Below, one piece after another: positions 1 to 64,000 of a DNA stretch of 64,000 bases. The notes beneath the pieces were generated by a model that worked only from the letters and a program-made list of their open reading frames with translations, was not told the DNA's origin and ran no database searches. The stretch is from the IMG/VR virus record IMGVR_UViG_3300025120_014869, positions 1 through 64,000 of that record. One strand, written 5' to 3'. Source of the DNA: a virus. The position numbers were made by a program, and so were the translations under genes. How positions within the stretch are numbered: position 1 is the stretch's first letter; the number at the start of each line of letters is the position of its first letter.

Positions 1-515
1 TCTCTAGGAAAGAAAGGATTATCTTGAGGATGTTGCTGATATTGAAGTTGAAGCATTTTAAATAACGTATCAATCTCTTTAATATACTCTTCATCAACTT
101 CTCTCATACCATCATCTTCAATCTTTGGATTTAATTTTGTACGAGGAATAAAGAAAATTATATCAAGTTTAGTTAAAGATTCCCTTACAGTCGGAATACA
201 TTCACTAATAAAATCCTCATCTATATCTGATATACCTTTATCACAAGCCCATAATGAATATACTAAATTATCTAACGGACATCTATCAAAAATAACTTTA
301 TCATCTGAATCAAATTGATCTAAAGTATTTACCATATAATCTAAAATAGCTTTCTGCGTTTCCTTATTAGTTTCTTTACTATGTTTCAATTCCTTATTAA
401 CGATAATATCGCGATAAGTTTCTTTTTCAAAACCATACATACTCCACTCTTGTAAAAAGTCTTGTATTAAAGTACTTTTACCTAAATTTGCTGATCCACA
501 TACTGCTATTCTCAT
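1..515 (-). CDS. P-loop nucleotide kinase-like ATPase (3' end beyond window)
   Basis: Translated by me from ATG at 515; the C-terminus runs off the window start. The N-terminus reads MRIAVCGSANLGKST, a Walker A loop (G7 to S14), followed near residue 75 by FDRCPLDNLVYSLWA, the DR-x-x-x-D type motif of deoxynucleoside-kinase/NadR-like P-loop kinases (AAA_28-like). Substrate cannot be read from the sequence. It is divergently transcribed from the nuclease gene at 573, and the two promoters share a -35 palindrome. Gene reality is solid; specificity unknown. Confidence 0.75.
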   Translation of the reverse strand, partial: MRIAVCGSANLGKSTLIQDFLQEWSMYGFEKETYRDIIVNKELKHSKETNKETQKAILDYMVNTLDQFDSDDKVIFDRCPLDNLVYSLWACDKGISDIDEDFISECIPTVRESLTKLDIIFFIPRTKLNPKIEDDGMREVDEEYIKEIDTLFKMLQLQYQQHPQDNPFFPR

Positions 516-549
516 ATTAATATTTTAATATATAAGATTGATATATCAA
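516..549 (-). promoter_or_regulatory. Early-type promoter of the kinase-like gene
   Basis: On the minus strand TTGATA (549-544), 16 nt, TAAAAT (527-522), then 6 nt to the ATG at 515. The -35 is half of the palindrome TTGATATATCAA shared with the plus-strand promoter. Confidence 0.5.
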
Positions 550-572
550 GTTTATAATATATAATTAATGTA
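538..572 (+). promoter_or_regulatory. Early-type promoter of the PD-(D/E)XK gene
   Basis: TTGATA (538-543), 16 nt, TATAAT (560-565), 7 nt, ATG 573. Start-proximal -10 predicts an mRNA with essentially no leader. Confidence 0.6.
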
Positions 573-1280
573 ATGATTAAGTTTGATAAAAAATCTCACA
601 AGTATGTTTGTGAGAAAACTGGTAAAGAATTAATTTCAACTACCACTCTTATTGGTAAATATAAAAAGCCATTCGATAAAAAAGAGCATGCAACTCGAGT
701 TGCTAATCGAGAAGGATTAGAAGTAGATTTTGTCCTTGAAATGTGGGAGAAAGAAAAAAATAGAGCTTGTGATTATGGTACTAATATTCATGAAGTAATG
801 GAAGATTATCTTACTTTAGGTAAAAAAGAAGATCAATATGAATCTTTATATACATCTTATGATAAATGGAAGCATATTTTTAAAGGTTTTCCTACATTAA
901 TGTGTGAAGAAAAATTATATGATTTAGATAACTTTATTGCAGGTACAGCAGACTTAATTTATGAAAATAAAAATTATTTTATTATCGGTGATTTTAAAAC
1001 TAATAAAGCTTTTAATTTTTATTCTCCTTATAATGAGTTTTTATTACAACCGGTTCATCATTTAAGTGCATGTGAATTTAATACTTACGCATTACAATTA
1101 TCATTTTACGCATATATGTATGAGAAACTTTCAGGTAAGAAATGCGCAGGTTGTGTTATAATGTATAAAGATAAAACAGATAAATTTTACCCTATACGAG
1201 TTAACTATCTGAAGGCTGAAGTGCTTGTTCTAATAAAGCACTACAATGGTCCCAATTCACCACTTTTAAAAAATTCTTAA
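573..1280 (+). CDS. PD-(D/E)XK (RecB/Cas4-like) nuclease family protein
   Basis: 235 aa. The nuclease core is visible as IAGTADLIYENKNYFIIGDFKTNK in two parts: the Asp of GTADL and the D-x-K of GDFKT, followed by the helix motif ALQLSFYAYMYEK (Q-x3-Y) typical of RecB-family exonucleases. Likely acts on DNA ends in host DNA degradation or phage recombination; the exact role is unknown. Its last 80 bp overlap the 3' end of the superoxide dismutase gene on the other strand, and both C-termini look genuine for their families. Expression is from a start-proximal sigma70-type promoter. Confidence 0.75.
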   Translation: MIKFDKKSHKYVCEKTGKELISTTTLIGKYKKPFDKKEHATRVANREGLEVDFVLEMWEKEKNRACDYGTNIHEVMEDYLTLGKKEDQYESLYTSYDKWKHIFKGFPTLMCEEKLYDLDNFIAGTADLIYENKNYFIIGDFKTNKAFNFYSPYNEFLLQPVHHLSACEFNTYALQLSFYAYMYEKLSGKKCAGCVIMYKDKTDKFYPIRVNYLKAEVLVLIKHYNGPNSPLLKNS

Positions 1281-1842
1281 TATATTTTTCTCTATCAGGG
1301 CCATACTTTTTATAATAAGCGTGCTCCCATACATCAATACCAAGAATACAATCACCCATACCATACATTAATGGATTATCTTGATTGTCAGTTTGTATAA
1401 TTTTAAGTTTATTATTTTTTAAAACTAACCATACCCAACCTGACCCGAAATGGGTTTTAGAATTTTCTATAAATTTTTCATAGAAATTTTCAACTGATTT
1501 AAAATCTTTTTCAATATGTTCTTTAATTTTACCTCTTATTGAATGCTTATCAGGAGTCATCATTGACCACCAAATTTGATGATTAAAAGCACCGCCTGCA
1601 TTATTTTTAACTGCATCTTTTCTTTTACCTGCAACTTTTATTAATTTATCTAATGGTGTTTTAGTTGATGTAACTGCATCATTTAATTTTTTAATATAAC
1701 CTTTATAATGTTTATTAAAATGAAGTTTCATTGTTTCTTCATCTATATGCGGTTCTAATGCATCAAATTTATAAGGTAATTTTACTGGTTTATAACCTCC
1801 TACTTGCTCTAAAATTAAGTTTGATAATTCACTATAGTTCAT
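1201..1842 (-). CDS. Fe/Mn superoxide dismutase with N-terminal tag
   Basis: 213 aa. Converts superoxide to peroxide and oxygen. All four metal ligands are present: H41 (HFNKHYKGY), H88 (NHQIWW), D170 and H174 (DVWEHAYY). The family domain normally starts near LPYxxDALEPHI, here residue 22; the preceding residues MNYSELSNLILEQVGG are an extension ending in I-L-E, matching the prohead-protease consensus seen in many other late genes of this window. ATGA overlap with the upstream NUDIX gene puts both under one late promoter. Function as an enzyme is well supported; packaging into the head is my inference. A host-derived auxiliary gene is the likely origin. Confidence 0.9.
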   Translation of the reverse strand: MNYSELSNLILEQVGGYKPVKLPYKFDALEPHIDEETMKLHFNKHYKGYIKKLNDAVTSTKTPLDKLIKVAGKRKDAVKNNAGGAFNHQIWWSMMTPDKHSIRGKIKEHIEKDFKSVENFYEKFIENSKTHFGSGWVWLVLKNNKLKIIQTDNQDNPLMYGMGDCILGIDVWEHAYYKKYGPDREKYIKNFLKVVNWDHCSALLEQALQPSDS

Positions 1843-2228
1843 TTTATTATATTTAGATCCTTTTTAGCTTTATTGTTAAGTTTTATTTTATTAATATCTT
1901 TTACGTTAATAAATTTAAAACCAATATGTTCATCACTTAATTTTACTATATTAGTCTTTAACTTACAACTATAAATTATTCTATTAGGAATACTTTTTAA
2001 AATTTTCAAATTTGATATTTTTATACCGGTTTCTTCAAAAAATTCTCTTTTTGCTCCATCTAAATAAGATTCACCTTTTTCTACATGACCACCTGGAACT
2101 TCAAAAGTATTATCTTTATTCTTTAATAATAATATTTTGCCTCTATAGAAAGCTATAGTTTTTGCAGATAGATTAGAATCCTTTTTTGGACGATTATTAG
2201 CAAACTCTTTAAATAAAGATATTCTCAT
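1839..2228 (-). CDS. NUDIX hydrolase
   Basis: 129 aa. The NUDIX box spans residues 46-68 (GGHVEKGES ... REFFEETG, with the REFFEE core), so it should hydrolyse a nucleoside diphosphate linked to another moiety; the substrate is not predictable. N-terminus MRISLFKEFANNRP resembles the tagged late proteins but lacks a clear L/I-x-E. First gene of a two-gene late operon with superoxide dismutase, 4-bp overlap. Confidence 0.85.
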   Translation of the reverse strand: MRISLFKEFANNRPKKDSNLSAKTIAFYRGKILLLKNKDNTFEVPGGHVEKGESYLDGAKREFFEETGIKISNLKILKSIPNRIIYSCKLKTNIVKLSDEHIGFKFINVKDINKIKLNNKAKKDLNIIK

Positions 2229-2235
2229 ATAAATA
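2228..2235 (+). promoter_or_regulatory. Late promoter word TATAAATA, plus strand
   Basis: Exact TATAAATA; 30 nt before the ATG at 2266, so this transcript would have a short leader, unlike most late genes here. Confidence 0.45.
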
Positions 2236-2241
2236 TTTATT
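2229..2241 (-). promoter_or_regulatory. Late promoter, NUDIX-SOD operon
   Basis: AATAAATA (2241-2234) then 5 nt to ATG 2228. It interlocks with a plus-strand TATAAATA at 2228-2235. Confidence 0.6.
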
Positions 2242-2265
2242 TAACAAAAAATAAAATAAAATGAT

Positions 2266-2748
2266 ATGTTTGGACTTATTACAATGCTACTCACAACTCT
2301 CGGCGCAACGGGTATGGGTTCTATGCTTAAAATTGTTGGCGGTGTTTTCTCAGGGATGTCAGATGCTAAAGAGATGTCTGCAAGAAGAGAACTTATTAGG
2401 GATATGCAACTTAAAGGAGCTAATCTTGAATTTCAAAAAACGGTCTTTGGTGAAGTCAATGCAGATACTTCTGCTTTCACTAGGGGTACTCGCAGGCTCA
2501 TCGCTCTTATCGGGATGTGCAACTTCGCAGTTATTTCAATTCTCTGCACCCTCTACCCTGGAGTCGAACTCATCACTTTCACCCCACCAGAAAACAAAGA
2601 AGCAATTAAAATCCTCTGGGGACTCATCACCTTCCCAAGTGGAGCAGATATTACCACGGCAATTACAACAGGACACATTTCTCTTGTATCAATCGCCACT
2701 CTGGGCGCGATAGTTGGATTTTACTTCACACCTGGTGGTAAGAGATAA
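2266..2748 (+). CDS. Small membrane protein, holin-like (3-TM) candidate
   Basis: 160 aa with hydrophobic stretches at about residues 2-30, 78-100 and 133-153 and a charged middle (SARRELIRDMQLKG). The layout, including the RGTRRLIALIGM segment before the second membrane helix, resembles three-helix holin-like proteins found in phages and gene-transfer agents; this is weak homology by eye. Base composition is clearly GC-richer than its neighbours, which may mean recent acquisition. Ends back-to-back with the cyclase gene on the other strand (TAA then TTA). Could instead be a structural membrane protein. Confidence 0.5.
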   Translation: MFGLITMLLTTLGATGMGSMLKIVGGVFSGMSDAKEMSARRELIRDMQLKGANLEFQKTVFGEVNADTSAFTRGTRRLIALIGMCNFAVISILCTLYPGVELITFTPPENKEAIKILWGLITFPSGADITTAITTGHISLVSIATLGAIVGFYFTPGGKR

Positions 2749-4797
2749 TTACTTGCTTGTAGCTCTGTAAACCTTATCCCAATCTTCACCTGGATCATTA
2801 TCTTTTAATTCCATAACTCTTTCTCTCATTACGTTATAATAAAAGTCAATAGGAGATTTTTTTAATAATATTTCATCTAATAAGATAATAGCTTTCATCC
2901 AATCTCTATTCTTATAATGCTTAAGAAATGATTCATGTTTTATATAATTAAAAGGTTCATCTAATACGGTATATATTTGTATACCTTCTTTCTTTCCTTT
3001 AACAGCTATTTTATCTAATTCTATAAATTTAAACTTATCTTCAATGTGTCTTATAGTTTCTCTACCTAATAATATTTTTACCCCATAAGATTTAGTTTGA
3101 CCTTCCAATCTAGCAGCTAAATTAACTCCATCTCCTAAACATGTATAATCGAATCTTTGATCAGATCCCATGTTACCTACAACAACATTACCAGTATTAA
3201 TACCTATACCAATTGCAAGTTCCTTTTTACCTTCTTTTTTAAGTTCCTCATTTAGTTCATCTAATTTTTTAAACATCTCTAAGGAAGTTTCAATAGATCT
3301 AACTCTATGTGAAATTCTATCACCTTCAATAGGTGCGTTCCAGAAAGCCATTAAAGCATCTCCTATATATTTGTCAATTGTCCCGCCAGATTCCATAACT
3401 AAATACGTCATCGGGGTAAGATATCTGTTAATCAGATTGGTTAAATCTTGTGGATTATCTTTAAATTGTTCACTAATTGTGGTAAATCCTCTTATATCTG
3501 AAAATAATATTGAAAGTTCCTGTGTTTCTCCGCCTAATTTAAGCATTTCTGGATTTTTTTGTAGCTTTTTAACTATTTCAGGAGCTAAATAGTGTTCAAA
3601 TTGTTTTTTAATCTGCATTTTTCCTTTATATTCATGGATAAATCTTAAGAATATAGCAATTGTAAATACTATAAATGAACTATACACTGGGTAGGTAAAA
3701 TCTATCAATAAATTATGTTTAATAAAGAGATCAAAGCCTAAAATAGGTAAAGATAACACTACTAAACTTATAAGTACCCCATTTACCACCCATAGAAAGT
3801 TAAGAGCACATAGCGTTAACAATAAACTAAGAGCTAACGTAAAAGCTATTTCATATAACGTAGATTCAACAGGTCTTATTAACGCATTATCATGTGCTAA
3901 AGTTTCAATTACTTGCATATTAAGCTCATGACCATTGCTAATTGATATAGGAGTTGCTACTGAGTTAGATAAACCTTCTGCAGTTAAAGCTATAACGGTA
4001 ATTCTATTTTCAACACTTGACCAATCATCACTTACAACTGAAATTTTATCAAATTTTGTATCAAAATTAATCCAAATACGTGCATTTTCATCAGTCTTGT
4101 ATGTACCTGCATTTTTTAAACGTATAGCGTTAACACCAGCATGGTCTGTTTTAACTTGATATGATTCATCCCCAACTAATACTCTTAAAACTTCAAGAGG
4201 TAAAGTAGGATAAACTTCTCCTTTAACTTGTATCATTAAAGGCATACGTCTAACTACACCATCTAACTCTGGAGCTGTAACAGTCATACCTACTCCTTTA
4301 GCAAATAAACGTACATCTTCGATAGGACCAATACCATTAGGATAATCATATAACCAATCTGTTAATTCTACTGAACCTATAGCAGTTATTTTTTGCGATA
4401 CTAACTCACCCTTACCTTGTATTGACGCTGACTGTGCAGTAACTACTGGTAAAGCAAATAAAGTTGTTCTAAAAGTATCATCTCCTCCTAGTCTATCTTC
4501 TTCAGCAAATAAAATTGGTACCACAACAAGAGCTGCTCCATTCATATAAGCTTTTTCAATATAACTTGATAAAATATCTCGTTTCCAAGGCCATTGCCCA
4601 TGTTTTTCAAGACTTGCTTCATCTAATTCTACTATAGTAAATAATTCAGACTGTCTAATATTTTGAGTTTTTTGATAATAGTCTAAACCTTTCAGTCTTA
4701 AAATTTCTACTGGGTATGGATCATATATTCTTAATGCTGAAAACAATACTGCAACTAATGCACAGTATAAGAAAGGTTTAAATTTGTTAAGTTTCAT
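2749..4797 (-). CDS. CHASE2-domain class III adenylate/guanylate cyclase
   Basis: 682 aa. Order: N-terminal membrane helix (about 8-24), an extracytoplasmic CHASE2 sensor domain (about 30-300), three membrane helices (about 310-385), and a class III nucleotide cyclase domain (about 400-620). Catalytic signatures are intact: FSDIRGFT with D434, KYIGDALMAFW with D480 as metal ligands, and TCLGDGVNLAARLE. It should make cAMP (or cGMP) at the inner membrane in response to an envelope signal. It overlaps the FecR-domain gene by 4 bp; FecR-CHASE2-cyclase pairs are known in bacteria. Very unusual in a phage. Regulatory target unknown. Confidence 0.9.
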   Translation of the reverse strand: MKLNKFKPFLYCALVAVLFSALRIYDPYPVEILRLKGLDYYQKTQNIRQSELFTIVELDEASLEKHGQWPWKRDILSSYIEKAYMNGAALVVVPILFAEEDRLGGDDTFRTTLFALPVVTAQSASIQGKGELVSQKITAIGSVELTDWLYDYPNGIGPIEDVRLFAKGVGMTVTAPELDGVVRRMPLMIQVKGEVYPTLPLEVLRVLVGDESYQVKTDHAGVNAIRLKNAGTYKTDENARIWINFDTKFDKISVVSDDWSSVENRITVIALTAEGLSNSVATPISISNGHELNMQVIETLAHDNALIRPVESTLYEIAFTLALSLLLTLCALNFLWVVNGVLISLVVLSLPILGFDLFIKHNLLIDFTYPVYSSFIVFTIAIFLRFIHEYKGKMQIKKQFEHYLAPEIVKKLQKNPEMLKLGGETQELSILFSDIRGFTTISEQFKDNPQDLTNLINRYLTPMTYLVMESGGTIDKYIGDALMAFWNAPIEGDRISHRVRSIETSLEMFKKLDELNEELKKEGKKELAIGIGINTGNVVVGNMGSDQRFDYTCLGDGVNLAARLEGQTKSYGVKILLGRETIRHIEDKFKFIELDKIAVKGKKEGIQIYTVLDEPFNYIKHESFLKHYKNRDWMKAIILLDEILLKKSPIDFYYNVMRERVMELKDNDPGEDWDKVYRATSK

Positions 4798-5921
4798 TGT
4801 TGATTAATATTTATAATTACTTGTCCACCGTTGTTATGATCGCCAGATATAAACGTACCTTGATTTTCATAATTAACTGAAACAGATGAAGTTGGGTCAA
4901 AAGATATACTAACTTTATTTTGATTTTCTTCAGCTATAAAATATATTCTATTATCTATTTCAGTAAAGATTGATTTTGCTTCTTGTTCAGATACTATTAT
5001 TTTTTCAAAAGCAATTATTTCTTGTTCTCTTTCGATTAATTCTTCCTCGTTTATACCTTCTTCAACATCAGTTTGATCCTCTTCTGGTTCGGGTTCTGGC
5101 TCAGGCTCTGCTTCTGGTTCAGCTTCTTTTTTATCACCATCTTCTTTTTTATCATTATTATCTTCCTTTGAATCATCACCTTCATCTTCTTCTGCCTCTT
5201 CTTCAGCTTCTTCATCCGCTTCTTTATCTTCCTTTTCTTTTTGTTCTTGCTTTTTAAATTTAGATATATTTGTACGAGATAGAACAACTGGAGGAGTAGG
5301 TGGTGAAATCATACTTGTAACAACTGTATTTTCAAATGGTATAGTTAAAAGTACACTACCAGATATATTACTAACTTCAATTTTACCTGTATATTCATTA
5401 CCAAAACTATCTAAAGAAGGTAGTAAAGTAAATGAACTTTTACCGGATTCTGATACAGTTATATTGAAATCAGTACCTCTAACTGAAACTGAAGCAGTTG
5501 GTGTACTTATTTTTATATTTTCTTTATTAGCTATTAAACCTGACGTATATCTAATATTACCTAATGATGCTTTTAAATTTAATTTACCTTTTTTTGTATT
5601 AGGTTCATATACGAAATCATCAATTACTAATTCACTATATTCTTTTATTTTTACTTTCGTGTTATCTTCAAACACTAAATGAACGACGCCATTGAGTGTC
5701 TCAATAACGTCGTCCATATTTATTAAAGTACCTTTTTCAGTTAATATTTTATCATTACTTCTTATAATTTGTGCTGGTTGTGATTGGTAACTTACTTTAC
5801 CAACTGAACCAAAACAAACATTAACTATTAAAAAATTAAGGGTTAGTACCGTTACCCAAGTATATAACTGAGTTACTTGGATTAAGCGGTGGTGAAATAT
5901 CTGCTGTATTATAGAATCCAT
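4794..5921 (-). CDS. FecR-domain envelope protein with acidic linker
   Basis: 375 aa. A hydrophobic segment (about residues 22-38) is followed by a FecR-type beta domain (about 45-190; includes GTLINMDDVIETLNG and STPTASVSVRGTDF, a hallmark of FecR-like proteins), then a long Glu/Lys/Asp/Pro low-complexity linker (about 215-290) and a beta-rich tail. The upstream gene is overlapped by 86 bp because no ATG, GTG or TTG exists in frame between 5921 and the hydrophobic segment, so the start is uncertain. It likely works with the cyclase directly downstream, as in bacterial FecR/CHASE2 pairs. Confidence 0.75.
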   Translation of the reverse strand: MDSIIQQIFHHRLIQVTQLYTWVTVLTLNFLIVNVCFGSVGKVSYQSQPAQIIRSNDKILTEKGTLINMDDVIETLNGVVHLVFEDNTKVKIKEYSELVIDDFVYEPNTKKGKLNLKASLGNIRYTSGLIANKENIKISTPTASVSVRGTDFNITVSESGKSSFTLLPSLDSFGNEYTGKIEVSNISGSVLLTIPFENTVVTSMISPPTPPVVLSRTNISKFKKQEQKEKEDKEADEEAEEEAEEDEGDDSKEDNNDKKEDGDKKEAEPEAEPEPEPEPEEDQTDVEEGINEEELIEREQEIIAFEKIIVSEQEAKSIFTEIDNRIYFIAEENQNKVSISFDPTSSVSVNYENQGTFISGDHNNGGQVIININQQ

Positions 5922-6582
5922 CTGATTGAATTATTGCGAATGAAGTATCACTACCAACGTGCGTTAATTCAAGAACTTGTGAATTAAGACCAGCTTGGTG
6001 TATATCTAATTGATTATTACTACCAGCAATATCAACTATTTGTGTATGTCCTATACCTCCAGGATTACCTTCTTGTACTGATGCTACACTATTAAAACCA
6101 CCAAAAACATTATAGTCGATTTTAGAAAATGATGTATCATTTAAACTAAAATCAATTTGATTATTTGTGCCGTATACATTTAAATCAAAATCTTGATTAT
6201 TAATTAAAGCTGTATTACCATCTATATAACCTTCAATTTTAAGTAAATTACTATCACCTACTACAGCAATATCTAAATCATTTTTATCACCATTAAAGTA
6301 AATATCGAAAGCATTATTGTTACCTTCAGTATATATGTCAACTAATGTTTCATCTCCTTCAGAGTCCCAAATAATACTATTTGTATTACCTAATTGTATG
6401 ATAGTAAAGATGTTACTATCACCGTTAATATATGCAAAATTATCTCCCGAGCCGATAGAATTGTCATCTCCTATTTGTGTTATATCATAGGTACCAGTGT
6501 TACCTACTTGATCAATGTAAATTTCATTATCTGCATAGAGTAATGAACTGAATAATAATGTAAGAAGTGTAATGTATTTCAT
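5836..6582 (-). CDS. Curlin-repeat (CsgA/CsgB-like) secreted protein
   Basis: 248 aa from ATG 6582, chosen because it begins a signal peptide (MKYITLLTLLFSSLLYA) and has a late promoter 5 nt upstream; a TTG further up is not needed. The mature part is built of about ten degenerate repeats of roughly 20 residues with alternating hydrophobics and G-x-x-N turns, e.g. IDQVGNTGTYDITQIGDDNS, as in curli subunits. It is Asn/Asp/Gly-rich and nearly free of Lys. It is the plausible substrate of the adjacent CsgG/CsgF secretion genes. Amyloid formation is inferred, not shown. Confidence 0.8.
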   Translation of the reverse strand: MKYITLLTLLFSSLLYADNEIYIDQVGNTGTYDITQIGDDNSIGSGDNFAYINGDSNIFTIIQLGNTNSIIWDSEGDETLVDIYTEGNNNAFDIYFNGDKNDLDIAVVGDSNLLKIEGYIDGNTALINNQDFDLNVYGTNNQIDFSLNDTSFSKIDYNVFGGFNSVASVQEGNPGGIGHTQIVDIAGSNNQLDIHQAGLNSQVLELTHVGSDTSFAIIQSDGFYNTADISPPLNPSNSVIYLGNGTNP

Positions 6583-6595
6583 ATAATTATTTATC
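6583..6595 (-). promoter_or_regulatory. Late promoter of the curlin-like gene
   Basis: GATAAATA (6595-6588), 5 nt, ATG 6582; lies over the 3' end of csgG. Confidence 0.6.
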
Positions 6596-7459
6596 AATTT
6601 TTATAAGATAATTGTCATTATCTAAAAGATTTACATCATTACTAACTTTATGGTTCTTATCTTCATCTAACTCCCATATACCTTTTTCATCTCCTTTATG
6701 AATTAAATCTATTATAGCTGCGGCTATAGCACATCTTACTGCTATAGAATTACGTTCATTATTAGTTACACCAAATTCTCCTTCCATTAATTCAGGTTCA
6801 GTATCTAAATCAATATACTTAAAATATGTATTAGCTGATCCTATGCTTAATATAGTTTTTGATACAGTAGATGATAATAATACTTCACCTGTTTGAGAAC
6901 TAACCATACGAAGAGAAATAGTTACTACATCTTTTCTGTATTGTTTGCCAGCTCCTACTCCTTTAAAGAACAATCCTACCCCACCAGTAACATAATTACT
7001 TTCAAAAGATATTATACCACCTTCTACTATTAAACCTGCATATAACATTGGTTGTATATCAGGAAGATTTTTATCATCAAAACTTTGTCTTGTATTTTTT
7101 ATTAAATTTCTTTCAGTTAAAACGTTTTGTAAACCCTCTCTTTCTAAAACTTTAAACCATTCACCATTTCCAGCATTTAATAATTCTTCTACCAACCACG
7201 CATAACCTCCTTGTGTTACTGATGACGAAAAACTTGCAAAAGCATCTCCTTCTTTTCGTTGTCCTGTAAGATCTTTGAATGAATACGGTGCTACAAAAAC
7301 GTGACCTTTTTTAAGTTTAGGATATTCATAATTTTGCCATATAAATTTATTATTTTCAATTGAATATCTTTTTATATTATCATTTTGTGGTAAGTTTCTG
7401 ACTGGCATTGTAGCACAACCAGAAAAGAATATAATAGATAAAAGTAATAAAATTTTCAT
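6587..7459 (-). CDS. csgG: CsgG-like curli secretion channel lipoprotein
   Basis: 290 aa. N-terminal lipoprotein signal MKILLLLSIIFFSGCATMP with a lipobox ending at C15. The body follows E. coli CsgG closely: VAPYSFKDLTGQRK, WFKVLEREGLQNVLTERNLI, LIVEGGIISFESNYVTGGVG, SSQTGEVLLSSTVSKTILS and the late acidic LMEGEFGVTNNE. CsgG forms a nonameric outer-membrane pore for curlin export. It lies 1 nt after csgF and just before the curlin-repeat gene. Near full length compared with E. coli (277 aa). Recognition is strong. Confidence 0.93.
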   Translation of the reverse strand: MKILLLLSIIFFSGCATMPVRNLPQNDNIKRYSIENNKFIWQNYEYPKLKKGHVFVAPYSFKDLTGQRKEGDAFASFSSSVTQGGYAWLVEELLNAGNGEWFKVLEREGLQNVLTERNLIKNTRQSFDDKNLPDIQPMLYAGLIVEGGIISFESNYVTGGVGLFFKGVGAGKQYRKDVVTISLRMVSSQTGEVLLSSTVSKTILSIGSANTYFKYIDLDTEPELMEGEFGVTNNERNSIAVRCAIAAAIIDLIHKGDEKGIWELDEDKNHKVSNDVNLLDNDNYLIKIDK

Positions 7460-7460
7460 A

Positions 7461-7904
7461 TTATGGTGTGGGTATATATAATGAACCTACAGGTATTGTA
7501 ATTGTTGTCATACCCCCTGTTAAAGTATCGTAAACGTCTAAAATAATATTATCTGAATTTTGGGTCCAAGTAATAGTACTATCCTCTAAAGTAAATGAAC
7601 CGGTGGCTCCTGATTCTGAAAATAATTGCTCTGTAATAGATTTAGTTAATTCTGAATAAATTCTAGATTGTAAATTTGTCATAAAAACATTTACTGGCTC
7701 TCTAGATTCTGCTAATGTTAACTGTAATGCTAATGCTTCTGCCTCTTCAACTAAATTTGTTTTTCTAGTGAAAGATATATTTTCAATATTTAAAATATGG
7801 CTTGAATAGCCTATACCATTAAATGTTGGAGATTTAAATTGAAATTTTAATTCACTTGATATCAATGCTATAGGTAAAATTAAAAAAAGAAATATCTTTT
7901 TCAT
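7461..7904 (-). CDS. csgF: CsgF-like curli assembly protein
   Basis: 147 aa. Signal peptide MKKIFLFLILPIALISS followed by ELKFQFKSPTFNGIGYSSHILN, corresponding to the mature CsgF start (TMTFQFRNPNFGG), the part that inserts in the CsgG pore. The rest (TNLQSRIYSELTKSITEQ) matches CsgF FTQAIQSQILGGL. CsgF sits at the CsgG exit and couples export to nucleation. Immediately upstream of csgG with its own late promoter. Confidence 0.88.
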   Translation of the reverse strand: MKKIFLFLILPIALISSELKFQFKSPTFNGIGYSSHILNIENISFTRKTNLVEEAEALALQLTLAESREPVNVFMTNLQSRIYSELTKSITEQLFSESGATGSFTLEDSTITWTQNSDNIILDVYDTLTGGMTTITIPVGSLYIPTP

Positions 7905-7919
7905 AGAAAATTATTTATA
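7905..7919 (-). promoter_or_regulatory. Late promoter of csgF
   Basis: TATAAATA (7919-7912), 7 nt, ATG 7904. Confidence 0.6.
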
Positions 7920-7921
7920 GA

Positions 7922-8230
7922 CTATTTAATTTTTTTCAATAGCTCTTCTTCTTTACGCTTATATTCATTTTCAAGAATTTCTCTTCTTTCTTTCTCTTGT
8001 AAAATCATTTTAAGTTTAATGTTAAGACGTATCATATCATTATCTAACATTCTAACTTTATCTATTAAACCAATAAGAGTTTTTTTAGATTGACTGATAG
8101 TTGGAGAGACATCTTTAGTTACCCATTGCCAAACGTAAAATACAAAATAACCTAAACCAATAGCAGCAATTATTGGAAATCCAAAATCATTAACTATTTT
8201 AGCAAAGTGATCTATTGTTGCATCATTCAT
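7922..8230 (-). CDS. Small membrane-anchored coiled-coil protein
   Basis: 102 aa. One membrane helix (about 18-36, FPIIAAIGLGYFVFYVWQW), then a charged helical tail with heptad-like spacing ending in EYKRKEEELLKKIK. Similar in layout to the 93-aa protein just upstream (both begin with a GFPI-A membrane start), so they may be diverged paralogs or partners. Small phage proteins of this shape include BhlA-type holin-like proteins; no specific function can be claimed. Confidence 0.65.
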   Translation of the reverse strand: MNDATIDHFAKIVNDFGFPIIAAIGLGYFVFYVWQWVTKDVSPTISQSKKTLIGLIDKVRMLDNDMIRLNIKLKMILQEKERREILENEYKRKEEELLKKIK

Positions 8231-8232
8231 AA

Positions 8233-8514
8233 TTAATCCTTTCTTGCATCTTCTTTACCTTCTGAAGCTGCTATTCTATCTAAATTTGGCTCAACATTAA
8301 ATGCATGTGATATAAGCGTATCAATTTTTACTATCTCGTTAGTCATTACATCTACTCTATTCTGTAAACTACCTATCATACCTCCAAGACCTGCTACCGA
8401 ACCTTTAACCCCTTCCAATATAAATTTAAGAATAATAAAAATAAACAACCCACCAATTAATGCCCCTGCAATTGGAAAACCTACTTCGGTCATAAATCTA
8501 ATAAAACTACTCAT
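8233..8514 (-). CDS. Small membrane protein, possible paralog/partner
   Basis: 93 aa. Membrane helix at about 13-33 (FPIAGALIGGLFIFIILKFIL), then a helical segment (IGSLQNRVDVMTNEIVKIDTLI) and a charged tail. First gene of the csg-associated minus-strand run, with its own late promoter; 2 nt gap to the next gene. Function unknown. Confidence 0.65.
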   Translation of the reverse strand: MSSFIRFMTEVGFPIAGALIGGLFIFIILKFILEGVKGSVAGLGGMIGSLQNRVDVMTNEIVKIDTLISHAFNVEPNLDRIAASEGKEDARKD

Positions 8515-8527
8515 ATAATTATTTAAT
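8515..8527 (-). promoter_or_regulatory. Late promoter at head of csg-associated run
   Basis: ATTAAATA (8527-8520), 5 nt, ATG 8514. Confidence 0.55.
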
Positions 8528-8537
8528 AGATACGTAG

Positions 8538-8575
8538 TTGAATAATGTTTTCGGTAGTTTAAATAATATAATATT
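8538..8575 (+). promoter_or_regulatory. Possible early promoter of the DUF3307 gene
   Basis: TTGAAT (8538-8543), 16 nt, TAAATA (8560-8565), 10 nt to ATG; a TATAAT also occurs at 8567-8572. Confidence 0.35.
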
Positions 8576-8956
8576 ATGGAACAGCTTATATTACATTTAA
8601 CAGGAGATTATCTGTTACAAAGTGATTGGATGGCACTTAATAAAATTAAGAATAGTAGAGCTGCAGCAACGCATGCTTTAGTTTATTCATTACCATTCTT
8701 ATTATTACAGCCTTCATGGACTGCTTGGTTTGTAATATTTTTTACGCATTTCTTAATTGATAGATTTGCATTAGCAAAATATATTGCTTTTGCTAAAACA
8801 AAGATAGCTCCATGTAATTGGTGGCCTTCATGGAAAGATTGTTCAGTTAATGGTTATAATAAAGATATACCAGTTTGGTTATCTACTTGGTTATTGATTA
8901 TTTCTGATAATACTTTACATTTGATAATTAATTACCTTGCTTTAAAATATCTATAA
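8576..8956 (+). CDS. DUF3307-family membrane protein
   Basis: 126 aa. Starts LILHLTGDYLLQSDWMALNK, the recognisable DUF3307 opening (H-x2-GD-x2-LQ-D), with H-x3-D in the membrane segments (THFLIDRFALAKY). Three to four hydrophobic segments. Function of the family is unknown; common in phages. Followed at once by a bidirectional terminator. Confidence 0.75.
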   Translation: MEQLILHLTGDYLLQSDWMALNKIKNSRAAATHALVYSLPFLLLQPSWTAWFVIFFTHFLIDRFALAKYIAFAKTKIAPCNWWPSWKDCSVNGYNKDIPVWLSTWLLIISDNTLHLIINYLALKYL

Positions 8957-8957
8957 A

Positions 8958-8985
8958 AAAAGCTCTATAATAATATAGAGCTTTT
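8958..8985. terminator. Bidirectional intrinsic terminator
   Basis: Perfect 11-bp stem AAAAGCTCTAT / ATAGAGCTTTT with loop AATAAT. Sits between the DUF3307 gene (plus) and the minus-strand gene ending at 9007. Confidence 0.8.
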
Positions 8986-9006
8986 GAAAGTTAATAAAGT
9001 TTTAAA

Positions 9007-9213
9007 TTACTTTTTTGTTTTAACAGGTGTTTTTCTACCTCTTTTAGTCACTGGTTTCTTTTGTTTAACTTTAAGCTCTTTTAATTCAGCTTCTGCTTTA
9101 GCTGCTAATTCTTTAGCTTCTTCAACAATTTTATTAACTTCGTCTAAATTTTTTCTCGCTACGAGAGCGCCGACGACGAAACCGGCAACAAATATGAATA
9201 TATAACCTATCAT
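9007..9213 (-). CDS. Small membrane-anchored Lys-rich protein
   Basis: 68 aa. N-terminal membrane helix (MIGYIFIFVAGFVVGALVA), a helical Glu/Lys segment, and a strongly basic tail (KRGRKTPVKTKK). Unknown role; topology puts the basic tail in the cytoplasm. Confidence 0.6.
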   Translation of the reverse strand: MIGYIFIFVAGFVVGALVARKNLDEVNKIVEEAKELAAKAEAELKELKVKQKKPVTKRGRKTPVKTKK

Positions 9214-9218
9214 AGTAA

Positions 9219-9869
9219 TTACTTATTCTTCTTATCTTTAGTTTTCCAGAAGTATTCATCTGTATCACCTAATCTATATTCAAAACCATTCTCAACTTGA
9301 TAAAACTCTGTACTAACCATAAAGTCAGGAGTCAAAGGAGTTTGTGGAGTTAAAGAGTTATCATACACTCTCATTCTATTATTAGGATATAATGCATATT
9401 GACCATTTTCTAATTCAATAACATTAAATGATTTATGTTCAGCAGGTACTTCAGCTGTAGAATAATCTGGTTGATCAGTATTAACGTGATAATTATCTAA
9501 AGTAAACATATATGTACCTTTTACAATATCATGCGTTCTTGTAAATACCTCAAAATCCATACTACCAATAAATTGTTTATATAAACACGTTACGCCATAA
9601 TCCATACAATTCCAAAATTGCAAATTTGGTAAATCGTAATCAGGTTTAGGTGTTTCAGGCGAAGAAACAAAAGCAGTAATTGGTAGTTTATCAAAAACTG
9701 CCCCATATTCAGGTAAAAAGGTTTCAAAGTAAAAAGCTCTACCAGGAATGCTTTTAGCAGTTACCCAATGACCTTCAACGAATTCACCGTGACCATCTTT
9801 TCCATCTCTAAGATATTCTTTTCTAACGTACACTTTCGTGTTTGGTAAGTTACATATTAATTGACTCAT
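9219..9869 (-). CDS. Conserved T4-like marine phage protein, unknown function
   Basis: 216 aa. From memory the N-terminal region (TKVYVRKEYLRDGKDGHGEF, then VTAKSIPGRAFYFETFLPEY) is a widespread conserved protein of T4-like cyanophages without assigned function. Downstream of queE by 3 nt, so co-transcribed with it; a link to base-modification chemistry is possible but unproven. Confidence 0.7.
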   Translation of the reverse strand: MSQLICNLPNTKVYVRKEYLRDGKDGHGEFVEGHWVTAKSIPGRAFYFETFLPEYGAVFDKLPITAFVSSPETPKPDYDLPNLQFWNCMDYGVTCLYKQFIGSMDFEVFTRTHDIVKGTYMFTLDNYHVNTDQPDYSTAEVPAEHKSFNVIELENGQYALYPNNRMRVYDNSLTPQTPLTPDFMVSTEFYQVENGFEYRLGDTDEYFWKTKDKKNK

Positions 9870-9872
9870 AAA

Positions 9873-10610
9873 TTATACTTTTAATGCCATATCCCAGATG
9901 ACTAATTGTAAACGTGGGCTGAATTTTAAACTATGCTTTTTACACATATCAGCTACCATAGATGATTTTGCTGTATGTTCTTCTCTACTACCAGCACAAG
10001 GCATTAACCAAACGTTTTCTCTATTACATATACCGTTATCAATATATTTTTCAAATAATTCTTTCTCATCATCTTCACTATTAATAACAAATTTAAAACA
10101 TTCACCTCTTTTATTATGATGAGCTATAACATCAGGTTTATATCTTCTCTTCTCTGGATCACCATTATTACTCATTTTAGGAGATAAAGTAAATGTAGCA
10201 TTATATTCAGTATACCATTCTTCTTTAGGCATAATAGTACTATTAGATTCAAAATCAATACGAGGTTTAAATCCAAACCTTTCTACAAAAGTTTCTAACC
10301 ATTCAAGTAATCTTTTTTGTTGTAATAAAGGTTCACCACCAGTTATTTTTAATATAGCACCTCTTTTTAATTCTTCATCAAACCCATTATTTGCATAAAA
10401 ATTATTAAGTTCATCAAATGTATATCGATTTTTAACTGACCATGATACAAATGAATCGCAACCATGAGGTGAGTCCGGAGAGGCAAAACCTTGACACGTT
10501 AAATTACACATTGCCATTCTCATAAAAACAGATGGCCAACCGATATATTTACCTTCACCTTCTACGGTATAAAATACATGATCGTCACTTAAAGATAAAA
10601 CATTATTCAT
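9873..10610 (-). CDS. queE: 7-carboxy-7-deazaguanine synthase QueE (radical SAM)
   Basis: 245 aa. Converts carboxy-tetrahydropterin to 7-carboxy-7-deazaguanine. Cluster-binding region FMRMAMCNLTCQGF then C51 gives C35, C39, C51, an expanded spacing compared with the usual CxxxCxxC but like phage QueE forms. SAM-binding GGEP at 91-94 in KITGGEPLL, and substrate region DFESN. Belongs with FolE2, QueD and the QueC-like gene in this window. Confidence 0.88.
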   Translation of the reverse strand: MNNVLSLSDDHVFYTVEGEGKYIGWPSVFMRMAMCNLTCQGFASPDSPHGCDSFVSWSVKNRYTFDELNNFYANNGFDEELKRGAILKITGGEPLLQQKRLLEWLETFVERFGFKPRIDFESNSTIMPKEEWYTEYNATFTLSPKMSNNGDPEKRRYKPDVIAHHNKRGECFKFVINSEDDEKELFEKYIDNGICNRENVWLMPCAGSREEHTAKSSMVADMCKKHSLKFSPRLQLVIWDMALKV

Positions 10611-10710
10611 AACTTAATTATAATATAGTTCCTTATTAATATCAACATTTAGTATTATATTTATTGTTTTTTATAATTTTTTTCCACGTTAATTCTAACT
10701 ATTCTTTTTA

Positions 10711-10724
10711 TATAAATATTATTA
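10711..10724 (+). promoter_or_regulatory. Late promoter of phoH
   Basis: Exact TATAAATA (10711-10718), 6 nt, ATG 10725. Confidence 0.65.
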
Positions 10725-11468
10725 ATGACAGTTAAAAAACGTTCTGCACGTCGGGTAAATGAGAAGGAAATTCTTGATTTACATAACATATCAAAAGATG
10801 ATTGGGAATTAGATTTCCATATTAAAAAACCATTTAAGCTGAATAATTTACAGCAAGAATTTTTTGATACTATTATTAATGATCAAACTCAAATGTCGTT
10901 TGTTGATGGTCCAGCTGGTAGCGCTAAAACTTATATAGGTGTATTAGCTGCTCTCAGACTTCTAAGTGAAAGAAAGATAAAAAATATAGTATACATTAGA
11001 TCAATAGTTGAAAGTGCTAATCGTTCTATGGGTGCTCTCCCTGGAGAAATAGAAGAAAAATTTAAACCATGGTCAGCTCCGTTAATAGATAAATTAGAAG
11101 AAATAATTGATCCGGGAGCTCAATCTACGTTAATGTCTAAAGGTTATATAAAATGTATACCTGTTAATTTTACTAGAGGTTTAACGTTTAGAGAAAGTGT
11201 TGTTATAGTAGATGAAGCTCAAAATATGACTAAAGATGAATTAACTACAGTACTTACTAGATTCGGTGAAGGTAGTAAATATATTATAGTAGGAGATTCT
11301 TTGCAAAGTGATATTAACGGTAAGTCAGGGTTTAATAAAATACAAGAAGTATTTGATTCTGATGAATGTAGAGAAAACGGTATATTTGCTTATAAATTTA
11401 CCGATGATGATGTTGTAAGAAGTAAAATTTTAAAATATATTGTTGCTAGATTAGCCCATATCTCTTAA
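10725..11468 (+). CDS. phoH: PhoH-like ATPase
   Basis: 247 aa. Walker A GPAGSAKT (62-69), Walker B VVIVDEAQNM, and the PhoH core (FTRGLTFRESVVIVDEAQ, SKYIIVGDSLQSD). PhoH proteins are P-loop ATPases related to superfamily I helicases; the role in phages is unclear, though often discussed with phosphate stress. A late promoter, not a pho box, precedes it. Convergent 18-bp overlap with the 84-aa gene. Confidence 0.9.
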   Translation: MTVKKRSARRVNEKEILDLHNISKDDWELDFHIKKPFKLNNLQQEFFDTIINDQTQMSFVDGPAGSAKTYIGVLAALRLLSERKIKNIVYIRSIVESANRSMGALPGEIEEKFKPWSAPLIDKLEEIIDPGAQSTLMSKGYIKCIPVNFTRGLTFRESVVIVDEAQNMTKDELTTVLTRFGEGSKYIIVGDSLQSDINGKSGFNKIQEVFDSDECRENGIFAYKFTDDDVVRSKILKYIVARLAHIS

Positions 11469-11705
11469 TTCTCTAAGAGCATCTTCAAAGCTAATAGGTC
11501 TTACTTCAGGACCTTTATCAACTTGTTGTACTTCTTCTTTTGGTAGTTCATTATATAATAATTCTGCCATCTGTTGAGTTACATCATTTTCTAATTTTAC
11601 TAACTTTGGATCTCTTTCACGGGAAACAGGCATACCACTAGATATACCTGTTTGAATTATAGGTGATTTATTTATATTATTTTGATATACATCTTCTAAC
11701 CCCAT
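11451..11705 (-). CDS. Hypothetical 84-aa protein
   Basis: 84 aa, acidic, no membrane segment. It overlaps the end of queD by 10 bp (translationally coupled) and the end of phoH by 18 bp on the other strand. C-terminus FEDALRELRDMG is helical. Not recognised. Confidence 0.55.
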   Translation of the reverse strand: MGLEDVYQNNINKSPIIQTGISSGMPVSRERDPKLVKLENDVTQQMAELLYNELPKEEVQQVDKGPEVRPISFEDALRELRDMG

Positions 11706-12373
11706 GATGTCCCTTCAAATGGATTACCCATACCTTTTGTTACTTTATTTTTTAAAGGAGAAGCATATTCTTTCTTTTCTTCAACAGGTGGTTGTACTGG
11801 CTCTTCTTCTTTATTTTCTAAATTTAACTCTTCTTGATTAGGATCTTTAGGATGGGTAGGTAATGTTTTTGCAATTTCAGGATCGACATTGTAATCTAAA
11901 CCTTCTCTAGGAATATAATGCGTTTTATAAACTTTAGCATCATTTTCATAGATGGCACTATTACCTTCATGCTCCCAAACTTCTACCTTAACAACTTCTA
12001 CTCTATCTTTTGTAGTAGATCTAACATAATTATTAACTGCACCGAATACCCATTCAGCAGTCTTTTCAATACCAACTGCTTCCATAATGCGTAAATCAAT
12101 CATAGCTTTACTATCTAAATCTTTAAATGTCTCTAACTCTGGATCATCTTCAGCAACGCAAGTTGTATGATCAAATTGTTTTTCTAATAATTTTTTAATC
12201 TCTTTACAACCACCGAAATCATATACCCAATTATTATCATCAAGTTCGTTTGTTGTAAACCATAACTTACATTGCAATCTATAACCATGTATTAATCTGC
12301 AATGACTCTGAGCCTTCCATTGACGAAAAGCTGTACTACCCATAGGAATTATTTTAGTTGATACGTATCTCAT
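11696..12373 (-). CDS. queD: QueD-like 6-carboxytetrahydropterin synthase with C-terminal extension
   Basis: 225 aa; the enzyme domain covers about 1-145 and the rest is a Pro/Glu/Lys-rich tail. Family marks: SHCRLIHGYRL (H24, C25, H29), VYDFGGCKEIKKLL, FDHTTCVAEDDPE, and VEVWEHEGNSAIY with the catalytic Glu. The usual HGHxY zinc pair reads HGYRL, so one zinc His is replaced by Y31. Makes the pterin precursor for QueE from dihydroneopterin triphosphate. TATAAT lies 9 nt before the ATG. Confidence 0.82.
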   Translation of the reverse strand: MRYVSTKIIPMGSTAFRQWKAQSHCRLIHGYRLQCKLWFTTNELDDNNWVYDFGGCKEIKKLLEKQFDHTTCVAEDDPELETFKDLDSKAMIDLRIMEAVGIEKTAEWVFGAVNNYVRSTTKDRVEVVKVEVWEHEGNSAIYENDAKVYKTHYIPREGLDYNVDPEIAKTLPTHPKDPNQEELNLENKEEEPVQPPVEEKKEYASPLKNKVTKGMGNPFEGTSWG

Positions 12374-12410
12374 ATCTAATTATAAGATATTTAATCCAAT
12401 AGTCAACTAG

Positions 12411-12444
12411 TTGGTGGGAAGAGGAACTCGCATATAATATAATA
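12411..12444 (+). promoter_or_regulatory. Orphan AGGAAC-class promoter, possible antisense RNA
   Basis: TTGGTG (12411-12416), 16 nt containing AGAGGAAC, TATAAT (12433-12438); GGAAC is 5 nt before the -10, as in the gp43 and gp32 promoters. No start codon follows on the plus strand; transcription would run antisense into the 404-aa gene. Confidence 0.4.
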
Positions 12445-12453
12445 AATTATATA

Positions 12454-13668
12454 TTAAGCTTGATCTGTAGTATCGTCTAAGTTTTGAGAAGTATATTTTG
12501 GTTTAACCTTTGCTTTCTTAATTTTACTAGCTAGAATCTTTTTAGCTTCATCACCTATTTCTTCAGTAGATTTTAATTTTCTTTTTGCTTCAGCTTTTTT
12601 TCTTTTAGGAGATTTTATTACTGGTTCTTTTTTTGATTCACCGTTATCTAATGGTAATTTTGTTTGCTTATCACTTAATTGTTTTATTGTAGCAAAATAA
12701 TCATCTATACTATCAATAACGAAATCTTTTCTTCTATCTAAAACAGTTTTAGGTAGTACTTTAAATAGTATATCTTCTGCAAATTTTCTTGCATCTTTTA
12801 ATTCAATATCTAAATCATTACTATCAATTTTACCGGCATTAATTTCATCAATACTATATTGACCTTCAATAGCTTGTTGCAAAGATGTTTTAGCTATAGC
12901 TTTTCCGAATATTTTATAGTAATTATTTTTAATATCAGTTTTAAGAACTTGAAAGCCAGCAGGGTTAAGATTTAATATTGCAAATCTCTTCAACGCTTCA
13001 GTATCATCGCCAGCAAAATATTCAATATTATCTTTAAAATCAGTATATATTCGATTATTACCAATTCTTTTTAAAAGAGTGGTTGATAAAAAATCAGGTA
13101 CTAAAGCTAGAACCTTATCTTTGGTTAATTTTTCTTCTTTTTCTTCCCCTGCTTTAGCTTTTTCTGCTTGTGTTATTTGTTGTTGTATTTTATTATGATA
13201 GTCTTTATCAGCATCTGATAGGTCATTAAACTTACCTTTCGCTCCCATATCAACAGCGTTTTTAAATCTACCATCTCGAGCATATACCTTCTTAAATTCT
13301 TCTGATGCATTTCTTAACATATTTTGAAGCATATCTTGAGCTTCTCCATCTGATAAATCTCCTTTTTGTAGCTTAGCAAATAACCTTGCATTTTCTAATT
13401 CAGCTTTTCTTGCAGCAGCTTCTGCAGATCTTGCTTCTGCAGATCTCATTTTAAAACCTCTTGTACCAGGTATAGATCTTGCAACAGCACCTATACCTTT
13501 ACCAATAGACCCTAATAAATTACTACTACCGGTAGATGGGCTTTTAGAAGTTACAACCTCATCAAGTTGTTTCTTAAAGTTACCGCTTTCATATATCTTT
13601 TGAATCTTTTGATTTTCAGTAATACCAAAAGCTTTTTCAACTTTCTCAAATAAATCTTTATCTTCCAT
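12454..13668 (-). CDS. Large basic late protein, unknown
   Basis: 404 aa. Long helical, Ala/Lys/Glu-rich (about 70-190), a middle folded part, and a Lys-rich tail (about 345-390, KSPKRKKAEAKRKLK). N-terminus MEDKDLFEKVEKAFGITE contains I-T-E but is less tag-like than others. No enzyme motif recognised. Late promoter 7 nt upstream. A head-internal or DNA-binding role fits composition and timing but is inference. Confidence 0.65.
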   Translation of the reverse strand: MEDKDLFEKVEKAFGITENQKIQKIYESGNFKKQLDEVVTSKSPSTGSSNLLGSIGKGIGAVARSIPGTRGFKMRSAEARSAEAAARKAELENARLFAKLQKGDLSDGEAQDMLQNMLRNASEEFKKVYARDGRFKNAVDMGAKGKFNDLSDADKDYHNKIQQQITQAEKAKAGEEKEEKLTKDKVLALVPDFLSTTLLKRIGNNRIYTDFKDNIEYFAGDDTEALKRFAILNLNPAGFQVLKTDIKNNYYKIFGKAIAKTSLQQAIEGQYSIDEINAGKIDSNDLDIELKDARKFAEDILFKVLPKTVLDRRKDFVIDSIDDYFATIKQLSDKQTKLPLDNGESKKEPVIKSPKRKKAEAKRKLKSTEEIGDEAKKILASKIKKAKVKPKYTSQNLDDTTDQA

Positions 13669-13683
13669 ATTGAAATATTTAAT
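13669..13683 (-). promoter_or_regulatory. Late promoter of the 404-aa gene
   Basis: ATTAAATA (13683-13676), 7 nt, ATG 13668; overlaps the -35 region of the folE2 promoter. Confidence 0.5.
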
Positions 13684-13703
13684 CTATATGCTATAATAGT
13701 TAT
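13670..13703 (+). promoter_or_regulatory. Early promoter of folE2
   Basis: TTGAAA (13670-13675), 16 nt, TATAAT (13692-13697), 6 nt, ATG 13704. Confidence 0.7.
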
Positions 13704-14747
13704 ATGTCAGATAAAGTAAATAGTTATGAATGGTTAGGTGAAGACGATGAGCTCACCGGAGAAAAAGATATTATTGCAAAAGAAATAATGGGAGAAGAAT
13801 ATAGTAAGAGTTACTTCCCTCCTATTAGAGTATATGATAATAACGTAAAAGCAGATAAGAAGTATATTTCTTCATTACCTGATTTGCAGAATGGTCCTTC
13901 TAGTTTAATTCAAGGAGCTCCAGTACCTATCCAACAAGTAGGTATACATAATTTTAAATTACCTTTAACTTATAAAAAGAGAGATGGTAAAACTATTGAG
14001 TTAGAGACTAGCGTTACTGGCAGCGTTAGTCTCGAGGCTCATAAGAAAGGTATTAATATGTCTCGTATTATGAGAAGCTTTTATGATCATAAAGATGAGA
14101 CGTTTAGTATTAATAAGATTAAAGATGTATTAGAAACATATAAAAATAATCTTAAGAGTTTTGATTCACGTATTATGCTTAAGATATCTTATCCGATTAA
14201 GCAGAAGAGTTTACGTAGCGGTTTAGAAGGTTTTCAGTATTATGATGTAGTATTTGAAGGTGATCTTACTAAAGATGGAGAGTTTAAAAAGTATATTCAT
14301 TTCGATTTTGTATATTCATCTGCATGTCCTTGTAGTTTTGAATTAAGTGAGCATGCTGAAAAATATCGTAACCGTGCTACTGTACCTCATAGTCAACGTA
14401 GTGTTGCAAGAGTAAGTGTACGTTTTGATGATATGTTATGGGTAGAAGATCTTCAGGAGTTATGTCTTGCAGCTTTACAGACTGAAACGCAAGTTATGGT
14501 TAAGAGAGAAGATGAGCAAGCATTTGCTGAAATGAATGGTTCATTTTTAAAATTCGTAGAAGATGCAGTAAGATTATTATATGAAAAATTAGCTAATGAA
14601 TCTCGTATTAAAGATTTTAAGATTGTAGCTTCTCATAATGAAAGTCTTCATAGTCATAATGCAGTATCAGTTATCGTTAAAGGTGTAGAAGGAGGCTTCT
14701 CAGCAGGTGTTGCTAGAGATGTATTTGAAACTACTGGACTTAGATAA
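13704..14747 (+). CDS. folE2: GTP cyclohydrolase IB (FolE2)
   Basis: 347 aa, slightly longer than usual (about 260-300) through a 60-residue N-terminal region. Family marks: PVPIQQVGIHNFKLPL, SLEAHKKGINMSRIMR, SSACPCSFELSEH with the metal Cys, and PHSQRS. Converts GTP to dihydroneopterin triphosphate, the shared first step of folate and 7-deazaguanine synthesis. With QueD, QueE and QueC-like it gives the phage the whole route. No partner in its immediate operon besides small ORFs. Confidence 0.93.
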   Translation: MSDKVNSYEWLGEDDELTGEKDIIAKEIMGEEYSKSYFPPIRVYDNNVKADKKYISSLPDLQNGPSSLIQGAPVPIQQVGIHNFKLPLTYKKRDGKTIELETSVTGSVSLEAHKKGINMSRIMRSFYDHKDETFSINKIKDVLETYKNNLKSFDSRIMLKISYPIKQKSLRSGLEGFQYYDVVFEGDLTKDGEFKKYIHFDFVYSSACPCSFELSEHAEKYRNRATVPHSQRSVARVSVRFDDMLWVEDLQELCLAALQTETQVMVKREDEQAFAEMNGSFLKFVEDAVRLLYEKLANESRIKDFKIVASHNESLHSHNAVSVIVKGVEGGFSAGVARDVFETTGLR

Positions 14748-14750
14748 TAG

Positions 14751-14909
14751 ATGAAATCACCTCTCGATGATATGTGGCAATTTAACTATCTTTGGGAAAA
14801 AATGCAAAAGCGTATAGATGATTTAGAAAATAAAGTAAAACGATTAGAGCATTTTAAAAAAGAACAAATAGAAAAAGAATATAGACAAGATAATGGTAGA
14901 AAAAATTAA
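14751..14909 (+). CDS. 52-aa coiled-coil protein
   Basis: Found by me: ATG 14751 to TAA 14907-14909, MKSPLDDMWQFNYLWEKMQ then a charged heptad-like helix. Begins 3 nt after folE2 stop and overlaps the next gene by 17 bp, consistent with a real operon member. Function unknown. Confidence 0.55.
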   Translation: MKSPLDDMWQFNYLWEKMQKRIDDLENKVKRLEHFKKEQIEKEYRQDNGRKN

Positions 14910-15177
14910 AAATTTCTGGATTGAAAGTTATATATCTAATAAGAAAGCATTTTATTTAGAAATTATAAGTTTCTTTTGCGCGGTTACAGCTTCATTTTAT
15001 CTTGCGTTAACTGCACAAAATCCTAATATGACTTTAGTTTATCCTATATTTTTTATAGCTGCATTTTGTTCATCAATAGCTCACTATAAACGTAAAGTAG
15101 CTTTTCCATTATTACTGACAATGTATTTCTGTGTAGTAAATGTATTCGGTTTCGGTAGATCAATTGATATTTGGTAG
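14893..15177 (+). CDS. Small integral membrane protein
   Basis: 94 aa with three hydrophobic segments (about 20-40, 46-62, 68-88). Part of the folE2 operon by overlap. No family recognised with certainty. Confidence 0.6.
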   Translation: MVEKIKNFWIESYISNKKAFYLEIISFFCAVTASFYLALTAQNPNMTLVYPIFFIAAFCSSIAHYKRKVAFPLLLTMYFCVVNVFGFGRSIDIW

Positions 15178-15198
15178 GAACAATAATATAATAAAAGT
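15164..15198 (+). promoter_or_regulatory. AGGAAC-class promoter
   Basis: TTGATA (15164-15169), 17 nt, TATAAT (15187-15192), 6 nt, ATG 15199. GGAAC (15177-15181) lies exactly 5 nt before the -10. Confidence 0.65.
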
Positions 15199-15735
15199 AT
15201 GAACATATTTTGTACTAATGATGATCCTATTTTATCTGCAAATGATCTATGTGACCAACATGTAAGATCTAAAATGCAAATTGAAGGAGCAATTATGTTA
15301 GCTCATGCATTTGATCAAGAAGTATTGAATCATAAAGATTGTCCTAGAACAAAATTAGGTAAACCTCGTAAAAGTGGTAAAGGTTATTATAATCATCAAT
15401 GTAGTATATGGGCTAGAGAAACAAGAGATAATTTTTTATGGTTAGTATTTCATACATTAAGAATGTTTCACGAAAGAAATTTAAGATGGCCTGATAGCAA
15501 TCCACATCATACTCAAGCTTTTATTGAATGGTGCGGTGCTAATATGCATAATACTAGTATATCTACGCTAAAAAAAGGTAGAACTCCTTTTGCTATAGCT
15601 ATTAGTGATAATTGTGAATGTCGTAAAAGTAGTAGTTTTAATAGTTTAACTACTATAGAACAATATAGAGAATATATTAGGAAAGATAAACCTTTTGCTA
15701 CTTGGACTAATAGAAAAAATCCAAGTTGGTATTAA
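15199..15735 (+). CDS. Pyrimidine-dimer DNA glycosylase-like protein
   Basis: 178 aa. N-terminus MNIFCTNDDPILSANDLCDQHV follows the common phage family (D-P-x2-A-x5-D-x-H-V) related to T4 endonuclease V-type glycosylases, with later HTLRMFHERN and MHNTSISTL. Expected to act in DNA repair, but catalytic activity is not certain from the sequence. Its own promoter belongs to the class used by gp43 and gp32. Confidence 0.65.
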   Translation: MNIFCTNDDPILSANDLCDQHVRSKMQIEGAIMLAHAFDQEVLNHKDCPRTKLGKPRKSGKGYYNHQCSIWARETRDNFLWLVFHTLRMFHERNLRWPDSNPHHTQAFIEWCGANMHNTSISTLKKGRTPFAIAISDNCECRKSSSFNSLTTIEQYREYIRKDKPFATWTNRKNPSWY

Positions 15736-16148
15736 TCTAAGTTACCTTCTGCACTTACATCAATAAGACCACCTAGCTGTTCTATAAAATCTTTACCAAC
15801 TAAGATTTTGTATTCATTCTCTTCTCTATCACCTATTGAGAATTTAGTTTTAGGATAAACATTATCACCTATTTCAATATCAAATTCTACTACTGGTCTT
15901 TCTTCTATATTACCTGAACCGACATTTATATCTATTTTTTCTAATAAATCTTTAGTAATTTTTTTATCATTAACAGTAAAAAAAGTTACTTTATTATCGT
16001 GCTCTACTATATTAAAACCATGTAAGACATTATAAGCCCCGTTACCGCTATCTATTTTAGCTTCAACGGGGCCTAATTCTTTAAAAGTTATAGTTTCAAT
16101 TAAACCTAATGGTTTATTTGATTCAAAGAAATTTTTAAATGATATCAC
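15732..16148 (-). CDS. Retropepsin-like (Zn_protease/RimB-type) protein with N-terminal tag
   Basis: 138 aa from a GTG. Core AKIDSGNGAYNVLHGFNI carries the D-S-G active-site-like motif, followed by ERPVVEFDIEIGD and KILVGKDFIEQLGG, the order of the PF05618 aspartic-like protease family. About 14 residues (MISFKNFFESNKPL) precede the family domain and resemble the late-gene tags, although F-F-E is not a strict L/I-x-E. Shares TTAA stop codons with the gene at 15199. Activity is unproven. Confidence 0.65.
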   Translation of the reverse strand: MISFKNFFESNKPLGLIETITFKELGPVEAKIDSGNGAYNVLHGFNIVEHDNKVTFFTVNDKKITKDLLEKIDINVGSGNIEERPVVEFDIEIGDNVYPKTKFSIGDREENEYKILVGKDFIEQLGGLIDVSAEGNLD

Positions 16149-16161
16149 ACAATTATTTATG
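16149..16161 (-). promoter_or_regulatory. Late promoter of the retropepsin-like gene
   Basis: CATAAATA (16161-16154), 5 nt, GTG 16148. Confidence 0.6.
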
Positions 16162-16165
16162 CTTA

Positions 16166-16342
16166 CTAAGCATTCTTCTTGTCTTGAATTTCTTTTCTAA
16201 TAACTTTCGTTAATTTAGCAATTTCAAGTAAAGCTTTACGAGCTCGTGTACCTGCTGCTGCATTGCGTTTTTCGTTAAATTTAGTCAAATTTTCTGTAAA
16301 TTGACCGAATTGTTCGTTTAGTGATTCAATATTCTGTTCCAT
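16166..16342 (-). CDS. Histone H1/Hc1-like small basic protein
   Basis: 58 aa, found by me: ATG 16342 to TAG 16166-16168. The second half, AAAGTRARKALLEIAKLTKV then IRKEIQ, matches the start of Hc1-type bacterial histone-like proteins (GTRxRKxxLEIxKLxKxIRKEI). The first half, MEQNIESLNEQFGQ, contains L-N-E. Likely binds DNA; its late position suggests packaging with the genome. Good motif match but short. Confidence 0.6.
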   Translation of the reverse strand: MEQNIESLNEQFGQFTENLTKFNEKRNAAAGTRARKALLEIAKLTKVIRKEIQDKKNA

Positions 16343-16357
16343 AATAAACTATTTACT
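16343..16357 (-). promoter_or_regulatory. Degenerate late promoter, Hc1-like gene
   Basis: AGTAAATA (16357-16350), 7 nt, ATG 16342. Confidence 0.4.
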
Positions 16358-16365
16358 ATAAAAAA

Positions 16366-16632
16366 TTACTTTTTCCAGCTTACTCTCTTCGAACTTTTCT
16401 TTTTATACATTTTACCTTTTATTTTATTACATTCTGCTTTAGTAGGTCTACATGCAGGGTATGAACCACCAGATTTTTTACTTTTACGTCCGCAAGGACC
16501 TCCAGTTTTACAATTAATCCAACCGCTAAATTTTTTACCAGTTTTAGGATCTGTACCTCCCCTTTTAAACCATTGACGTAAACTATCGCTAGCTTCATTT
16601 AAATAAAAATTAGCTAATTCGTCAAATTTCAC
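16366..16632 (-). CDS. Cys- and Lys-rich DUF5872-like protein with tag
   Basis: 88 aa from GTG 16632, coupled GTGA with the gene before it. After the tag MKFDELANFYLNEA (L-N-E) come WFKRGGTDPKTGKKFSGW, CKTGGPCGRKSK and YPACRPTKAEC, which look like the DUF5872-type domain, then a basic tail KKKSSKRVSWKK. Four Cys could bind zinc. Function unknown; probable head-internal DNA-binding protein by inference. Confidence 0.65.
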   Translation of the reverse strand: MKFDELANFYLNEASDSLRQWFKRGGTDPKTGKKFSGWINCKTGGPCGRKSKKSGGSYPACRPTKAECNKIKGKMYKKKSSKRVSWKK

Positions 16633-16790
16633 GCTAATCCTTTTGCTTCTTTTGATGCGTGTAATTTATCACCAGCTTTTTTAGCAGCTTTATAAGCCTT
16701 AGAACCTTTTCTAGCTGATTTTTTACCAGATTTTTTCTTTTTGTTTATATTAGCCCATAAACTTTCTAAAATTGTATCAAATTTATTCAT
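16629..16790 (-). CDS. 53-aa Lys-rich late protein with tag
   Basis: Found by me: ATG 16790, TGA 16629-16631. MNKFDTILESLWANIN (tag with I-L-E) then a Lys/Ala/Ser-rich histone-tail-like segment (KKSGKKSARKGSKAYKAAKK). Coupled to both neighbours by 4-bp overlaps (ATGA upstream, GTGA downstream). Unknown; likely nucleic-acid binding. Confidence 0.65.
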   Translation of the reverse strand: MNKFDTILESLWANINKKKKSGKKSARKGSKAYKAAKKAGDKLHASKEAKGLA

Positions 16791-17281
16791 TTTTTCTTCC
16801 AAATTTTACCTTTACGGCATCTTACTATTGCACCAGATTTATATGCTGAAGTTTTTTTACCATATACGCTATCAGCTTTTCTTTTACAACGATCTTCAGC
16901 GTCCTCTTGTTTTACACCTTTATCTCGTAATATTTTATCGAATATATTTGATAAAGTGTTTTTAACACCTGGTGATAATTGATCTGCTACGTTTTTATTT
17001 TTATTTTTTAACATAGCAGGGTAATCTTTTTTAAATAAATTTTCATTTGATTCGCTGTCTTCAGAATCATGTTTATAATGACCGCTCATTTTAGATTTTC
17101 TTAAATGATCTTTTAATGCTTCAACTTTAAGCATTCTATTTAACTTAAGTTTAAGCATATCTACATACCTATTACCACCGTACATTTTAACTCTTTCCGG
17201 ATCTGGGTTTTGAATCATTTTTTTAAGATCTTCGATAGCCTTATTAGATGATTCAGTAAAAAATTTAAAAGATTCTGTCAT
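16787..17281 (-). CDS. Basic late protein, unknown
   Basis: 164 aa. Tag-like start MTESFKFFTESSNK, a helical middle, and a Cys/Lys C-terminus (CKRKADSVYGKKTSAYKSGA then CRKGKIWKKK) of a kind seen repeatedly in marine T4-like phages. Own late promoter, and ATGA coupling to the next gene. No enzymatic motif. Confidence 0.65.
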   Translation of the reverse strand: MTESFKFFTESSNKAIEDLKKMIQNPDPERVKMYGGNRYVDMLKLKLNRMLKVEALKDHLRKSKMSGHYKHDSEDSESNENLFKKDYPAMLKNKNKNVADQLSPGVKNTLSNIFDKILRDKGVKQEDAEDRCKRKADSVYGKKTSAYKSGAIVRCRKGKIWKKK

Positions 17282-17294
17282 ATTATTATTTATT
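17282..17294 (-). promoter_or_regulatory. Late promoter
   Basis: AATAAATA (17294-17287), 5 nt, ATG 17281. Confidence 0.6.
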
Positions 17295-17493
17295 ATTTTT
17301 TCTTTCCACCCTTCATGTTAGCACACCAATGATACATTTTACCTTTCTCGCCTCCATATTTTTTAGCTTTTTTTCTAAGTTCAGTTACAGAACCTTTACA
17401 ACTAGCACCGGATTTTTTTACTCTACCAGGTCTGCTTTTGCCTTTTATCTTTTTATCAGCATAATTTTCGTGAAATGTTTTAAAATTTATCAT
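17293..17493 (-). CDS. 66-aa Lys/Cys-rich late protein
   Basis: MINFKTFHENYADKK then a very basic body with two Cys and the tail WCANMKGGKKK. ATGA overlap with the upstream gene. Same class as the neighbouring small basic proteins; function unknown. Confidence 0.6.
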   Translation of the reverse strand: MINFKTFHENYADKKIKGKSRPGRVKKSGASCKGSVTELRKKAKKYGGEKGKMYHWCANMKGGKKK

Positions 17494-17855
17494 TTTTTCT
17501 TCAATCTTTGTGTTTTTTTCTTACTAGCTTCTTTTCTCTTACTAATATATTTAAAAGCAGCTGTTAATCTTTTCTTTTTAATAGGGTCTTTTACTCTACC
17601 CTTTGCAGCTCTAACTCTTTGATGTATTAAATTTATAATTTGTGATTGCCTTGCATGGGATTTAGATTTAAAAGTTTTTTTAGTTAATGTATCTCTGATA
17701 TCAGATGTCGTACTAAATTTTACTTTAACAGTATCTTTAGGATTTTCATCAGTATAAAGTCTTCTACTTGAACCTTTAGGTTTTTTACCTGTACCTTTCT
17801 TAGGATCTGCTTCTAATAGAATTTTTTCTACTAAAGTATCAAATTTTCTTACCAT
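17490..17855 (-). CDS. 121-aa Lys/Arg-rich late protein with tag
   Basis: Start taken at ATG 17855, which overlaps the stop of the preceding gene (ATGGTAA). N-terminus MVRKFDTLVEKILLEADPKK contains L-L-E-A, the most T4-like cleavage context here. The rest is basic, ending in KKKTQRLKKK. Likely DNA-binding; unknown. Confidence 0.65.
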   Translation of the reverse strand: MVRKFDTLVEKILLEADPKKGTGKKPKGSSRRLYTDENPKDTVKVKFSTTSDIRDTLTKKTFKSKSHARQSQIINLIHQRVRAAKGRVKDPIKKKRLTAAFKYISKRKEASKKKTQRLKKK

Positions 17856-18187
17856 TTTCTGCATGACCAATATCTTGCCATAGTTTTAGGACCTGGATTA
17901 TCACAATTATGCCTAGCTCTAAATGATTTACGAGCTTTAGGGTTACTTTTACGTATTTTCATTGTCTTTTCTCCACGTTTTTTTGCTGATGTACCGCCAT
18001 GACCGAAGTTAACCTTCTTAACATTACCTGTTTTAGGATTTTTTACATAAACTTTAAATTTCTTAACGTCACCTCTCATTGGTTTATTTAATTTTACTTT
18101 ACGACCTCTATATTCAGCATCTTCAGATGATGCCATAACTGGCCCATATTCATTTAAAAGTTCTATTACTAAATTATTAAACTGCAT
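17849..18187 (-). CDS. Conserved basic phage protein with tag
   Basis: 112 aa. MQFNNLVIELLNEYG (L-N-E), then KKFKVYVKNPKTGNVKKVNF, KSFRARHNCDNPGPKT and ARYWSCRKW, a conserved ending seen in small proteins of many T4-like phages (family name not recalled). First gene of the 18.2-17.3 kb late operon. Confidence 0.7.
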   Translation of the reverse strand: MQFNNLVIELLNEYGPVMASSEDAEYRGRKVKLNKPMRGDVKKFKVYVKNPKTGNVKKVNFGHGGTSAKKRGEKTMKIRKSNPKARKSFRARHNCDNPGPKTMARYWSCRKW

Positions 18188-18200
18188 AATTATATTTATT
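18188..18200 (-). promoter_or_regulatory. Late promoter of the basic-protein operon
   Basis: AATAAATA (18200-18193), 5 nt, ATG 18187; almost abuts a divergent late promoter. Confidence 0.6.
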
Positions 18201-18202
18201 TA

Positions 18203-18215
18203 ATTAAATAATAGT
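18203..18215 (+). promoter_or_regulatory. Late promoter, plus strand
   Basis: ATTAAATA (18203-18210), 5 nt, ATG 18216. Confidence 0.5.
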
Positions 18216-18770
18216 ATGGATAAAGAAACTAATTTGATTTTTGAAAAATACAAACAAGTAAATGAAGCTTTAGGGTTAGGTCCTAATACACCTTCTATGA
18301 TTCATATAAAAGTTGGTGAAACTAAAGCTTTGAGACCAAAAACTCAACCACCAACTGAAGATGAAATGGTTTTTATTCAAGCAGGTGATAAAGAAGAGGA
18401 TTCAGATTGCGGTTGCGGAGGAGAATCTGAAGATGATTGCGGTTGCGATAGTAAAGAAGGTAAAACAATTTACGATGGTGAATTAGATATGGCTAGATTA
18501 GAATTATTAAAAGCTAATGAATACGCTGCAAAACTTTTTCATCATATAGGTAATCACCCTGATAGTGATTATTTAGAAGGCTGGGTTGCAAGTAAAATAA
18601 CTAAAGCAGCTGATTATCTATCTTCTGTTTATCATTATCTAGATTATGAAGATAATTTTGCTACTAGAGAACCTTGTTATAGCGATGAGGAAGAAAATGA
18701 AGACGAAGATCTAGAAATAGACGATGATGAAATGACTAAAACAGCTCGCGAGTCTGGTTTTGGTGCTTAA
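18216..18770 (+). CDS. Acidic late protein, unknown
   Basis: 184 aa. Tag-like MDKETNLIFEKYKQVNEALG (I-F-E and V-N-E-A), two CGC motifs (DCGCGGES and DCGCDS) that could bind metal, a helical domain (about 90-145) and an acidic C-terminus. Shares TTAA stops with the converging gene. Not recognised. Confidence 0.6.
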   Translation: MDKETNLIFEKYKQVNEALGLGPNTPSMIHIKVGETKALRPKTQPPTEDEMVFIQAGDKEEDSDCGCGGESEDDCGCDSKEGKTIYDGELDMARLELLKANEYAAKLFHHIGNHPDSDYLEGWVASKITKAADYLSSVYHYLDYEDNFATREPCYSDEEENEDEDLEIDDDEMTKTARESGFGA

Positions 18771-20662
18771 ATTAACTTATTATCAAAAATACGTTTAATT
18801 TCTTCATCAAATGAACCGTAAAGATCAGTAATTAAGTTTCTTCTTAGTGTATCATCACCTGATTTATAAAGATATCTAATTTCTGAAGCACTTCTTATAT
18901 CTTTATCTAATATATCAAAATCCATAGTAGGTAATGTTACGATATATCCATGTTTATCTAAAGTTTCAGACTTATCTAAATTTTCAAAAGGTTGGAAGTA
19001 ACTAGGAGTACCATTTTTCTTAGTCCCGAACTTAAATCTCGGTTTATCACCTTCCATATCTTTAGCTGATACTGCAAAAATAAGAATTGTATTATCTGCA
19101 GTGTAATCTTGAACGATTTCTTTAGCTAAATATGGATTTACTACTTTTTTAACAAAATTAGGGTCAATTCCAGAACTTTGTATCATTTGAACTTTTTCAT
19201 CGTAAGTAAATGGTGATCTTTCTGGATCAGTCTTTTCAGAAGTTGATATAAAAACGTCACCATTAGGAAATTCCTGTTTTAGTTTATTATAAACTGAAGC
19301 ATGACCTTTATGAAAAGGGTGAAATCTACCAGGATATATAACTAATATTTTTTTAGTAACGTTATCATTAAATTCTTTTAAAAAATTATACATTTCACCA
19401 AAGGTATCTATAGAATGTCTTAATCTGGTACCTTCCCCAGTGTTAAATACTGGAGGGTTATTAATATAATTTTCTTCATCACTTGGTTTACCTGCTAAAA
19501 AATTAGCTCTACTAAATTCTAACCTATCTACTAATTTTATTGCATTACCATCTCTATCAATTGCTACATACCCTTCAGGAGAGGTTACTTTTAATGTACC
19601 ATCACCGTTATCTATAAAATGTTTAGTAGTATATACAGCATTATTATATTTGTTTATAAAAATTTGTTTAGCATCAGAAAGTAACTTACTTACTTTAAAG
19701 AGATTAATAATATTATCTTTATCTCTTTTTATTTCATTTAATTTTTTAGTATATAGTAATTTAACCTTTGATTTACCAGTATCACTTTTTCTTTTAGCAA
19801 TTTCTCTTTCCATTCTACCTAAAAACCAATTTATAAAGCTATTATAAGAATCTTCAGGGTCTTTTAAGTATTCCCCTTCTTTAATTTCTACATTAGTGTA
19901 GATGTTTATAAGATCTAAAGGTAAGTCATTATAATCTACGTTTATACCATCTACAACATTTAAAATACCTTTTATTTGCTCTGACTCATCTTTAGTTAAA
20001 GTAACTACACCAGTATCATCTTTAAAATAAGCATCATCAACCCAAATATCATTAACTTCATTTAAATTATCAATTTTAGCACCAAATCTAGCACCACCAC
20101 CTAAATCATCATACTCAGTATGAAATATAATACCAAATTTAGATTCTTTTACCTTTTTACCTAACTCAGAATCTTCTTCAATAGCATATTTTATTGTATT
20201 TGGTTTAAAAGTTATATGAGAAGTACCATCTATATCTTCTATTCTTTTAGATGAATCATCAAACATAAAATCACCTTGTAAGATATTTTTTATACCTAAT
20301 TGAGGTAAGTATTTTAATGCTTTTTTAAGTTTATCAGCTAAACCTGGTGAACTACCATGATTTAAATCAATATCACTCTCTGTATAATTAAACTTAGGGT
20401 TCATATTGAAAATAGATTTAGTACCAACAAAAAACTTACCGTTTTCAGGATTAATACCTGCAAATAATGCTGGTGCTCCGTCCCATTTAACTGTAGTACC
20501 TATTCTACCACTGTTAGTTTCAAGATGATTTAATAAATCATGTATAAATTTTCTTGCTAATGTATATCCATCTTTACCCTTTTTAAGAATAAGTTCTTCT
20601 AAATGAGTTAAATGAGTATTAGCCTTTTTCTGCTCAGTAATATATTGTTTTAATGTTTTCAT
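18767..20662 (-). CDS. Nucleotidyltransferase fusion (DUF6267-like: ligase-like KWDG plus NMN-adenylyltransferase-like)
   Basis: 631 aa. Start at ATG 20662 because it overlaps the upstream stop as ATGA and gives the tag MKTLKQYITEQ, strikingly close to the T4 internal-protein start MKTYQEFIAEA. The N-terminal half has TTVKWDGAPALFAG, resembling the K-x-D-G nucleotidylation motif of ATP/NAD ligases; the C-terminal domain (about 440-631) has IYPGRFHPFHKGHASVY, the HxGH motif of NMNAT-type cytidylyl/adenylyltransferases, and a later ISTSEK. Activity is unproven; a role in NAD or nucleic-acid end metabolism is possible. Confidence 0.75.
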   Translation of the reverse strand: MKTLKQYITEQKKANTHLTHLEELILKKGKDGYTLARKFIHDLLNHLETNSGRIGTTVKWDGAPALFAGINPENGKFFVGTKSIFNMNPKFNYTESDIDLNHGSSPGLADKLKKALKYLPQLGIKNILQGDFMFDDSSKRIEDIDGTSHITFKPNTIKYAIEEDSELGKKVKESKFGIIFHTEYDDLGGGARFGAKIDNLNEVNDIWVDDAYFKDDTGVVTLTKDESEQIKGILNVVDGINVDYNDLPLDLINIYTNVEIKEGEYLKDPEDSYNSFINWFLGRMEREIAKRKSDTGKSKVKLLYTKKLNEIKRDKDNIINLFKVSKLLSDAKQIFINKYNNAVYTTKHFIDNGDGTLKVTSPEGYVAIDRDGNAIKLVDRLEFSRANFLAGKPSDEENYINNPPVFNTGEGTRLRHSIDTFGEMYNFLKEFNDNVTKKILVIYPGRFHPFHKGHASVYNKLKQEFPNGDVFISTSEKTDPERSPFTYDEKVQMIQSSGIDPNFVKKVVNPYLAKEIVQDYTADNTILIFAVSAKDMEGDKPRFKFGTKKNGTPSYFQPFENLDKSETLDKHGYIVTLPTMDFDILDKDIRSASEIRYLYKSGDDTLRRNLITDLYGSFDEEIKRIFDNKLI

Positions 20663-21681
20663 CTTGATCCTACAAGGGTACAATCCCAGCCTCCACCATC
20701 AGCTCTATGACCGAAATCTAATACACCTTTTAAATTATTTATTTGAATATAAAAATCACTAATATTAGTTAAATTTTTCATATTTACAGACTGTAAAGCT
20801 AGATCATTACCAATATTATTAAAAGCTAAAAAATTATCAAACCCTTGAGCTTTTTTATATTCAAATAACTGTACAACACCACCTATATACCTTAATAGAT
20901 TAACTCCAAGTTTAGCAGACTTACCTCTTAATTTACCTTTCCGTAAGAAATAATCTCTTTCTACTACTAATCTATCATATAAATTATTATTTTTAGCTAA
21001 TTCTATTATTTCACCTTTAGAATCCGGTACACCGCAATAGTGAGCTATAAACTCGCATATTAATTCAAGTTGTTGATTATCATCTTTACCTTCCTCTTGT
21101 AGTTTTTCAAAATTAGTTTTTAAAGCTGCTGTCTTAAACATTCTACCACTAGGACCTTTTAATTCTACTTCTAAACCACCGGTACTTAAATCACCTTTCT
21201 TAGGTTTAATACCATCGGTTAAAAAAGCTAAAAATAATTCACCACATCCTGGTGATCCATGCGTTGGAGCTTCTGGTACTGCACACCATGCGCTGCTAAA
21301 ATAATTGTTATATACATCAGAGTTATGGAAACTATTTTTTACAAAAGCTTCTAACGTAAAAAACGAACTGTTTTCACATAATCCTAAAAAATCTGATTGA
21401 GCATGCTTAAAATTTTCTTCTTTTACTTCTAAATTAGCGCTATGAGAAAAACTTTGAAAAATATTTAAATTATCATTTATATTACCACCTGCTTTATCTA
21501 ATCTACCTTCAATTTCTTGTCTACCTGCTATACTATCAGTGGTACCCATCTTGACATACCTGGATAAAATATCATCATAATAGTTTTGATCTACATTAGC
21601 AAGTAGTTCATAGCTATCACCTTTTTTTGTATAAAGAGAAACGTCTTCTTTATAAATTTTATCTAAAGATCTCCAGCTCAT
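20659..21681 (-). CDS. PD-(D/E)XK-like nuclease candidate
   Basis: 340 aa. The stretch KKGDLSTGGLEVELKGPSGR has the D-xn-E-x-K arrangement of PD-(D/E)XK enzymes, preceded by a conserved-looking GSPGCGELFLAFLTDG. N-terminus MSWRSLDKIYKEDV is partly tag-like. ATGA-coupled to the genes on both sides (22004 and 20662). DNA substrate unknown. Confidence 0.55.
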   Translation of the reverse strand: MSWRSLDKIYKEDVSLYTKKGDSYELLANVDQNYYDDILSRYVKMGTTDSIAGRQEIEGRLDKAGGNINDNLNIFQSFSHSANLEVKEENFKHAQSDFLGLCENSSFFTLEAFVKNSFHNSDVYNNYFSSAWCAVPEAPTHGSPGCGELFLAFLTDGIKPKKGDLSTGGLEVELKGPSGRMFKTAALKTNFEKLQEEGKDDNQQLELICEFIAHYCGVPDSKGEIIELAKNNNLYDRLVVERDYFLRKGKLRGKSAKLGVNLLRYIGGVVQLFEYKKAQGFDNFLAFNNIGNDLALQSVNMKNLTNISDFYIQINNLKGVLDFGHRADGGGWDCTLVGSR

Positions 21682-22004
21682 ACATCTATATCTATATCAG
21701 TTGAATATTTTTTCATGATATTGATTAATAGAGAAAGAGAACTTTTTGCATTTTTTTCATTAATGTCTCCTAAACTAGTAATTGAATCAACATCATTAGA
21801 ATCGATTTGTGTTACTAAAGCTTTTTTAATCATTCTAACTAAAAGTACCTCAGATTCAGGAGATAGTTTTTCAACCTCTGGTTCAGGTTGTTCTGCTACT
21901 TCGGTATCAGTAACTGTGGTAGTATCTGTTTCCATACCAGGTAATTCAGCACCTGTTTCATCTTGTTCAAATACTTTATCAAATGCTTCTAAAAATTTTT
22001 TCAT
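21678..22004 (-). CDS. Acidic late protein, unknown
   Basis: 108 aa. MKKFLEAFDKVFEQDE tag-like start (F-L-E-A), acidic Thr/Glu/Pro-rich linker, then a helical C-terminal half. Operon member between the 138-aa and nuclease-like genes. Confidence 0.6.
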   Translation of the reverse strand: MKKFLEAFDKVFEQDETGAELPGMETDTTTVTDTEVAEQPEPEVEKLSPESEVLLVRMIKKALVTQIDSNDVDSITSLGDINEKNAKSSLSLLINIMKKYSTDIDIDV

Positions 22005-22005
22005 T

Positions 22006-22422
22006 TTATTTTATTCCCTCCGCTGCAGTTTTTATTTTACCTGCTATTTTTCTCATCATAACCCCGTAAGCTTTATTAACTTCTTTTTGAGGATCTGGAC
22101 CGAAAAGTCTTTCTTTTTCTGGACCAGTTGTTAATCTTTGAGCAATACCTATTGCATCTTCTGTAGATTTATCTAAAAACTCATTTTCAGCATCTTCAAT
22201 TTCATTTGTCATATTATTAATTTTATTTAAAAATGACTTAAATTTTTGAGGATCGCTAAATCTTAATCTACTTAAAATATCAGTTGCTTCTTCATTCTTT
22301 CCAGCTTTAATTAATTCGAAAACTTTAGATTCTAAATCTTCTTCATTTTCATCAGCTGCATATTGATTTTCATATACCTTTTCAGCTAATATCTTATTAG
22401 CTATGCTTGTAAACTTATCCAT
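22006..22422 (-). CDS. Helical late protein with tag
   Basis: 138 aa. MDKFTSIANKILAEKVYE (L-A-E), then a helix-rich acidic/basic body. A segment VFELIKAGKNEEATDILSRL resembles YELLKKGKEEEAKKVLKDL in the 424-aa gene at 35511-36785, so the two share a module. Heads a four-gene late operon. Confidence 0.6.
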   Translation of the reverse strand: MDKFTSIANKILAEKVYENQYAADENEEDLESKVFELIKAGKNEEATDILSRLRFSDPQKFKSFLNKINNMTNEIEDAENEFLDKSTEDAIGIAQRLTTGPEKERLFGPDPQKEVNKAYGVMMRKIAGKIKTAAEGIK

Positions 22423-22435
22423 ATTATTATTTATC
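22423..22435 (-). promoter_or_regulatory. Late promoter
   Basis: GATAAATA (22435-22428), 5 nt, ATG 22422. Confidence 0.6.
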
Positions 22436-22988
22436 TAATTAAAAGAAGTTTTGTTGATAACTTGTTGAAGTAATCTTTATTTAAAAAAGTTAATTCATAT
22501 CTTTTAGTAAACTTCTTTATATTAGAAAATGTATACCTACTAATATCAATTTTGTTTATTTTAGATATCATTGAATTAATAGTAGTTTGAGCTTTACCAT
22601 CATTTTTATCAATAAGAAAAGTTAGGTATCCAATTGAGAATTTACTTATGTATATTTTTACCGGTAATAATTTTTCTACCTTTCTTAAAGTATTATTAAA
22701 AAATAATAATAAATCCTTTTCTTTATAATATTTAAATATTTCACAATCATCTAACTGGGTATTATTAAAGTAAATTAAAGTTTTACTTTTTGATTTTAAT
22801 ACCTTTTCACATACACCTAATATTATATAATGAAAGAAAAATTTCTTAACTAAAGAGTTATTAATACTTTTATCTAACAACTTATATTCATGTAATGTAT
22901 TAATTATTTCAGGTTGTATATCTTTAATAAACAAGTCATTAAAATCTACAATATTTAAATCATAATTATCTAAACATAAATCAGGCAT
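22431..22988 (-). CDS. Hypothetical protein
   Basis: 185 aa, start at ATG 22988 that overlaps the upstream stop (ATGCCTGA). Ile/Lys/Leu/Phe-rich, mixed alpha/beta, no motif recognised. Confidence 0.55.
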   Translation of the reverse strand: MPDLCLDNYDLNIVDFNDLFIKDIQPEIINTLHEYKLLDKSINNSLVKKFFFHYIILGVCEKVLKSKSKTLIYFNNTQLDDCEIFKYYKEKDLLLFFNNTLRKVEKLLPVKIYISKFSIGYLTFLIDKNDGKAQTTINSMISKINKIDISRYTFSNIKKFTKRYELTFLNKDYFNKLSTKLLLIR

Positions 22989-23415
22989 CATTATTATCAT
23001 TATAATACTGTTCCAGTAATTCTTTAGGTGGTCTACCTATTCTACAGTTTATAATACCATTATAATAATTTTCATCCAATAATACATCTTTTTCAAATTG
23101 CATCTTTGATTCATAATAAGCTAATTCAAACTTATTATTACAAAACTTTAAAATTTTAAAAACAAATTTATCTAAACCTAATGTACCCATATCTATTTTC
23201 AAGGAATCGCTACTACCAACATAGGTTTTCCAATCACTTTCTTTATAGTCAATACGTTTACGTTTTTTACCTTTAAGAGGTAAGCGTTTTATTTTACGCT
23301 TCATTTGTTTTTTACCTATATATTTTTTACCGTTAGTTATATTAACGATCTCATATATAAAGCCAAACGCTTCTTCAGGTACAGGGCCGTAAACTTTCCA
23401 GTGACCTGTATCCAT
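22981..23415 (-). CDS. GIY-YIG-like nuclease-fold protein
   Basis: 144 aa. FGFIYEIVNITNGKKYIGKK fits the GIY-YIG core (here IYE ... YIG), followed by a basic region and SDWKTYVGSSDSLK, a layout known from phage putative endonucleases. The usual downstream Arg/Glu cannot be assigned with confidence. Adjoins the 82-aa gene by a shared base. Confidence 0.5.
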   Translation of the reverse strand: MDTGHWKVYGPVPEEAFGFIYEIVNITNGKKYIGKKQMKRKIKRLPLKGKKRKRIDYKESDWKTYVGSSDSLKIDMGTLGLDKFVFKILKFCNNKFELAYYESKMQFEKDVLLDENYYNGIINCRIGRPPKELLEQYYNDNNDA

Positions 23416-23663
23416 TAAGATAAACCGTTGATGTAATTAGTAACTGCAGCTTGCACGTCTGAATAAGTCCAATCGCTGCCATAATTTGCATCACTTAATT
23501 CAGATAAATTTATAAAATTACCATCACTATTTAAAACAACTTGTATTTTTTTAATCCCTGGTGCATCTATTATTCTAGTTATAGATACTTCTGAGTAAGA
23601 TTCAGTCACTGCAGGTTGAGTGGTAACTGTTTTTTCTGCTGATAAAGTCAATGTTAAGCTCAT
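23415..23663 (-). CDS. Small late protein, unknown
   Basis: 82 aa, beta-rich Thr/Ser composition typical of virion accessory proteins. Own late promoter. Heads the 23.7-22.4 kb late run. Confidence 0.6.
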   Translation of the reverse strand: MSLTLTLSAEKTVTTQPAVTESYSEVSITRIIDAPGIKKIQVVLNSDGNFINLSELSDANYGSDWTYSDVQAAVTNYINGLS

Positions 23664-23676
23664 AATATTATTTATT
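23664..23676 (-). promoter_or_regulatory. Late promoter
   Basis: AATAAATA (23676-23669), 5 nt, ATG 23663. Confidence 0.6.
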
Positions 23677-23923
23677 TACGTTTTTTACGTTTTCTACGTT
23701 TTTTTCCTGTAACACCTTTTCTTGTTTGAACTGCTCCTAAAGCAAAAGGTCTTCTAAAATCACCTGGAGCATAAAAATCAGTATTAGATAATGTTTGAGG
23801 TTTAGAAATAGCATTAGCTCCTAATGCACCGCCTCCTACTGTATTTTCGTCTTCTTCTTTAGTTTTTTTCTTTTTATTTAAACTTTTTTTAAAAGCTTTT
23901 TCAAATAGAGTTGTTTTCTTCAC
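23672..23923 (-). CDS. 83-aa late protein with very basic tail
   Basis: GTG start. MKKTTLFEKAFKKSLNKKKK (L-F-E), Gly/Ala-rich middle, tail GKKRRKRKKRK. Probable nucleic-acid-binding virion protein; inference from composition. Confidence 0.6.
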   Translation of the reverse strand: MKKTTLFEKAFKKSLNKKKKTKEEDENTVGGGALGANAISKPQTLSNTDFYAPGDFRRPFALGAVQTRKGVTGKKRRKRKKRK

Positions 23924-23944
23924 GTAAGTATTTATAATTATAAT
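23911..23944 (+). promoter_or_regulatory. Early promoter of uvsY
   Basis: TTGTTT (23911-23916), 16 nt, TATAAT (23933-23938), 6 nt, GTG 23945. The -35 lies in the coding region of the divergent gene. Confidence 0.5.
23924..23936 (-). promoter_or_regulatory. Late promoter
   Basis: Exact TATAAATA (23936-23929), 5 nt, GTG 23923; overlaps the -10 of the uvsY promoter. Confidence 0.65.
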
Positions 23945-24340
23945 GTGGATATTTTAGAAAAGTATATAAGTGAGATAGAAAAAGATTTAGAGATCAATGA
24001 ATTTAATCTTAAAGATTCATCGATGAAAACTCCTGCTCGTAAACATTATTGGGTAAGTAAACTTATCAATCATAAAAAAAATCTTATTAGGTTAAAAAAG
24101 GAAAAAGATAATTTAAAGAAAAATATAACATTTCAAATTATTGAGGAAAGTCCAATCAAAGTAACAACTCCAACTGCTGAAAGAGCTGCATTGAATCATG
24201 AAAAAATGATAACTATGTCAGAAAAAATAAAAGAGGAAGAATTGGTTATTGAATTTTTAGAAAAGACTGAAAAAACTTTTAGTGCTATTGGTTTTGATAT
24301 AAAAAATATTATTGAAATTATGAAAATGGAACAATTATGA
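23945..24340 (+). CDS. uvsY: UvsY-like recombination mediator
   Basis: 131 aa, GTG start, close to T4 UvsY (137 aa). Small, helical, basic; ARKHYWVSKLINHKKNLIRL aligns with the T4 segment MLYSKWLNKHSSIKKEMLRI, and the C-terminal helix IGFDIKNIIEIMKME with RGFAIKHIQDMRAFE. Helps load UvsX on gp32-coated ssDNA. Overlaps uvsW by 4 bp, the conserved uvsY-uvsW order. Confidence 0.78.
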   Translation: MDILEKYISEIEKDLEINEFNLKDSSMKTPARKHYWVSKLINHKKNLIRLKKEKDNLKKNITFQIIEESPIKVTTPTAERAALNHEKMITMSEKIKEEELVIEFLEKTEKTFSAIGFDIKNIIEIMKMEQL

Positions 24341-25770
24341 TTGAGTTTAAATTAGATAAAAATAAAATTAAAGTTGTAACTTCTAATTTAGATGAAATAA
24401 GAGAGTATTTTAGTGTTAATGACGATACAGCAAGATTTAGATTTAAAGGTAGAGCAAGATTTATAGTCTCGCCTAGAATATATTGTATAACACCAACAGG
24501 TTTATTTGAACCTGGAATGTTTTATGATGTTTTGACTTATATAAAAATGCAATATCCGAATGAAGATATTATAGTTGATAATGATATAACTTCTTTAGTA
24601 AAGCCAGTTCTTAAAGATGTAAAATTGTATAATAATTTAAAGTATGAATTGAGAGATTACCAACAAGAAGCTTGTAAAAATGCTATTGCATTTGGTAGAG
24701 GTATTCTTAAAATGGGTACCGGTGCTGGTAAAACTTTAACTATATGTTCTTTATTAATGAGTTTATATCTTCAAAAAAAAGAAAAGAAGGAATCATTTAA
24801 ATGCTTATTAATTGTACCAGATTTAGGTCTTGTTAGTCAAACATATACTGATTTTGAGCAGTATAATGCGTTATTTAAATTTACTAAATGGACAGGAAAA
24901 AATAAACCAGATTTAACAGCAAATGTTATTATTGCTAATTTAGGTATATTACAAAGCCGTTTTATTGAAAATGATTGGTTGAAAGAAGTAGATGCTCTTG
25001 TTATAGATGAGTGTCATAAAGTTAAAAAATCAAATAAGATTAGTAAAATGGTACAGCAGATAAAAACAGCACATAAATTCGGTTTAACTGGTACGTTACC
25101 TGATAATAAACCTGATGAATGGAATATTAAAGGTAAAATAGGAAAGGTAATTTATGATAAAGATAGCTATGAACTAAGACTAGAAAAGTATCTAACTACA
25201 GTAAACGTTAGTATTATAGATTTAAAATATAATGATAAGCCTTTATACGTTTCAGGTACTAATAATTTTAAAAATGAACTTGATTTTATATATACAAATG
25301 AATTTAGAAATAATTTAATAAAAGGTATGTGTAGTAAATTTGATAATAATTCTCTTATATTAGTTAATCATTTAGCACATGGTGATGCGTTATATAATAA
25401 ACTCTCAGAATGCGAAAATAAGCAAGTATTCTTTGTAAAAGGAGAAGTAGAAGTTGAGACTAGAGATGAAATTAAAAAAATAATGGAAACTAATAATAAT
25501 GTTATTTGTATAGCAATGAGTTCAATTTTTAGTACAGGTATTAATATTAAAAATATACATATGATTATGTTTGCATCTGGTGGTAAAAGTTTTATTAGAA
25601 CAATTCAATCTATAGGTAGAGGTTTAAGATTACATGATAATAAAAATAAATTAGTAATAATAGATTTAGCAGATCACTTAAAATATGGTGAAAGACATTC
25701 CCTTAAGAGAAAAGAAATATATAATCAAGAAAAAATAAATTATAAAATTACTGAAATAGTTGAAAAATAA
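24337..25770 (+). CDS. uvsW: UvsW-like SF2 helicase
   Basis: 477 aa. Walker A GTGAGKT (127-133), DECH box in ALVIDECHKVKK, motif III GLTGTL, motif VI QSIGRGLR. N-terminal domain of about 100 residues as in T4 UvsW. Unwinds branched DNA and R-loops, shifting T4 from origin- to recombination-dependent replication. Confidence 0.92.
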   Translation: MIEFKLDKNKIKVVTSNLDEIREYFSVNDDTARFRFKGRARFIVSPRIYCITPTGLFEPGMFYDVLTYIKMQYPNEDIIVDNDITSLVKPVLKDVKLYNNLKYELRDYQQEACKNAIAFGRGILKMGTGAGKTLTICSLLMSLYLQKKEKKESFKCLLIVPDLGLVSQTYTDFEQYNALFKFTKWTGKNKPDLTANVIIANLGILQSRFIENDWLKEVDALVIDECHKVKKSNKISKMVQQIKTAHKFGLTGTLPDNKPDEWNIKGKIGKVIYDKDSYELRLEKYLTTVNVSIIDLKYNDKPLYVSGTNNFKNELDFIYTNEFRNNLIKGMCSKFDNNSLILVNHLAHGDALYNKLSECENKQVFFVKGEVEVETRDEIKKIMETNNNVICIAMSSIFSTGINIKNIHMIMFASGGKSFIRTIQSIGRGLRLHDNKNKLVIIDLADHLKYGERHSLKRKEIYNQEKINYKITEIVEK

Positions 25771-25792
25771 ATATTTTATTCTATAATTAGAT
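25760..25792 (+). promoter_or_regulatory. Early promoter of gp55
   Basis: TTGAAA (25760-25765), 16 nt, TATAAT (25782-25787), 5 nt, ATG 25793. Confidence 0.65.
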
Positions 25793-26272
25793 ATGGCTAA
25801 TACTAAAAAAACTACCACGAAAAAAACTACTGGTAAAAGACGAGGACCTAAACCTAAAAAGACTGAATACTATGTTGATCCTCGAGATTTAAAAGCTGAA
25901 CTAGTAGCTTATTATGATAGTGAAGATTGTTCTAGAGAACTTGCTGATATGATTCATAAAATAGCCCATGGTTTAAGTTATTCATCTAATTTTATAAACT
26001 ATACATATAGAGATGAAATGGTAGGAGACGCATTAGTAAAAATGTATACTGCAGTTACAAATAAGAAATTTGATATAACGTCTGAATATAATCCATTTAG
26101 TTATTTTACTACTATTGCTTTTCATGCGTTTATTAACCGTATAAAGAAAGAAAAGAAACATACTGAAACTTTAAACCAATATAAAGAAAAGGTTTATGAA
26201 CAAGAAATGATCGACTCAACTGATGGCATGGTTTACGTTAAGCCGTTAAATGAAGACGATAGTGATGAGTAG
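25793..26272 (+). CDS. 55: Late-transcription sigma factor (gp55-like)
   Basis: 159 aa. Lys-rich N-terminus (about 1-25, KKTTTKKTTGKRRGPKPKK), then the sigma region-2-like core: IAHGLSYSSNFINYTYRDEM, YNPFSYFTTIAFHAFINRIK, KKEKKH, matching T4 gp55. It directs host RNA polymerase to TATAAATA late promoters, abundant in this window. The T4 C-terminal clamp-binding peptide (SLDFLYE) is not evident; this protein ends KPLNEDDSDE. Confidence 0.85.
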   Translation: MANTKKTTTKKTTGKRRGPKPKKTEYYVDPRDLKAELVAYYDSEDCSRELADMIHKIAHGLSYSSNFINYTYRDEMVGDALVKMYTAVTNKKFDITSEYNPFSYFTTIAFHAFINRIKKEKKHTETLNQYKEKVYEQEMIDSTDGMVYVKPLNEDDSDE

Positions 26273-27311
26273 GGTAGCTATTTTTTCAGATCTTCATCTT
26301 GGTGTACATCAAAATAATGATTTTTGGTTAGGTATATCTAATAAATGGGTTGAATGGTATATTGGTAAACTGAAGGAAAATAATATTAGTGAGATTATTT
26401 TCTGTGGTGATTTCTTTCATTATAGAGATGAAATATCTGTTAAGACGTTAAATTTTGCAAAAGACTTATTAGATAAATTTAATGATTTTAAAATTACTAT
26501 GATTACCGGTAATCATGATGCTTGGTATAAAGATACAAGTGAAATAAACAGTTTAAGTATCTTTAAAGGATATAAAAATATTAAAATTTATGATAAACTT
26601 CAAACGGTCGATTTATATAATAACGACGTGACGTTTTGTCCTTGGGGTACTAAAATAGATGATATACCAAAAAGTGATGTTTTATTTGGTCATTTTGAAT
26701 TAGAAAATTTTAAAATGAATGCATTTAAAATATGTGATCATGGAGATGATCCTGAAGTATTGATTAAAAAATGTTCTTTAATTTTTTCAGGGCATTTTCA
26801 TAGAGAAGATACTAAAAATTTTAATAGTGGTGAGAGTAAAATAATTTATGTCGGCAACCCTTTTGAAATGGATTTTGGTGATATAGGTTCAAAGAAAGGG
26901 TTTTATATTTTTGATTTTAATGATAAAAAATTAGAATGGATAGATAATGATATTACACCTAAACATCATAAAATATTTTTATCTAAATTAATTAACTGTA
27001 AAAATATACATGTAGAAAATTTATTTGAAAAAATATTACCTGGTAATATAATAAAATTAATTATTGATAAAAATATTAGTACTGAACATTTAGATATTCT
27101 TACAGCTAAATTTACATCGTGTAGACCTGTAGAATTAAGGATAGATTATGATATTAATTATAATAAACTTAAAATAGAAAATGATATGGATTATGATCTA
27201 TCAGGAGTTGATATCAATCATGCTATAGAAGAATTTATTAATTTGTTAGATATAGAAAATAAAAGAGATGTTGTTAATTATACACAATCTTTATATGAAA
27301 AAGTTAAATGA
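26265..27311 (+). CDS. 47: SbcD-like nuclease subunit gp47
   Basis: 348 aa; start at ATG 26265 (MSRVAIFSDLHLG), overlapping gp55 by 8 bp, rather than the ATG-less upstream extension. Calcineurin-type metallophosphatase motifs: FSDLHLG, FCGDFFH, MITGNHD, FSGHFHRE. With gp46 resects DNA ends for recombination. Confidence 0.92.
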   Translation: MSRVAIFSDLHLGVHQNNDFWLGISNKWVEWYIGKLKENNISEIIFCGDFFHYRDEISVKTLNFAKDLLDKFNDFKITMITGNHDAWYKDTSEINSLSIFKGYKNIKIYDKLQTVDLYNNDVTFCPWGTKIDDIPKSDVLFGHFELENFKMNAFKICDHGDDPEVLIKKCSLIFSGHFHREDTKNFNSGESKIIYVGNPFEMDFGDIGSKKGFYIFDFNDKKLEWIDNDITPKHHKIFLSKLINCKNIHVENLFEKILPGNIIKLIIDKNISTEHLDILTAKFTSCRPVELRIDYDINYNKLKIENDMDYDLSGVDINHAIEEFINLLDIENKRDVVNYTQSLYEKVK

Positions 27312-29113
27312 AATACGTAAAATTTAAAGATTTAAAAATAAGGAATTTTTTATCAGTAGGTGAAGATGTCGTTAATATAGGTTTTGAAAAAGGCTTGCAT
27401 ATTGTAACCGGTATTAATAGAGATAAAGAAGATAGGAGAAACGGTGTCGGTAAGAGTACTGTAGCTGATGCTTTATATTTTGCTATATTTGGACAGACTT
27501 TAAGAGATTTAAAAAAGAATTTTATAGCTAATAATCTTACTGGTGGTACTTGTGAAGTACAATTATCATTTACTGTTGACGATCCTAAGCACGGGGTTAA
27601 TGAGTTTGATATAATTAGAACTTTAAACCCATCTAAGTGCTATGTATATAAAAACGGTAATGATAAGACCAGAGATAGTATAACTAATACAAACGAATAT
27701 ATAGGTACAGTTTTATCTGCTACTCCTGAGATATTTCAAAATTGTGTTATAATGACTCTTAATAATCATATACCTTTTATGGCTAAGAATAAAACTGAAA
27801 AACGTAAGTTTATTGAGCAAATTTTTAACTTAGAGATATTTAGTAAAATGCTTTTTGAATTAAGAAATGAGCATAATGAAGTTAAGAAAAATTTTGATAT
27901 TGAAATAACTCGATTAGAAGAAACTAATAATTATTTAACTACTCAAAAAACGCATAGAGACAATTTTAATAATGATCAAGAAAATAAAATAAAATCATTA
28001 AAAGATACTATTCAAGTTCATAAAAATGATTTAAAAGAAACGCAGGATAAACTCTCTGATATTGAAGCTTTAGATGATCAACCTTATAAAGATAAATTAG
28101 TAGAATTAGAAACTAAGTTAACTCAGAGTACTGGAGATAAAGAAGAAGCAAATCGTCAATGTATTGAACAAACTCAAATTATAAAAACTAATGCTGAAAA
28201 TCTTAAAAAATTAGGAACTGAAGAAGATACATGCCCTGTTTGTTTGAGACCTATTGAAGAGCATGATAAAGAAAAAATAGAAGAAGAAAAAGAGTATATT
28301 AGAAAGTTTTTAGTTGGGGAAAAGCAAGGAGTAGAAGCTTGTTTAAAGAAGATAGAAGAATTAAATGGTGAAATAACTAAAATAAATTCAGCTATAAAAA
28401 TGGTTAATAATAAAATTAATGATATAGGTAATAAAAAATATGGTATTGATCATATTAAAGATTCGGTAGTTTATATTGAAAAATGTATTACGGAAATTGA
28501 AACTGAATTAGACGGAGTTAAAAATGAAAAGAATACATTTTCAAACGCAGTTAATGAATTACAGCAAAAAGTAGATAATATTAAAAATGAAATTAGTAGT
28601 CTTAAGAAGGTAATTAATTTGATGGATGTTGTAAAGTTTGTAGTAAGTGAAGAAGGGGTAAAAAGTTTTATAGTTAAAAAAATATTATCTCATTTTAATA
28701 GTAAGTTAACTCACTTTCTTAAAAAACTAGATAGTAACTGCGTTTGTATGTTTAATGAATATTTTGAAGAAGAAATTGTCAATGAAAAAGGAAAAATAAG
28801 TCTATATAATAATTTTTCAGGAGCTGAAAGAAAAGCTATTGATTTAGCATGCTTATTTTCATTTATGGATATGAGAAAAGCACAAGGTGATGTACATTAT
28901 AATATTAGTTTTTATGATGAGTTATTTGATAGTAGTTTAGATGAAAAGGGAGTTGAGTTAGTTTTAGAAATTTTAAATGAAAGAGTAGATAAATTAAATG
29001 AATGCGTTATGGTGATAAGTCATAGAAAAGAGAGTATTAAATCTGCAACTGGTGATATTATATTTTTAGAAAAACATAATGGCATTACTAAGAGAGTTAG
29101 TTTTATTGATTGA
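27308..29113 (+). CDS. 46: SbcC/Rad50-like ATPase gp46
   Basis: 601 aa. Walker A NGVGKS (45-50), long coiled coil on both sides of a zinc hook (CPVCLRP near residue 310), signature FSGAERKAIDLACLF and Walker B-like ISFYDELFDSSLD, ending in the H-loop VISHRKE. ATGA overlap with gp47. Partner of gp47. Confidence 0.92.
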   Translation: MKYVKFKDLKIRNFLSVGEDVVNIGFEKGLHIVTGINRDKEDRRNGVGKSTVADALYFAIFGQTLRDLKKNFIANNLTGGTCEVQLSFTVDDPKHGVNEFDIIRTLNPSKCYVYKNGNDKTRDSITNTNEYIGTVLSATPEIFQNCVIMTLNNHIPFMAKNKTEKRKFIEQIFNLEIFSKMLFELRNEHNEVKKNFDIEITRLEETNNYLTTQKTHRDNFNNDQENKIKSLKDTIQVHKNDLKETQDKLSDIEALDDQPYKDKLVELETKLTQSTGDKEEANRQCIEQTQIIKTNAENLKKLGTEEDTCPVCLRPIEEHDKEKIEEEKEYIRKFLVGEKQGVEACLKKIEELNGEITKINSAIKMVNNKINDIGNKKYGIDHIKDSVVYIEKCITEIETELDGVKNEKNTFSNAVNELQQKVDNIKNEISSLKKVINLMDVVKFVVSEEGVKSFIVKKILSHFNSKLTHFLKKLDSNCVCMFNEYFEEEIVNEKGKISLYNNFSGAERKAIDLACLFSFMDMRKAQGDVHYNISFYDELFDSSLDEKGVELVLEILNERVDKLNECVMVISHRKESIKSATGDIIFLEKHNGITKRVSFID

Positions 29114-29117
29114 TTTA

Positions 29118-29144
29118 TATAAATAAGTTATTAAATTATAGAAT
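29118..29144 (+). promoter_or_regulatory. Late promoter word upstream of glycosyltransferase
   Basis: Exact TATAAATA (29118-29125) but 19 nt from the ATG, so a short leader is expected here. Confidence 0.4.
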
Positions 29145-30380
29145 ATGATAGTAGGTAACCATCCAATGAATCAATCGCCGTTTGCGGTTAAAACGCCCTT
29201 CCAAACTAATATTGCACCACAACAAATGCAATCAGGTCCTAAACAACCTCAAGCACCTGAACAACCACCTGAAGCAGCTTTACCTCGCTTTTTAAATTAT
29301 TATGCTGATTATTCAGGATGCGGTCATTGGAGAATGATATGGCCAGAGCAAGTAATGAATGCGCATAGTAAAGCAGTGGTACATGGTTCTACAGTAATGA
29401 ATGTAGACCCTCGATACTACGTCGATGTCAAAGGTGTGCGTATACAGAGACAAGCTACTCCACAGCAGTTAGAGTTTGTTAAATGGTTACGTCAAATAGC
29501 TGATAAAGAAGGTTTTAGATTAATTTATGAAATTGATGATATTTGTTTTTCTGAAGATATTCCTGACTATAACAAATATAAAACTGCATTTACAGATCCA
29601 GCAATTAGAAAATCAGCTCAAGAAATGATGTCAATGTGTGATGAAATTACAGTAACATGCCCATTCATGAGAGATTATTATAAGGAAAAGACCGGTAATA
29701 AAAACGTTACAGTTATACCTAATTTTATGCCTAAATTTTGGATAGATAGATTTTACGATCATAACCGTACGATGGAGAGTTTTGAGAAAAATAAAAGAAA
29801 ACCAAGAATATTATATGCTGGTTCAGGAGCACATTTTGATGTAGAAAACAGAGTTAAACAGAGAGATGATTTTCATCATGTATTGCAAGTTATTGCAAAT
29901 ACTGTAGATGAATTTCAATGGGTATTTTTAGGTGCTTTTCCACTTTCATTAAGACCGTTAGTTGATGCAGGAAAGATTGAATTTCATCCATGGAGAAGAT
30001 TATTTGAATATGGTAAGGGTATATATGATCTAAATGTTAATATGATGGTTGCTCCTTTGGAAGATAATATTTTTAATAGATCTAAGTCTGATTTAAAATA
30101 TATTGAAGCAAGTGCTTTTGGTATACCTATTGCATGCCAAGATATGTGTACATATGAAAATGCACCTATTAAATTTAAGACTGGTCATGAAATGGTTGAT
30201 CAAATAAGAAAAACATTATCTGATAGAAAAAGATATAAAGCTTTATGTAGAAAAGGAAGACAGTATGCAGAAACTAGATGGTTAGAAGATGACCGTAATA
30301 TTGATTGTTATACTGAACTTTATCAATACGGAGTAGATGATCCTAGAAGAGTTAATCTTAATAGATACAATTTAGATTAA
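29145..30380 (+). CDS. Glycosyltransferase (GT-B type), T4-like marine phage family
   Basis: 411 aa. Pro/Gln-rich first 40 residues, then FLNYYADYSGCGHWRMIWPE, IYEIDDICFSEDIPD, VTVIPNFMP and the C-terminal donor half ILYAGSGAHFD, FHPWRRLFEYGK, APLEDNIFNRSKSDLKYIEA, typical of GT4-like enzymes. Widely conserved in marine T4-like phages to my knowledge. Acceptor unknown (virion protein, DNA or surface glycan). Confidence 0.75.
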   Translation: MIVGNHPMNQSPFAVKTPFQTNIAPQQMQSGPKQPQAPEQPPEAALPRFLNYYADYSGCGHWRMIWPEQVMNAHSKAVVHGSTVMNVDPRYYVDVKGVRIQRQATPQQLEFVKWLRQIADKEGFRLIYEIDDICFSEDIPDYNKYKTAFTDPAIRKSAQEMMSMCDEITVTCPFMRDYYKEKTGNKNVTVIPNFMPKFWIDRFYDHNRTMESFEKNKRKPRILYAGSGAHFDVENRVKQRDDFHHVLQVIANTVDEFQWVFLGAFPLSLRPLVDAGKIEFHPWRRLFEYGKGIYDLNVNMMVAPLEDNIFNRSKSDLKYIEASAFGIPIACQDMCTYENAPIKFKTGHEMVDQIRKTLSDRKRYKALCRKGRQYAETRWLEDDRNIDCYTELYQYGVDDPRRVNLNRYNLD

Positions 30381-30592
30381 ATCCCGGAACCGTATGACGT
30401 ATCATCGTCTCCTAAATTAAACTCTCCTTGTGAGGGTTTTTTAGGTTTAGGAGCTATAATAGGATTTTTCTTCTTTCTTTTACCAAGTATAGATGCAGCT
30501 TCTCTATAACCGACGTTATATTTTCTCATATATTTTTTTATTACTTGATCGAATCCTGGAGTCATATATTGATTATTTATAGGAACGTTCAT
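30377..30592 (-). CDS. 71-aa hypothetical protein
   Basis: Basic, with VIKKYMRKYNVGYREAASIL (helical) and Lys/Pro-rich middle, acidic end. Shares TTAA stops with the glycosyltransferase. Its start codon overlaps the gp43 promoter; no own promoter seen. Confidence 0.5.
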   Translation of the reverse strand: MNVPINNQYMTPGFDQVIKKYMRKYNVGYREAASILGKRKKKNPIIAPKPKKPSQGEFNLGDDDTSYGSGI

Positions 30593-30603
30593 ATAATTAA
30601 TAA
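30569..30603 (+). promoter_or_regulatory. AGGAAC-class promoter of gp43
   Basis: TTGATT (30569-30574), 17 nt, TATAAT (30592-30597), 6 nt, GTG 30604; GGAAC (30582-30586) 5 nt before the -10. Confidence 0.7.
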
Positions 30604-33159
30604 GTGAGTTACCGTAATATATATTATGATTCGAGAGAAAGATGTGTCCATTTGTTTACTTGGGATAAAGATGGTAAAAGAATTAAAGTTACCAATTCGT
30701 TTGACCCTTACTGCTATTTAGAAGGTAAAGGAGATGCTGAGTCTATATATGGTACTAAATTAGTTAAGAAAATTTTCAATACTCAGTATGATAGATATAA
30801 GTATTTGAAAGATACTAATATAAAAAGAGTTTTTGAAAACTTACCTGCAACTCAACAGTACTTAGTTGATACTTTTTGGAAAGAAAATGAGAAGCCTGAG
30901 TTTAGTAAAAACCCTATTAAAGTTTTATTTTTAGATATTGAGACTTATTCACCCGATGAGTTTCCTAAACCTGCTGACCCGACTCATACAGTTAATGTTA
31001 TAACTTGTTTTGACTCATTAAACGGTAGATACACAACTTTTGGTTTAAAAGACTACGATAATAAAGATGATGATGTAGTATATCATAAATGTGAGTCTGA
31101 AAGAGATTTATTTAAAAAGTTTGTAATGTATATTGAGAAGGATTATCCGGATATCATGAGTGGATGGAATTCTGAATTTTTTGATTTACCGTATATTTTG
31201 AATAGATGTACTAGAATACTTGGCGAAGAATGGACTAATAGATTATCTCCTTCTGGTAGAGTTTATAGCAGAACTATAAAAGGTATGTTTGGTGTAGAAC
31301 AAGTTAGATGGTATATTGAAGGTATGTCGTTAATTGATTACTTAGATGTATATAAACGTTTTTCAGTCGGTGTTAAAGAAAGTTATAAGTTAGATAATAT
31401 CGGTGCTACTGAGTTAGGAGAACAGAAAGTAGATTTTGGTAATATGAATCTTGCAACGCTATCAGATAATGATTGGCAAACGTTTGTAGAATATAATATT
31501 CAAGACGTTAGACTGCTAGCTAAGTTAGAAGAAAAACTAAAGTATACTGAGCTTATTAAAATGTTAGCTTATGTTGGTTTAACTACGTTTGAAGCTGCTC
31601 TAGGTTCATTATCGGTTATTAATGGGGCAACTGCAGTAAGGGCAAGATATCGTGATCAAAAGATTCCATCGTTTATACGAAATGAAGATACAGGTAAAAA
31701 TCCTGGTGCCTATGTTGGTGAACCTTTGAAAGGATTTCAAGAAAATATTATATCTTTTGATGCTAATTCTCTATATCCGAATGTGATGATATCTCTTAAT
31801 ATGTCTCCTGAAACTAAAGTAGCTAAAATAGAAGATAAAAATAATTCTGAGATAGTTTTAAGACATGTAAATGGTCAAGTGTTTAGTTTAAAGCATGATA
31901 AATTTTTAGAGTTCTGTAAAAAAGAGCAGATAGCTATTAGTAAAGCAAACGTTTTATTTACTCAAAAACGTAAAGGGGTTATGCCTGAAATTTTAGACTA
32001 TTATTATAATGAAAGAGTTAAAATTAAAAAAGAACTTGGTACTATAAAAAGAGAGTATTCTAAAACTAAAAACGATAAACTTAAATTTAAAATAGAACAA
32101 CTTGATGCTAAGCAGTTGTGTATAAAAGTTTTTATTAATTCAATTTATGGTTATTTTGGTAATAAAAATGCACCGTTTGGGGATGATGATATTGCTTCAT
32201 CAATTACTTTAACTGGTCAATCAGTTATTAAAAAATCTAATGATTTATTAAAAGAATATATAAAACGAAAAACTAAAATAGAAGATGATAAAATCCTTAA
32301 TCAATGTATTGTATATAACGATACTGATAGTAGTTATATTTCAGTTAAGCCTCTTATTACAGCTGGTCTTTCGTTTACTGGTGATGACGGTAAATTAACT
32401 CAAGAGTTTTTTAATGAGGTACAAAATATTGAAGACTTCTTAAATGATGAAATTAAAGTATGGGGTAGAAAAGCTCTAAATAGTAGAGATTGTAGATTCG
32501 TGTTTAAACGTGAGGTAATTGCAGATGTAGGTATCTTTCTACAAAAGAAAAGATACGTTCTTCACATATTAGATGATGAAGGTATACCTATGGATAAGTA
32601 TAAGTATACCGGAGTAGAAGTAGTAAGAAGTACTATGCCTGATGCTATTAAACCTCATGTTAAAAATATTATTGAAACTATGCTTTCAACTCAAAATATT
32701 GGTGAGACTAATAAAGCATTAGATAACGTTTATAAAATTTTTAAAGATCTACCTGTGGAAGATATAACGTTTGTATCAGGTATTAAAGGTTATGAAAGAT
32801 ACGCAGGTCAATGCGATGGTTATAAAACTGCTAAAGGTATGCCTATTCACGTTAAAGCAGCATACTTCCATAATTTAATTTTAAAAAGACTTGGAGTTGA
32901 GAATAAGTATGAAACTATCAGTTCAGGTGATAAGGTAAGATACTTCTACGTAGAGCATCCTAACCCTTATAATTTATCATGCATTGCTTATAAGTATTAC
33001 TACCCTGAAGAGTTTAAGAAAATATTTCATGCAGATTATGATAAGATGTTTGAAAAGATTCTATATAATGTAATTGAAAGATTTTATGATAACGTTAATT
33101 GGACTCCTCAGAAACCTGGTAGTGCAGTTCAGACTAATTTATTTGAACTCTTAAGTTAA
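30604..33159 (+). CDS. 43: Family B DNA polymerase gp43
   Basis: 851 aa, GTG start. Exonuclease motifs FLDIETY, SGWNSEFFDLPYI and YNIQDVRLL; polymerase motif A SFDANSLYPNVM, motif B KVFINSIYGYFG, motif C YNDTDSSYI. C-terminus QTNLFELLS resembles a sliding-clamp-binding peptide. Replicative polymerase with proofreading. Confidence 0.96.
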   Translation: MSYRNIYYDSRERCVHLFTWDKDGKRIKVTNSFDPYCYLEGKGDAESIYGTKLVKKIFNTQYDRYKYLKDTNIKRVFENLPATQQYLVDTFWKENEKPEFSKNPIKVLFLDIETYSPDEFPKPADPTHTVNVITCFDSLNGRYTTFGLKDYDNKDDDVVYHKCESERDLFKKFVMYIEKDYPDIMSGWNSEFFDLPYILNRCTRILGEEWTNRLSPSGRVYSRTIKGMFGVEQVRWYIEGMSLIDYLDVYKRFSVGVKESYKLDNIGATELGEQKVDFGNMNLATLSDNDWQTFVEYNIQDVRLLAKLEEKLKYTELIKMLAYVGLTTFEAALGSLSVINGATAVRARYRDQKIPSFIRNEDTGKNPGAYVGEPLKGFQENIISFDANSLYPNVMISLNMSPETKVAKIEDKNNSEIVLRHVNGQVFSLKHDKFLEFCKKEQIAISKANVLFTQKRKGVMPEILDYYYNERVKIKKELGTIKREYSKTKNDKLKFKIEQLDAKQLCIKVFINSIYGYFGNKNAPFGDDDIASSITLTGQSVIKKSNDLLKEYIKRKTKIEDDKILNQCIVYNDTDSSYISVKPLITAGLSFTGDDGKLTQEFFNEVQNIEDFLNDEIKVWGRKALNSRDCRFVFKREVIADVGIFLQKKRYVLHILDDEGIPMDKYKYTGVEVVRSTMPDAIKPHVKNIIETMLSTQNIGETNKALDNVYKIFKDLPVEDITFVSGIKGYERYAGQCDGYKTAKGMPIHVKAAYFHNLILKRLGVENKYETISSGDKVRYFYVEHPNPYNLSCIAYKYYYPEEFKKIFHADYDKMFEKILYNVIERFYDNVNWTPQKPGSAVQTNLFELLS

Positions 33160-33189
33160 CATCTTTTTAAGTAAGTATAAAGAAAATAG

Positions 33190-33223
33190 TTGAATTAAGT
33201 AATTAATAATATAAAATAATACT
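33190..33223 (+). promoter_or_regulatory. Early promoter
   Basis: TTGAAT (33190-33195), 16 nt, TAAAAT (33212-33217), 6 nt, ATG 33224. Confidence 0.55.
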
Positions 33224-33604
33224 ATGGCAGATAAAAAATATATTACATTCATTGATAGTGTCGGTAGAGCTATTTTTGGCGTTAATACTTCAGAAAATGA
33301 TGAAAGTATTACCGTACAAAATCCAGTTATGATTACCGTACAACAGCAAGAGCAAGGTCAAATGGCAGTACAGCTATTTCCTTTATTTTTTCAGGAATTT
33401 GTAGTTCCTGATGAAGACGGTAAACGTTATAATAATTTCGATTTTAAAAAAGCAACTATGGCAGTAGCCAGTGATTTAAATATTGAACCAAGAATTATTG
33501 AACAGTATGAGCGAATTGTTAATCCTCAACTAGCACCAGCTGCTACTCAAGATAATAATTCAGGGGGAGATAAAGAGGTAATCAATTTATTTGATGATGA
33601 ATAA
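33224..33604 (+). CDS. Conserved T4-like marine phage protein
   Basis: 126 aa. KKYITFIDSVGRAIFGVNTS and NPVMITVQQQEQGQMAVQLF, PLFFQEFV resemble a protein found beside gp43/uvsX in cyanophages (from memory). C-terminus EVINLFDDE looks like a clamp-binding peptide. Small beta domain; function unknown, possibly replisome-associated. Followed by a terminator. Confidence 0.65.
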   Translation: MADKKYITFIDSVGRAIFGVNTSENDESITVQNPVMITVQQQEQGQMAVQLFPLFFQEFVVPDEDGKRYNNFDFKKATMAVASDLNIEPRIIEQYERIVNPQLAPAATQDNNSGGDKEVINLFDDE

Positions 33605-33628
33605 TATGAATTAAAAATATATTTTTTA

Positions 33629-33658
33629 AATACCACTTTCGAGTGGTATTTTTTTTGT
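33629..33658 (+). terminator. Intrinsic terminator with UUCG tetraloop
   Basis: AATACCACT / AGTGGTATT stem closing TTCG, followed by a run of T. Separates the 126-aa gene from uvsX. Confidence 0.85.
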
Positions 33659-33665
33659 TATAATA

Positions 33666-33677
33666 TATAATTAAAGT
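33666..33677 (+). promoter_or_regulatory. Promoter -10 of uvsX
   Basis: TATAAT (33666-33671), 6 nt, ATG 33678; no good -35 at 16-17 nt because the terminator T-run is there. Confidence 0.4.
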
Positions 33678-34778
33678 ATGAGTAAAGAAATTGATGATGT
33701 GTTATCTGTAATAGATAAAAGTAATCCGTATGCTTCCTTTTTAAATGAAAGTGCTCTTAGCAACGTTGATGGTTGGTTAGATACCGGGTCCATGGTACTG
33801 AATGGTATAGTATCAGGTTCACTTTTTGGAGGTATACCTAAAAATAGAATGACCCTTTTAGCTGGACCTAGCATGACTGGTAAGAGTTTTATCTTACAGA
33901 AGATATTAGCTAATGCGCAGAAAGAAGGTATTACACCTGTTATATTTGATAGTGAAAATGCTATTGATAAAGAAGGTGCTGCTGCATTAGGTTTAGATGT
34001 AAGTAAAGTAAAATATGTACCTGTTTTTAGTATTGAAGAATGTCGTAATACTATTTTTGACTTCCTTACTAAAGTTAAAGAAAAAGGTCAAGAAGGTAAG
34101 TTTATTATAGCTATTGATTCGTTAGGTAATATGGAGAGTCAATTGCAGATTAATCGTCAGACAAAAGGTAATGTAAGTGCTGATATGGGTAGTAGAGCTA
34201 AAGCTATGAAATCTTTACTACGTACTCTTACCCAATTATCTGGGTTAACTAAAACTACTATTCTAGCTACTAATCATATCTATGAAGACCCTGCCGCATT
34301 ATTTCCATCATTAGTTAAAGCAATGCCTGGAGGTACTGCTACTGTTTATCTACCTTCAGTTACTATTCAGTTAGCTCGTAAGCCTGTTAAAGAAGATAAA
34401 AATACTGATGGTAAGTTAGCTGTTGGTCAAAAGAACTATTCAGGTGTTATATTAAGAGCGTTAACTGTAAAAAATAGATTTGTAAAGCAATACTTGCAAG
34501 GTGAAATGTATCTATCATTTGATAAAGGTCTTAATAAGTATTACGGTTTATTAGACTTAGCAGTAGGTTTAGGTGCTGTTATTCAGACCGGTTCTACTTA
34601 TCAATTACCTGATGAAACAAAATTAGGTTATTATTCAAAATGGAAAGATAATACGGAACTGTGGGATAATACTATTATACCTGTTATAGAAGAAAAGATT
34701 AAACAAGAATGGAAATATAGTAATAAATCAGAGGAAGAAGAATTAATACCTGATGAAGTAGATCATGAAGAAGAATAA
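33678..34778 (+). CDS. uvsX: UvsX RecA-like recombinase
   Basis: 366 aa. Walker A GPSMTGKS (63-70), FDSENAIDKEGA, Walker B FIIAIDSLGN, and the L2-side TILATNHIYEDPA. Strand exchange for recombination-dependent replication with UvsY and gp32. Acidic C-terminus. Overlaps the QueC-like gene by 14 bp. Confidence 0.94.
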   Translation: MSKEIDDVLSVIDKSNPYASFLNESALSNVDGWLDTGSMVLNGIVSGSLFGGIPKNRMTLLAGPSMTGKSFILQKILANAQKEGITPVIFDSENAIDKEGAAALGLDVSKVKYVPVFSIEECRNTIFDFLTKVKEKGQEGKFIIAIDSLGNMESQLQINRQTKGNVSADMGSRAKAMKSLLRTLTQLSGLTKTTILATNHIYEDPAALFPSLVKAMPGGTATVYLPSVTIQLARKPVKEDKNTDGKLAVGQKNYSGVILRALTVKNRFVKQYLQGEMYLSFDKGLNKYYGLLDLAVGLGAVIQTGSTYQLPDETKLGYYSKWKDNTELWDNTIIPVIEEKIKQEWKYSNKSEEEELIPDEVDHEEE

Positions 34779-35514
34779 AATAGTAATAACGTTAAGCGGT
34801 GGAATGGACTCTGCAGTTCTTTTATATAAAGCTGCAGAAGAATATAATGAAGTACATACTGTTACTTTTGATTACGGTCAAAGGCATCATAGAGAATTAA
34901 TTTCTGCAGAGAAGCAACTCTTAAATGTTCGTCATGATTTTCCTAATGTAGTTTTTACTAATAAAATATTAGATGCAAAATATATTAAAAATATAGCACC
35001 GGTATCATCTCTTACTAATGATGATATTGATACCCCTAATGTTAAGGATGTGATGGGTGAAGCTCAGCCGAAAAGCTATGTACCTTTTCGTAACTTAATG
35101 TTTTTAAGTATCTTATTATCATATGCTGAAGCTTTAAAAGCAGAGGAAGTTTGGTACGGTGCAGCAGAAGCTGATAGTTTAGCTGGTTACTGGGATGGCT
35201 CCGTTCAGTTTGTTGATAAAATGAATCAAATATGTTTATTAAACCGGGAAGTCGATGTAAGAGTTAGAGCTCCTCTCTTAGAAATGAGTAAGAAGGAAAT
35301 TATTTTAAATGGTATTGAATTAGGTGTTAATTTTGCTGATACTTATACCTGTTATTCCGGAGAATATCCTTGTGATGCTGAATCAGCAAGTAGTGCATTA
35401 AGACTTAAAGGGTTTGTAGATGCAGGTTTTAGAGATCCTTTAGTATATAAACAGCAGGATAAGCTTAATAAAGTTTACGATAGTAGCAATTGTAAGAATA
35501 TAGTTACTGACTAG
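34765..35514 (+). CDS. queC: QueC-like synthetase with altered zinc site
   Basis: 249 aa. N-type PP-loop SGGMDS (11-16), FDYGQRHHRE, YVPFRNLMFLS, RAPLLEMSKKEI. QueC normally has four zinc Cys (C-xn-C-x2-C-x2-C); here C196 and C203 remain but the last two positions are E206 and S209. QueC converts carboxydeazaguanine through the amide (ADG) to preQ0. Lost ligands and a separate glutamine amidotransferase at 36830 suggest a specialised activity, e.g. toward ADG or archaeosine-like bases as in Gat-QueC. That specificity is inference. Confidence 0.85.
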   Translation: MKKNKIVITLSGGMDSAVLLYKAAEEYNEVHTVTFDYGQRHHRELISAEKQLLNVRHDFPNVVFTNKILDAKYIKNIAPVSSLTNDDIDTPNVKDVMGEAQPKSYVPFRNLMFLSILLSYAEALKAEEVWYGAAEADSLAGYWDGSVQFVDKMNQICLLNREVDVRVRAPLLEMSKKEIILNGIELGVNFADTYTCYSGEYPCDAESASSALRLKGFVDAGFRDPLVYKQQDKLNKVYDSSNCKNIVTD

Positions 35515-36785
35515 TAACCGTGTCTAAACATTCTTTCAATTTGATGATGCCTATGCATCTCATTTCTACCTCTTTCAATCATATCTATATTAATTTGTTG
35601 AGGTGATAATGCAATTTCTTCATTATCTTCTTCAGATTCTGATTCTACTTCATCATTATATACTTTCATAAGACTTTTATAAGTTTCAGGTGATTTACTA
35701 TGCAAATCTTTTAAAACTTTTTTAGCTTCTTCTTCTTTACCTTTTTTAAGTAATTCGTAAAATGTATCGTGTAAATCAATTACTTCATTATCTTCTTCTT
35801 CATCACAAGTTTCTTCATCACTTTTTCTTAATTTACCTGTAACTGGGCATCTTTCTGCATCTTCTTCTTGATCTTCATCTGAATCATCTTTTTCTTCAGA
35901 TTTTTCCATTGCATCAGCAATAGCTTGACCTCTATTTTTTTCATACTCTGAAAGTTCACCGTCATTATCAAGATCTGATTTTTCTTTATCTATTTCAGCA
36001 TCTTCTTCATGACTATGACCACCAATAGGTTGATCAGGGTCTATAGATTCATCTCCAAACATTGTAGCTAATTCACGAGGATCCATTCTTTCGTCATTAT
36101 AAACGTTACCTGGATAATCTTCTTCACCTTCTGGAAAGTCTGCTACTAATTTTTCTCTGGTACCCATGTCTATCTCTCCACCAAACTTATCAACCGTTTC
36201 TGTTTCACTTGGTTTAACAATAACAACTGATACGATGTCTTTTTTATCAATATCATCTAAATTGATTTTGGTACCTTTGAAATTATTAAGAGTTACTCTG
36301 TATTTTAAACCATCTTTTACAATTGAATAAAGATCATTATCACCAACATCTCCTTCTGATCTTAATACAGCATCATCACCTAAATTAAGTTGTAATGTTT
36401 CGAAACCTGTATCACCTCTTTTAAGATCACTTTCGGCAGCTCCTTTTTCTCTAGTAGTAATTTTAATATCACCTCTTGTAGCTAAAGGTTTAGATACGTT
36501 AGAAACGATATTAATAGCTTGTTGAACATCATCATCAGAAAGACTTTCAATATCTAACTCAGGATTTTGCTTTTGCAAAAATCTAATTACTTTAGTAGCA
36601 AAATATCTTGGTGTCATTGTACCTTTTAAATTTCTTATATCTTGCATACCCATTAATTTTGCTCTCAATGGATCTGATATTTTCTTACCCCTTGCTTCTT
36701 CAACAACGTCGTAATCTTGACCCATCATATAATTAGATGTATCTTCAACAATAATCTTTTTTTCTTTCCAGTTATCTAAACTCAT
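35511..36785 (-). CDS. Acidic late protein with EF-hand-like loop and tag
   Basis: 424 aa. N-terminus MSLDNWKEKKIIVEDTS (I-V-E). A calcium-loop-like DLDNDGELSEYE (D-x-D-x-D-G-x5-E) lies near residue 265-280; the flanks are Glu/Asp-rich. A C-terminal segment (FYELLKKGKEEEAKKVLKDL) resembles one in the 138-aa gene at 22006-22422. Scaffold/core or head-internal role is plausible. Shares CTAG stops with queC. Confidence 0.65.
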   Translation of the reverse strand: MSLDNWKEKKIIVEDTSNYMMGQDYDVVEEARGKKISDPLRAKLMGMQDIRNLKGTMTPRYFATKVIRFLQKQNPELDIESLSDDDVQQAINIVSNVSKPLATRGDIKITTREKGAAESDLKRGDTGFETLQLNLGDDAVLRSEGDVGDNDLYSIVKDGLKYRVTLNNFKGTKINLDDIDKKDIVSVVIVKPSETETVDKFGGEIDMGTREKLVADFPEGEEDYPGNVYNDERMDPRELATMFGDESIDPDQPIGGHSHEEDAEIDKEKSDLDNDGELSEYEKNRGQAIADAMEKSEEKDDSDEDQEEDAERCPVTGKLRKSDEETCDEEEDNEVIDLHDTFYELLKKGKEEEAKKVLKDLHSKSPETYKSLMKVYNDEVESESEEDNEEIALSPQQINIDMIERGRNEMHRHHQIERMFRHGY

Positions 36786-36798
36786 AATATTATTTATT
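36786..36798 (-). promoter_or_regulatory. Late promoter
   Basis: AATAAATA (36798-36791), 5 nt, ATG 36785; interlocks with the divergent gat promoter. Confidence 0.6.
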
Positions 36799-36829
36799 GA
36801 ATTTTGATAATTTTATACTATAATAAGTT
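36797..36829 (+). promoter_or_regulatory. Early promoter of the gat-gp41 operon
   Basis: TTGAAT (36797-36802), 16 nt, TATAAT (36819-36824), 5 nt, ATG 36830. Confidence 0.65.
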
Positions 36830-37501
36830 ATGTGCGGAATATTTTGTAGTAATGATCTTAATACGTTTGAAGTATTAGAACAAGCAAATAGAAAAAGAGG
36901 TAACTTTTCTACAGGAATATTTTATATGTATAATACGTCTACATATAAAATTATCAAAAAGGAAGGCGGGTTTAATTTTGATGATAATACTCTACCACAT
37001 GGCAAAGGGTTTTTATATCTTGGGCATAATCAAGCTCCTACTCAAACAGGTAGACAATGGGAAGATGTTAATTCTCATCCCTTTTCATATGGTGATTGGT
37101 TTGTAGCTCATAATGGAGTTATAACTAATTTTGATGAATTAGTAGATAATCATTCTAAATTTCATACCAATCCTGTAGATTCTAGTATTATACCAGGTTT
37201 ATTAGACGAATTTGAATATGCTAAAGGACCTTGTGAAAACCCAAAAGATGAACAAAAATTGATAAAAAGAGTATTAGAAAAATTAGAAGGTACATTTGCT
37301 GTTTGGATTGTTAATATTAAAACTATGAATGTTTATATAGCAAGACAAGGTAGTACTTTGTTTTATAAAGGAAGTAATATATCATCTGTTAAAGGTAAGC
37401 ATTATAGAGAAGTGAAAGAAGGTATATTATATAGTTACTCTTATGAAGGTTTAACTAAAGTTAATACTTTCAAGAATAAATCACCATTTTTAACGTTATG
37501 A
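36830..37501 (+). CDS. Class II glutamine amidotransferase (Gat)
   Basis: 223 aa, a stand-alone Ntn-type glutaminase. Catalytic C2 (MCGIF), LGHNQAPTQTGR, HPFSYGDWFVAHNGVITNFD with the conserved H-N-G, and SSIIPGLLDEFE. It supplies ammonia from Gln. No synthetase domain is attached; the likely partner is the QueC-like protein 1.3 kb upstream, since Gat-QueC fusions make G+ type bases in archaeal tRNA and some phage DNA. Heads an operon coupled by ATGA to the GNAT gene. Confidence 0.85.
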   Translation: MCGIFCSNDLNTFEVLEQANRKRGNFSTGIFYMYNTSTYKIIKKEGGFNFDDNTLPHGKGFLYLGHNQAPTQTGRQWEDVNSHPFSYGDWFVAHNGVITNFDELVDNHSKFHTNPVDSSIIPGLLDEFEYAKGPCENPKDEQKLIKRVLEKLEGTFAVWIVNIKTMNVYIARQGSTLFYKGSNISSVKGKHYREVKEGILYSYSYEGLTKVNTFKNKSPFLTL

Positions 37502-37989
37502 ATATAAGACAAGCAAAATTAAAAAATTTACAAGAAATAGAAAAAATACATTTTATGCATTTTGTGTATAAAAATACTGATTCATTTATAATGAATACAT
37601 TCGGCCATGTATGGTCTAGTAGAGATTGGTGGAATAAATTTCCTATACAAGTATGTTTAGATGAAAATAATAAAGTTTTAGGATTACATGCATATACAGT
37701 TAATGATAAAAAACCTAAAACTCTTAAAACGTATTATATAGTAACTGAAAAAAATACAAGAGGTAAAGGTATTGCAAGAATACTAATAACAAATGCTATT
37801 ATCGAAAATAAAGATAAGGTAGATAATTACTATGTTAATACTGATAAGAATAGTGATGGAGCTTTATTTTATTTGAAATGGTTAGGTAATAATTTTAAGA
37901 AAGAAAAGAATGATTTTAATTCAGAAGATATGATCTTCGAGGAACCGATTTATAATATAATAGATGAAGAAGCTAAAGACGACAGGTAA
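37498..37989 (+). CDS. GNAT-family N-acetyltransferase
   Basis: 163 aa. Acetyl-CoA-binding motif TRGKGIARILITNAI with R-x2-G-x-A, preceded by the strand KTYYIVTEKN. Substrate unknown. ATGA overlap with gat suggests they act together, perhaps on a modified base or nucleotide (inference). Confidence 0.75.
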   Translation: MNIRQAKLKNLQEIEKIHFMHFVYKNTDSFIMNTFGHVWSSRDWWNKFPIQVCLDENNKVLGLHAYTVNDKKPKTLKTYYIVTEKNTRGKGIARILITNAIIENKDKVDNYYVNTDKNSDGALFYLKWLGNNFKKEKNDFNSEDMIFEEPIYNIIDEEAKDDR

Positions 37990-38302
37990 ACCGCGTCAGT
38001 TTGATACTGGTGCTCAAAGAGATGCTGCAGATGATAAACTTCGTATGAGTTTAGTCCCTCATAAAGCTCTTAATGATGTTATGATGAGATACTTGCAAGG
38101 TGCTAATACTTACGGAGAAAATAATTGGAAAAAAGGTATGAAGCATTCTATACTATATGATAGTACTATGAGACATTTAATGCAAGACTTTACAGGAGAT
38201 GATAGTGAAGATCATTTAGGAGCTGCATTATGGAATGTTATGGGTATGATATGGAATAGAGATAATCGAAAAGATATGGATGATAGGAAAGATTATGAGT
38301 AA
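37964..38302 (+). CDS. dATP/dGTP diphosphohydrolase-like (DUF5664) protein
   Basis: 112 aa. KLRMSLVPHKALNDVMMRYL, GANTYGENNWKKGMK, DSTMRHLMQDFTG, DSEDHLGAALWNVMGMIW follow the phage family annotated as dATP/dGTP diphosphohydrolase N-terminal domain, with acidic/His metal ligands. May shape the dNTP pool for replication or for a modified base. Overlaps both neighbours. Confidence 0.72.
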   Translation: MKKLKTTGKPRQFDTGAQRDAADDKLRMSLVPHKALNDVMMRYLQGANTYGENNWKKGMKHSILYDSTMRHLMQDFTGDDSEDHLGAALWNVMGMIWNRDNRKDMDDRKDYE

Positions 38303-38960
38303 AATTTTAATAGCTGGTACAGGTAAAGGTAAAAAAGAGAACATGCCTTTATATAAATCTTTTAATGAACGTAATTTTAAAAACGCTGACATTAAAATTA
38401 AAGAAAATAATACGCAAAGTTTACAGAAAGTATATAACAATTTTTTGGCATACGCGAGAGATAATGGCTATAGTTATCTCATTCTTATTCATGATGATGT
38501 TTATATTAATTGCGATGATCTTGAGCATAGGGTCTATAAAAGTGGTGAGAAATATCCTGTTTTCGGTCTTGCTGGTACTAATACTTGTCGTCTCGATGGT
38601 CATGGCCTATGGCACTTAATGGGTGATCAATCAAACTTAAGAGGGTGTGTAGCTCATGGTAACCCAGATAAATATCATTATACTTCTTTCGGACCTATAC
38701 CTGATAGAGTTATTTTAATTGATGGAGTTTTAATTGGTATAAATCTAGAAAAGTTTTCTGATAAGGTTAAATGGGATGAAAGTTATCCGTCAAGATTTCA
38801 CTATTATGATCTTGATTTTTGTTTAGAGTGTAATCATAATAAGGTAGCAGTAGGTGTAGTGGATATACCTATCATTCATGAAAGCCCTGGTTTAACAAGT
38901 CCTAATGAAGAATTTTATAAAGGTAAAGAATATTTTAGAAATAAATGGAACAATCGATAA
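38295..38960 (+). CDS. Glycosyltransferase (GT-A, StrF-like)
   Basis: 221 aa from ATG 38295, which overlaps the preceding stop. YLILIHDDVYINCDDLEHRV carries the D-D motif for metal/sugar nucleotide; later YYDLDFCLECNHNKVAVGVV and HESPGL fit the StrF-type glycosyltransferase domain. Lies between nucleotide-metabolism genes and helicase gp41; the acceptor is unknown. Confidence 0.7.
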   Translation: MSKILIAGTGKGKKENMPLYKSFNERNFKNADIKIKENNTQSLQKVYNNFLAYARDNGYSYLILIHDDVYINCDDLEHRVYKSGEKYPVFGLAGTNTCRLDGHGLWHLMGDQSNLRGCVAHGNPDKYHYTSFGPIPDRVILIDGVLIGINLEKFSDKVKWDESYPSRFHYYDLDFCLECNHNKVAVGVVDIPIIHESPGLTSPNEEFYKGKEYFRNKWNNR

Positions 38961-40285
38961 GTAGATTAAATTTAGATTATTATGAAGAAGTAATAATTTA
39001 TAAGAGTTTAACAAATGAGCAATATTTAGGGAAAATTATTGATCATTTAAAACCTGAGTATTTTAATAATAAGAATATTAAACAGATCTTTACTTTAATT
39101 AAAGATTTCTATATTAAACGTTCTACGTTACCTACTGTAACTGAAATTAAATCTTATCTTATTAACGATGAATTAAAATCTAGTTTTTTGCAAGTAGTAA
39201 AGAATTTTGCTAATATAGATAAAAATTTTAATGATAAAGAATTAGAATCTAATACTGAACGTTTTTTAAAAGAAAGGGCTATCTATAATACTATGCTTTC
39301 CGTTGCTGAGGATGTATCTTCAGGTAAAGTAGATACTAGTTATATTTTAGATAGTTTTGAAAAAAGCTGTAACGTTAATTTACAGAGTGAATATGGTTTA
39401 GATTTATTTGATGATATAGATGAATTAATTAAAGATCTTAATACTGAGCAACCTACTATACCTAGTGGATGGGAGTTTTTAGATAAAAAGATAGATGGTG
39501 GGTTTATGGAGAATGGTAAAGCTTTATATGTATTCGCAGGTGAAACTAATGTTGGTAAAAGTATATTTTTAGGTAATATAGCTTGCAATATAGCAAGACA
39601 AGGTAAAACGGTTTTAGTTATTAGTTTAGAAATGCCTGAACTTGTATATGCTAAACGTTTATCATCTAATATTACAAGAATACCTATGAGAGATTTAAGA
39701 GTAGAAAGTAAAAATCTAAGATTTCAAATAGATGCTCATAGTAAAGGTAATCCTGAAAGTAAAATACTTATTAAAGAGTTTCCTCCTAATACTGTAACTC
39801 CTCAAAATATTCAAGGTTATTTAACTGAATTAAAAAATAAAGGGATTGAATTAGATGCTATAGTTTTAGATTACCTTAATCTATTAAAGAGCCATGAAGG
39901 TAGTAATTCATATGAAAGAATTAAACATATAACTGAAGATGTAAGAGCTTTAAGTTATGTATTTGAATGCCCTATTATATCAGCTACTCAATTGAATCGA
40001 TCTGGCTATGATGAAGAAAATCCTGGTTTAGATACTATATCTGAATCAATTGGAATGGCTGCTACTGCTGATTGTATTTTTAGTATTTTTCAAGATGAAG
40101 AAGATAAAGAACTTGGTATAGTTAAAATGGGTATTATGAAAAATCGATTCGGTGCTAACTTCGGAAATACATCTTTACGTATTGATTATGATACGTTAAC
40201 AGTATCAGAAGATGAGATGTTAAACTCTGATTCAGGAGGTGATCTATCTGGTTTAACTGATACGTTGAGCGTGTTGAGTAATTAG
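38945..40285 (+). CDS. 41: Replicative DnaB-like helicase gp41
   Basis: 446 aa. N-terminal helical domain, then Walker A GETNVGKS (199-206), VISLEMPELVYAKRL, Walker B AIVLDYLNLLK and the QLNRSG sensor. Hexameric 5'-3' helicase partnered with primase gp61. Overlaps the glycosyltransferase by 16 bp. Confidence 0.94.
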   Translation: MEQSISRLNLDYYEEVIIYKSLTNEQYLGKIIDHLKPEYFNNKNIKQIFTLIKDFYIKRSTLPTVTEIKSYLINDELKSSFLQVVKNFANIDKNFNDKELESNTERFLKERAIYNTMLSVAEDVSSGKVDTSYILDSFEKSCNVNLQSEYGLDLFDDIDELIKDLNTEQPTIPSGWEFLDKKIDGGFMENGKALYVFAGETNVGKSIFLGNIACNIARQGKTVLVISLEMPELVYAKRLSSNITRIPMRDLRVESKNLRFQIDAHSKGNPESKILIKEFPPNTVTPQNIQGYLTELKNKGIELDAIVLDYLNLLKSHEGSNSYERIKHITEDVRALSYVFECPIISATQLNRSGYDEENPGLDTISESIGMAATADCIFSIFQDEEDKELGIVKMGIMKNRFGANFGNTSLRIDYDTLTVSEDEMLNSDSGGDLSGLTDTLSVLSN

Positions 40286-40307
40286 AAAGAGGAACTAAAT
40301 AAAATAA
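40274..40307 (+). promoter_or_regulatory. Possible promoter of the 40.3-41.6 kb genes
   Basis: TTGAGT (40274-40279), 16 nt ending in AGAGGAAC, TAAATA (40296-40301), 6 nt, ATG 40308. The AGGAAC box abuts the -10 instead of lying 5 nt away. Confidence 0.4.
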
Positions 40308-40700
40308 ATGTCTGATAGAGATAGTGTTATATACATAAAAAAATATATCGATGAATATAGTTCAGTAAAAGAATTCGTAAGTATCGATAAAATTTTTAGT
40401 GAAAATATAAAATTAGGTGATAAAGATTATGAAGTAGGTGGTGTATTTTTCAATGATAACCCTAATTTAATAGCTAATTATATTTTTGATAACTATGACA
40501 TTAAAATAGATATATTATTTTTAATAAATTTAGAGAAAAAAATAGTTATATTGCGTAAAAATAAAAAAGTAGATATAGATTTAAGTAAATTAGCTAAACA
40601 ATTATCTAAAGGTGGAGGAAAAACGTATATAGCCGGTTGCATATTAAATGATAAAATAATAAACTTAACGAAATTATTAAAACCTTTACATGAGAAATAA
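40308..40700 (+). CDS. Orphan DHHA1-like domain protein
   Basis: 130 aa. The end VDIDLSKLAKQLSKGGGKTY IAG resembles the DHHA1 substrate-binding motif (D-x-S-x-L-A-x3-G-G-G-H-x3-A-G), but the DHH catalytic domain is absent and the usual His after GGG is Lys. May be a degraded or repurposed phosphodiesterase part. Overlaps the next gene by 11 bp. Confidence 0.5.
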   Translation: MSDRDSVIYIKKYIDEYSSVKEFVSIDKIFSENIKLGDKDYEVGGVFFNDNPNLIANYIFDNYDIKIDILFLINLEKKIVILRKNKKVDIDLSKLAKQLSKGGGKTYIAGCILNDKIINLTKLLKPLHEK

Positions 40701-40974
40701 CATACCATTCGATAATATACAAGATGAAGAGTTTCAAAAAAGTTTTTATTCTTTTTGCACTTTCGTATCTTTAATGCATGATAAAAAAATGAATTTCGCT
40801 ACAATTTTTTTAAAAATATTAGAAAATAAAGCATTAAGAGATATCTTTGTTAGCATAATAGACGAAGAAAATGAATTTAATGCAATTAAAAAATATGTCA
40901 TCACTGAACCCTCAATAACAAAAAGTAAATACGTAACTAAATTTTTGAACAAATTTGATGGATTAAATGACTGA
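40690..40974 (+). CDS. Small helical protein, gp33 candidate by position
   Basis: 94 aa, helical, ending KFLNKFDGLND. Sits directly before the gp59-like and gp32 genes, where T4 has gp33 (late-transcription coactivator). No clear sequence match, and the T4 clamp-binding end is not obvious, so this is only a positional suggestion. Confidence 0.5.
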   Translation: MRNNIPFDNIQDEEFQKSFYSFCTFVSLMHDKKMNFATIFLKILENKALRDIFVSIIDEENEFNAIKKYVITEPSITKSKYVTKFLNKFDGLND

Positions 40975-41590
40975 TTTTGAAAAACTAATTTATAACCATT
41001 TTCTAGAAGTAAGTAAAAAGGTAAATAATAAACCGGTAAGATATAGAAAAGATTTTTCTAATTTTAGTGATGAAGATTATATTTACGTTAATAAGCTTTC
41101 AAGATTTTTTAATAAATTTAAAAATATTAATATAAAAGACTTCTTTGAAGCTCCTTATTTTGTATATAATGAAAACTACTTTAGTTTAAAGTTTTATCTT
41201 TCACCTAAAGCTATTAAAGCCTATACAAATTATAGTGATAATTATATTTTAAATAATCCGGATAGTATTCAAACATTACAAAAGTTAAAAGATTCTATTA
41301 CCTTTATCTACGAGTATTGTAAAAAAAATAATTTAAAAGTTATCGATTATTTGAAATATAAAGAAGGAAGCTATAATGTATTCTTAAAGCATATTAAAGA
41401 AAGAAATGTTAATTTTTTTATATTGTTTAGTTTTAGAGATTTTTCAGATGTAACTGATAAAATTGAAAATGATATAAAAGATATCTATAGTAGCAATTTT
41501 TCTAAAGTTAATTATATACGTACAAAATATTATGCAAGCTCTAAAGCAAAAAAAATTATTAATAATTTTAAAAAATATATTGAAAACTAA
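40967..41590 (+). CDS. 59: gp59-like helicase loader
   Basis: 207 aa, close to T4 gp59 (217 aa): basic, helical, with VNKLSRFFNKFKNINIKDFF and a C-terminal helical half. Placed immediately before gp32, as in T4. Would load gp41 on gp32-coated forks. Confidence 0.6.
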   Translation: MTDFEKLIYNHFLEVSKKVNNKPVRYRKDFSNFSDEDYIYVNKLSRFFNKFKNINIKDFFEAPYFVYNENYFSLKFYLSPKAIKAYTNYSDNYILNNPDSIQTLQKLKDSITFIYEYCKKNNLKVIDYLKYKEGSYNVFLKHIKERNVNFFILFSFRDFSDVTDKIENDIKDIYSSNFSKVNYIRTKYYASSKAKKIINNFKKYIEN

Positions 41591-41614
41591 GAGGAACGTA
41601 TCTATAATAGTAGT
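41580..41614 (+). promoter_or_regulatory. AGGAAC-class promoter of gp32
   Basis: TTGAAA (41580-41585), 17 nt, TATAAT (41603-41608), 6 nt, ATG 41615; GGAAC (41593-41597) 5 nt before the -10. The best example of this class. Confidence 0.72.
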
Positions 41615-42472
41615 ATGAGTATAACGAGTTCAATGTTTGATAGTATAAAGTCAGCCTTAGCAGCTGATAACGAGAGTAGTAAAAGTGGTATAGCCGATAT
41701 CCTTAAAACTGAAGTAGGTAATACATATACAGTTAGATTACTACCCTTTGGTAAAGATCCGAAAAAGACGTTTTTTCATTTTTACCAGCATGGTTGGAAT
41801 AGTTTTGCAACAGGTCAATATACAAGTGCCCTATCTTTGCAAACGTTTGGTGAAAGAGATCCTATAGCTGAAGAAAGATTTAAGATCTTACGTACAGGTT
41901 CTGATGAAGAGAAAGAAAAAGCTAAAGCTATTATGAGATCAGAAAAATGGTTAGTTAATATATATGTTGTTAATGATCCGGTTAATCCTGAAAATAATGG
42001 TAAGATTAAAGTATTAAGATATGGTAAGCAGATTCATAATATTATTATGGATGCGATTGAAGGTGAAGATTCAGCTGATTTCGGTCCTCGTATCTTTGAT
42101 TTAGGTCCTAATGGAGTTAATTTTAGAGTTAAAGTTGAGAAGCAAGGTGATTATCCTACTTATGTTTCATCTAAGTTTGCAATGCCTAGTTCAATTGATG
42201 GATTAGATGAAGATGAAGATGCGCATAAGAAAGTGTATGATAATGTAATTGACTTAACTACTGTATTTACAGCAAAAAGTTATGATGATTTAAAAACTAT
42301 GTTAGATGAGCATTTTTACGTTGGTGATAATACTAAAGTAGAAGAAACTACAGTTAATGAAATAGTAAGCCAACCTGTTATTACTAATACCGCTCCTCCT
42401 GTTCAAGAAGAAAAGAAATCAGAAAGCGAAGATGAAGTATTGAAGGAATTACTTGATGGGTTAGATGTATAA
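41615..42472 (+). CDS. 32: ssDNA-binding protein gp32
   Basis: 285 aa. Core KWLVNIYVVNDPVNPENNGK then VLRYGKQIHNII aligns with T4 [26 protein letters not shown]. The T4 zinc ligands (His and three Cys between core strands) are absent; there is no Cys at all. Acidic C-terminal tail (DEVLKELLDGLDV) for protein contacts is kept. Coats ssDNA at forks. Confidence 0.9.
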   Translation: MSITSSMFDSIKSALAADNESSKSGIADILKTEVGNTYTVRLLPFGKDPKKTFFHFYQHGWNSFATGQYTSALSLQTFGERDPIAEERFKILRTGSDEEKEKAKAIMRSEKWLVNIYVVNDPVNPENNGKIKVLRYGKQIHNIIMDAIEGEDSADFGPRIFDLGPNGVNFRVKVEKQGDYPTYVSSKFAMPSSIDGLDEDEDAHKKVYDNVIDLTTVFTAKSYDDLKTMLDEHFYVGDNTKVEETTVNEIVSQPVITNTAPPVQEEKKSESEDEVLKELLDGLDV

Positions 42473-42969
42473 TGTCTCAAGACGATATCAGAAAACAGCA
42501 TGAGGAAGATCAAGCGGTACTAGCGTTTTTAGGCGGAACTTATGGGGAACTCAAACAGCTAGACGGTCATATTGTTGGCCGTTCTAGCACCCTAGCCCCT
42601 AGAAGTGAAGAAACAAAAAAGGTAGTTGAGGAGTTTGTTAAATCTAAACAACAAGCTCCAAGACCTGCTCCTCCACCTCCTCCACCAACCCCTCCTCCAG
42701 TTGAAATCCAACAGCAAGAGATAGTTCAACAAGTAGATCAACATACGATAGTACCACCGGAAATTCAAGATGATGAACCGTTCAATGACGATCAATTAAC
42801 GTTTAATTTTGACGTAACTGAAAAGGATTTACTATTTGATAAGATTGATAAATTAACTACACAAGTCGATAAATTACATCGTAAAGTCGATAAGTTGTTT
42901 AATGAGTTGAAGACGCCAGTAAAAAAGCAGTCAAAAAAAAAATCAGTTGAACCTAAAGAGGAAAACTAA
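42472..42969 (+). CDS. Pro-rich linker / coiled-coil protein
   Basis: 165 aa. Helical start, poly-Pro linker (about 62-80), Gln-rich segment, QLTFNFDV, then a heptad coiled coil (DKIDKLTTQVDKLHRKVDKL) and Lys-rich end. Starts in the last codons of gp32, so co-expressed with it; may be a replisome adaptor. Unknown. Confidence 0.6.
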   Translation: MSQDDIRKQHEEDQAVLAFLGGTYGELKQLDGHIVGRSSTLAPRSEETKKVVEEFVKSKQQAPRPAPPPPPPTPPPVEIQQQEIVQQVDQHTIVPPEIQDDEPFNDDQLTFNFDVTEKDLLFDKIDKLTTQVDKLHRKVDKLFNELKTPVKKQSKKKSVEPKEEN

Positions 42970-42986
42970 TATAATAAAGCATATAT
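42947..42986 (+). promoter_or_regulatory. Promoter of gp45 (AGGAA variant)
   Basis: TTGAAC (42947-42952), 17 nt, TATAAT (42970-42975), 11 nt, ATG 42987; AGGAAA ends 5 nt before the -10. Confidence 0.55.
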
Positions 42987-43715
42987 ATGGCTTATTTAAA
43001 AATAAAAAATAAAAAAGATTTTATATCTAATTTCTTAGGACCTATTTCCAATCTTAATGAAACTTGTATATTAGAAGTAAAAGATAATAAATTAATATCA
43101 ATATTAGCTTCTGCTGATAGTACGATTGTATGTAAAGGTGAAGTAGAGATTGAGTGTGATATAGAAACTAAAATTAATATACCTGATATAAAAAAGTTTA
43201 TACGTGTATTAGAGATTATACCTACTGCAGATATAGAATTGAATATTAGTAGTAATAATATTTCTTATAATAAAGATGGTTATAAATTTAGATATCATTT
43301 ATTAGATGATGGTATTATAAAACAACCTTCTCTTAATATTGATAAAGTTAATAAACTAACTTTTGATACATCTTTTGAAGTAAAAGAAAATAATTTAAGT
43401 ACTATATTTAAAGGTAGTTCATTTGCTACTGAAACTTCTAAAATTTATCTTTATGAAGAGGGTGAAAAGATATATGGAGAGTTAGGTGATAGAAATAGAC
43501 ATAATTCAGATAACTTTGTATGTGTATTAAGTGAAGAATATAACGGTAGTTTACCAAAGGCTTTACCTATTAATTTTGATTCTTTTAGATTGATTAGTTT
43601 TTCAGGTAGTAAAAATATTAAGTTTAATGTCAATACTGAAATGGGTGTGATTACATGCACTTTTGATAAAGGTGATACATCATTGATTTATATTATATCA
43701 GCATTAATTAATTAA
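42987..43715 (+). CDS. 45: Sliding clamp gp45
   Basis: 242 aa, near T4 gp45 (228 aa). Two similar beta-rich halves, acidic, e.g. NKLISILASADSTIVCKGEV and KEDFDKGDTSLIYIISALIN-like C-terminus ending IYIISALIN. Trimeric clamp for gp43, also needed for T4-type late transcription. Clamp loader genes gp44/62 are not in this window. Confidence 0.85.
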   Translation: MAYLKIKNKKDFISNFLGPISNLNETCILEVKDNKLISILASADSTIVCKGEVEIECDIETKINIPDIKKFIRVLEIIPTADIELNISSNNISYNKDGYKFRYHLLDDGIIKQPSLNIDKVNKLTFDTSFEVKENNLSTIFKGSSFATETSKIYLYEEGEKIYGELGDRNRHNSDNFVCVLSEEYNGSLPKALPINFDSFRLISFSGSKNIKFNVNTEMGVITCTFDKGDTSLIYIISALIN

Positions 43716-43716
43716 T

Positions 43717-44073
43717 ATGAAGAAAGATTGGTCTGAACATAAAGTTAAAAATAAAATTAAAACTGCTGGTTATTTTATTAAAAGATTAAAAGATAACGGT
43801 TTTGTAGTTTTTAAAATGTTCAATGCATATGCTAAAAGTGATCCAAGAAGATGGTCAGTTTTAGTAGATCCAGGTAATCATAGTGTATATGTAACTTGTT
43901 TTACCAATAAAGAACAAAAAGGTGAAGTATTATTTGAATTTGACGATGGAGGTAATCATTTTAATAAAGGGTTTTACCTTAAAACTGATAGTATAGAAGT
44001 TATTATTAATTTATTATTAGAAAAAGGCATTAATAATGATGCAACAGTTAATCCATTTGGTTTAATTAAATAA
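43717..44073 (+). CDS. Conserved hypothetical protein
   Basis: 118 aa, alpha/beta. RRWSVLVDPGNHSVYVTCF and FEFDDGGNHFNKGFYLKTDS. One base after gp45 stop, so in the clamp operon. No family recalled with confidence. Confidence 0.6.
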   Translation: MKKDWSEHKVKNKIKTAGYFIKRLKDNGFVVFKMFNAYAKSDPRRWSVLVDPGNHSVYVTCFTNKEQKGEVLFEFDDGGNHFNKGFYLKTDSIEVIINLLLEKGINNDATVNPFGLIK

Positions 44074-44077
44074 TTAC

Positions 44078-44410
44078 ATGGAATCTAACGATGACAGTTT
44101 AGATAATAAAAATAAAAAGCCTGCTAAGAAGAAAAAAATTATAGTTAAGGATGTTATTGATATCAAAACTGAAGAAGTTCTTAAAGAAGCATTAAGAAGA
44201 GTTGTTAGAGAAAAAATAAAAGAAAGAAATTGTGATGATGAAATAGAAGCAATGGTTGCTACTTGCTCAGAGTTTTTAAAATCTTTTATTGTTATGGGAT
44301 ACGATTTTGAAGGAAACGCTATTAAACCAATTTTTTATGGTAAATCAGATTCTGATAAGGATGCGTTAATGTACTACCTTCAAACCTATTTTATGACTGG
44401 ACATCAGTAA
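44078..44410 (+). CDS. Hypothetical protein in clamp operon
   Basis: 110 aa. Lys-rich start (KKPAKKKKIIVKDVIDIK), then helical. Possible transcription or replication accessory protein by position only. Confidence 0.55.
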   Translation: MESNDDSLDNKNKKPAKKKKIIVKDVIDIKTEEVLKEALRRVVREKIKERNCDDEIEAMVATCSEFLKSFIVMGYDFEGNAIKPIFYGKSDSDKDALMYYLQTYFMTGHQ

Positions 44411-44431
44411 TTTTTATATTAAAATATATTA

Positions 44432-45295
44432 GTGAAAGTTTTAATTTTAGGTAAGGGATATATATCTAATTTTCTGGTAGATATTTTTAAAGGTAAAGGT
44501 TATAAGGTAGATAATTTTTCTAGAAAAGAATTAGATTATACTGATGACGATGAACTTTATAGTGTTATATCAACAGAACCATATGAAGCAGTAATTAATA
44601 CAGCAGGTTTTACAGGAAAACCTAACGTTGATGAATGTGAAGTTAGAAGACAAGAATGCTTTAATTTAAATGTAAAGTTACCTAAAACAATAGAAAATAT
44701 ATGCAAACTATGCGACGTAAATTTCGTTCATATAAGTTCAGGTTGTATATATACAGGGTATGAAAAGGAATATACTGAAGAAGATGAACCTAACTTTGGA
44801 TTATTTAACGATGAGGCTAGTTTTTATAGTAAAACTAAACATGCTGGAGAAATGATGTTAGATGATCAATTTACTAATATTATTCGAATAAGAATGCCTA
44901 TAGAAGATAAATTATCTCCTAAAAATTTATTAACTAAATTATTAAAATATGATTTTCTTATTGATTTTGTGAATAGTAAGACAGATGTGTATAAATTAAG
45001 TGAGTTTGTATTTACTGTAGTTGAAAACTTTAAAGCTGGTATTTATAATGCTGTACATAGCAACCCTCTTTCGACGAAAGATGTTGTAGAAATTTTAAAA
45101 GAATATGAATTAGTTAACGAAAATTGGAATTTTATACCTTATGATGAATTAGATATTAAGGCTAATAGAAGTAATTGTGTTCTTAATAATGATAAATCAT
45201 ATGATGACTTTAATTTTGAGTGGGGAGATGAGGAAACTTACTTAAGACTTAACGCATCGTTAATTTCAAATAGAGAAAAATGGAATGATAAATAA
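44432..45295 (+). CDS. NAD-dependent sugar epimerase/reductase (RmlD-like)
   Basis: 287 aa, GTG start. Nucleotide-binding LILGKGYISNFLVDIF, NTAGFTGKPNVDECE, HISSGCIYTG and catalytic YSKTKHAGE (Y-x3-K). Resembles dTDP-4-dehydrorhamnose reductase-type enzymes. Forms a three-gene cassette for activated sugars. Confidence 0.8.
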   Translation: MKVLILGKGYISNFLVDIFKGKGYKVDNFSRKELDYTDDDELYSVISTEPYEAVINTAGFTGKPNVDECEVRRQECFNLNVKLPKTIENICKLCDVNFVHISSGCIYTGYEKEYTEEDEPNFGLFNDEASFYSKTKHAGEMMLDDQFTNIIRIRMPIEDKLSPKNLLTKLLKYDFLIDFVNSKTDVYKLSEFVFTVVENFKAGIYNAVHSNPLSTKDVVEILKEYELVNENWNFIPYDELDIKANRSNCVLNNDKSYDDFNFEWGDEETYLRLNASLISNREKWNDK

Positions 45296-45755
45296 TAAAC
45301 AAGAAATATTAGGGTTTACTGCAGGTAATTTTGACCTACTGCATCCAGGTTATATATACACGTTTGAAGAAGCAAAAAGACATTGTGATAAATTTATAGT
45401 GTTTTTACAAAGAGATCCTTCTCAAACTAGATTTACAAAATATAAACCTGTTATACCGTATTATGAACGATATAAAACATTAATGGCTATCCAATACATA
45501 GATGATGTTTATATGTACCAAACTGAAGAAGAACTTGTAGAATTAATTGCTTTCTTTAAACCTGATATACGTATATTAGGAGAAGATTATATAGGTAAAA
45601 AATTTACAGGTCATGATATCTTTATAACGCATAAGATACATCCACCTAAAGTCATATATACAACAAGATCGCATGAATGGTCTACAACAAAGATTAAAGA
45701 TTTAATTACAAGACAAACATTAAAACAAAATCCTGATATTTTAAAAGATGAGTAA
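45285..45755 (+). CDS. Cytidylyltransferase-like nucleotidyltransferase
   Basis: 156 aa. FTAGNFDLLHPGYIYTFEEA has the HxGH-type motif (HPGY here, final His replaced by Tyr), and TTRSHEWSTTKIKDLI the ISTTxI-like motif of the TagD/RfaE family. Would activate a sugar or polyol phosphate. Overlaps both neighbours. Confidence 0.75.
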   Translation: MINNKQEILGFTAGNFDLLHPGYIYTFEEAKRHCDKFIVFLQRDPSQTRFTKYKPVIPYYERYKTLMAIQYIDDVYMYQTEEELVELIAFFKPDIRILGEDYIGKKFTGHDIFITHKIHPPKVIYTTRSHEWSTTKIKDLITRQTLKQNPDILKDE

Positions 45756-46701
45756 AAAAAACATATTAGTAACTGGAGGGTATGGATTTATCGGTGGTAA
45801 TTTTATACGATTCCTTAAAGACAATTTTGATCATAATATAGTATGTGTAGATAAGAACGGTTATGCTTCTAATCCGGAATATATTAAAGGTATATGTGAT
45901 GAAGAATATGAGATTGATATTGCAAGACATACCAATGCATTAGAAGAAGTATTTAAAACGCATGATAAATTTGATTATATTTTTCATTTAGCAGCTGAGT
46001 CACATGTAGATAATAGTATTTCAGGTCCTACTGAATTTGTTTATTCTAATGTATTAGGTACGCAAAATCTATTAGAGCTATTCCGTAAACAAGAATATGG
46101 TAAATTTATACATATAAGTACTGATGAGGTTTACGGTCACTTAGGTTATAACGATCCATCATTTACAGAGGATAGTCCTATTGCACCTCGTTCTCCCTAT
46201 GCTGCAAGTAAGGCATCAAGCGATCTCATGTGTTTAAGTTATATTGAAACGTTTCAAAGTAATATATGTATAACAAGGTGTTGTAATAACTATGGACCTA
46301 ATCAGAATGCGGAAAAATTTATACCAACTATAATTAATAGTTTAAAAAATGGAAAGAAAATTCCAGTATATGGTGAAGGGTTAAATATTCGGGAATGGAT
46401 TCACGTGCATGATCATTGTTTAGGTATTTGGGCAGTTGCAACAAAAGGTAAAAAAGGTATATATAATATAGGATCTGGTTTTGAAATCTCTAATATTGAA
46501 TTAGTTGATTGTATTTGTCGTAAAATGGGTAGAGATATTGATGATAGTGTTAAGTTTGTTAAAGATAGATTAGGACATGATTTTAGATATAGTATTGATA
46601 GCACAAAATTAGATAATGAATTGTTATTTGAATTAAATTATCCTAATTTTGAAGATGAGATAGCAAAAGTTGTTGAGTATTATGAAAATCCGACAAGGTG
46701 A
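45748..46701 (+). CDS. dTDP-glucose 4,6-dehydratase-like SDR
   Basis: 317 aa. GGYGFIGGNFIRFL Rossmann motif, HLAAESHVDNSI, STDEVYG with the catalytic T-D-E, YAASKASSD (Y-x3-K), NNYGPNQ and REWIHVHDH, all RmlB/RfbB marks. Product would be a 4-keto-6-deoxy sugar nucleotide, likely for the phage glycosyltransferases or host surface change. Confidence 0.87.
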   Translation: MSKKNILVTGGYGFIGGNFIRFLKDNFDHNIVCVDKNGYASNPEYIKGICDEEYEIDIARHTNALEEVFKTHDKFDYIFHLAAESHVDNSISGPTEFVYSNVLGTQNLLELFRKQEYGKFIHISTDEVYGHLGYNDPSFTEDSPIAPRSPYAASKASSDLMCLSYIETFQSNICITRCCNNYGPNQNAEKFIPTIINSLKNGKKIPVYGEGLNIREWIHVHDHCLGIWAVATKGKKGIYNIGSGFEISNIELVDCICRKMGRDIDDSVKFVKDRLGHDFRYSIDSTKLDNELLFELNYPNFEDEIAKVVEYYENPTR

Positions 46702-46951
46702 AGTGTTTGCATGTCATCACGGGCCTTATGCAGGTCAGATGTTTTGTTTCATTAATAGAAATAAAAAGGAACTGTTATATAATTTTCTTAGAATGCCTGA
46801 AATGATAACTACTTCAATATCACAAAAAGATTTTGATGATGGGTTAGATAAAGGTATAATAAAATTAGTTGAGAAAGTACCAAAGTACGTTTTTCAAGTA
46901 ATTGAAGCACAATATAAGAAAAATGAAAATACTGACGATAGACGGAAATAA
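46682..46951 (+). CDS. Small hypothetical protein
   Basis: 89 aa from ATG 46682 (MKIRQGEVFACHHGPYAGQM), overlapping the dehydratase end by 20 bp. Cys/His in CHHGPYAGQMFC. Unknown. Confidence 0.55.
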   Translation: MKIRQGEVFACHHGPYAGQMFCFINRNKKELLYNFLRMPEMITTSISQKDFDDGLDKGIIKLVEKVPKYVFQVIEAQYKKNENTDDRRK

Positions 46952-47807
46952 TTTAGTTCACAGAGTTTATTGGGTTGCCAATAATATAAAAAACGTAAAA
47001 GAAAATTATCACGTTTATATGTTTTTAAATTCAGTAAAAAGTTATGTAGAATTATATAAGCCTGATAAAACTTTTATGGTCTGGGATGAAAAACCTGATT
47101 ATAGACCTAATAAACGTAAAGAACTATTAAAAGAATATAAAGGTAACCGTAATAAAGATTATAACGTTGAAGTTCATGCAGGTAATGAATTGATAAAAGA
47201 ATTATTACAAGATATAGGTATTCCATCTATTTTTCCAAGAGAATATGAAGCTGATGATGTTATAGGTATAATTGATAAAGCAGCTCGTTCTGAAAGTGTA
47301 TCTAAGTTTTACTTAACAAAAAAATTATACAGACATATTATCATTACTGTTGATAGGGATTTATGTCAATTAATTAATGAAAAAGTTTCAGTTTATGATC
47401 CTATACGAAAATATGAAATTAATAATGATAATTTTGAAGAAAAATTAAAGTATAAGAAGGAAGACTTTATTAAAGTTAAAGCATTGCAAGGTGATAAAAG
47501 TGATAACATACCTGGTATAAAAGGTATGGGTAAAGTTAAAACCGAAAAATACCTAAAAGGAGAAGTAGAATTAACTAATGATGAAATAGAGATATATAAT
47601 AAAAATTTGCAATTAGTTAAGCTTACTAATGATAGTGAAGAAGTTAATTATGTTAATGAGCAAATTTATAAAGCTAGTTTCGATACTAATTGGGATAAGT
47701 TTTTAGATAAATGTAAAGAATTGAAATTTAATAATATTCTTAAGAAAGATACGGTATGGTATAATACCTTTTTTCAAGATAATAGATTAATAGACCTTTT
47801 ATCATAA
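46923..47807 (+). CDS. rnh: RNase H / 5'-3' flap exonuclease
   Basis: 294 aa from ATG 46923 (MKILTIDGNNLVHRVYWV). Acid ligands in TIDGNN, MVWDEKPDYR, YEADDVIGII and ITVDRDLCQL; helix-three-turn-helix QGDKSDNIPGIKGMG. Like T4 Rnh (305 aa), removes RNA primers of lagging-strand fragments. Overlaps the preceding gene by 29 bp. Confidence 0.9.
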   Translation: MKILTIDGNNLVHRVYWVANNIKNVKENYHVYMFLNSVKSYVELYKPDKTFMVWDEKPDYRPNKRKELLKEYKGNRNKDYNVEVHAGNELIKELLQDIGIPSIFPREYEADDVIGIIDKAARSESVSKFYLTKKLYRHIIITVDRDLCQLINEKVSVYDPIRKYEINNDNFEEKLKYKKEDFIKVKALQGDKSDNIPGIKGMGKVKTEKYLKGEVELTNDEIEIYNKNLQLVKLTNDSEEVNYVNEQIYKASFDTNWDKFLDKCKELKFNNILKKDTVWYNTFFQDNRLIDLLS

Positions 47808-47815
47808 ATAATTAT
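47803..47815 (+). promoter_or_regulatory. Late promoter
   Basis: CATAAATA (47803-47810), 5 nt, ATG 47816; partly inside the rnh stop. Confidence 0.6.
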
Positions 47816-48058
47816 ATGCATAATTTTATAAACCCTCAAAAAATTAGATCACCTTATACAGGAGAAACATCTATACCAACATTTAATACATATGATGCAG
47901 ATGGTAAAACTTATGAGCAAGCTATTTTTTCAGACCCGGTAACAGGTCATATTATCAAAAAAGGTTTAATTAGCGTTAAAGATGCTAAGACTGGGGAATT
48001 AATTCAAGATTACAATAGTGCACTAAGTCAGAGTAATACTACTCAACATAGGCAATAA
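47816..48058 (+). CDS. 80-aa late protein, unknown
   Basis: MHNFINPQKIRSPYTGETSI, then acidic and Gln-rich. It is the only gene between rnh and primase with a late promoter. Unknown virion or assembly role. Confidence 0.6.
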   Translation: MHNFINPQKIRSPYTGETSIPTFNTYDADGKTYEQAIFSDPVTGHIIKKGLISVKDAKTGELIQDYNSALSQSNTTQHRQ

Positions 48059-48060
48059 TC

Positions 48061-48093
48061 TTGATATCCTAAGATCATATCTTATAATAAGGT
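48061..48093 (+). promoter_or_regulatory. Early promoter of primase
   Basis: TTGATA (48061-48066), 16 nt, TATAAT (48083-48088), 5 nt, ATG 48094. Confidence 0.65.
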
Positions 48094-49125
48094 ATGATAT
48101 CCGTACCTGAGCAGTATGTTATAGATGTACTATATGAGAATGTTTATAAAATCTCATATAACAAATATACTAAAACCTATAATGGTTGCTGCCCTATATG
48201 TAAAGAAGGAGGTTCTTGGGGTAAAAAGAAAAGATTTTATTATATACCTAATAAAGAATTAGCTTATTGTCATAATTGCGGTTACAGTAAAAAAGCTCTC
48301 GTCTTTATTACTGAAGTTACTAATAAACCTCTTCATTTTGTTATAAATGAAATAAAAGACTTTGATACTGAAATTATAATTGATAAAAAAGAAGAGGTAA
48401 TAAAAAAAGAAATTAATAAAAGTTTACCTGAAGATTGTATTAATTTATCTGATGTAAGTCAAATAGAATATTATAAAGATGATCCAGCAGTTAAAGAAGC
48501 TTTAAGGATTATAAAAGAAAGAAAATTAGATAAAGGTATTAATAAACCTAAAACGTTTTATATTTCATTAAACGATCCTGTACATAAAAATAGATTAATA
48601 TTACCTTTCTATAATGAAATAGATGAAATTATATTTTATCAGAGTAGAGGTTTATTAAAAAAAGATTTATTTAATAAACCAAAGTATCTGAGTAAAGTTA
48701 ATGCAGAAAGAAGTTTATATGGGGTACAAAATATTGATTCTTCTTTAGAACAAGTTTTTGTATTTGAAGGACCTATAGATAGTTATTTTTGTAAAAATGG
48801 ATTAGCTACTTGCGGTATTACAGAAAATAGCAATAGAATGTTTACATCATTGCAGAAAGAACAGTTAAATAAACTTAACTTTTATGATAAAATTTATGTA
48901 TTAGATAATCAATGGTTAGATAAAGCAGCATTGAATAAAAGTATAATTTTAGCAGGTAGTAATGAAAAAGTATTTGTATGGCCTAAAGAATTAAAAACCT
49001 TTAAAGATTTCAATGAAATATGTGTTGCAGGTAATAAAGACAAAATAAGACCTGAATTTATATTAAAAAATACATATTCAGGTCTTAAAGCTAAAATTTT
49101 ATTAACTGAAATAAAAAATAGTTAA
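48094..49125 (+). CDS. 61: DNA primase gp61
   Basis: 343 aa. Zinc ribbon CPICKEGGSWGKKKRFYYIP then AYCHNCG, followed by a TOPRIM domain with FVFEGPIDSYFC (catalytic Glu) and YVLDNQWLD. Works with gp41. TTAA stops shared with the converging gene. Confidence 0.9.
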   Translation: MISVPEQYVIDVLYENVYKISYNKYTKTYNGCCPICKEGGSWGKKKRFYYIPNKELAYCHNCGYSKKALVFITEVTNKPLHFVINEIKDFDTEIIIDKKEEVIKKEINKSLPEDCINLSDVSQIEYYKDDPAVKEALRIIKERKLDKGINKPKTFYISLNDPVHKNRLILPFYNEIDEIIFYQSRGLLKKDLFNKPKYLSKVNAERSLYGVQNIDSSLEQVFVFEGPIDSYFCKNGLATCGITENSNRMFTSLQKEQLNKLNFYDKIYVLDNQWLDKAALNKSIILAGSNEKVFVWPKELKTFKDFNEICVAGNKDKIRPEFILKNTYSGLKAKILLTEIKNS

Positions 49126-49412
49126 TTTTTATTAAGAGGTTGTTCTTTACCTACAAAACCAGGAGCTCTACTACCGGTAGTCATAAAATCTACGTATTGA
49201 TTTAAGGTTTTCAATTCACTTACTATAGCTTCTAATGATTGCTCTATATTACCAAAAGCAATATCTTCATTATCTTCACAATCTAAAGGTTCCATTTGAC
49301 CTAATTGGTCATCTTCAGGAGCCTCTTCCGGGGCATACTGATCATTTACATCTTCAGAAATAGTTTTACCTGCTAAGTATCTTTCAAAAATTATTTTTTC
49401 TTCGTTATTCAT
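49122..49412 (-). CDS. Acidic late protein with tag
   Basis: 96 aa. MNNEEKIIFERYLAGKTISE (I-F-E and I-S-E), acidic Pro/Glu middle, helical end. Downstream of the 136-aa tagged gene. Unknown; candidate head-internal protein. Confidence 0.6.
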   Translation of the reverse strand: MNNEEKIIFERYLAGKTISEDVNDQYAPEEAPEDDQLGQMEPLDCEDNEDIAFGNIEQSLEAIVSELKTLNQYVDFMTTGSRAPGFVGKEQPLNKN

Positions 49413-49429
49413 AATTATACATATTTATA
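49413..49429 (-). promoter_or_regulatory. Late promoter
   Basis: TATAAATA (49429-49422), 9 nt, ATG 49412, inside the 3' end of the upstream gene. Confidence 0.5.
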
Positions 49430-49825
49430 TTTAGGATCATTTGCTCCAGCTAGGTAGCCTTTTAAAATTTCACTTAAAGATGATATTTCCATTGCAACTC
49501 TTGCAATCTTTTTAGTTTCAGCATTTGAAATGCTATCAAATAAAGTATCATCTTCAGCAGTATTGAGTTTAGTTTGTACACTACCTTCTGTACCATTTAA
49601 ATAATTTGAAAATCTATCCATTTCTTGTATCCATGAATTTAATTCATCATACATTTCTTTTTGTCCGTTGGCTATTGGTGCATCTGGCACGTCTACGTCA
49701 AAATCACCTGTATCAGTACCGTCATCCAACGTAGCATCCATTGCTTCTGTATCAGTAATTTCACTGTCTAATTCTTCGTCTTGTTCATTTAAAAACTTAG
49801 AAAACTTTTTTACATATAAACTCAT
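49415..49825 (-). CDS. Acidic late protein with tag
   Basis: 136 aa from ATG 49825 (MSLYVKKFSKFLNEQDEE, L-N-E), chosen for its late promoter 5 nt upstream. Asp/Thr-rich linker then a helical domain (about 55-130). Shares a palindromic promoter with the divergent tagged gene. Unknown. Confidence 0.65.
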   Translation of the reverse strand: MSLYVKKFSKFLNEQDEELDSEITDTEAMDATLDDGTDTGDFDVDVPDAPIANGQKEMYDELNSWIQEMDRFSNYLNGTEGSVQTKLNTAEDDTLFDSISNAETKKIARVAMEISSLSEILKGYLAGANDPKYKYV

Positions 49826-49838
49826 ATTAATATTTATA
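49826..49838 (-). promoter_or_regulatory. Late promoter, left half of divergent pair
   Basis: TATAAATA (49838-49831), 5 nt, ATG 49825; shares TATA with the plus-strand promoter. Confidence 0.7.
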
Positions 49839-49847
49839 AATATTAGT
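49835..49847 (+). promoter_or_regulatory. Late promoter, right half of divergent pair
   Basis: TATAAATA (49835-49842), 5 nt, ATG 49848. Confidence 0.7.
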
Positions 49848-50231
49848 ATGCATTCTAAAGTAAACTTCAATGATTTTTTATCTCAACTAAATGAAGACAT
49901 CGGATCCGACAATATGATACCTGATTCTCAAAGGCAACAACTTGGACTTAAGTCTGAAGTACCTGCTCAACAGACGTCAGTTAATGATATGATGAGAAGA
50001 CAAGGAAGAACTGATGTTGCACCAGAAAATATACCATACCCGTTAGGTCAGTTTGAAGATACTGCATCTGAAGCTTATGTTGCTATACAGAATTTAGAAC
50101 AGATACTTAAAATAGCTAAAACTAATGAAGTTATTAAGAATAAAAAACCTTTAGATGCTATTGGCAAAGAATTAATCAATTTAAAAAAAGAAATAGTTGA
50201 TATTTCAAGGAAAGTGTCTAAAATAAAATAA
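49848..50231 (+). CDS. Late protein with tag
   Basis: 127 aa from ATG 49848 (MHSKVNFNDFLSQLNEDIGS, L-N-E), not the longer upstream frame, because the late promoter ends 5 nt before it. Gln-rich then helical C-terminal half. Unknown. Confidence 0.65.
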   Translation: MHSKVNFNDFLSQLNEDIGSDNMIPDSQRQQLGLKSEVPAQQTSVNDMMRRQGRTDVAPENIPYPLGQFEDTASEAYVAIQNLEQILKIAKTNEVIKNKKPLDAIGKELINLKKEIVDISRKVSKIK

Positions 50232-50605
50232 TGAAGAAAGCTTTTATATCCCTATCTATAACATTATTAGTTAGTATATTATTTGGAGTCATTTTTAAAG
50301 ATATATATGTATTTTGCATTGCATTTATTTTTCAATTCTTATTTTTTTATCTATTCAATTCAGTTTATGGAAACTACTTAAGCAAGAAGGCTTTACAATT
50401 AGCTACTGAATTTGAAAAAGAAAGAAGTAAAAATGAAAGAATCGTTACATGTCAATGTGGTGGTAGAAGTACACAAGAGGTTAGTTTAGATCCTACTAAA
50501 GAACAAATTTATAATTGTAAAGAGTGTGGTAAAGATATAAGAATTAATATTTTTATAGATACAACGTTAGTTACAACTCCAGTTTATAGTGCTTCAAATG
50601 GATAG
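50231..50605 (+). CDS. Membrane protein with zinc-ribbon-like tail
   Basis: 124 aa. Two membrane helices (about 5-22 and 28-46), a helical linker, then CQCGG and CKEC (about 75-100) that could form a zinc ribbon. Coupled to the preceding gene by a shared base. Unknown. Confidence 0.6.
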   Translation: MKKAFISLSITLLVSILFGVIFKDIYVFCIAFIFQFLFFYLFNSVYGNYLSKKALQLATEFEKERSKNERIVTCQCGGRSTQEVSLDPTKEQIYNCKECGKDIRINIFIDTTLVTTPVYSASNG

Positions 50606-51002
50606 CAATTACGATAAACATTTTAAAGAAGTTAAACCAACTTCCTTTAGTGAAGAAAAAAAAGAAGTAAATATAACTTTAAATGAATTAATTAATTTTT
50701 TTAAGGATGGAAACTTTGAAAACTACCAAGAGCTAAATAATGGCATAGTATATCAAAAGAATAAAGATCTTAAATTAGTAGAGCAATTTTTTAAGTTACT
50801 TATCGAAGAAGCTGATAAAGTACAAAGTAAAGCTAAAAATACTGAGGATAATATTTTATTTAAAAATAACAAAAAAATATTAGTAACTAATTTAAATTTC
50901 ATACGAGAAACTTTTAATCAATACGGTATCAATGAAAGCAGAATATTATACTTTCTTTTAGGAACTTTCATACAATATATATATGAGCAACGAAAGTATT
51001 AA
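50598..51002 (+). CDS. Hypothetical helical protein
   Basis: 134 aa from ATG 50598 (MDSNYDKHFKEVKP), overlapping the previous stop. Helical, charged; no family seen. Its 3' end contains the next gene's promoter. Confidence 0.55.
   Translation: MDSNYDKHFKEVKPTSFSEEKKEVNITLNELINFFKDGNFENYQELNNGIVYQKNKDLKLVEQFFKLLIEEADKVQSKAKNTEDNILFKNNKKILVTNLNFIRETFNQYGINESRILYFLLGTFIQYIYEQRKY
50961..50982 (+). promoter_or_regulatory. AGGAAC-class promoter
   Basis: GGAAC (50961-50965), 5 nt, TACAAT (50971-50976), 6 nt, ATG 50983; no convincing -35. Confidence 0.5.
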
Positions 51003-51246
51003 TATTGAAGAAGAATATGGGTTAGATTTTTTAGCAAGATTTGCTTGTTTATACGAAGGTGTAAATGTAGCATGTGCAAGAGCAGAAAAATTAGGTTATG
51101 ATACGGAAAAGAGTAATGTGTGGATTAAACCTACAGCATTACAAAAGTATATTGATGAGAGATATCTAGATATGAAATATGATATGTCACTCTATAAAAA
51201 AGGAATGGATACAGATGAAATTTATCCCTGGAACCAGGTTTATTAA
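50983..51246 (+). CDS. 87-aa hypothetical protein
   Basis: Acidic start MSNESINIEEEYGLDFLARF, then CLYEGVNVACARAEKLGY. Has its own AGGAAC-class promoter within the upstream gene. Unknown. Confidence 0.55.
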   Translation: MSNESINIEEEYGLDFLARFACLYEGVNVACARAEKLGYDTEKSNVWIKPTALQKYIDERYLDMKYDMSLYKKGMDTDEIYPWNQVY

Positions 51247-51418
51247 TAAAACCTTTAAACATACAAAATTCTTTAAAAGAGGTGAACCATTTACTATTAA
51301 AAATATAAAATTAAAGGATGGTAAAATAGAATATACCTTTGATTTTATTGAATATGAAAAGTCTATTAAGTTTAATTCTAGTGAAGAAGCTGATAAAGTA
51401 CTTTCTGTTATGATTTAG
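51215..51418 (+). CDS. 67-aa basic hypothetical protein
   Basis: From ATG 51215 (MKFIPGTRFINKTFKHTKFF), overlapping the 87-aa gene by 32 bp. Beta-rich small domain. Shares TTAG stops with gp14 gene. Confidence 0.5.
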   Translation: MKFIPGTRFINKTFKHTKFFKRGEPFTIKNIKLKDGKIEYTFDFIEYEKSIKFNSSEEADKVLSVMI

Positions 51419-52203
51419 TAGTAATCACCGTAGACATCGTTATCATTGACATCCATATCAAAGACCTCTTTCTTACTAACTTCGTCTATAATATATTCAC
51501 TATAACCGTCTTTCTTAGTTTCAGTTTGAGGGTTAGCACCTCCACTTAATCTACCAGCTTCTTTATCTTCATATACTTGCTGATTACCGTTTATACCTTC
51601 TCCTGCATCATTGAAAGGTATATTAGGTTCAAAACTAAAGTCTAATCGTTTTGCTTTTAGTAAAAATACATAATGACCACCAAGTGTATTTATCTGAGAT
51701 ATATCTTGATCTAATTTTTCAGTTATTTCAAAATACTTAGCTTGTCTATTACTTGGTCTATCATCACCATATTCTGATAATTGAAATATATCACCAGCTT
51801 TGGGTTCAATTACATCAAATTGAGTACCATAAACACCGCTTAAAGTAAAGAATGAATCATGGAAACTAGATATATGAACATATGCAGTAATATCATCATC
51901 ACTTTCAAACCCAAATTTACTTAAATTAACTGCATTTTCATTTAAAGTAGCTGCTATTACTAAATCTCTAGGCTCGGTAAAGGTCTTAGTAGTCTGTTCT
52001 CCGTAAAAATTATCAGCACTTAGTACATTATACGTATTTACAAAGTATTTAGTTTTAGTACCGAATTGATTAATTTGTTCTCTCCACCAATTACTAAAAA
52101 GTAACCTTTCACTATGTTGTATTGACTTATCTGAAAATCTATAAGCAGTGTCATCACTCTGAACTAACCCAGGGTATTCATTGTTATAGTTTATATTACT
52201 CAT
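51415..52203 (-). CDS. 14: Neck protein gp14-like
   Basis: 262 aa, T4 gp14 is 256 aa. YFVNTYNVLSADNFYGEQTT then F matches the gp14 pattern (Y-V-x-R/P ... D-x-I-F-G-E). Later KAGDIFQLSEYGD fits EGDLIYFPMD, and the acidic C-terminus is shared. Head completion/neck, joining tail. Operon with the 102-aa gene. Confidence 0.78.
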   Translation of the reverse strand: MSNINYNNEYPGLVQSDDTAYRFSDKSIQHSERLLFSNWWREQINQFGTKTKYFVNTYNVLSADNFYGEQTTKTFTEPRDLVIAATLNENAVNLSKFGFESDDDITAYVHISSFHDSFFTLSGVYGTQFDVIEPKAGDIFQLSEYGDDRPSNRQAKYFEITEKLDQDISQINTLGGHYVFLLKAKRLDFSFEPNIPFNDAGEGINGNQQVYEDKEAGRLSGGANPQTETKKDGYSEYIIDEVSKKEVFDMDVNDNDVYGDYY

Positions 52204-52508
52204 TTTTCGATTACAAATTTACCTATATTATCATCAAAGTATAGACTTATACCAGTACTACCTAATTTTTTAGTTTCACCTTTATAAGGTATAACTTTAT
52301 ATTCATCTCTTATATATGTTAAGTCTCTCCCATCACATATCTTTTTACCTTTACCATTACGAAGTGATTCTATCTTATTATTTTTAGTAGGGTCTGATTT
52401 AACGTAATCAGGTACTAAATTAAGATGTTTTCTTCTATAGTTTTTATCGTGGTCGGTATAACCTCTACGATGTCTATGGTTGGTAAAAAATTTAGAAAAT
52501 GTATCCAT
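52200..52508 (-). CDS. 102-aa basic late protein
   Basis: From ATG 52508 (MDTFSKFFTNHRHRRGYTDH). Basic, small beta-rich end. ATGA-type overlap with gp14; may be a neck/virion accessory protein. Unknown. Confidence 0.6.
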   Translation of the reverse strand: MDTFSKFFTNHRHRRGYTDHDKNYRRKHLNLVPDYVKSDPTKNNKIESLRNGKGKKICDGRDLTYIRDEYKVIPYKGETKKLGSTGISLYFDDNIGKFVIEK

Positions 52509-52522
52509 CAATATTATTTAAG
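52509..52522 (-). promoter_or_regulatory. Late promoter of gp14 operon
   Basis: CTTAAATA (52522-52515), 6 nt, ATG 52508, directly after a terminator. Confidence 0.45.
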
Positions 52523-52529
52523 CAAAAAA

Positions 52530-52551
52530 AAAGCTGGTCGAAACCAGCTTT
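52530..52551 (-). terminator. Intrinsic terminator
   Basis: Stem AAAGCTGGT / ACCAGCTTT with a TTCG loop on the minus strand, followed there by a T run; ends the core-like gene transcript. Confidence 0.85.
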
Positions 52552-52572
52552 AATTTTCTTTAATTTTTTAAA

Positions 52573-53499
52573 TTAGTTAGATTGGTAATAATCTTCACCT
52601 GCACTATAAGCTACTTTATTAGATCCTGGTGATACTTTAGAAAGACCTGAATCTTTTTGATTTACTAATGGATGACCTTCGTCGTTCACTGAATAACTAG
52701 TAATTTTTGGCTTTGAATTTTTACCGCCTTTACCTTTTTTAGCTTTAGATGATACTACGCTTTTGACTTGATTTGAACCACCTGTTACTGAAGTAGGATT
52801 ACCACGTTTTTGATTTACTAATGGATGACCTTCATCAGTAGCATCAACTGCTTCTTTATGAGTCTCATCTTCATCTTCATCTTCACCGTCTTCTTCGTCT
52901 TCTTCCATTTCATAATGTTCACCATCTTCATGTTCCATGTCTTCATGCTCCATGTCTTCTGCTTCAGGATCTTCATCACCAATAGCTGCTTGTAAAATAT
53001 CGCAAAGCTGTTTCGCCATATCTTTGTTTAATGTTACCGTAATTTCATCAGAGCCCTCATCATCTCCACCCTCTTCGGTATCTACTCCTAGAGCTTCTAA
53101 TTCTTGTTGTTCTTCATCAGACATTACATTTTCAAAAAGTTTGTCAAAAGTTGATTTCATATAATTATTTATAGACTCTTTAACCTTTTTTCCAATTTTT
53201 TTATCATAATTTTCAGAAGAGTAAATTTTTGGCTCGTATGCATTTTCTTTTTTACTCTTTTTAGGGTCGATAGGTTCATGAATACCTTCAACTTGATCTG
53301 TTTCAGTAGTTTCTTTATTCTGCATATCTTGTGCTTGTTTACTATTCAACTCAACTGGTCCTTTACCAACTGTATTGCCCGGTAAACCACCTTTCATGTT
53401 TCCAGATTTAGCAGCCTTTTCACGAGCTGAAGATTTTTCAGATATAATGTTATCATTATATGTATTCCATATTTCGGTTAGAGTATTTACACGAGTCAT
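52573..53499 (-). CDS. Acidic late protein with nested late start (core/scaffold-like)
   Basis: 308 aa from ATG 53499 (MTRVNTLTEIWNTYND then IISEKSS: L-T-E and I-S-E). A Glu/Asp-rich centre (about 205-245), and two copies of DEGHPLVNQK about 45 residues apart near the C-terminus. Inside, M114 begins MKSTFDKLFENVMSDEEQQE preceded by a perfect late promoter, so a 195-aa form (52573-53160) is probably also made. Acidic composition fits a head core or internal protein; function inferred. Confidence 0.7.
   Translation of the reverse strand: MTRVNTLTEIWNTYNDNIISEKSSAREKAAKSGNMKGGLPGNTVGKGPVELNSKQAQDMQNKETTETDQVEGIHEPIDPKKSKKENAYEPKIYSSENYDKKIGKKVKESINNYMKSTFDKLFENVMSDEEQQELEALGVDTEEGGDDEGSDEITVTLNKDMAKQLCDILQAAIGDEDPEAEDMEHEDMEHEDGEHYEMEEDEEDGEDEDEDETHKEAVDATDEGHPLVNQKRGNPTSVTGGSNQVKSVVSSKAKKGKGGKNSKPKITSYSVNDEGHPLVNQKDSGLSKVSPGSNKVAYSAGEDYYQSN
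53161..53173 (-). promoter_or_regulatory. Internal late promoter
   Basis: Exact TATAAATA (53173-53166), 5 nt, in-frame ATG 53160 inside the 308-aa gene. Confidence 0.65.
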
Positions 53500-53512
53500 G
53501 TAAATATTTATA
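53500..53512 (-). promoter_or_regulatory. Late promoter of the 308-aa gene
   Basis: Exact TATAAATA (53512-53505), 5 nt, ATG 53499; divergent from terminase. Confidence 0.65.
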
Positions 53513-53517
53513 AGGAC

Positions 53518-55203
53518 ATGGCCAAAGATAAACAAAACTATATGAATAACCCTAATCTACCTACAGTAGGGGCTGAATTTCAATATACACCAGAGATGGT
53601 TCAAGAGTTAAAAAAATGTGATAAAAACATTTTACATTTTGCAGAAAATTATTTCCATATTATTTCATTAGATGAAGGTAAGCAAAATATAAAATTACAC
53701 TTATGTCAGAAAAGAGCTTTACGTAAAATGCGTGATAATCGCTTCTTTATATTACTAGCAAGTAGACAGATAGGTAAAACTACTATGATGACAATATATG
53801 CTTTATGGGTAGCATGTTTTAACCCTGATCAAAGAATATTAATAGTAGCTAATAAAGAAGGCACTGCTATCGAGATAATGAGTAGAATTAGACTAGCTTA
53901 TGAAGAATTACCAAATTGGTTGAAACCTGGAGTTAAAGAATATGGTAAAACTTCAGTAGTTTTAGCAAATGGTACAAAAATAGGTATATCAACTACTACA
54001 GGTACTGCAGCTCGTGGTCAATCAGTTAATTGCTTAATATTAGATGAGCTTGCTTTTATTGAACCACATTTAGTAGAAGATTTCTGGAAATCAGTATATC
54101 CAATTATTTCATCATCTAAAAAATCTAAAATTTTTATAGCTTCAACAGCTAACGGTACAGATAATTTATTTTATAGTTTATATAGCGGAGCTGAAAATGG
54201 TGAAAATGGATGGGCTAGTGATAAAATATTATGGAATGAAGTACCAGGGAGAAATGAAAGATGGAAACAAGAAACTATAAGTAGTATAGGTAGTCAAGAA
54301 GCTTTTCAGCAAGAATTTAACTGCGAATTTATAAGCAGTGGTGAAGCTTCATTAGATGATGAGTTATTTGAAAGGTTATCTACACAAGTATGCGAACCAA
54401 AATATGTCTTTGATGATGGTAAGTACTTATTATGGGATCAACCTAAAGAAGATCGTATATATATAGCAAGTGTTGATACATCTGAAGGATTAGGTAAAGA
54501 TGCTTCAGTAGTACAAATATTAGATTATACTGATCTTACTAGAATCAATCAAGTTGCTGTATATTATAACAATGAAATATCACCTTATAACTTTACTATT
54601 AAGGTCCACGAAATATTACAACACTGGGGTAACCCATTAGTATGTATAGAACGTAACAACAGTGGTAGCCAAGTAGTTGATATACTTAAAAATACGCATG
54701 ATTATGAAAATATAATTTCTTGGGGATCTTCTACAGCTAATAGAAATAAAAGTCAATTAGGTATCGTATCACATACTAATACAAAGTATAGAGGTGTAAC
54801 AAATATGAGATATTGGATAAATGAAGTGGAAGCAGTTCAGATAAATGACATTAGATTAGTTAAAGAGTTAAAAACCTATGTAAAAGCTGCTAACGGTACA
54901 TGGAATGCACGTAAAGGTTATCATGATGATTTAGTCACCTCATTAATGTGGAACTTAATTGCACTAATTGATGATATAGTTGACAAATATTTTGAAGTTA
55001 CAAAAAAAGATGCTAATAATAGGCCATTAGAGCTTCAACAATTCGATTATGGTATTAAATATTTTATGGACCCTACTTCTTTATATACTAATGAAAAGCA
55101 AGGGGCCAGCAACACATTGCCTATTATTATAGGTAATGCTCAACAAACACAAAGTGAAATGGAACAATTAATGCAACAAGGATATAAACCATGGCAGTCG
55201 TAA
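53518..55203 (+). CDS. 17: Terminase large subunit gp17
   Basis: 561 aa. ATPase: SRQIGKTT (82-89), Walker B CLILDELAFIE, coupling IASTANGTDN. Nuclease domain: SVDTSEGLGKDASV, CIERNNSG and the C-terminal KGYHDDLVTS. Packages DNA into the prohead; no gp16 small subunit identified in this window. Confidence 0.95.
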   Translation: MAKDKQNYMNNPNLPTVGAEFQYTPEMVQELKKCDKNILHFAENYFHIISLDEGKQNIKLHLCQKRALRKMRDNRFFILLASRQIGKTTMMTIYALWVACFNPDQRILIVANKEGTAIEIMSRIRLAYEELPNWLKPGVKEYGKTSVVLANGTKIGISTTTGTAARGQSVNCLILDELAFIEPHLVEDFWKSVYPIISSSKKSKIFIASTANGTDNLFYSLYSGAENGENGWASDKILWNEVPGRNERWKQETISSIGSQEAFQQEFNCEFISSGEASLDDELFERLSTQVCEPKYVFDDGKYLLWDQPKEDRIYIASVDTSEGLGKDASVVQILDYTDLTRINQVAVYYNNEISPYNFTIKVHEILQHWGNPLVCIERNNSGSQVVDILKNTHDYENIISWGSSTANRNKSQLGIVSHTNTKYRGVTNMRYWINEVEAVQINDIRLVKELKTYVKAANGTWNARKGYHDDLVTSLMWNLIALIDDIVDKYFEVTKKDANNRPLELQQFDYGIKYFMDPTSLYTNEKQGASNTLPIIIGNAQQTQSEMEQLMQQGYKPWQS

Positions 55204-55805
55204 ATCAATCTCAACTTAATAAAAGTAGATTAGATAAATTTCTACTTGTGTTAAATCTACCTACTTCACTTAAAAAAATCTCTGATAGTTATCTTGGTAG
55301 TAGAAAAAATACCGGTATCATAGAAGATAGTTTACAATTTTCAGTATACGGAGCTATAGTACCTCAAGTACAAGTTCCTGAGATATCTCAAGGTTATGCT
55401 GGTCAGTTTTATAAAGTTTCATCTAATAATAGACCAGCTTATGAAAATGTTACAGTTAATTTTACTATTGATAATGAATTTAACAATTATTGGCTATTAT
55501 ATAAGTGGTTGGATTTATTAAATGATGATAATTTATCTCAATTTAATGGTAAAGATGTTATAGATACACCTAACGTACCTTCAAGTCAGAGAAATAAAAG
55601 TAAATCTTTAACCCCTCCTGAATTATATCAAACTGACATAACTTTATACGCTAAAGATGAATTTGATAAAAATAAAGTAAAATTTACATACACTAAAGCG
55701 TTTCCCGTATCACTTGGTAGTATTGATTACAATTATCGACAAACGGGAGAGATTGAAACAACATTTGAGTTTGCTTTTTCACAATTACTAGTAGAATTGG
55801 TATAA
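55191..55805 (+). CDS. Tail-tube-fold structural protein
   Basis: 204 aa. KFLLVLNLPTSLKKI, NVTVNFTIDNEFNNYWLLYK and the last strand IETTFEFAFSQL look like the tube/tube-initiator fold family. Overlaps gp17 by 13 bp, precedes sheath gp18. Could be a tail terminator/completion protein instead. Confidence 0.55.
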   Translation: MAVVNQSQLNKSRLDKFLLVLNLPTSLKKISDSYLGSRKNTGIIEDSLQFSVYGAIVPQVQVPEISQGYAGQFYKVSSNNRPAYENVTVNFTIDNEFNNYWLLYKWLDLLNDDNLSQFNGKDVIDTPNVPSSQRNKSKSLTPPELYQTDITLYAKDEFDKNKVKFTYTKAFPVSLGSIDYNYRQTGEIETTFEFAFSQLLVELV

Positions 55806-55821
55806 TTTTTATTGCGAAGAC

Positions 55822-55836
55822 AATAAATAATAATAT
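55822..55836 (+). promoter_or_regulatory. Late promoter of gp18
   Basis: AATAAATA (55822-55829), 7 nt, ATG 55837. Confidence 0.6.
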
Positions 55837-58254
55837 ATGGCTAGAACAATACAATCTCCCGGTGTAGAAATAAAAGAAATAGATCAAAGTTTGCGACCAG
55901 TCTTACCAGCTGGAACTAACGTATTAGTTGCAGGATTTACAGATCAAGGCCCTTCAGACGAGGTAATCCAGGTTACAAGTCAGAGTGAGTTCGAACAAAT
56001 TTATGGCATACCCAAAACTCCAGCAGAGAGATATTTTTATCATAGTGTAAGACCACTATTTCAGTCTCCTGCTAACATTCAAACATATCGCTTACCTTAT
56101 GGCGATGATAAAGGTAGAGGATTTGGAAATAAATATTCCGCTTTAGTATACACTGCAAGTGCTTATGATATGTCTAATATTGGTACAAGACAATTCGGTA
56201 CTACGATGGAGACTTATAATGAGCAGGAGACAGATGTTGCATATGTTCTTAATGCCCCGCAACATGTTGAATTGACTGAAACTCAATATAATGATATTTT
56301 ACAAAAGAAGACATTTAATTGGTCAGCAAGTGCAGCAAGAGGAAGCGATGCATTTAGTGGAGATGATTTAGCAACATTAGGTAGATCAGCTTTAATTGTT
56401 CTTAATAAAGCTCAAACAACTATTAATAATAAATTTGAAGGATTTTATTTAGGTGGTATTGATAATACAAATCTTAACCCTGCTACTAATTTTGATGGTA
56501 TTCAAAATGCATTTACCGTAGCAGTATCAGGAGATAAAAAATTAGTTTCAGATTATACTAAATTACCAGCAACAAGATTACAGTTTGCGTTATCAAGCGT
56601 ATCTGATAATAGTACTGATACATTCGGAGTAGATGATGGTAGTGTTTCAGAGGTAATGGAAAACTTAACGCAGTTTGATATTAGTAGTGAAGATTTTAAT
56701 GACACCCTTTCATTCGGTCTATTTAAATTAAGACAATCACCATTCTCACCTGATAGCATTAAATTAGATTATGTTTTATCAGAAAGTTTTGTAGGTTCTA
56801 CTGATTATCATAGACAAATTCAATCAAAAGACGGTGGTGTACCAAAGAGCTTTTATTTAGATACAGTAGAAGATGGTTCTCCTAATGTTATAGTTTTAAC
56901 TAATGACTTTATTTCAAATAGAAATAGTGACGGTTATGCTGATATTAATGGTAACCCAACAAAGATTGTTAGATTTGCATCAGGTGTTAAAAAAGCACAA
57001 GGCGATTTTGATAATAATACTGCTACATTCGGAGTAAGTAGTGAATACATTCCAAGTTATTTCGCTGCATCAAGTGGAGTTACAGACGCTCAAATGACTA
57101 ACTTAAGGAATAATTTAAATGCACAAGCAACTAATTTTCCAGCAGATTCATTATTTCCAGTAGGAGTATATTCTGATAATAAATCAGATTCTAAAAGATT
57201 AGGTTCTATACCTGGTAAATTAGATAGATTATTTGACAGTGTAGAAAATGTAGATTTATTTGATATTGATCTTACAATTGATGGTGGTATTTCAACAATA
57301 CATGCAATGAAAGAATTGAATAATGATGAATTTGACGATCTTATATCAGTCGATTCTACAATGCAAGGTTTTTATACATCAGATATTATTAATGGGTTAT
57401 CAGATAGTGCTAAGACATTTAGATCTAATTGGAAAACAATCTTTGATAGATTTTCTGATTTTGCTGAAAAGCGTAGAAAAGATCATATGTTTATTTCTGA
57501 CTTACCGAGACCATTATTCCTACAAGGTAAAAGTAATTTAACTTTAAATGATGCAAGTAAGAATTTCTCATTAAACGTTCTTAAACCAATCCAAGCTCAT
57601 ACAAGTGTTGTTAATACAAGTTATGCAACAACGTATGGTCAGTGGGTGCAGATTTATGATTCATATTTAGATGATCAGTTCTACGCACCGTTCTCAGGGT
57701 TTGCAGCAGCTTCAATGGCAAATACAGATGCTAATTTCCAACCTTGGTTTGCACCAGCAGGATTTACAAGAGGGATTGTTACAGGTGTTAATGATTTAGC
57801 ATTATATCCAAAACAAAAACAAAGAGATCAGTTATATAAGATTTCAGTTAATCCAGTTGCGTTCTTCCCGAATGAAGGGTTTGTAATGTTTGGTCAAAAG
57901 ACTTTACTTAAGAAACCAAGTGCATTTGATAGAATTAATGTAAGACGTTTATTCTTGAATCTTGAAAAAGCAGTTAGACAGACAGTTAAGTTCTTCGTAT
58001 TTGAACCTAATACATTGCTAACAAGAACAAGAGTTATCAATACCATTAATCCTATTTTTGCAAATGCTAAGAATACTGAAGGAGTTTTCGATTATTTGTT
58101 AGTTTGTGATGAGAGAAATAATACACCAAATGTTATTGATCAGAACGAATTGGTGGTAGACATCTACTTAAAACCAGTTAGAGCGGCAGAATTTATATTA
58201 GTTAACTTTTATGCTACCAGAACAGGTACAGACTTTAATGAATTAGTTGGTTAA
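55837..58254 (+). CDS. 18: Contractile tail sheath gp18
   Basis: 805 aa, longer than T4 gp18 (659). N-terminus SPGVEIKEIDQSLRPVLPAG and sheath C-terminal core FGQKTLLKKPSAFDRINVRR, LFLNLEKAVRQ, VYLKPVRAAEFILV-like region (VDIYLKPVRAAEFI) are typical. The extra length is in the middle surface domains. Confidence 0.95.
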   Translation: MARTIQSPGVEIKEIDQSLRPVLPAGTNVLVAGFTDQGPSDEVIQVTSQSEFEQIYGIPKTPAERYFYHSVRPLFQSPANIQTYRLPYGDDKGRGFGNKYSALVYTASAYDMSNIGTRQFGTTMETYNEQETDVAYVLNAPQHVELTETQYNDILQKKTFNWSASAARGSDAFSGDDLATLGRSALIVLNKAQTTINNKFEGFYLGGIDNTNLNPATNFDGIQNAFTVAVSGDKKLVSDYTKLPATRLQFALSSVSDNSTDTFGVDDGSVSEVMENLTQFDISSEDFNDTLSFGLFKLRQSPFSPDSIKLDYVLSESFVGSTDYHRQIQSKDGGVPKSFYLDTVEDGSPNVIVLTNDFISNRNSDGYADINGNPTKIVRFASGVKKAQGDFDNNTATFGVSSEYIPSYFAASSGVTDAQMTNLRNNLNAQATNFPADSLFPVGVYSDNKSDSKRLGSIPGKLDRLFDSVENVDLFDIDLTIDGGISTIHAMKELNNDEFDDLISVDSTMQGFYTSDIINGLSDSAKTFRSNWKTIFDRFSDFAEKRRKDHMFISDLPRPLFLQGKSNLTLNDASKNFSLNVLKPIQAHTSVVNTSYATTYGQWVQIYDSYLDDQFYAPFSGFAAASMANTDANFQPWFAPAGFTRGIVTGVNDLALYPKQKQRDQLYKISVNPVAFFPNEGFVMFGQKTLLKKPSAFDRINVRRLFLNLEKAVRQTVKFFVFEPNTLLTRTRVINTINPIFANAKNTEGVFDYLLVCDERNNTPNVIDQNELVVDIYLKPVRAAEFILVNFYATRTGTDFNELVG

Positions 58255-58266
58255 TATATACCTATA

Positions 58267-58279
58267 ATTAAATAATAAT
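58267..58279 (+). promoter_or_regulatory. Late promoter
   Basis: ATTAAATA (58267-58274), 5 nt, ATG 58280. Confidence 0.5.
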
Positions 58280-58873
58280 ATGGCAGACAGTAAATTAACA
58301 GACTTACCAGAAGTAACAACGATTGCAGATAATGATGTATTGTATCTAGCTAATGTATCATTAAATCAATCGAATAAAATAACTTATGCAAATTTAATTA
58401 ATAATAAATTTGTTGTTTTAAATACAGCATTTGAAGCGGTAAGTGCTAGTGTTGATACTTTAAATTCACAATTCCCAGCTATTAGAAATGAAGTATTAGC
58501 TCAAACAGCAAGAGAAGGTTTCTTTACTATGGGTGGTGCTGTATTGAATAATACTAATTTTAGTAGTAGTGCAGTATTTGTATCTACATTTTCATTTGTA
58601 CCTTACGGAGCAAATGGTACTGATGTAGCAGCTAATGTATTATCTGCAACTTTACCATCGCAGTTTTCTCCAGGAGATATATTAACACCATCCTACTTAG
58701 GACATGGAGATTATACTCATTTGAGTGGTGTTGAAATGACTGCAGTACCTTTAAGTAGTAATGCACTTACACTTATAGTTAAAAATAATACAGGTAAAAC
58801 ACTTCAATTATCAGGGGACGGTGCTGGTACCGATACTCTATATTTTAAAGTTGATTATAATAGATCAACATAA
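58280..58873 (+). CDS. Virion structural protein with attachment-type N-terminus
   Basis: 197 aa. SKLTDLPEVTTIADNDVLYL is the N-terminal motif common to tail-fibre/decoration proteins (xLxDLPxxxxxxxxDxL), followed by a beta-rich domain. Between sheath and tube genes. Specific position in the virion unknown. Confidence 0.65.
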   Translation: MADSKLTDLPEVTTIADNDVLYLANVSLNQSNKITYANLINNKFVVLNTAFEAVSASVDTLNSQFPAIRNEVLAQTAREGFFTMGGAVLNNTNFSSSAVFVSTFSFVPYGANGTDVAANVLSATLPSQFSPGDILTPSYLGHGDYTHLSGVEMTAVPLSSNALTLIVKNNTGKTLQLSGDGAGTDTLYFKVDYNRST

Positions 58874-58881
58874 TAAAAAAG

Positions 58882-58894
58882 ATTAAATAATTAC
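58882..58894 (+). promoter_or_regulatory. Late promoter of gp19
   Basis: ATTAAATA (58882-58889), 5 nt, ATG 58895. Confidence 0.5.
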
Positions 58895-59440
58895 ATGGCA
58901 GATACATCACAGACAATTCAAGGGTTTTATACAGCAGCACAATCAAAAGATTTTGCTAGAAATAATCTTTTTAGAGTATTGAATATTAATTTTGGTAGTG
59001 GTTCATCGGTTTCATTTGATGAAAGTGATTTGGTATATGCTACTACTGCAACGTTACCAGGTAAATCAATTACTAACGTACAAGCACCTTATATGGGATT
59101 AAATTTTAACGTTCCAGGTGTTGTTCAGTATGACGGAAGTGATAGTTATTCAATTACATTTAGAAGTGATGAATCATATGATTTAAGAAATAAATTCTTA
59201 CAAGCTATTAATGATACTTTTGATGATTCAGATAGTACAGGTAATTATTTTATGCCAACTGAAGAAGCAGTTCTTGATTTAGTTCTTTTAGATAAGGAAC
59301 TTAATAAAGTTGATCAATATCAATTAGTTGGTATATACCCTAAGAGCGTAAGTGCTCCATCTTATGATGCTACAGCTACAGGCGATATAGTAACGTTTGA
59401 TGCAGCTATATCATACCATTATTTTAGGAAAACATCTTAA
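58895..59440 (+). CDS. 19: Tail tube gp19
   Basis: 181 aa (T4: 163). DFARNNLFRVLNINFGSG, TTATLPGKSITNVQAPYMGL, and C-terminal strand FDAAISYHYFRKTS fit gp19. Followed by a terminator. Confidence 0.9.
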   Translation: MADTSQTIQGFYTAAQSKDFARNNLFRVLNINFGSGSSVSFDESDLVYATTATLPGKSITNVQAPYMGLNFNVPGVVQYDGSDSYSITFRSDESYDLRNKFLQAINDTFDDSDSTGNYFMPTEEAVLDLVLLDKELNKVDQYQLVGIYPKSVSAPSYDATATGDIVTFDAAISYHYFRKTS

Positions 59441-59447
59441 TTTAAAC

Positions 59448-59470
59448 AAACCGTACTAGGTACGGTTTTT
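59448..59470 (+). terminator. Intrinsic terminator after gp19
   Basis: AAACCGTAC / GTACGGTTT stem with TAG loop, then T run. Confidence 0.8.
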
Positions 59471-59475
59471 CTATG

Positions 59476-59490
59476 CATAAATATAATTAG
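59476..59490 (+). promoter_or_regulatory. Late promoter
   Basis: CATAAATA (59476-59483), 7 nt, ATG 59491, just past the terminator. Confidence 0.5.
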
Positions 59491-60339
59491 ATGTCTATAT
59501 TAAATTCTATTAATAATGCTATACAAGGAGTTTCTAATGCTACAAATTCATTAGTCGGTGGTTCAGTAGCTCAACCAGGTTTATCATTATTAGGTACTAA
59601 TTTACCAGGTGTACCATTAATAAGTATGAGAGACCATTTTCTTAATAGTTTAGGTCAATGGTCTTCATCGATACCTTTAAATACACAATTTATAATACTT
59701 TTTGATAGATTTCCATTAGGACTTACAAATCATACCATTAAAATGTTAGAAGAGATAGACGGTAGACAGTTTTCAGATATAACTTTAGCGAAATCAGTTA
59801 CCACAAATTTAAAGAATCAAGGAATGGTAGGTTGTATATTTGCTACTGGGTTTAATGTTGGTTCAGAAACTTTAGATTCAGACGCCGCAATGATAGATAA
59901 TAATAGAGGGTTCATTCAAGGTACAATTTTAAAAGATAGAGGAGCCTTTTCAGGTAATGCTTTAACTATACCATTTAGAGATACTAATACATCGTTTATT
60001 GATTTTGTAATTAGACCTTGGTTAATTATGGCAAGTCATTACGGTTATGTAGCAAGAAATCCTAACGATTTAAGAGAAAGACTTAAAGATCCTAAATGTA
60101 ATATAACTATAGTCCAGTATACAAGGAGCGAAAAAGGTTTATCTCAAATACCAAGAAAAACTTGGCAGTTTTTCAATTGCGTTCCAACTGAAGTTGATAC
60201 AAGAGATTATCAATATGCATCAGGAGAATCTGATAAAAACTTTACAACTAAATGGGTTTATGATCATTATACAGTTAACAATAACTTGTTTATGAATATA
60301 GAAGAGTTGATTAAGTCACTCAACCCGTTTAAATTTTAA
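59491..60339 (+). CDS. Baseplate/tube-initiator-like protein
   Basis: 282 aa. Gly/Asn-rich start, then LISMRDHFLNSLGQWSSSIP and LNTQFIILFDRFPLGL, ending FTTKWVYDHYTVNNNLFM, a tube-family-like strand. By position among tail genes a gp54- or hub-type protein; exact T4 counterpart uncertain. Confidence 0.55.
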   Translation: MSILNSINNAIQGVSNATNSLVGGSVAQPGLSLLGTNLPGVPLISMRDHFLNSLGQWSSSIPLNTQFIILFDRFPLGLTNHTIKMLEEIDGRQFSDITLAKSVTTNLKNQGMVGCIFATGFNVGSETLDSDAAMIDNNRGFIQGTILKDRGAFSGNALTIPFRDTNTSFIDFVIRPWLIMASHYGYVARNPNDLRERLKDPKCNITIVQYTRSEKGLSQIPRKTWQFFNCVPTEVDTRDYQYASGESDKNFTTKWVYDHYTVNNNLFMNIEELIKSLNPFKF

Positions 60340-60341
60340 TA

Positions 60342-61112
60342 ATGAATGAATATCATTATGAAGGATTTATAGTTAAAGAATTAAATTACTTCGATTATAA
60401 AAACTTAGTTAAAAAATTATTGACGACAGATATAGAAGTAATAAATGTTATTTTTAACGAGTTATTCAATAGTTGTTTAATATCTGATAAAAAATATAAC
60501 GCACTTGATAAATTTAAATTAATTCTTTTTATACGTTCTTTAATATTAGGTGAAGACATACAAATAAATTACAAAAAGAGAAATTATAATTTAGATGTAA
60601 CAACTATATTAAAAGATGCTAATATATATGAGAAAGATATAGAGACTGATTGTTTTGTTTTAAATAATTTTACTAGTTTTTATATAAAAGATATTGGTGA
60701 AGAAATAATAAAAAACTTAAAAATTCTAAAAATAAACAATAAAGAAATAAATTTAGAAAAATTTTCATTTGAAGAAAAACAAAAAATATTTAACGAAATA
60801 ACTGATGTTAATATAGTAGATTTATATAACCAATCATTAAAAGATTTAAAAAATAATAAAATAAAATTTTTAGATTTAGATATAAATCTTCATAACGGTG
60901 ATCTACTAAATGTATTGAAACATATTTTCAATTACGATTTAAACAGTTTATATGATTTTGAATATAGTCTAATGAGACATCTTAATTTCACTTCTAATGA
61001 ATTCAAAAATTATTCTTTTTCTGAATTAAAATTATTTCACAATAAACTCAAAGATGAGATGAAGGAACAAAATAAAGACGATAACCCTGGTATACCTACG
61101 CAACACAAGTAA
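60342..61112 (+). CDS. Baseplate hub assembly protein candidate
   Basis: 256 aa, helical, Lys/Asn/Ile-rich. YHYEGFIVKELNYFDYKNLV and ILFIRSLILGEDIQINYK. Position before the gp26-like gene and the tape measure suggests a gp51/gp28-type hub protein. Sequence match not clear. Confidence 0.5.
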   Translation: MNEYHYEGFIVKELNYFDYKNLVKKLLTTDIEVINVIFNELFNSCLISDKKYNALDKFKLILFIRSLILGEDIQINYKKRNYNLDVTTILKDANIYEKDIETDCFVLNNFTSFYIKDIGEEIIKNLKILKINNKEINLEKFSFEEKQKIFNEITDVNIVDLYNQSLKDLKNNKIKFLDLDINLHNGDLLNVLKHIFNYDLNSLYDFEYSLMRHLNFTSNEFKNYSFSELKLFHNKLKDEMKEQNKDDNPGIPTQHK

Positions 61113-61120
61113 ATATTAAT
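61108..61120 (+). promoter_or_regulatory. Late promoter
   Basis: AGTAAATA (61108-61115), 5 nt, ATG 61121. Confidence 0.45.
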
Positions 61121-61855
61121 ATGAGTGAAAATTTTAATGACATATTAAATGAGGTAAAAGGGTTAAAAAAGAATTTAACCTTCTTTTCACGAGCTAATAA
61201 TTTAGATTTAGAAATAAGTCCATTAAACTTGCAACAGCAGAAAATAATTATTGAAAATAGTATTCAAAGTAATTTATCTGTTTTATTCTTTAATAATTCA
61301 TTTTATAATATTATTAAAGAAAACTTTGCAGGTGATATAAACACGCTTGATACTATAGACAGAGTATCTATTTCACTATCTTTAAGACAAAAAATGTCAA
61401 ATGAATATGCTTTAGATGATACAAAAGTAGATATATCAAATATTATTGATAAAAATAAAACCCATTTATCTATAGACCCACTTGAAATAGTTACTGATAG
61501 CTTTACATTTAGAGTTAGTAAACCTTCATTAGTGTTAGATAATAAAGTTAACAAACTGCTACTTAATAAATACAAAGGTAAAAAAATTACTGAAGATAAT
61601 GTTAATAATGTAATTAGTGATTTGTATGTGTATGAAATACTTAAATTTGTTGATGAAATAATAGTAGGAGATAAAACATTAGTTATTTCAGAAAATTTTA
61701 ACAATTCTTTAAAAATTTTAAGTGAAATCGAAACAAGTGAGTTAAAAGAAATCTTTAACTATATTAATAAAATAAGAGATATTGAGTTAAATATGACTCA
61801 AATACCTAATTCTGAAAAATATATATCTATAACACCTGACTTCTTCGTAGTATAA
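61121..61855 (+). CDS. 26: Baseplate hub subunit gp26-like
   Basis: 244 aa (T4 gp26: 208). SPLNLQQQKIIIENSIQSNL followed by an acidic middle and helical end resembles the T4 base-plate family containing gp26. Immediately upstream of the tape measure, as in related phages. Confidence 0.55.
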   Translation: MSENFNDILNEVKGLKKNLTFFSRANNLDLEISPLNLQQQKIIIENSIQSNLSVLFFNNSFYNIIKENFAGDINTLDTIDRVSISLSLRQKMSNEYALDDTKVDISNIIDKNKTHLSIDPLEIVTDSFTFRVSKPSLVLDNKVNKLLLNKYKGKKITEDNVNNVISDLYVYEILKFVDEIIVGDKTLVISENFNNSLKILSEIETSELKEIFNYINKIRDIELNMTQIPNSEKYISITPDFFVV

Positions 61856-61862
61856 TATTTTT

Positions 61863-61876
61863 TATAAATATTATTA
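61863..61876 (+). promoter_or_regulatory. Late promoter of tape measure
   Basis: Exact TATAAATA (61863-61870), 6 nt, ATG 61877. Confidence 0.65.
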
Positions 61877-63478
61877 ATGGCAGCCGGAGATCAAACTTTA
61901 TCAGATGCACTTCTCTTAATAACTAAAGTTTCTAATAATCAAAATAAAAGACTTGATAAATTAGAAAAAGTTTCTGGCTCTTCTTATAATGAAGGTCCTA
62001 AAAAAGTTGAAGAGTTGGTAAAAAAACCTGAACCAAGAATTATAACTGATTTTGGTAAAAGTGCAGAAAAAGATTTAAGAAATGCTTTAACACAGAAAGA
62101 AGAAGATGAAGAAAAGAAACCTGAAGGAGGTTTCAATTTTATTAAAAAATTAATTGGACCTGCCTTATTAGTGTTAGGAGGTCTATCAGCTTTAGTTACA
62201 GGTTTAATGACAGATGGTCCTTTAAAAGGTCTGTTTAATATTTTATCGAAAGGTGGTATTATAGGAGGTGTTAAACTATTTGCAAACTTAGCTGGTAAGC
62301 AAATGGGTAAATTTACTGAAACCTTTGCTAAAATATTACCTAAAAACTTATTTGGTAATATTATAGAAAGTGCTAAAAGTTTCTTAGGAGGTATAGGTAA
62401 ATTTTTATTAGCACCATTTAAAAAGCTTGGAGGTAAAGGAGCTGCTAAAGGTGTATTTGGAGTTATAAGTAAATTATTTGCTAAAACTTTACAACCTGTA
62501 TTAAAAAGAATACCAGGTATAGGTTCTCTTATATCATGGGGGTTTGCTGTTAGTAGATTTAAGAGTGGTCAACTTGGAAGAGGTTTAATTGATCTTGCTT
62601 CAGGTATAGCTACTTTATTTCCAGGTTTAGGTACTGGTTTAAGTATAGGTTTAGATGTATTAAATGCGTTTTTAGATGTAAAAGCTGGTAATCCAGAAGA
62701 AGTTAAACCAGCAGGTTCAGGGTTTAAAATAGGTGATTTTTTTGGTAATGTAAAAGATAAAATTATGAATAATTTTCCAATTAAAAATTTATTTGAATTT
62801 TTTGGAGGTGTAGGTGATGTAATGGGTGGTAACTTTAAAGGAGGATTTACTAGAATGGCATTTGCTATACCGTTCATGAAACCGTTAAGTGATTTTTTAT
62901 TCAATGAAAAAGAGGAAGCTACTGATAAAGGAGGTAATTTTAGTTTCGGTACATTTTTTAAAAATATTAAAGATAAAATTTTAGTTAAAGTGTTATCTTT
63001 CTTACCTGAAAAAATCTTAGGATTTTCAGTAAGATCAAGAGCAGCAAAAATGTTAGGTATTGATATGGGTCCAATAGTTGATGGTGAATCAGCCCAGACA
63101 AATTTTACAGATATACAAACTGAAAATAATAAACCAAGAAGGAGAGAGTTAGGAGGAGAAGTAAAAGCAAAAAATGAATATATAGTTGGTGAAGCAGGTC
63201 CCGAATTATTCGTTCCAGAATCTGAAGGGTTTATAGTAAGTAATGACAAATCACTTAATTTATTAGATAAAGAAACGTTTAGTAGCTTAACCACTAATAT
63301 AGGTAGTTTACAAGATGAACAATTAAAAGAACTTAAAAAACAAAATATTTTCTTAAAAGCTTTGATAGAAAAATCTAATTCAACTGGAAATGTAGTTAGC
63401 ACTACTAATACTAATACATCAATAATAAATTCAAGTAAAGGACCTTCGATAAAACAATTTAGAGAAATGTATGCTTAA
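61877..63478 (+). CDS. 29: Tape measure / baseplate hub protein (gp29-like)
   Basis: 533 aa (T4 gp29: 590). Helical start, hydrophobic Gly-rich centre (about 95-280) with several membrane-like segments, and the tape-measure mark YIVGEAGPELFVPESEGFIV near residue 435, then a coiled coil. Sets tail length. Confidence 0.75.
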   Translation: MAAGDQTLSDALLLITKVSNNQNKRLDKLEKVSGSSYNEGPKKVEELVKKPEPRIITDFGKSAEKDLRNALTQKEEDEEKKPEGGFNFIKKLIGPALLVLGGLSALVTGLMTDGPLKGLFNILSKGGIIGGVKLFANLAGKQMGKFTETFAKILPKNLFGNIIESAKSFLGGIGKFLLAPFKKLGGKGAAKGVFGVISKLFAKTLQPVLKRIPGIGSLISWGFAVSRFKSGQLGRGLIDLASGIATLFPGLGTGLSIGLDVLNAFLDVKAGNPEEVKPAGSGFKIGDFFGNVKDKIMNNFPIKNLFEFFGGVGDVMGGNFKGGFTRMAFAIPFMKPLSDFLFNEKEEATDKGGNFSFGTFFKNIKDKILVKVLSFLPEKILGFSVRSRAAKMLGIDMGPIVDGESAQTNFTDIQTENNKPRRRELGGEVKAKNEYIVGEAGPELFVPESEGFIVSNDKSLNLLDKETFSSLTTNIGSLQDEQLKELKKQNIFLKALIEKSNSTGNVVSTTNTNTSIINSSKGPSIKQFREMYA

Positions 63479-63491
63479 TTAAATATTATTA
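63478..63491 (+). promoter_or_regulatory. Late promoter of gp48
   Basis: ATTAAATA (63478-63485), 6 nt, ATG 63492. Confidence 0.5.
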
Positions 63492-64000
63492 ATGGCAAAC
63501 TTATGGACTCTTAAATTTGGTAAAGACGCTAAACTACCTGTATTAGTTAGATCAGGTACTAACGTCGGTGCAAACATGAGTTTTGTTAAAAATAGAGTTT
63601 ATAAAGGCCTATCAGGACCATCTGATCCTATTGATGTTAATAATGAATTTCCTTGGACTAAAAGTCCTAAATCTTCTAGAGAGGATGTACCTAAACTTAG
63701 AATGATTGAAAAAAGAATTACTAAAAATAGTACTGTTAGTAATTTAGCTTATTCTTTATTAGCAAGTGCAGATTTAGCAAATACTGTAGGTAGCAGTGTT
63801 ATTGATGCTATAAAACCTGGTGATGAAAAAAATATAGAAGATCAGCTTAATATTATTCGTCAAGGCGGTAGTGATAATAAAACTGATGCAGCAAAGGATG
63901 AAGGTATTTTAAGCACTGTAGCTAAAGCTGCAGGGGAATTATTAACACAAGACACATTTCAAAGTAACGTACTTAAGCCATATAATTTTTTATATTCTAC
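63492..64000 (+). CDS. 48: Baseplate tube cap gp48-like (3' end beyond window)
   Basis: At least 169 residues from ATG 63492 (MANLWTLKFGKDAKLPVLVR, SFVKNRVYKGLSGPSDPIDV), open to the window end. Placed directly after the tape measure, as gp48 follows gp29 in T4. Identification rests on position plus weak resemblance. Confidence 0.6.
   Translation, partial: MANLWTLKFGKDAKLPVLVRSGTNVGANMSFVKNRVYKGLSGPSDPIDVNNEFPWTKSPKSSREDVPKLRMIEKRITKNSTVSNLAYSLLASADLANTVGSSVIDAIKPGDEKNIEDQLNIIRQGGSDNKTDAAKDEGILSTVAKAAGELLTQDTFQSNVLKPYNFLYS

Follow-up and report, generated by a model that had tools for sequence, protein, structure and literature searches.

The internal proteins of bacteriophage T4, and likewise Alt, carry a capsid-targeting sequence (Mullaney and Black 1996, as cited in PMC9026906). 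According to the account in PMC9026906, residues 4 and 7 of IPIII act in targeting and residues 8 and 10 in processing, and Asp at position 10 blocks processing while targeting is still allowed. The phage studied here is T4-like and is known from environmental DNA alone. The window is the whole stretch of 64,000 nucleotides that was analysed (positions 1 to 64,000 of IMG/VR record IMGVR_UViG_3300025120_014869, a contig of 78 kb). An initial annotation had proposed that at least 15 of its late genes start with short tags ending in [L/I]-x-E, and that their products enter the prohead, are clipped and are injected with the DNA. Judged from the sequence comparisons below, these N-terminal segments are most probably propeptides that target proteins to the capsid, as in the internal proteins of T4, and are removed by gp21, the device being extended to enzymes and to polyprotein cargo.

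Tagged genes in the window

Strict tags ending in [L/I]-x-E were found in 16 genes of the window, with the end of the motif at residues 8-21, and looser tags (F/Y/V-x-E, with F, Y or V at P3) in five more, which bears out the proposed number; the seven N-termini originally given as examples were all present where described. In what follows genes lie on the minus strand unless stated otherwise, and a slash marks the predicted cut.

Several of the tagged proteins are basic. They comprise a small protein (16166..16342, tag 16313-16342, MEQNIESLNE/Q), a protein with a GTG start (16366..16632, tag 16594-16632, xKFDELANFYLNE/A; orthologue MKFDDLFEFYVNE/A), a 53-aa protein (16629..16790, tag 16764-16790, MNKFDTILE/S; orthologue MEEKITFDQLVE/S) and the product of 17490..17855 (tag 17811-17855, MVRKFDTLVEKILLE/A; orthologue MKFTTLVEKILLE/A), together with two that bear relaxed tags, namely MTESFKFFTE/S (16787..17281, tag 17252-17281; orthologue MKTFKLYYE/N) and MINFKTFHE/N (17293..17493, tag 17467-17493), the latter having no reciprocal best hit in the relative G001. 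A further basic protein with a GTG start is a weak candidate (23672..23923, tag 23900-23923, xKKTTLFE/K), and a late promoter word lies 13 nt upstream of its gene.

Acidic proteins are encoded at 18216..18770 on the plus strand (tag 18216-18245, MDKETNLIFE/K), at 35511..36785 (tag 36744-36785, MSLDNWKEKKIIVE/D; orthologue MSLNNWSNRKIITE/N) and at 21678..22004, where the tag is relaxed (21966-22004, MKKFLEAFDKVFE/Q; the gene at the same place in G001, paired by eye, gives MKKFLKAYNNILE/Q). Three more have a late promoter word upstream: 49122..49412 (tag 49383-49412, MNNEEKIIFE/R), 49415..49825 (tag 49784-49825, MSLYVKKFSKFLNE/Q; orthologue MSLYQKRFKKFLSE/Q) and 52573..53499 (tag 53437-53499, MTRVNTLTEIWNTYNDNIISE/K; the orthologous tag ends NNSILSE/N). 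Such a word also precedes the plus-strand gene 49848..50231 (tag 49848-49895, MHSKVNFNDFLSQLNE/D). The product of 12454..13668 (tag 13645-13668, MEDKDLFE/K; orthologue MTDKELFE/K) is another weak candidate. A protein of unknown family with the relaxed tag MSWRSLDKIYKE/D (20659..21681, tag 21646-21681) is weakly similar to a G001 protein beginning MSWKPLDQVYLNE/S (E 3e-06 over 57 residues). The tag MDKFTSIANKILAE/K (22006..22422, tag 22381-22422) has a counterpart in G001, paired by eye, which reads MDMFNQLANSILKKID and is without LxE, and this counts against the propeptide reading.

Frequency and form of the motif

Across the 78-kb record [LI].E falls within residues 5-22 in 33 of 104 called genes, compared with 16.0% of internal windows and with 17.4 genes expected from shuffled N-termini (z 4.45). 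Since the background for the bare motif in an 18-residue window is 13-19% across nine genomes, part of these 33 raw hits is due to chance; the count is significant yet high in background, and the signal is lowest in HTVC008M (z 0.79). The Glu, scored in 96 genes, clusters at residues 8-15 (bins of four residues with 15 and 11 hits), with just 2-4 hits per bin at residues 24-51. Minus-strand genes have the motif more often than the replication cluster (17/40 against 4/29, p 0.0096), but show no clear excess over all plus-strand genes (17/64, p 0.07), and plus-strand structural genes have it in seven of 21 cases. Of 95 orthologue pairs between this contig and a 185-kb relative, 23 have [LI]-x-E near the N-terminus in both genomes, whereas among 2675 internal windows the share is 8.2% (p 1.9e-6).

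A motif search run de novo on four relatives, with this contig left out of training and its relative G001 included, recovered Fxx[LIFY][LF]xE, with a likelihood of 286 compared with 180-216 for internal windows and 155-184 for shuffled N-termini (six runs each). Its spacing agrees with positions 4, 7, 8 and 10 of T4 IPIII as given in PMC9026906. At a score of at least 7 the learned motif marks 10.6% of N-termini on the window contig and 2.6% of internal segments. Against the propeptide reading, it is weak in HTVC008M, S-RSM4, XG4 and T4. It was rejected as a classifier, many non-tags being ranked high, in T4 included. A template with the IPIII spacing proved too rigid: enrichment was about 2-fold in G000-G003, G006 and T4 (12/104 against 4.7% on the window contig, likewise about 2-fold) and absent in HTVC008M, S-RSM4 and XG4. 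The strict T4 register occurs in eight genes of G002 (1 of 563 internal Met) and five of G003 (2 of 600), in two of the window contig, one of them doubtful, and two of G001, and in none of G006, HTVC008M, S-RSM4 or XG4. Depletion of [LI]xE from the mature parts (26 sites against 39.3 expected for the window list, 55 against 74 with G001 added) was likewise set aside, because the control [LI]..E is depleted alike (54 against 75) and the effect is thus non-specific; with an automatic tag rule there was no depletion in mature parts.

Tagged, untagged and fused homologues

The best evidence is furnished by natural experiments, in which tagged, untagged and fused homologues of the same domain can be compared. 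One tagged protein of this kind is encoded at 18767..20662 (tag 20633-20662, MKTLKQYITE/Q) and joins, by Pfam, homologues and a model, DUF6267 (residues 15-392) to an NMNAT-like nucleotidyltransferase (CTP_transf_like, 442-532). Between the two domains the linker contains a tag-like helix and candidate cut site, FGEMYNFLKE/FNDN (19373..19402), ending in LKE at E430. Among 82 homologous DUF6267 ORFs, 43 begin with Met at the domain edge and 38 have [LI]xE 2-5 residues ahead of the domain (30 at the ORF start, seven internal, one at a contig end), the remaining one having VVE; at least seven of the [LI]xE edges are inside longer chains. The predicted cut product begins at the natural start of the untagged homologues, and the tag is separate from the mature domain. 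Against the propeptide reading, 43 of the 82 ORFs are untagged, among them that of G006, which has gp21. At the nucleotidyltransferase edge, [LI]xE stands shortly ahead of strand 1 in 12 of the 13 distinct ORFs that fit one pattern, the other having FLE. Distinct linkers between DUF6267 and the transferase contain [LI]xE in 43 of 46 cases (27.9 by shuffling), with 114 sites in all (45.4 by shuffling). The corresponding fusion of S-PM2, GC71, is untagged and its linker is without [LI]xE. Polyproteins L106 and L107 contain an HExxH stretch (read by eye).

In the fold search the best 50 of 781 matches were NMN adenylyltransferases and their relatives, for the C-terminal half of the fusion. The motifs KWDG and EGYV of DUF6267 we take to be ligase-like; as there was no ligase among those best 50 of 781, this likeness stays at the level of motifs. 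DUF6267 was not found by name in the literature searched.

The C-terminal module belongs to phrog_395, as does the cytidylyltransferase T4-GC190 of cyanophage S-SM1, whose N-terminus is MKKFSAFLNE/A and which has been detected in purified virions according to PMC3037559. The pattern MKxFxAFLxE/A is kept in all 80 GC190 relatives fetched, in which the residue ahead of the Glu varies (T 38, N 21, I 10, S 8, V 3). Sullivan et al. give GC190 as encoded by S-PM2 and undetected in its virions; we give this no weight because several known structural proteins were also missed there and the stretch of S-PM2 examined has no gene marked GC190.

The Fe/Mn superoxide dismutase (SOD; 1201..1842, tag 1807-1842, MNYSELSNLILE/QVGGYKPVKLPY; Pfam Sod_Fe_N and Sod_Fe_C) has MNYDNLTDLLLE/E as its counterpart tag in the relative. 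The best solved SODs align from about query residue 17-21, and in most of them the chain starts no more than a few residues from the conserved start, so by alignment the predicted tag is an extension ahead of the usual SOD start. As the scan gave one viral contig and the 28 other phage records match more distantly, this natural experiment is confined to G001. The retropepsin-like protein (PF05618, by Pfam and viral homologues; 15732..16148, tag 16122-16148) has a GTG start and the relaxed tag xISFKNFFE/S. Homologues show xI[STN]FKxFFE/S at 15 of 17 viral loci, and the other two, distant homologues that are 52% identical, begin MKTFLQYIEE/K; the tag here thus ends in FFE and the canonical form is found in distant homologues.

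A basic module (phrog_7595, residues 22-112 of the product of 17849..18187, by PHROG match; tag 18149-18187, MQFNNLVIELLNE/Y) has [LI]xE just ahead of it at 20 of the 42 distinct junctions, against a background of 1.4%, and [VMFWY]xE at 11 of the 42 (3.1%). LFD replaces LxE in 25 of 79 rows (the LxD form makes up 3 of 42 distinct junctions). These rows and the window's own copy speak against the propeptide reading, the module edge of that copy being SSED/AEY with the tag ending earlier, and the Glu ahead of AEY could in part reflect the module's own conservation. Searches of five or six basic proteins against Pfam and PHROGs named no histone-like family. From the cargo first proposed, the Lys-rich proteins, the SOD, the retropepsin-like protein and the nucleotidyltransferase fusion remain fair candidates.

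Late promoters and head genes

The T4-type late promoter word TATAAATA occurs 11-20 nt upstream of five of 20 tagged genes and none of 29 replication genes, and in the relative of six of 24 and none of 31 (Fisher p 3e-5 for both genomes pooled); it also precedes gp21 and gp22 of G001. This contrast between gene classes gives some support to the label 'late', but the exact word is missing at 15 of the 20 tagged genes. Over-representation over all genes failed as evidence, some permuted words beating the exact word in that slot (maximum 17 against 10), and the gene-class contrast alone was used.

Genes for a gp21-type protease and for gp23 were found in all seven relatives searched. On the 78-kb record none of the gp20 (portal), gp21 (S77) and gp23 families gave a match, and the gp21 search gave no positive control signal either. 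With gp20, gp21 and gp23 all unmatched on its own contig, the protease is argued from the relatives. In G001, gp23 has CLNE/AGP opposite FLTE/A of T4 (aligned by eye) and gp22 starts MDIKQILSE/A; G002 and G003 have CME at this gp23 site, which counts against the propeptide reading. The interpretation first proposed is supported in part: entry into the prohead and clipping have good comparative support from tags at domain edges, a predicted cut product that equals the untagged start, the same type of site at junctions, gp21 and gp23 in relatives and a homologue in virions, while the lack of gp20, gp21 and gp23 matches on the contig counts against them.

Alternative explanations

An AT-rich genome whose proteins are rich in Lys, Glu, Leu, Ile and Phe would have frequent [L/I]xE, from which the initial annotation might have picked the best cases. 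The background noted above, which makes some of the 33 hits random, and the frequency in plus-strand structural genes agree with such an account, but enrichment at N-termini, conservation across orthologue pairs, unsupervised rediscovery of the motif and the recurrence of the site at domain edges of tagged, untagged and fused homologues make it very improbable. Somewhat less remote, though still unlikely, is that the helices target the prohead core and remain uncut, or are cut in some proteins only; the relaxed P3 residues of five tags, which also count against the propeptide reading, would suit this, and the LxD junctions of the basic module recall the T4 Asp-10 result. It is opposed by the constancy of the Glu beside a variable preceding residue in the GC190 relatives and by the recurrence of [L/I]xE at dissimilar basic-module junctions.

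Amphipathic helices have many possible roles, and the tags might instead bring proteins to the host membrane, for example, or to a replication compartment, or be signals for a host protease. This we regard as the least probable of these accounts, since the relative has the same type of site in its gp22 and gp23 and one homologue with a tag has been detected in virions according to PMC3037559.

Proposed mechanism and comparison with known systems

On the preferred reading, that of propeptides removed by gp21, each tag would fold as a short amphipathic helix and dock its protein on the core of the prohead, a gp21-type protease of the source phage would cut after [L/I]-x-E during maturation, and the mature protein would stay in the head with the DNA and presumably be injected with it. 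About twenty tagged proteins, Lys-rich or acidic, together with the enzymes SOD, DUF6267-NMNAT fusion and retropepsin-like protein, would follow this route. In the wider family modules appear fused into polyproteins with tag-like [L/I]xE at the joins, and a single entry into the prohead could thereby deliver several enzymes at once. We lean, with some reserve, towards a broader proposal drawn from these sequences: that many environmental T4-like phages make cargo polyproteins of enzymes and DNA-binding modules. The joins would have a capsid-targeting helix and a gp21 site of their own, and the prohead protease would thus serve as a polyprotein protease too and load a set of several enzymes (for NAD/nucleotide chemistry and superoxide removal), to be injected as infection begins. 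The rule predicts further virion cargo, including T4 gp61.1 (MKTFKEFIKE/D). If it is true, 'hypothetical' late genes of T4-like phages could be assigned to the head cargo from their sequence, delivered enzymes would become predictable, and tags would offer a ready-made means of loading phage heads. A T4-centred mechanism would then reach enzymes such as SOD and protease-processed polyproteins, which are otherwise linked with RNA viruses. In the literature searched, most subscription journals being outside its scope, we recognised no earlier account of tags of this kind in marine T4-like phages.

Like the T4 internal proteins and Alt, as described in the sources cited, the candidates have a putative N-terminal propeptide of 10-20 residues with, in part of them, hydrophobic spacing, and a predicted cut after [L/I]xE, a basic or enzymatic cargo, and a gp21-type protease (here in relatives). 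They differ in number (about 21, as against four proteins in T4), in the nature of the candidate cargo (SOD, DUF6267-NMNAT, retropepsin-like protein and fused modules) and in tag lengths and P3 residues, which are more variable here. T4-GC190 of S-SM1 belongs to the same PHROG as the C-terminal module of the fusion and has a tag, but is a stand-alone gene, and the parts of PMC3037559 that report it in virions make no mention of the tag. Head proteins of the giant phages phiKZ and SPN3US are also cut after a Glu motif and several are ejected with DNA, but the phiKZ motif is S/A-x-E, the SPN3US propeptides are mostly long, and the protease, S80, is of another family (as outlined in PMC9026906 and PMC5694885). 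Phage polyvalent proteins likewise combine several unlike enzyme domains per chain and are thought to be injected; their release is proposed, in the account of PMC5512222, to be through embedded peptidase domains. In the window fusion Pfam found no peptidase domain, DUF6267 and the nucleotidyltransferase being the matches above cut-off, and release here would be through sites for a separate prohead protease.

Tagged genes of the window

All seven N-termini quoted in the initial annotation were found in the sequence, and its estimate of at least 15 tagged genes was borne out: 21 window genes are listed, 16 with strict tags, in which [L/I]-x-E ends at residue 8-21, and five with relaxed tags, in which F, Y or V replaces L/I. 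The minus-strand genes of the run 15732-22422 account for 12 of the 21, and a plus-strand tagged gene lies within this run at 18216. The shuffling comparison proposed there also came out in favour of the tags: [LI].E occurs within residues 5-22 of 33 of the 104 called genes, against 17.4 genes after shuffling (z 4.45) and 16.0% internally, and the position of its Glu has a maximum at residues 8-15. Conservation was assessed against G001 (185,197 bases long, with 84% identity to the window contig in gp17 and 66% in superoxide dismutase), because it is the nearest long relative, with 96 reciprocal best hits. The motif is common to both genomes in 23 of 95 orthologue pairs (internal 8.2%, p 1.9e-6), and a looser motif in 32 of 95 (vs 20.5%, p 0.0019). 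The anticipated difference between gene classes held against replication genes (17/40 minus-strand genes vs 4/29), yet 7/21 plus-strand structural genes bear the motif too, as do 6/14 other genes, so that the motif by itself is no marker of a gene. A few of the 21 tags may be false, the weakest being those at 12454, 23672 and 22006; the G001 counterpart of the last lacks LxE.

The T4 register

Expectation-maximisation was run from random seeds on the complete set of N-termini from four relatives. It yielded F-x-x-[LIFY]-[LF]-x-E, whose likelihood of 286 exceeds the values for internal segments (180-216, six runs) and for shuffled N-termini (155-184, six runs). On the window contig, which was outside the training set (its relative G001 was inside), a motif score of 7 is reached by 10.6% of N-termini vs 2.6% of internal segments. 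The contrast is slight in T4 (3.8 v 2.5%), HTVC008M (3.6 v 2.3%) and S-RSM4 (3.6 v 1.7%), and absent in XG4 (2.2 v 2.3%).

Only three T4 ORFs are in the strict capsid-targeting register. Two begin MKTYQEFIAE/A (a slash marks the predicted gp21 cut), and these we take to be IPII and IPIII. The third is gp61.1 (NC_000866 18966-19130, minus strand; 54 aa, annotated as hypothetical), which begins MKTFKEFIKE/D and, to judge by this N-terminus, may have gone unnoticed as an internal head protein. For T4 IPIII, residues 4 and 7 are reported as targeting determinants and 8 and 10 as processing determinants, with T4 cleavage after L/I-x-E (PMC9026906). The strict register is found in eight genes of the relative G002 (vs 1/563 internal methionines), five of G003 (vs 2/600), and two each in G001 and the window contig; it is found in no gene of the relative G006, HTVC008M, S-RSM4 or XG4. 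With so few strict-register genes in the window contig and a similar motif, the window tags appear to be of the same make as those of T4, but freer in length.

Tags at the edges of protein modules

For DUF6267, the N-terminal module of the nucleotidyltransferase fusion at 18767-20662 (minus strand), the comparison covered 82 ORFs that share the NTHLTHLEE edge, with duplicates counted. Of these, 43 start with Met 4-6 residues ahead of the edge (MAKANTHL), and this untagged form is present in G006, a genome with gp21. In 30 (21 distinct) an ORF-start [LI]xE ends 2-5 residues ahead of it, as in MSLLDE/GKANTHL, MPTLLKE/GSANTHL and the window's MKTLKQYITE/QKKANTHL, although at least one of these 30 (L108) is at a contig end and so may be internal. 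Seven have an internal [LI]xE in a longer chain (KELLTE/AKANTHL), one is cut off at a contig end and one has VVE. Since Met stands at the domain edge in 43 ORFs and [LI]xE there in others, the predicted product begins where untagged homologues naturally do.

One pattern picked up 13 distinct ORFs with the nucleotidyltransferase module. In 12 of them [LI]xE stands shortly ahead of the first strand of this module, either at the ORF start or behind DUF6267; the thirteenth has FLE. In the window fusion it is MYNFLKE/FNDN at residue 430. An AlphaFold model of this protein (mean pLDDT 70, pTM 0.41) gives a low-confidence helix at residues 4-14 and a low-confidence linker at ~344-435 containing a helix at 421-433. 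Among 46 distinct DUF6267-transferase linkers, 43 contain [LI]xE (27.9 expected by shuffling), with 114 sites in all vs 45.4; the S-PM2 linker has none. The domain order of the window fusion is reversed in polyproteins of the L097 type, and in both a site precedes each module. Two 962-aa ORFs (L106 and L107) are polyproteins comprising a tag, the nucleotidyltransferase, an HExxH stretch (TLRHELEHVSQ) and DUF6267, with tag-like [LI]xE segments between the parts.

The basic module at 17849-18187 forms the C-terminal end of chains whose upstream parts differ widely. Among 42 distinct junctions, drawn from the 80 top-ranking loci out of at least 597, 20 are [LI]xE/AEY (background 1.4%), 11 are [VMFWY]xE/AEY (background 3.1%), three are LxD (25/79 when counted by rows) and eight, the class of the window's own copy, are other. 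The retropepsin-like protein (15732-16148) has xI[STN]FKxFFE/S at 15 of 17 loci; the other two (52% identity) have MKTFLQYIEE/K, in the T4 register. In the superoxide dismutase (1201-1842), the alignments with the best-matching solved enzymes begin at residue ~17-21, opposite residues 3-7 of those enzymes, and MNYSELSNLILE is therefore an added piece. A Nudix-like gene, named by eye, adjoins it at 1839-2228 (minus strand); its N-terminus, MRISLFKEFANN, resembles the tags in feel without having [L/I]xE, and it has no reciprocal best hit in G001.

Virion, promoter and head-gene evidence

The cytidylyltransferase T4-GC190 was detected in purified S-SM1 virions (Sullivan et al. 2010, PMC3037559). 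By record annotation GC 190 is SSM1_190, which begins MKKFSAFLNE/AERSF and, like the C-terminal module of the window fusion, matches phrog_395. MKxFxAFLxE/A is kept in 80/80 GC190 relatives (the best 80 of 126), with a variable residue before Glu; as these are at least 74% identical, the conservation is partly plain kinship.

In G001 the late promoter word is placed 11-20 nt ahead of gp21, of gp22 and of 6/24 tagged genes, and ahead of 0/31 replication genes; the window contig has it upstream of 5/20 tagged and 0/29 replication genes (pooled p 3e-5), and over all genes other permutations of its letters can outnumber it. The word, TATAAATA, starts 13-18 nt ahead of ten start codons of the window contig (genes at 2749, 7461, 10725, 23672, 49122, 49415, 49848, 52573, 61877 and 75199); the 5-10 nt then remaining suggest that late mRNAs may have little or no leader.

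The virus record, of which the window is positions 1-64000, has 78,260 bases and a gene content that is T4-like myovirus in look, with a plus-strand replication block and, to the right, tail genes (names by eye). Its gp17-like terminase matches 2505 phage records, every one at <60% identity. The gp21-type protease that the initial annotation proposed to look for in the rest of the genome did not appear: an S77-family search gave no match over the 78,260 bases, with no control matched either. Nor did the record match the gp23 family or the T4 portal family, the portal search likewise having no control matched. All seven long contigs searched (G001 and six others chosen) have both the S77 prohead protease and gp23. 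The N-terminus of G001 gp22 is MDIKQILSE/A, and gp23 has CLNE/AGP in G001 and CME/A in G002 and G003.

Other genes

By their motifs, the genes at 9219-10610, 11696-12373, 13704-14747 and 34765-35514 resemble those of 7-deazaguanine (queuosine/preQ0) synthesis, and DNA base modification is a possible role. A curli-like cluster at 2749-7904 (minus strand), kept in G001 (56804-61813), encodes CHASE2 with guanylate cyclase, FecR, a 248-aa protein, CsgG (PF03783, 2e-46) and CsgF (PF10614, 1e-15). The repeats of the 248-aa protein look curlin-like by eye; it has no match in Pfam or PHROGs. As csgGF without csgA/B is reported for Melnitz and pelagimyophages (PMC9004378), a curlin-like gene here would be novel.

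Proposed mechanism and comparison with known systems

We infer for the window phage that the tagged proteins would be synthesised late, that the tag helix would dock onto the scaffold core and be cut off by gp21 after Glu, and that the mature parts would stay with the DNA and probably be ejected into the host. The promoter contrast and the sites in G001 gp22 and gp23 are supporting context for this mechanism. The mature parts show no specific depletion of sites, which, like the untagged DUF6267 of G006 and the CME/A of gp23 in G002 and G003, counts against it or is neutral. Such tags, and their spread among T-even internal proteins, are already described (PMC9026906; PMC3012670); what appears new, as far as we can tell from the open-access literature, is the scale of their use, the enzymes among the cargo and the joins within polyproteins.

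Follow-up and report, generated by a model that had tools for sequence, protein, structure and literature searches.

The window, i.e. the complete 64,000-nucleotide stretch of DNA analysed here, is part of a 78,260-bp IMG/VR virus entry for a marine-type phage, whose T4-type polymerase, helicase, terminase and tail sheath, recognized with PHROGs, bear out an earlier, sequence-only reading of this DNA as a viral genome. That reading had singled out the interval 2749-5921 for a CHASE2 nucleotide cyclase with an intact active site; the same interval also holds a gene for a FecR-domain protein (4794-5921), which it did not name. Both genes belong to a minus-strand operon with the order two small ORFs (93 and 102 aa), CsgF, CsgG, a curlin-repeat protein, FecR and cyclase, in which the FecR stop and the cyclase start overlap by 4 nt. 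The features of the operon are as follows:

2749..4797, minus strand: predicted CHASE2 class III adenylate cyclase, 682 aa (Pfam CHASE2 and Guanylate_cyc)
3820..4743, minus strand: CHASE2 sensor domain of the cyclase, residues 19-326 (PF05226, E 1.9e-31)
2968..3525, minus strand: catalytic domain of the cyclase, residues 425-610 (PF00211, Guanylate_cyc, E 1.6e-24)
4794..5921, minus strand: FecR-domain periplasmic protein, 375 aa (PF04773, E 2.1e-10)
5319..5801, minus strand: FecR beta domain, residues 41-201 (AlphaFold2, mostly pLDDT > 90)
4800..4973, minus strand: FecR C-terminal beta region, residues 317-374, with a curlin-like IxIxQ strand at its end
5836..6597, minus strand: CsgA/B-like curlin-repeat protein, 253 aa (IxIxQxG repeats at residues 26, 37, 64 and 197)
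6587..7459, minus strand: CsgG outer-membrane pore (PF03783, E 2e-46)
7461..7904, minus strand: CsgF (PF10614, E 1.3e-15)
7922..8230, minus strand: small protein with one hydrophobic segment and a charged tail (PHROG 18771), a paralogue of the 8233..8514 ORF
8233..8514, minus strand: small protein with one hydrophobic segment and a charged tail (PHROG 18771)

Convergent with the cyclase lies a gene for a holin-like 160-aa protein with two hydrophobic segments (window 2266-2748), whose place is kept in two related loci (L002 and L003). A tRNA call at 2550-2644 is an artefact, being a 'Stop' with anticodon tta inside an ORF. Further along the window (9873-14747) there is a probable 7-deazaguanine cluster with a QueE-like radical SAM enzyme (PHROG 2076), QueD/PTPS and FolE2, which suggests modification of DNA or tRNA bases.

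Architecture and active site of the cyclase

The cyclase is far beyond a chance ORF, having relatives at 64 viral loci with identities of 32-82%. In its AlphaFold2 (AF2) model (mean pLDDT 87.6) an N-terminal helix leads into a sensor of mixed alpha/beta structure, after which come three helices and the cyclase fold. The helices span residues 3-25, 312-333, 336-361 and 368-400, and the hydrophobic segments agree with the layout of CHASE2 receptors. By both Pfam and AF2, the protein thus has the form of such a receptor, with the CHASE2 domain flanked by the N-terminal helix and C-terminal membrane helices, and the full sensor and membrane parts previously ascribed to it are indeed in place. In Foldseek searches the cyclase domain matches those of Pseudomonas aeruginosa CyaB (TMt 0.89) and Spirulina CyaC (0.85-0.87).

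The residue table likewise agrees with the sequence-only reading: the metal Asps D434, within FSDIRGF, and D480, within DKYIGD, are present along with the TCLGDGVNLAARLE motif at residues 552-565. The purine-binding residues were checked for loss and are kept, namely Lys476 and Thr552, which form the adenylate pair of class IIIb enzymes, as are the transition-state residues Asn559 and Arg563. By the residue table and an alignment with 3r5g, the protein combines the fold, the two metal Asps, the adenine-selecting Lys/Thr and the Asn/Arg of class III adenylate cyclases. In all 47 full-length phage cyclases D434, K476, G479, D480, G555, D556, R563 and E565 are invariant, position 552 is T, S or D, and N559 is replaced by S in a Melnitz-like group of seven, whose activity may differ. 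Adenylyl cyclases predominate among the best solved relatives, and one of them, P. aeruginosa CyaB, has the identical Lys and Thr, which makes ATP the predicted substrate and cAMP the predicted product; the guanylyl cyclase Cya2 (2w01) is also among the best solved matches. In comparison with L002 (82% identity), the gene as a whole has a dN/dS of 0.10, CHASE2 one of 0.07 (0.068) and the catalytic domain one of 0.11 (0.113); the C-terminal tail, at 0.34, is looser and is absent from HTVC008M. By these computations the active site is intact and the gene is under selection.

The FecR partner and the curli operon

In its AF2 model the FecR protein starts with a signal-type helix, followed by the beta domain (41-201), which a disordered acidic linker (about 216-315) joins to the C-terminal beta region; the confidence at the short curlin-like tail is only about 78. 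The beta domain retrieves the CSS domain of PupR (6ovk, E 2.2e-4) and the anchoring domain of the adhesin MpAFP (5ix9, TMt 0.73) in Foldseek searches, and the phage FecR profile gives a weak match (E 0.049) to the latter by sequence. Together, PF04773 and PupR identify it as having the fold of FecR periplasmic signalling domains. FecR regulators of iron uptake are characterized by a cytoplasmic anti-sigma part and a partner ECF sigma factor; the N-terminus of the phage protein consists only of the signal-type helix. Its IxIxQ ending is found in 41 of 43 phage FecR proteins; of 383 other phage ORFs only 16 have it, and of the 22 FecR proteins near bacterial CHASE2 cyclases none, though these counts describe the family and are no test of a prior hypothesis, as the pattern was written after viewing the alignment. 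The terminal Q374 is invariant in 28 of 28 aligned homologues. This ending suggests that the curlin-like tail ties phage FecR, as a periplasmic sensor, to the fibre or the pore. FecR has been treated as an iron-dependent regulator (PMC9599517); the present analysis gave no support for iron sensing by phage FecR.

The 253-aa curlin-repeat protein has no Pfam match and is syntenic with CsgA/B in other pelagiphages. CsgF, CsgG, CsgA/B, FecR and adenylate cyclase (AC) occur here in the conserved order of the pelagiphage curli (T8SS) module. The scan that yielded the 64 viral loci was queried with the cyclase alone; CsgG, CsgF and FecR are present in all 43 loci with >5 kb upstream (HTVC008M and Melnitz counted in), and all but one of the 55 testable loci (54) have FecR upstream of the cyclase, 23 of them with the 4-nt overlap. 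As these loci were picked by the cyclase only, the linkage to curli genes is no selection effect. The two small ORFs upstream of csgF (7922-8514) show no histidine-kinase domain in Pfam, the one at 8233-8514 having no Pfam match at all, and in related phages they are sometimes located elsewhere and on the opposite strand. A T4-type late promoter octamer directly precedes csgF as well as the cyclase; with 15 occurrences in the window versus 28 expected, however, it is rarer than chance, and we set it aside as evidence.

Candidate receptors, origin and proposed role

One explanation for the cyclase is host reprogramming, in which cAMP acts on a CRP-family protein or another cNMP receptor of the host. 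In its favor, cNMP-binding (PF00027) proteins occur in 74 of 96 genomes sampled from alphaproteobacteria, whereas they occur in just 4 of 79 SAR11-family genomes, which in this sample are partly incomplete. The SAR11 genomes were recognized with the SAR11-441R 16S probe, and the PF00027 proteins of their family include an FNR-like protein and large multi-domain proteins. Class III cyclases above the cut-off were found in two SAR11 bins only, in both cases on phage contigs. The cultured relative HTVC008M has its host in the SAR11 family; as host markers for the present record neither the terminase (best match Sinorhizobium phage phiM9, 40%) nor the superoxide dismutase (best 46%, with no clear SAR11 affinity) is decisive. 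If the host is a SAR11 bacterium, the scarcity of cNMP-binding proteins and the location of the cyclase hits on phage contigs make a CRP route unlikely, and the control of the host once proposed for this enzyme would lack a known cAMP receptor. We regard host reprogramming as unlikely.

Alternatively, the cyclase might govern how curli or late genes of the phage itself are transcribed, a role that the sequence-only reading had also entertained for the curli-like genes and that would fit its place in one operon with them. This explanation is weakened by profile searches, in which no PF00027 protein, and hence no CRP-like DNA-binding protein, was found in the 78-kb source record, complete HTVC008M or Melnitz. 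Weak PF00027 matches downstream of the cyclase in two loci (L043, L051) are better read as cupins. A candidate receptor is encoded on contigs, one of them 297 kb long, in the clade sister to the window's cyclase (SH-aLRT 96). It has 218 aa, and its canonical phosphate-binding cassette (GVFLGEGALVS..PRNAS) precedes a C-terminal hydrophobic segment:

L175, 1396-2052: predicted 218-aa cNMP-binding protein
L173, 1187-1843: predicted 218-aa cNMP-binding protein
L191, 10001-10657: predicted 218-aa cNMP-binding protein

In all six records that cover both places the gene for this protein shares the strand of the cyclase and lies 12.8-15.2 kb downstream of it, but these records form one clade, some being near-identical, and therefore amount to few independent events. 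The contigs are fragments, and the other nine records with the protein end before the cyclase, one of them at its nearest expected place. As the protein has no helix-turn-helix match, it is more likely to be a membrane effector than a transcription factor. Its hydrophobic C-terminus, too, argues against transcriptional control of the phage's own genes, which we hold to be quite unlikely. In the 297-kb contig an insert of about 0.8 kb (L028 9777-10562) splits the cyclase gene close to its C-terminal end; it holds an ORF that is homing-endonuclease-like by eye, and an intron or a frame break are both possible.

A third explanation, that the cyclase is a counter-defence or decoy against cyclic-nucleotide defence such as Pycsar, draws on the match of PADLOC PycC profiles to the catalytic domain (E 7e-29) and of Pycsar effector profiles to the sister-clade receptor (E about 1e-8). 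However, these matches are accounted for by the shared cyclase and cNMP-binding folds, the source record has no PF00027 protein to serve as an adjacent cNMP effector, and the linkage with curli secretion genes is left unexplained, making this role very unlikely.

The proposed comparison with SAR11 and other bacterial homologues was made in a tree of the phage proteins and 75 bacterial sequences, mostly alphaproteobacterial, with a best full-length identity of 36%. The phage cyclases form one well supported group, deeply apart from the bacterial ones, with only two SAR11-bin sequences mixed in (G424, L200 and G460, L201), and these come from phage contigs that carry the operon from the curli genes through FecR to the cyclase in full. 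A third SAR11 match (G479) is sub-threshold and located on an 8-kb contig with response-regulator genes. Bacterial cyclase homologues are often near FecR genes, the FecR domains there being on large surface-type or barrel-like proteins. None of the flanks of 80 bacterial CHASE2-cyclase loci contain CsgG or CsgF, and CsgF is absent from 34 of the 36 genomes behind such loci and present in 6 of 385 alphaproteobacterial genomes; conversely, neither FecR nor a cyclase was seen at the seven alphaproteobacterial curli loci examined. FecR and AC are also reported to be absent from bacterial T8SS operons (PMC9599517). As bacterial cyclase and curli loci keep the parts separate, the union of curli with FecR and cyclase is so far phage-only. 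A functionless passenger from an alphaproteobacterial operon, for which one could cite the mainly alphaproteobacterial cellular relatives, as in published trees (PMC9599517), is highly improbable given the dN/dS of 0.10, the active site invariant in divergent phages and the deep separation of the phage clade.

Computation establishes the operon linkage, the FecR tail, the scarcity of receptor domains in SAR11 and the receptor of the sister phages. With these in view, we tentatively favor an explanation in which a working class IIIb cyclase, with its CHASE2 sensor and FecR partner in the curli operon, reports the assembly state of the envelope, fibre or pore, and cAMP goes to a phage effector. 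The FecR domain would stay folded in the periplasm, while the curlin-like strand at the end of the long disordered linker docks onto either the CsgGF pore or the curli-like fibre. What state these are in would then pass from FecR to CHASE2 and alter the cAMP output. Against this explanation counts the lack of a PF00027 protein in the 78-kb source record and in complete HTVC008M and Melnitz. The target of cAMP would be a phage-encoded effector instead of host CRP, the candidate in the sister phages being the membrane-anchored cNMP-binding protein. We infer the contact between FecR and CHASE2 purely from the pairing of their genes, and the sensing of the fibre, like an effector in the present phage, is presumed. 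A more elaborate version, which we consider doubtful, is a phage-owned cAMP circuit in which the curlin-tailed FecR senses assembly of the fibre or pore, the CHASE2 cyclase signals it and the membrane cNMP effector could time lysis or a membrane change.

Comparison with known systems

The pelagiphage curli (T8SS) module with FecR and adenylate cyclase was published in 2022 (PMC9599517), with related descriptions for pelagimyophages (PMC7029224) and Melnitz (PMC9004378), and the HTVC008M gene is annotated as an adenylate/guanylyl cyclase. Thus, while the intact, periplasm-facing cyclase beside curli-like genes stands (43 of 43 loci), the novelty once claimed for it does not. The 2022 paper is silent on CHASE2, CRP, cNMP and jumbo phages (PMC9599517), and in our search of the open-access literature neither a phage cyclase paired with a cNMP receptor nor a fibre-tethered FecR partner nor the phage cNMP receptor of the sister phages was found described. 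Synthesis of second messengers by phages has seldom been tested, and the function of the pelagiphage curli genes is an open question in the published work. If these phages infect SAR11, the scarce receptors suggest that phage proteins, or something yet unrecognized, are the intended recipients of the signal.

The modules of HTVC008M and Melnitz have the same order, CsgF-CsgG-CsgA/B-FecR-AC, with cyclases 37-39% identical to that of the window; unlike in those phages, the window's cyclase belongs to another subclade and FecR abuts it with no second CsgA in between. The gene upstream of the module has been called a histidine kinase and is reported as always present in the podovirus set (PMC9599517), though it is no requirement for the module in myoviruses; the two small ORFs at this position here show no kinase domain in Pfam. 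With the class IIIb enzymes P. aeruginosa CyaB and Spirulina CyaC the phage cyclase has in common the catalytic fold, the metal Asps and the Lys/Thr pair, but it differs in having a CHASE2 sensor and being encoded by a phage gene. A FecR protein beside a CHASE2 receptor is likewise seen in bacteria, in the Burkholderia BiofilmReg operon with its pair of FecR and a CHASE2 histidine kinase (PMC5192318) and with alphaproteobacterial cyclases; in contrast to the phage FecR, the bacterial partners lack the curlin-like tail (0 of 22) and their loci lack CsgG and CsgF (80 loci). The gene module itself is already known, and to it the present analysis adds the scarcity of receptors in SAR11, the curlin-like tail of FecR and the sister-clade cNMP-binding protein, the last two of which make the question of the role of phage curli experimentally specific.
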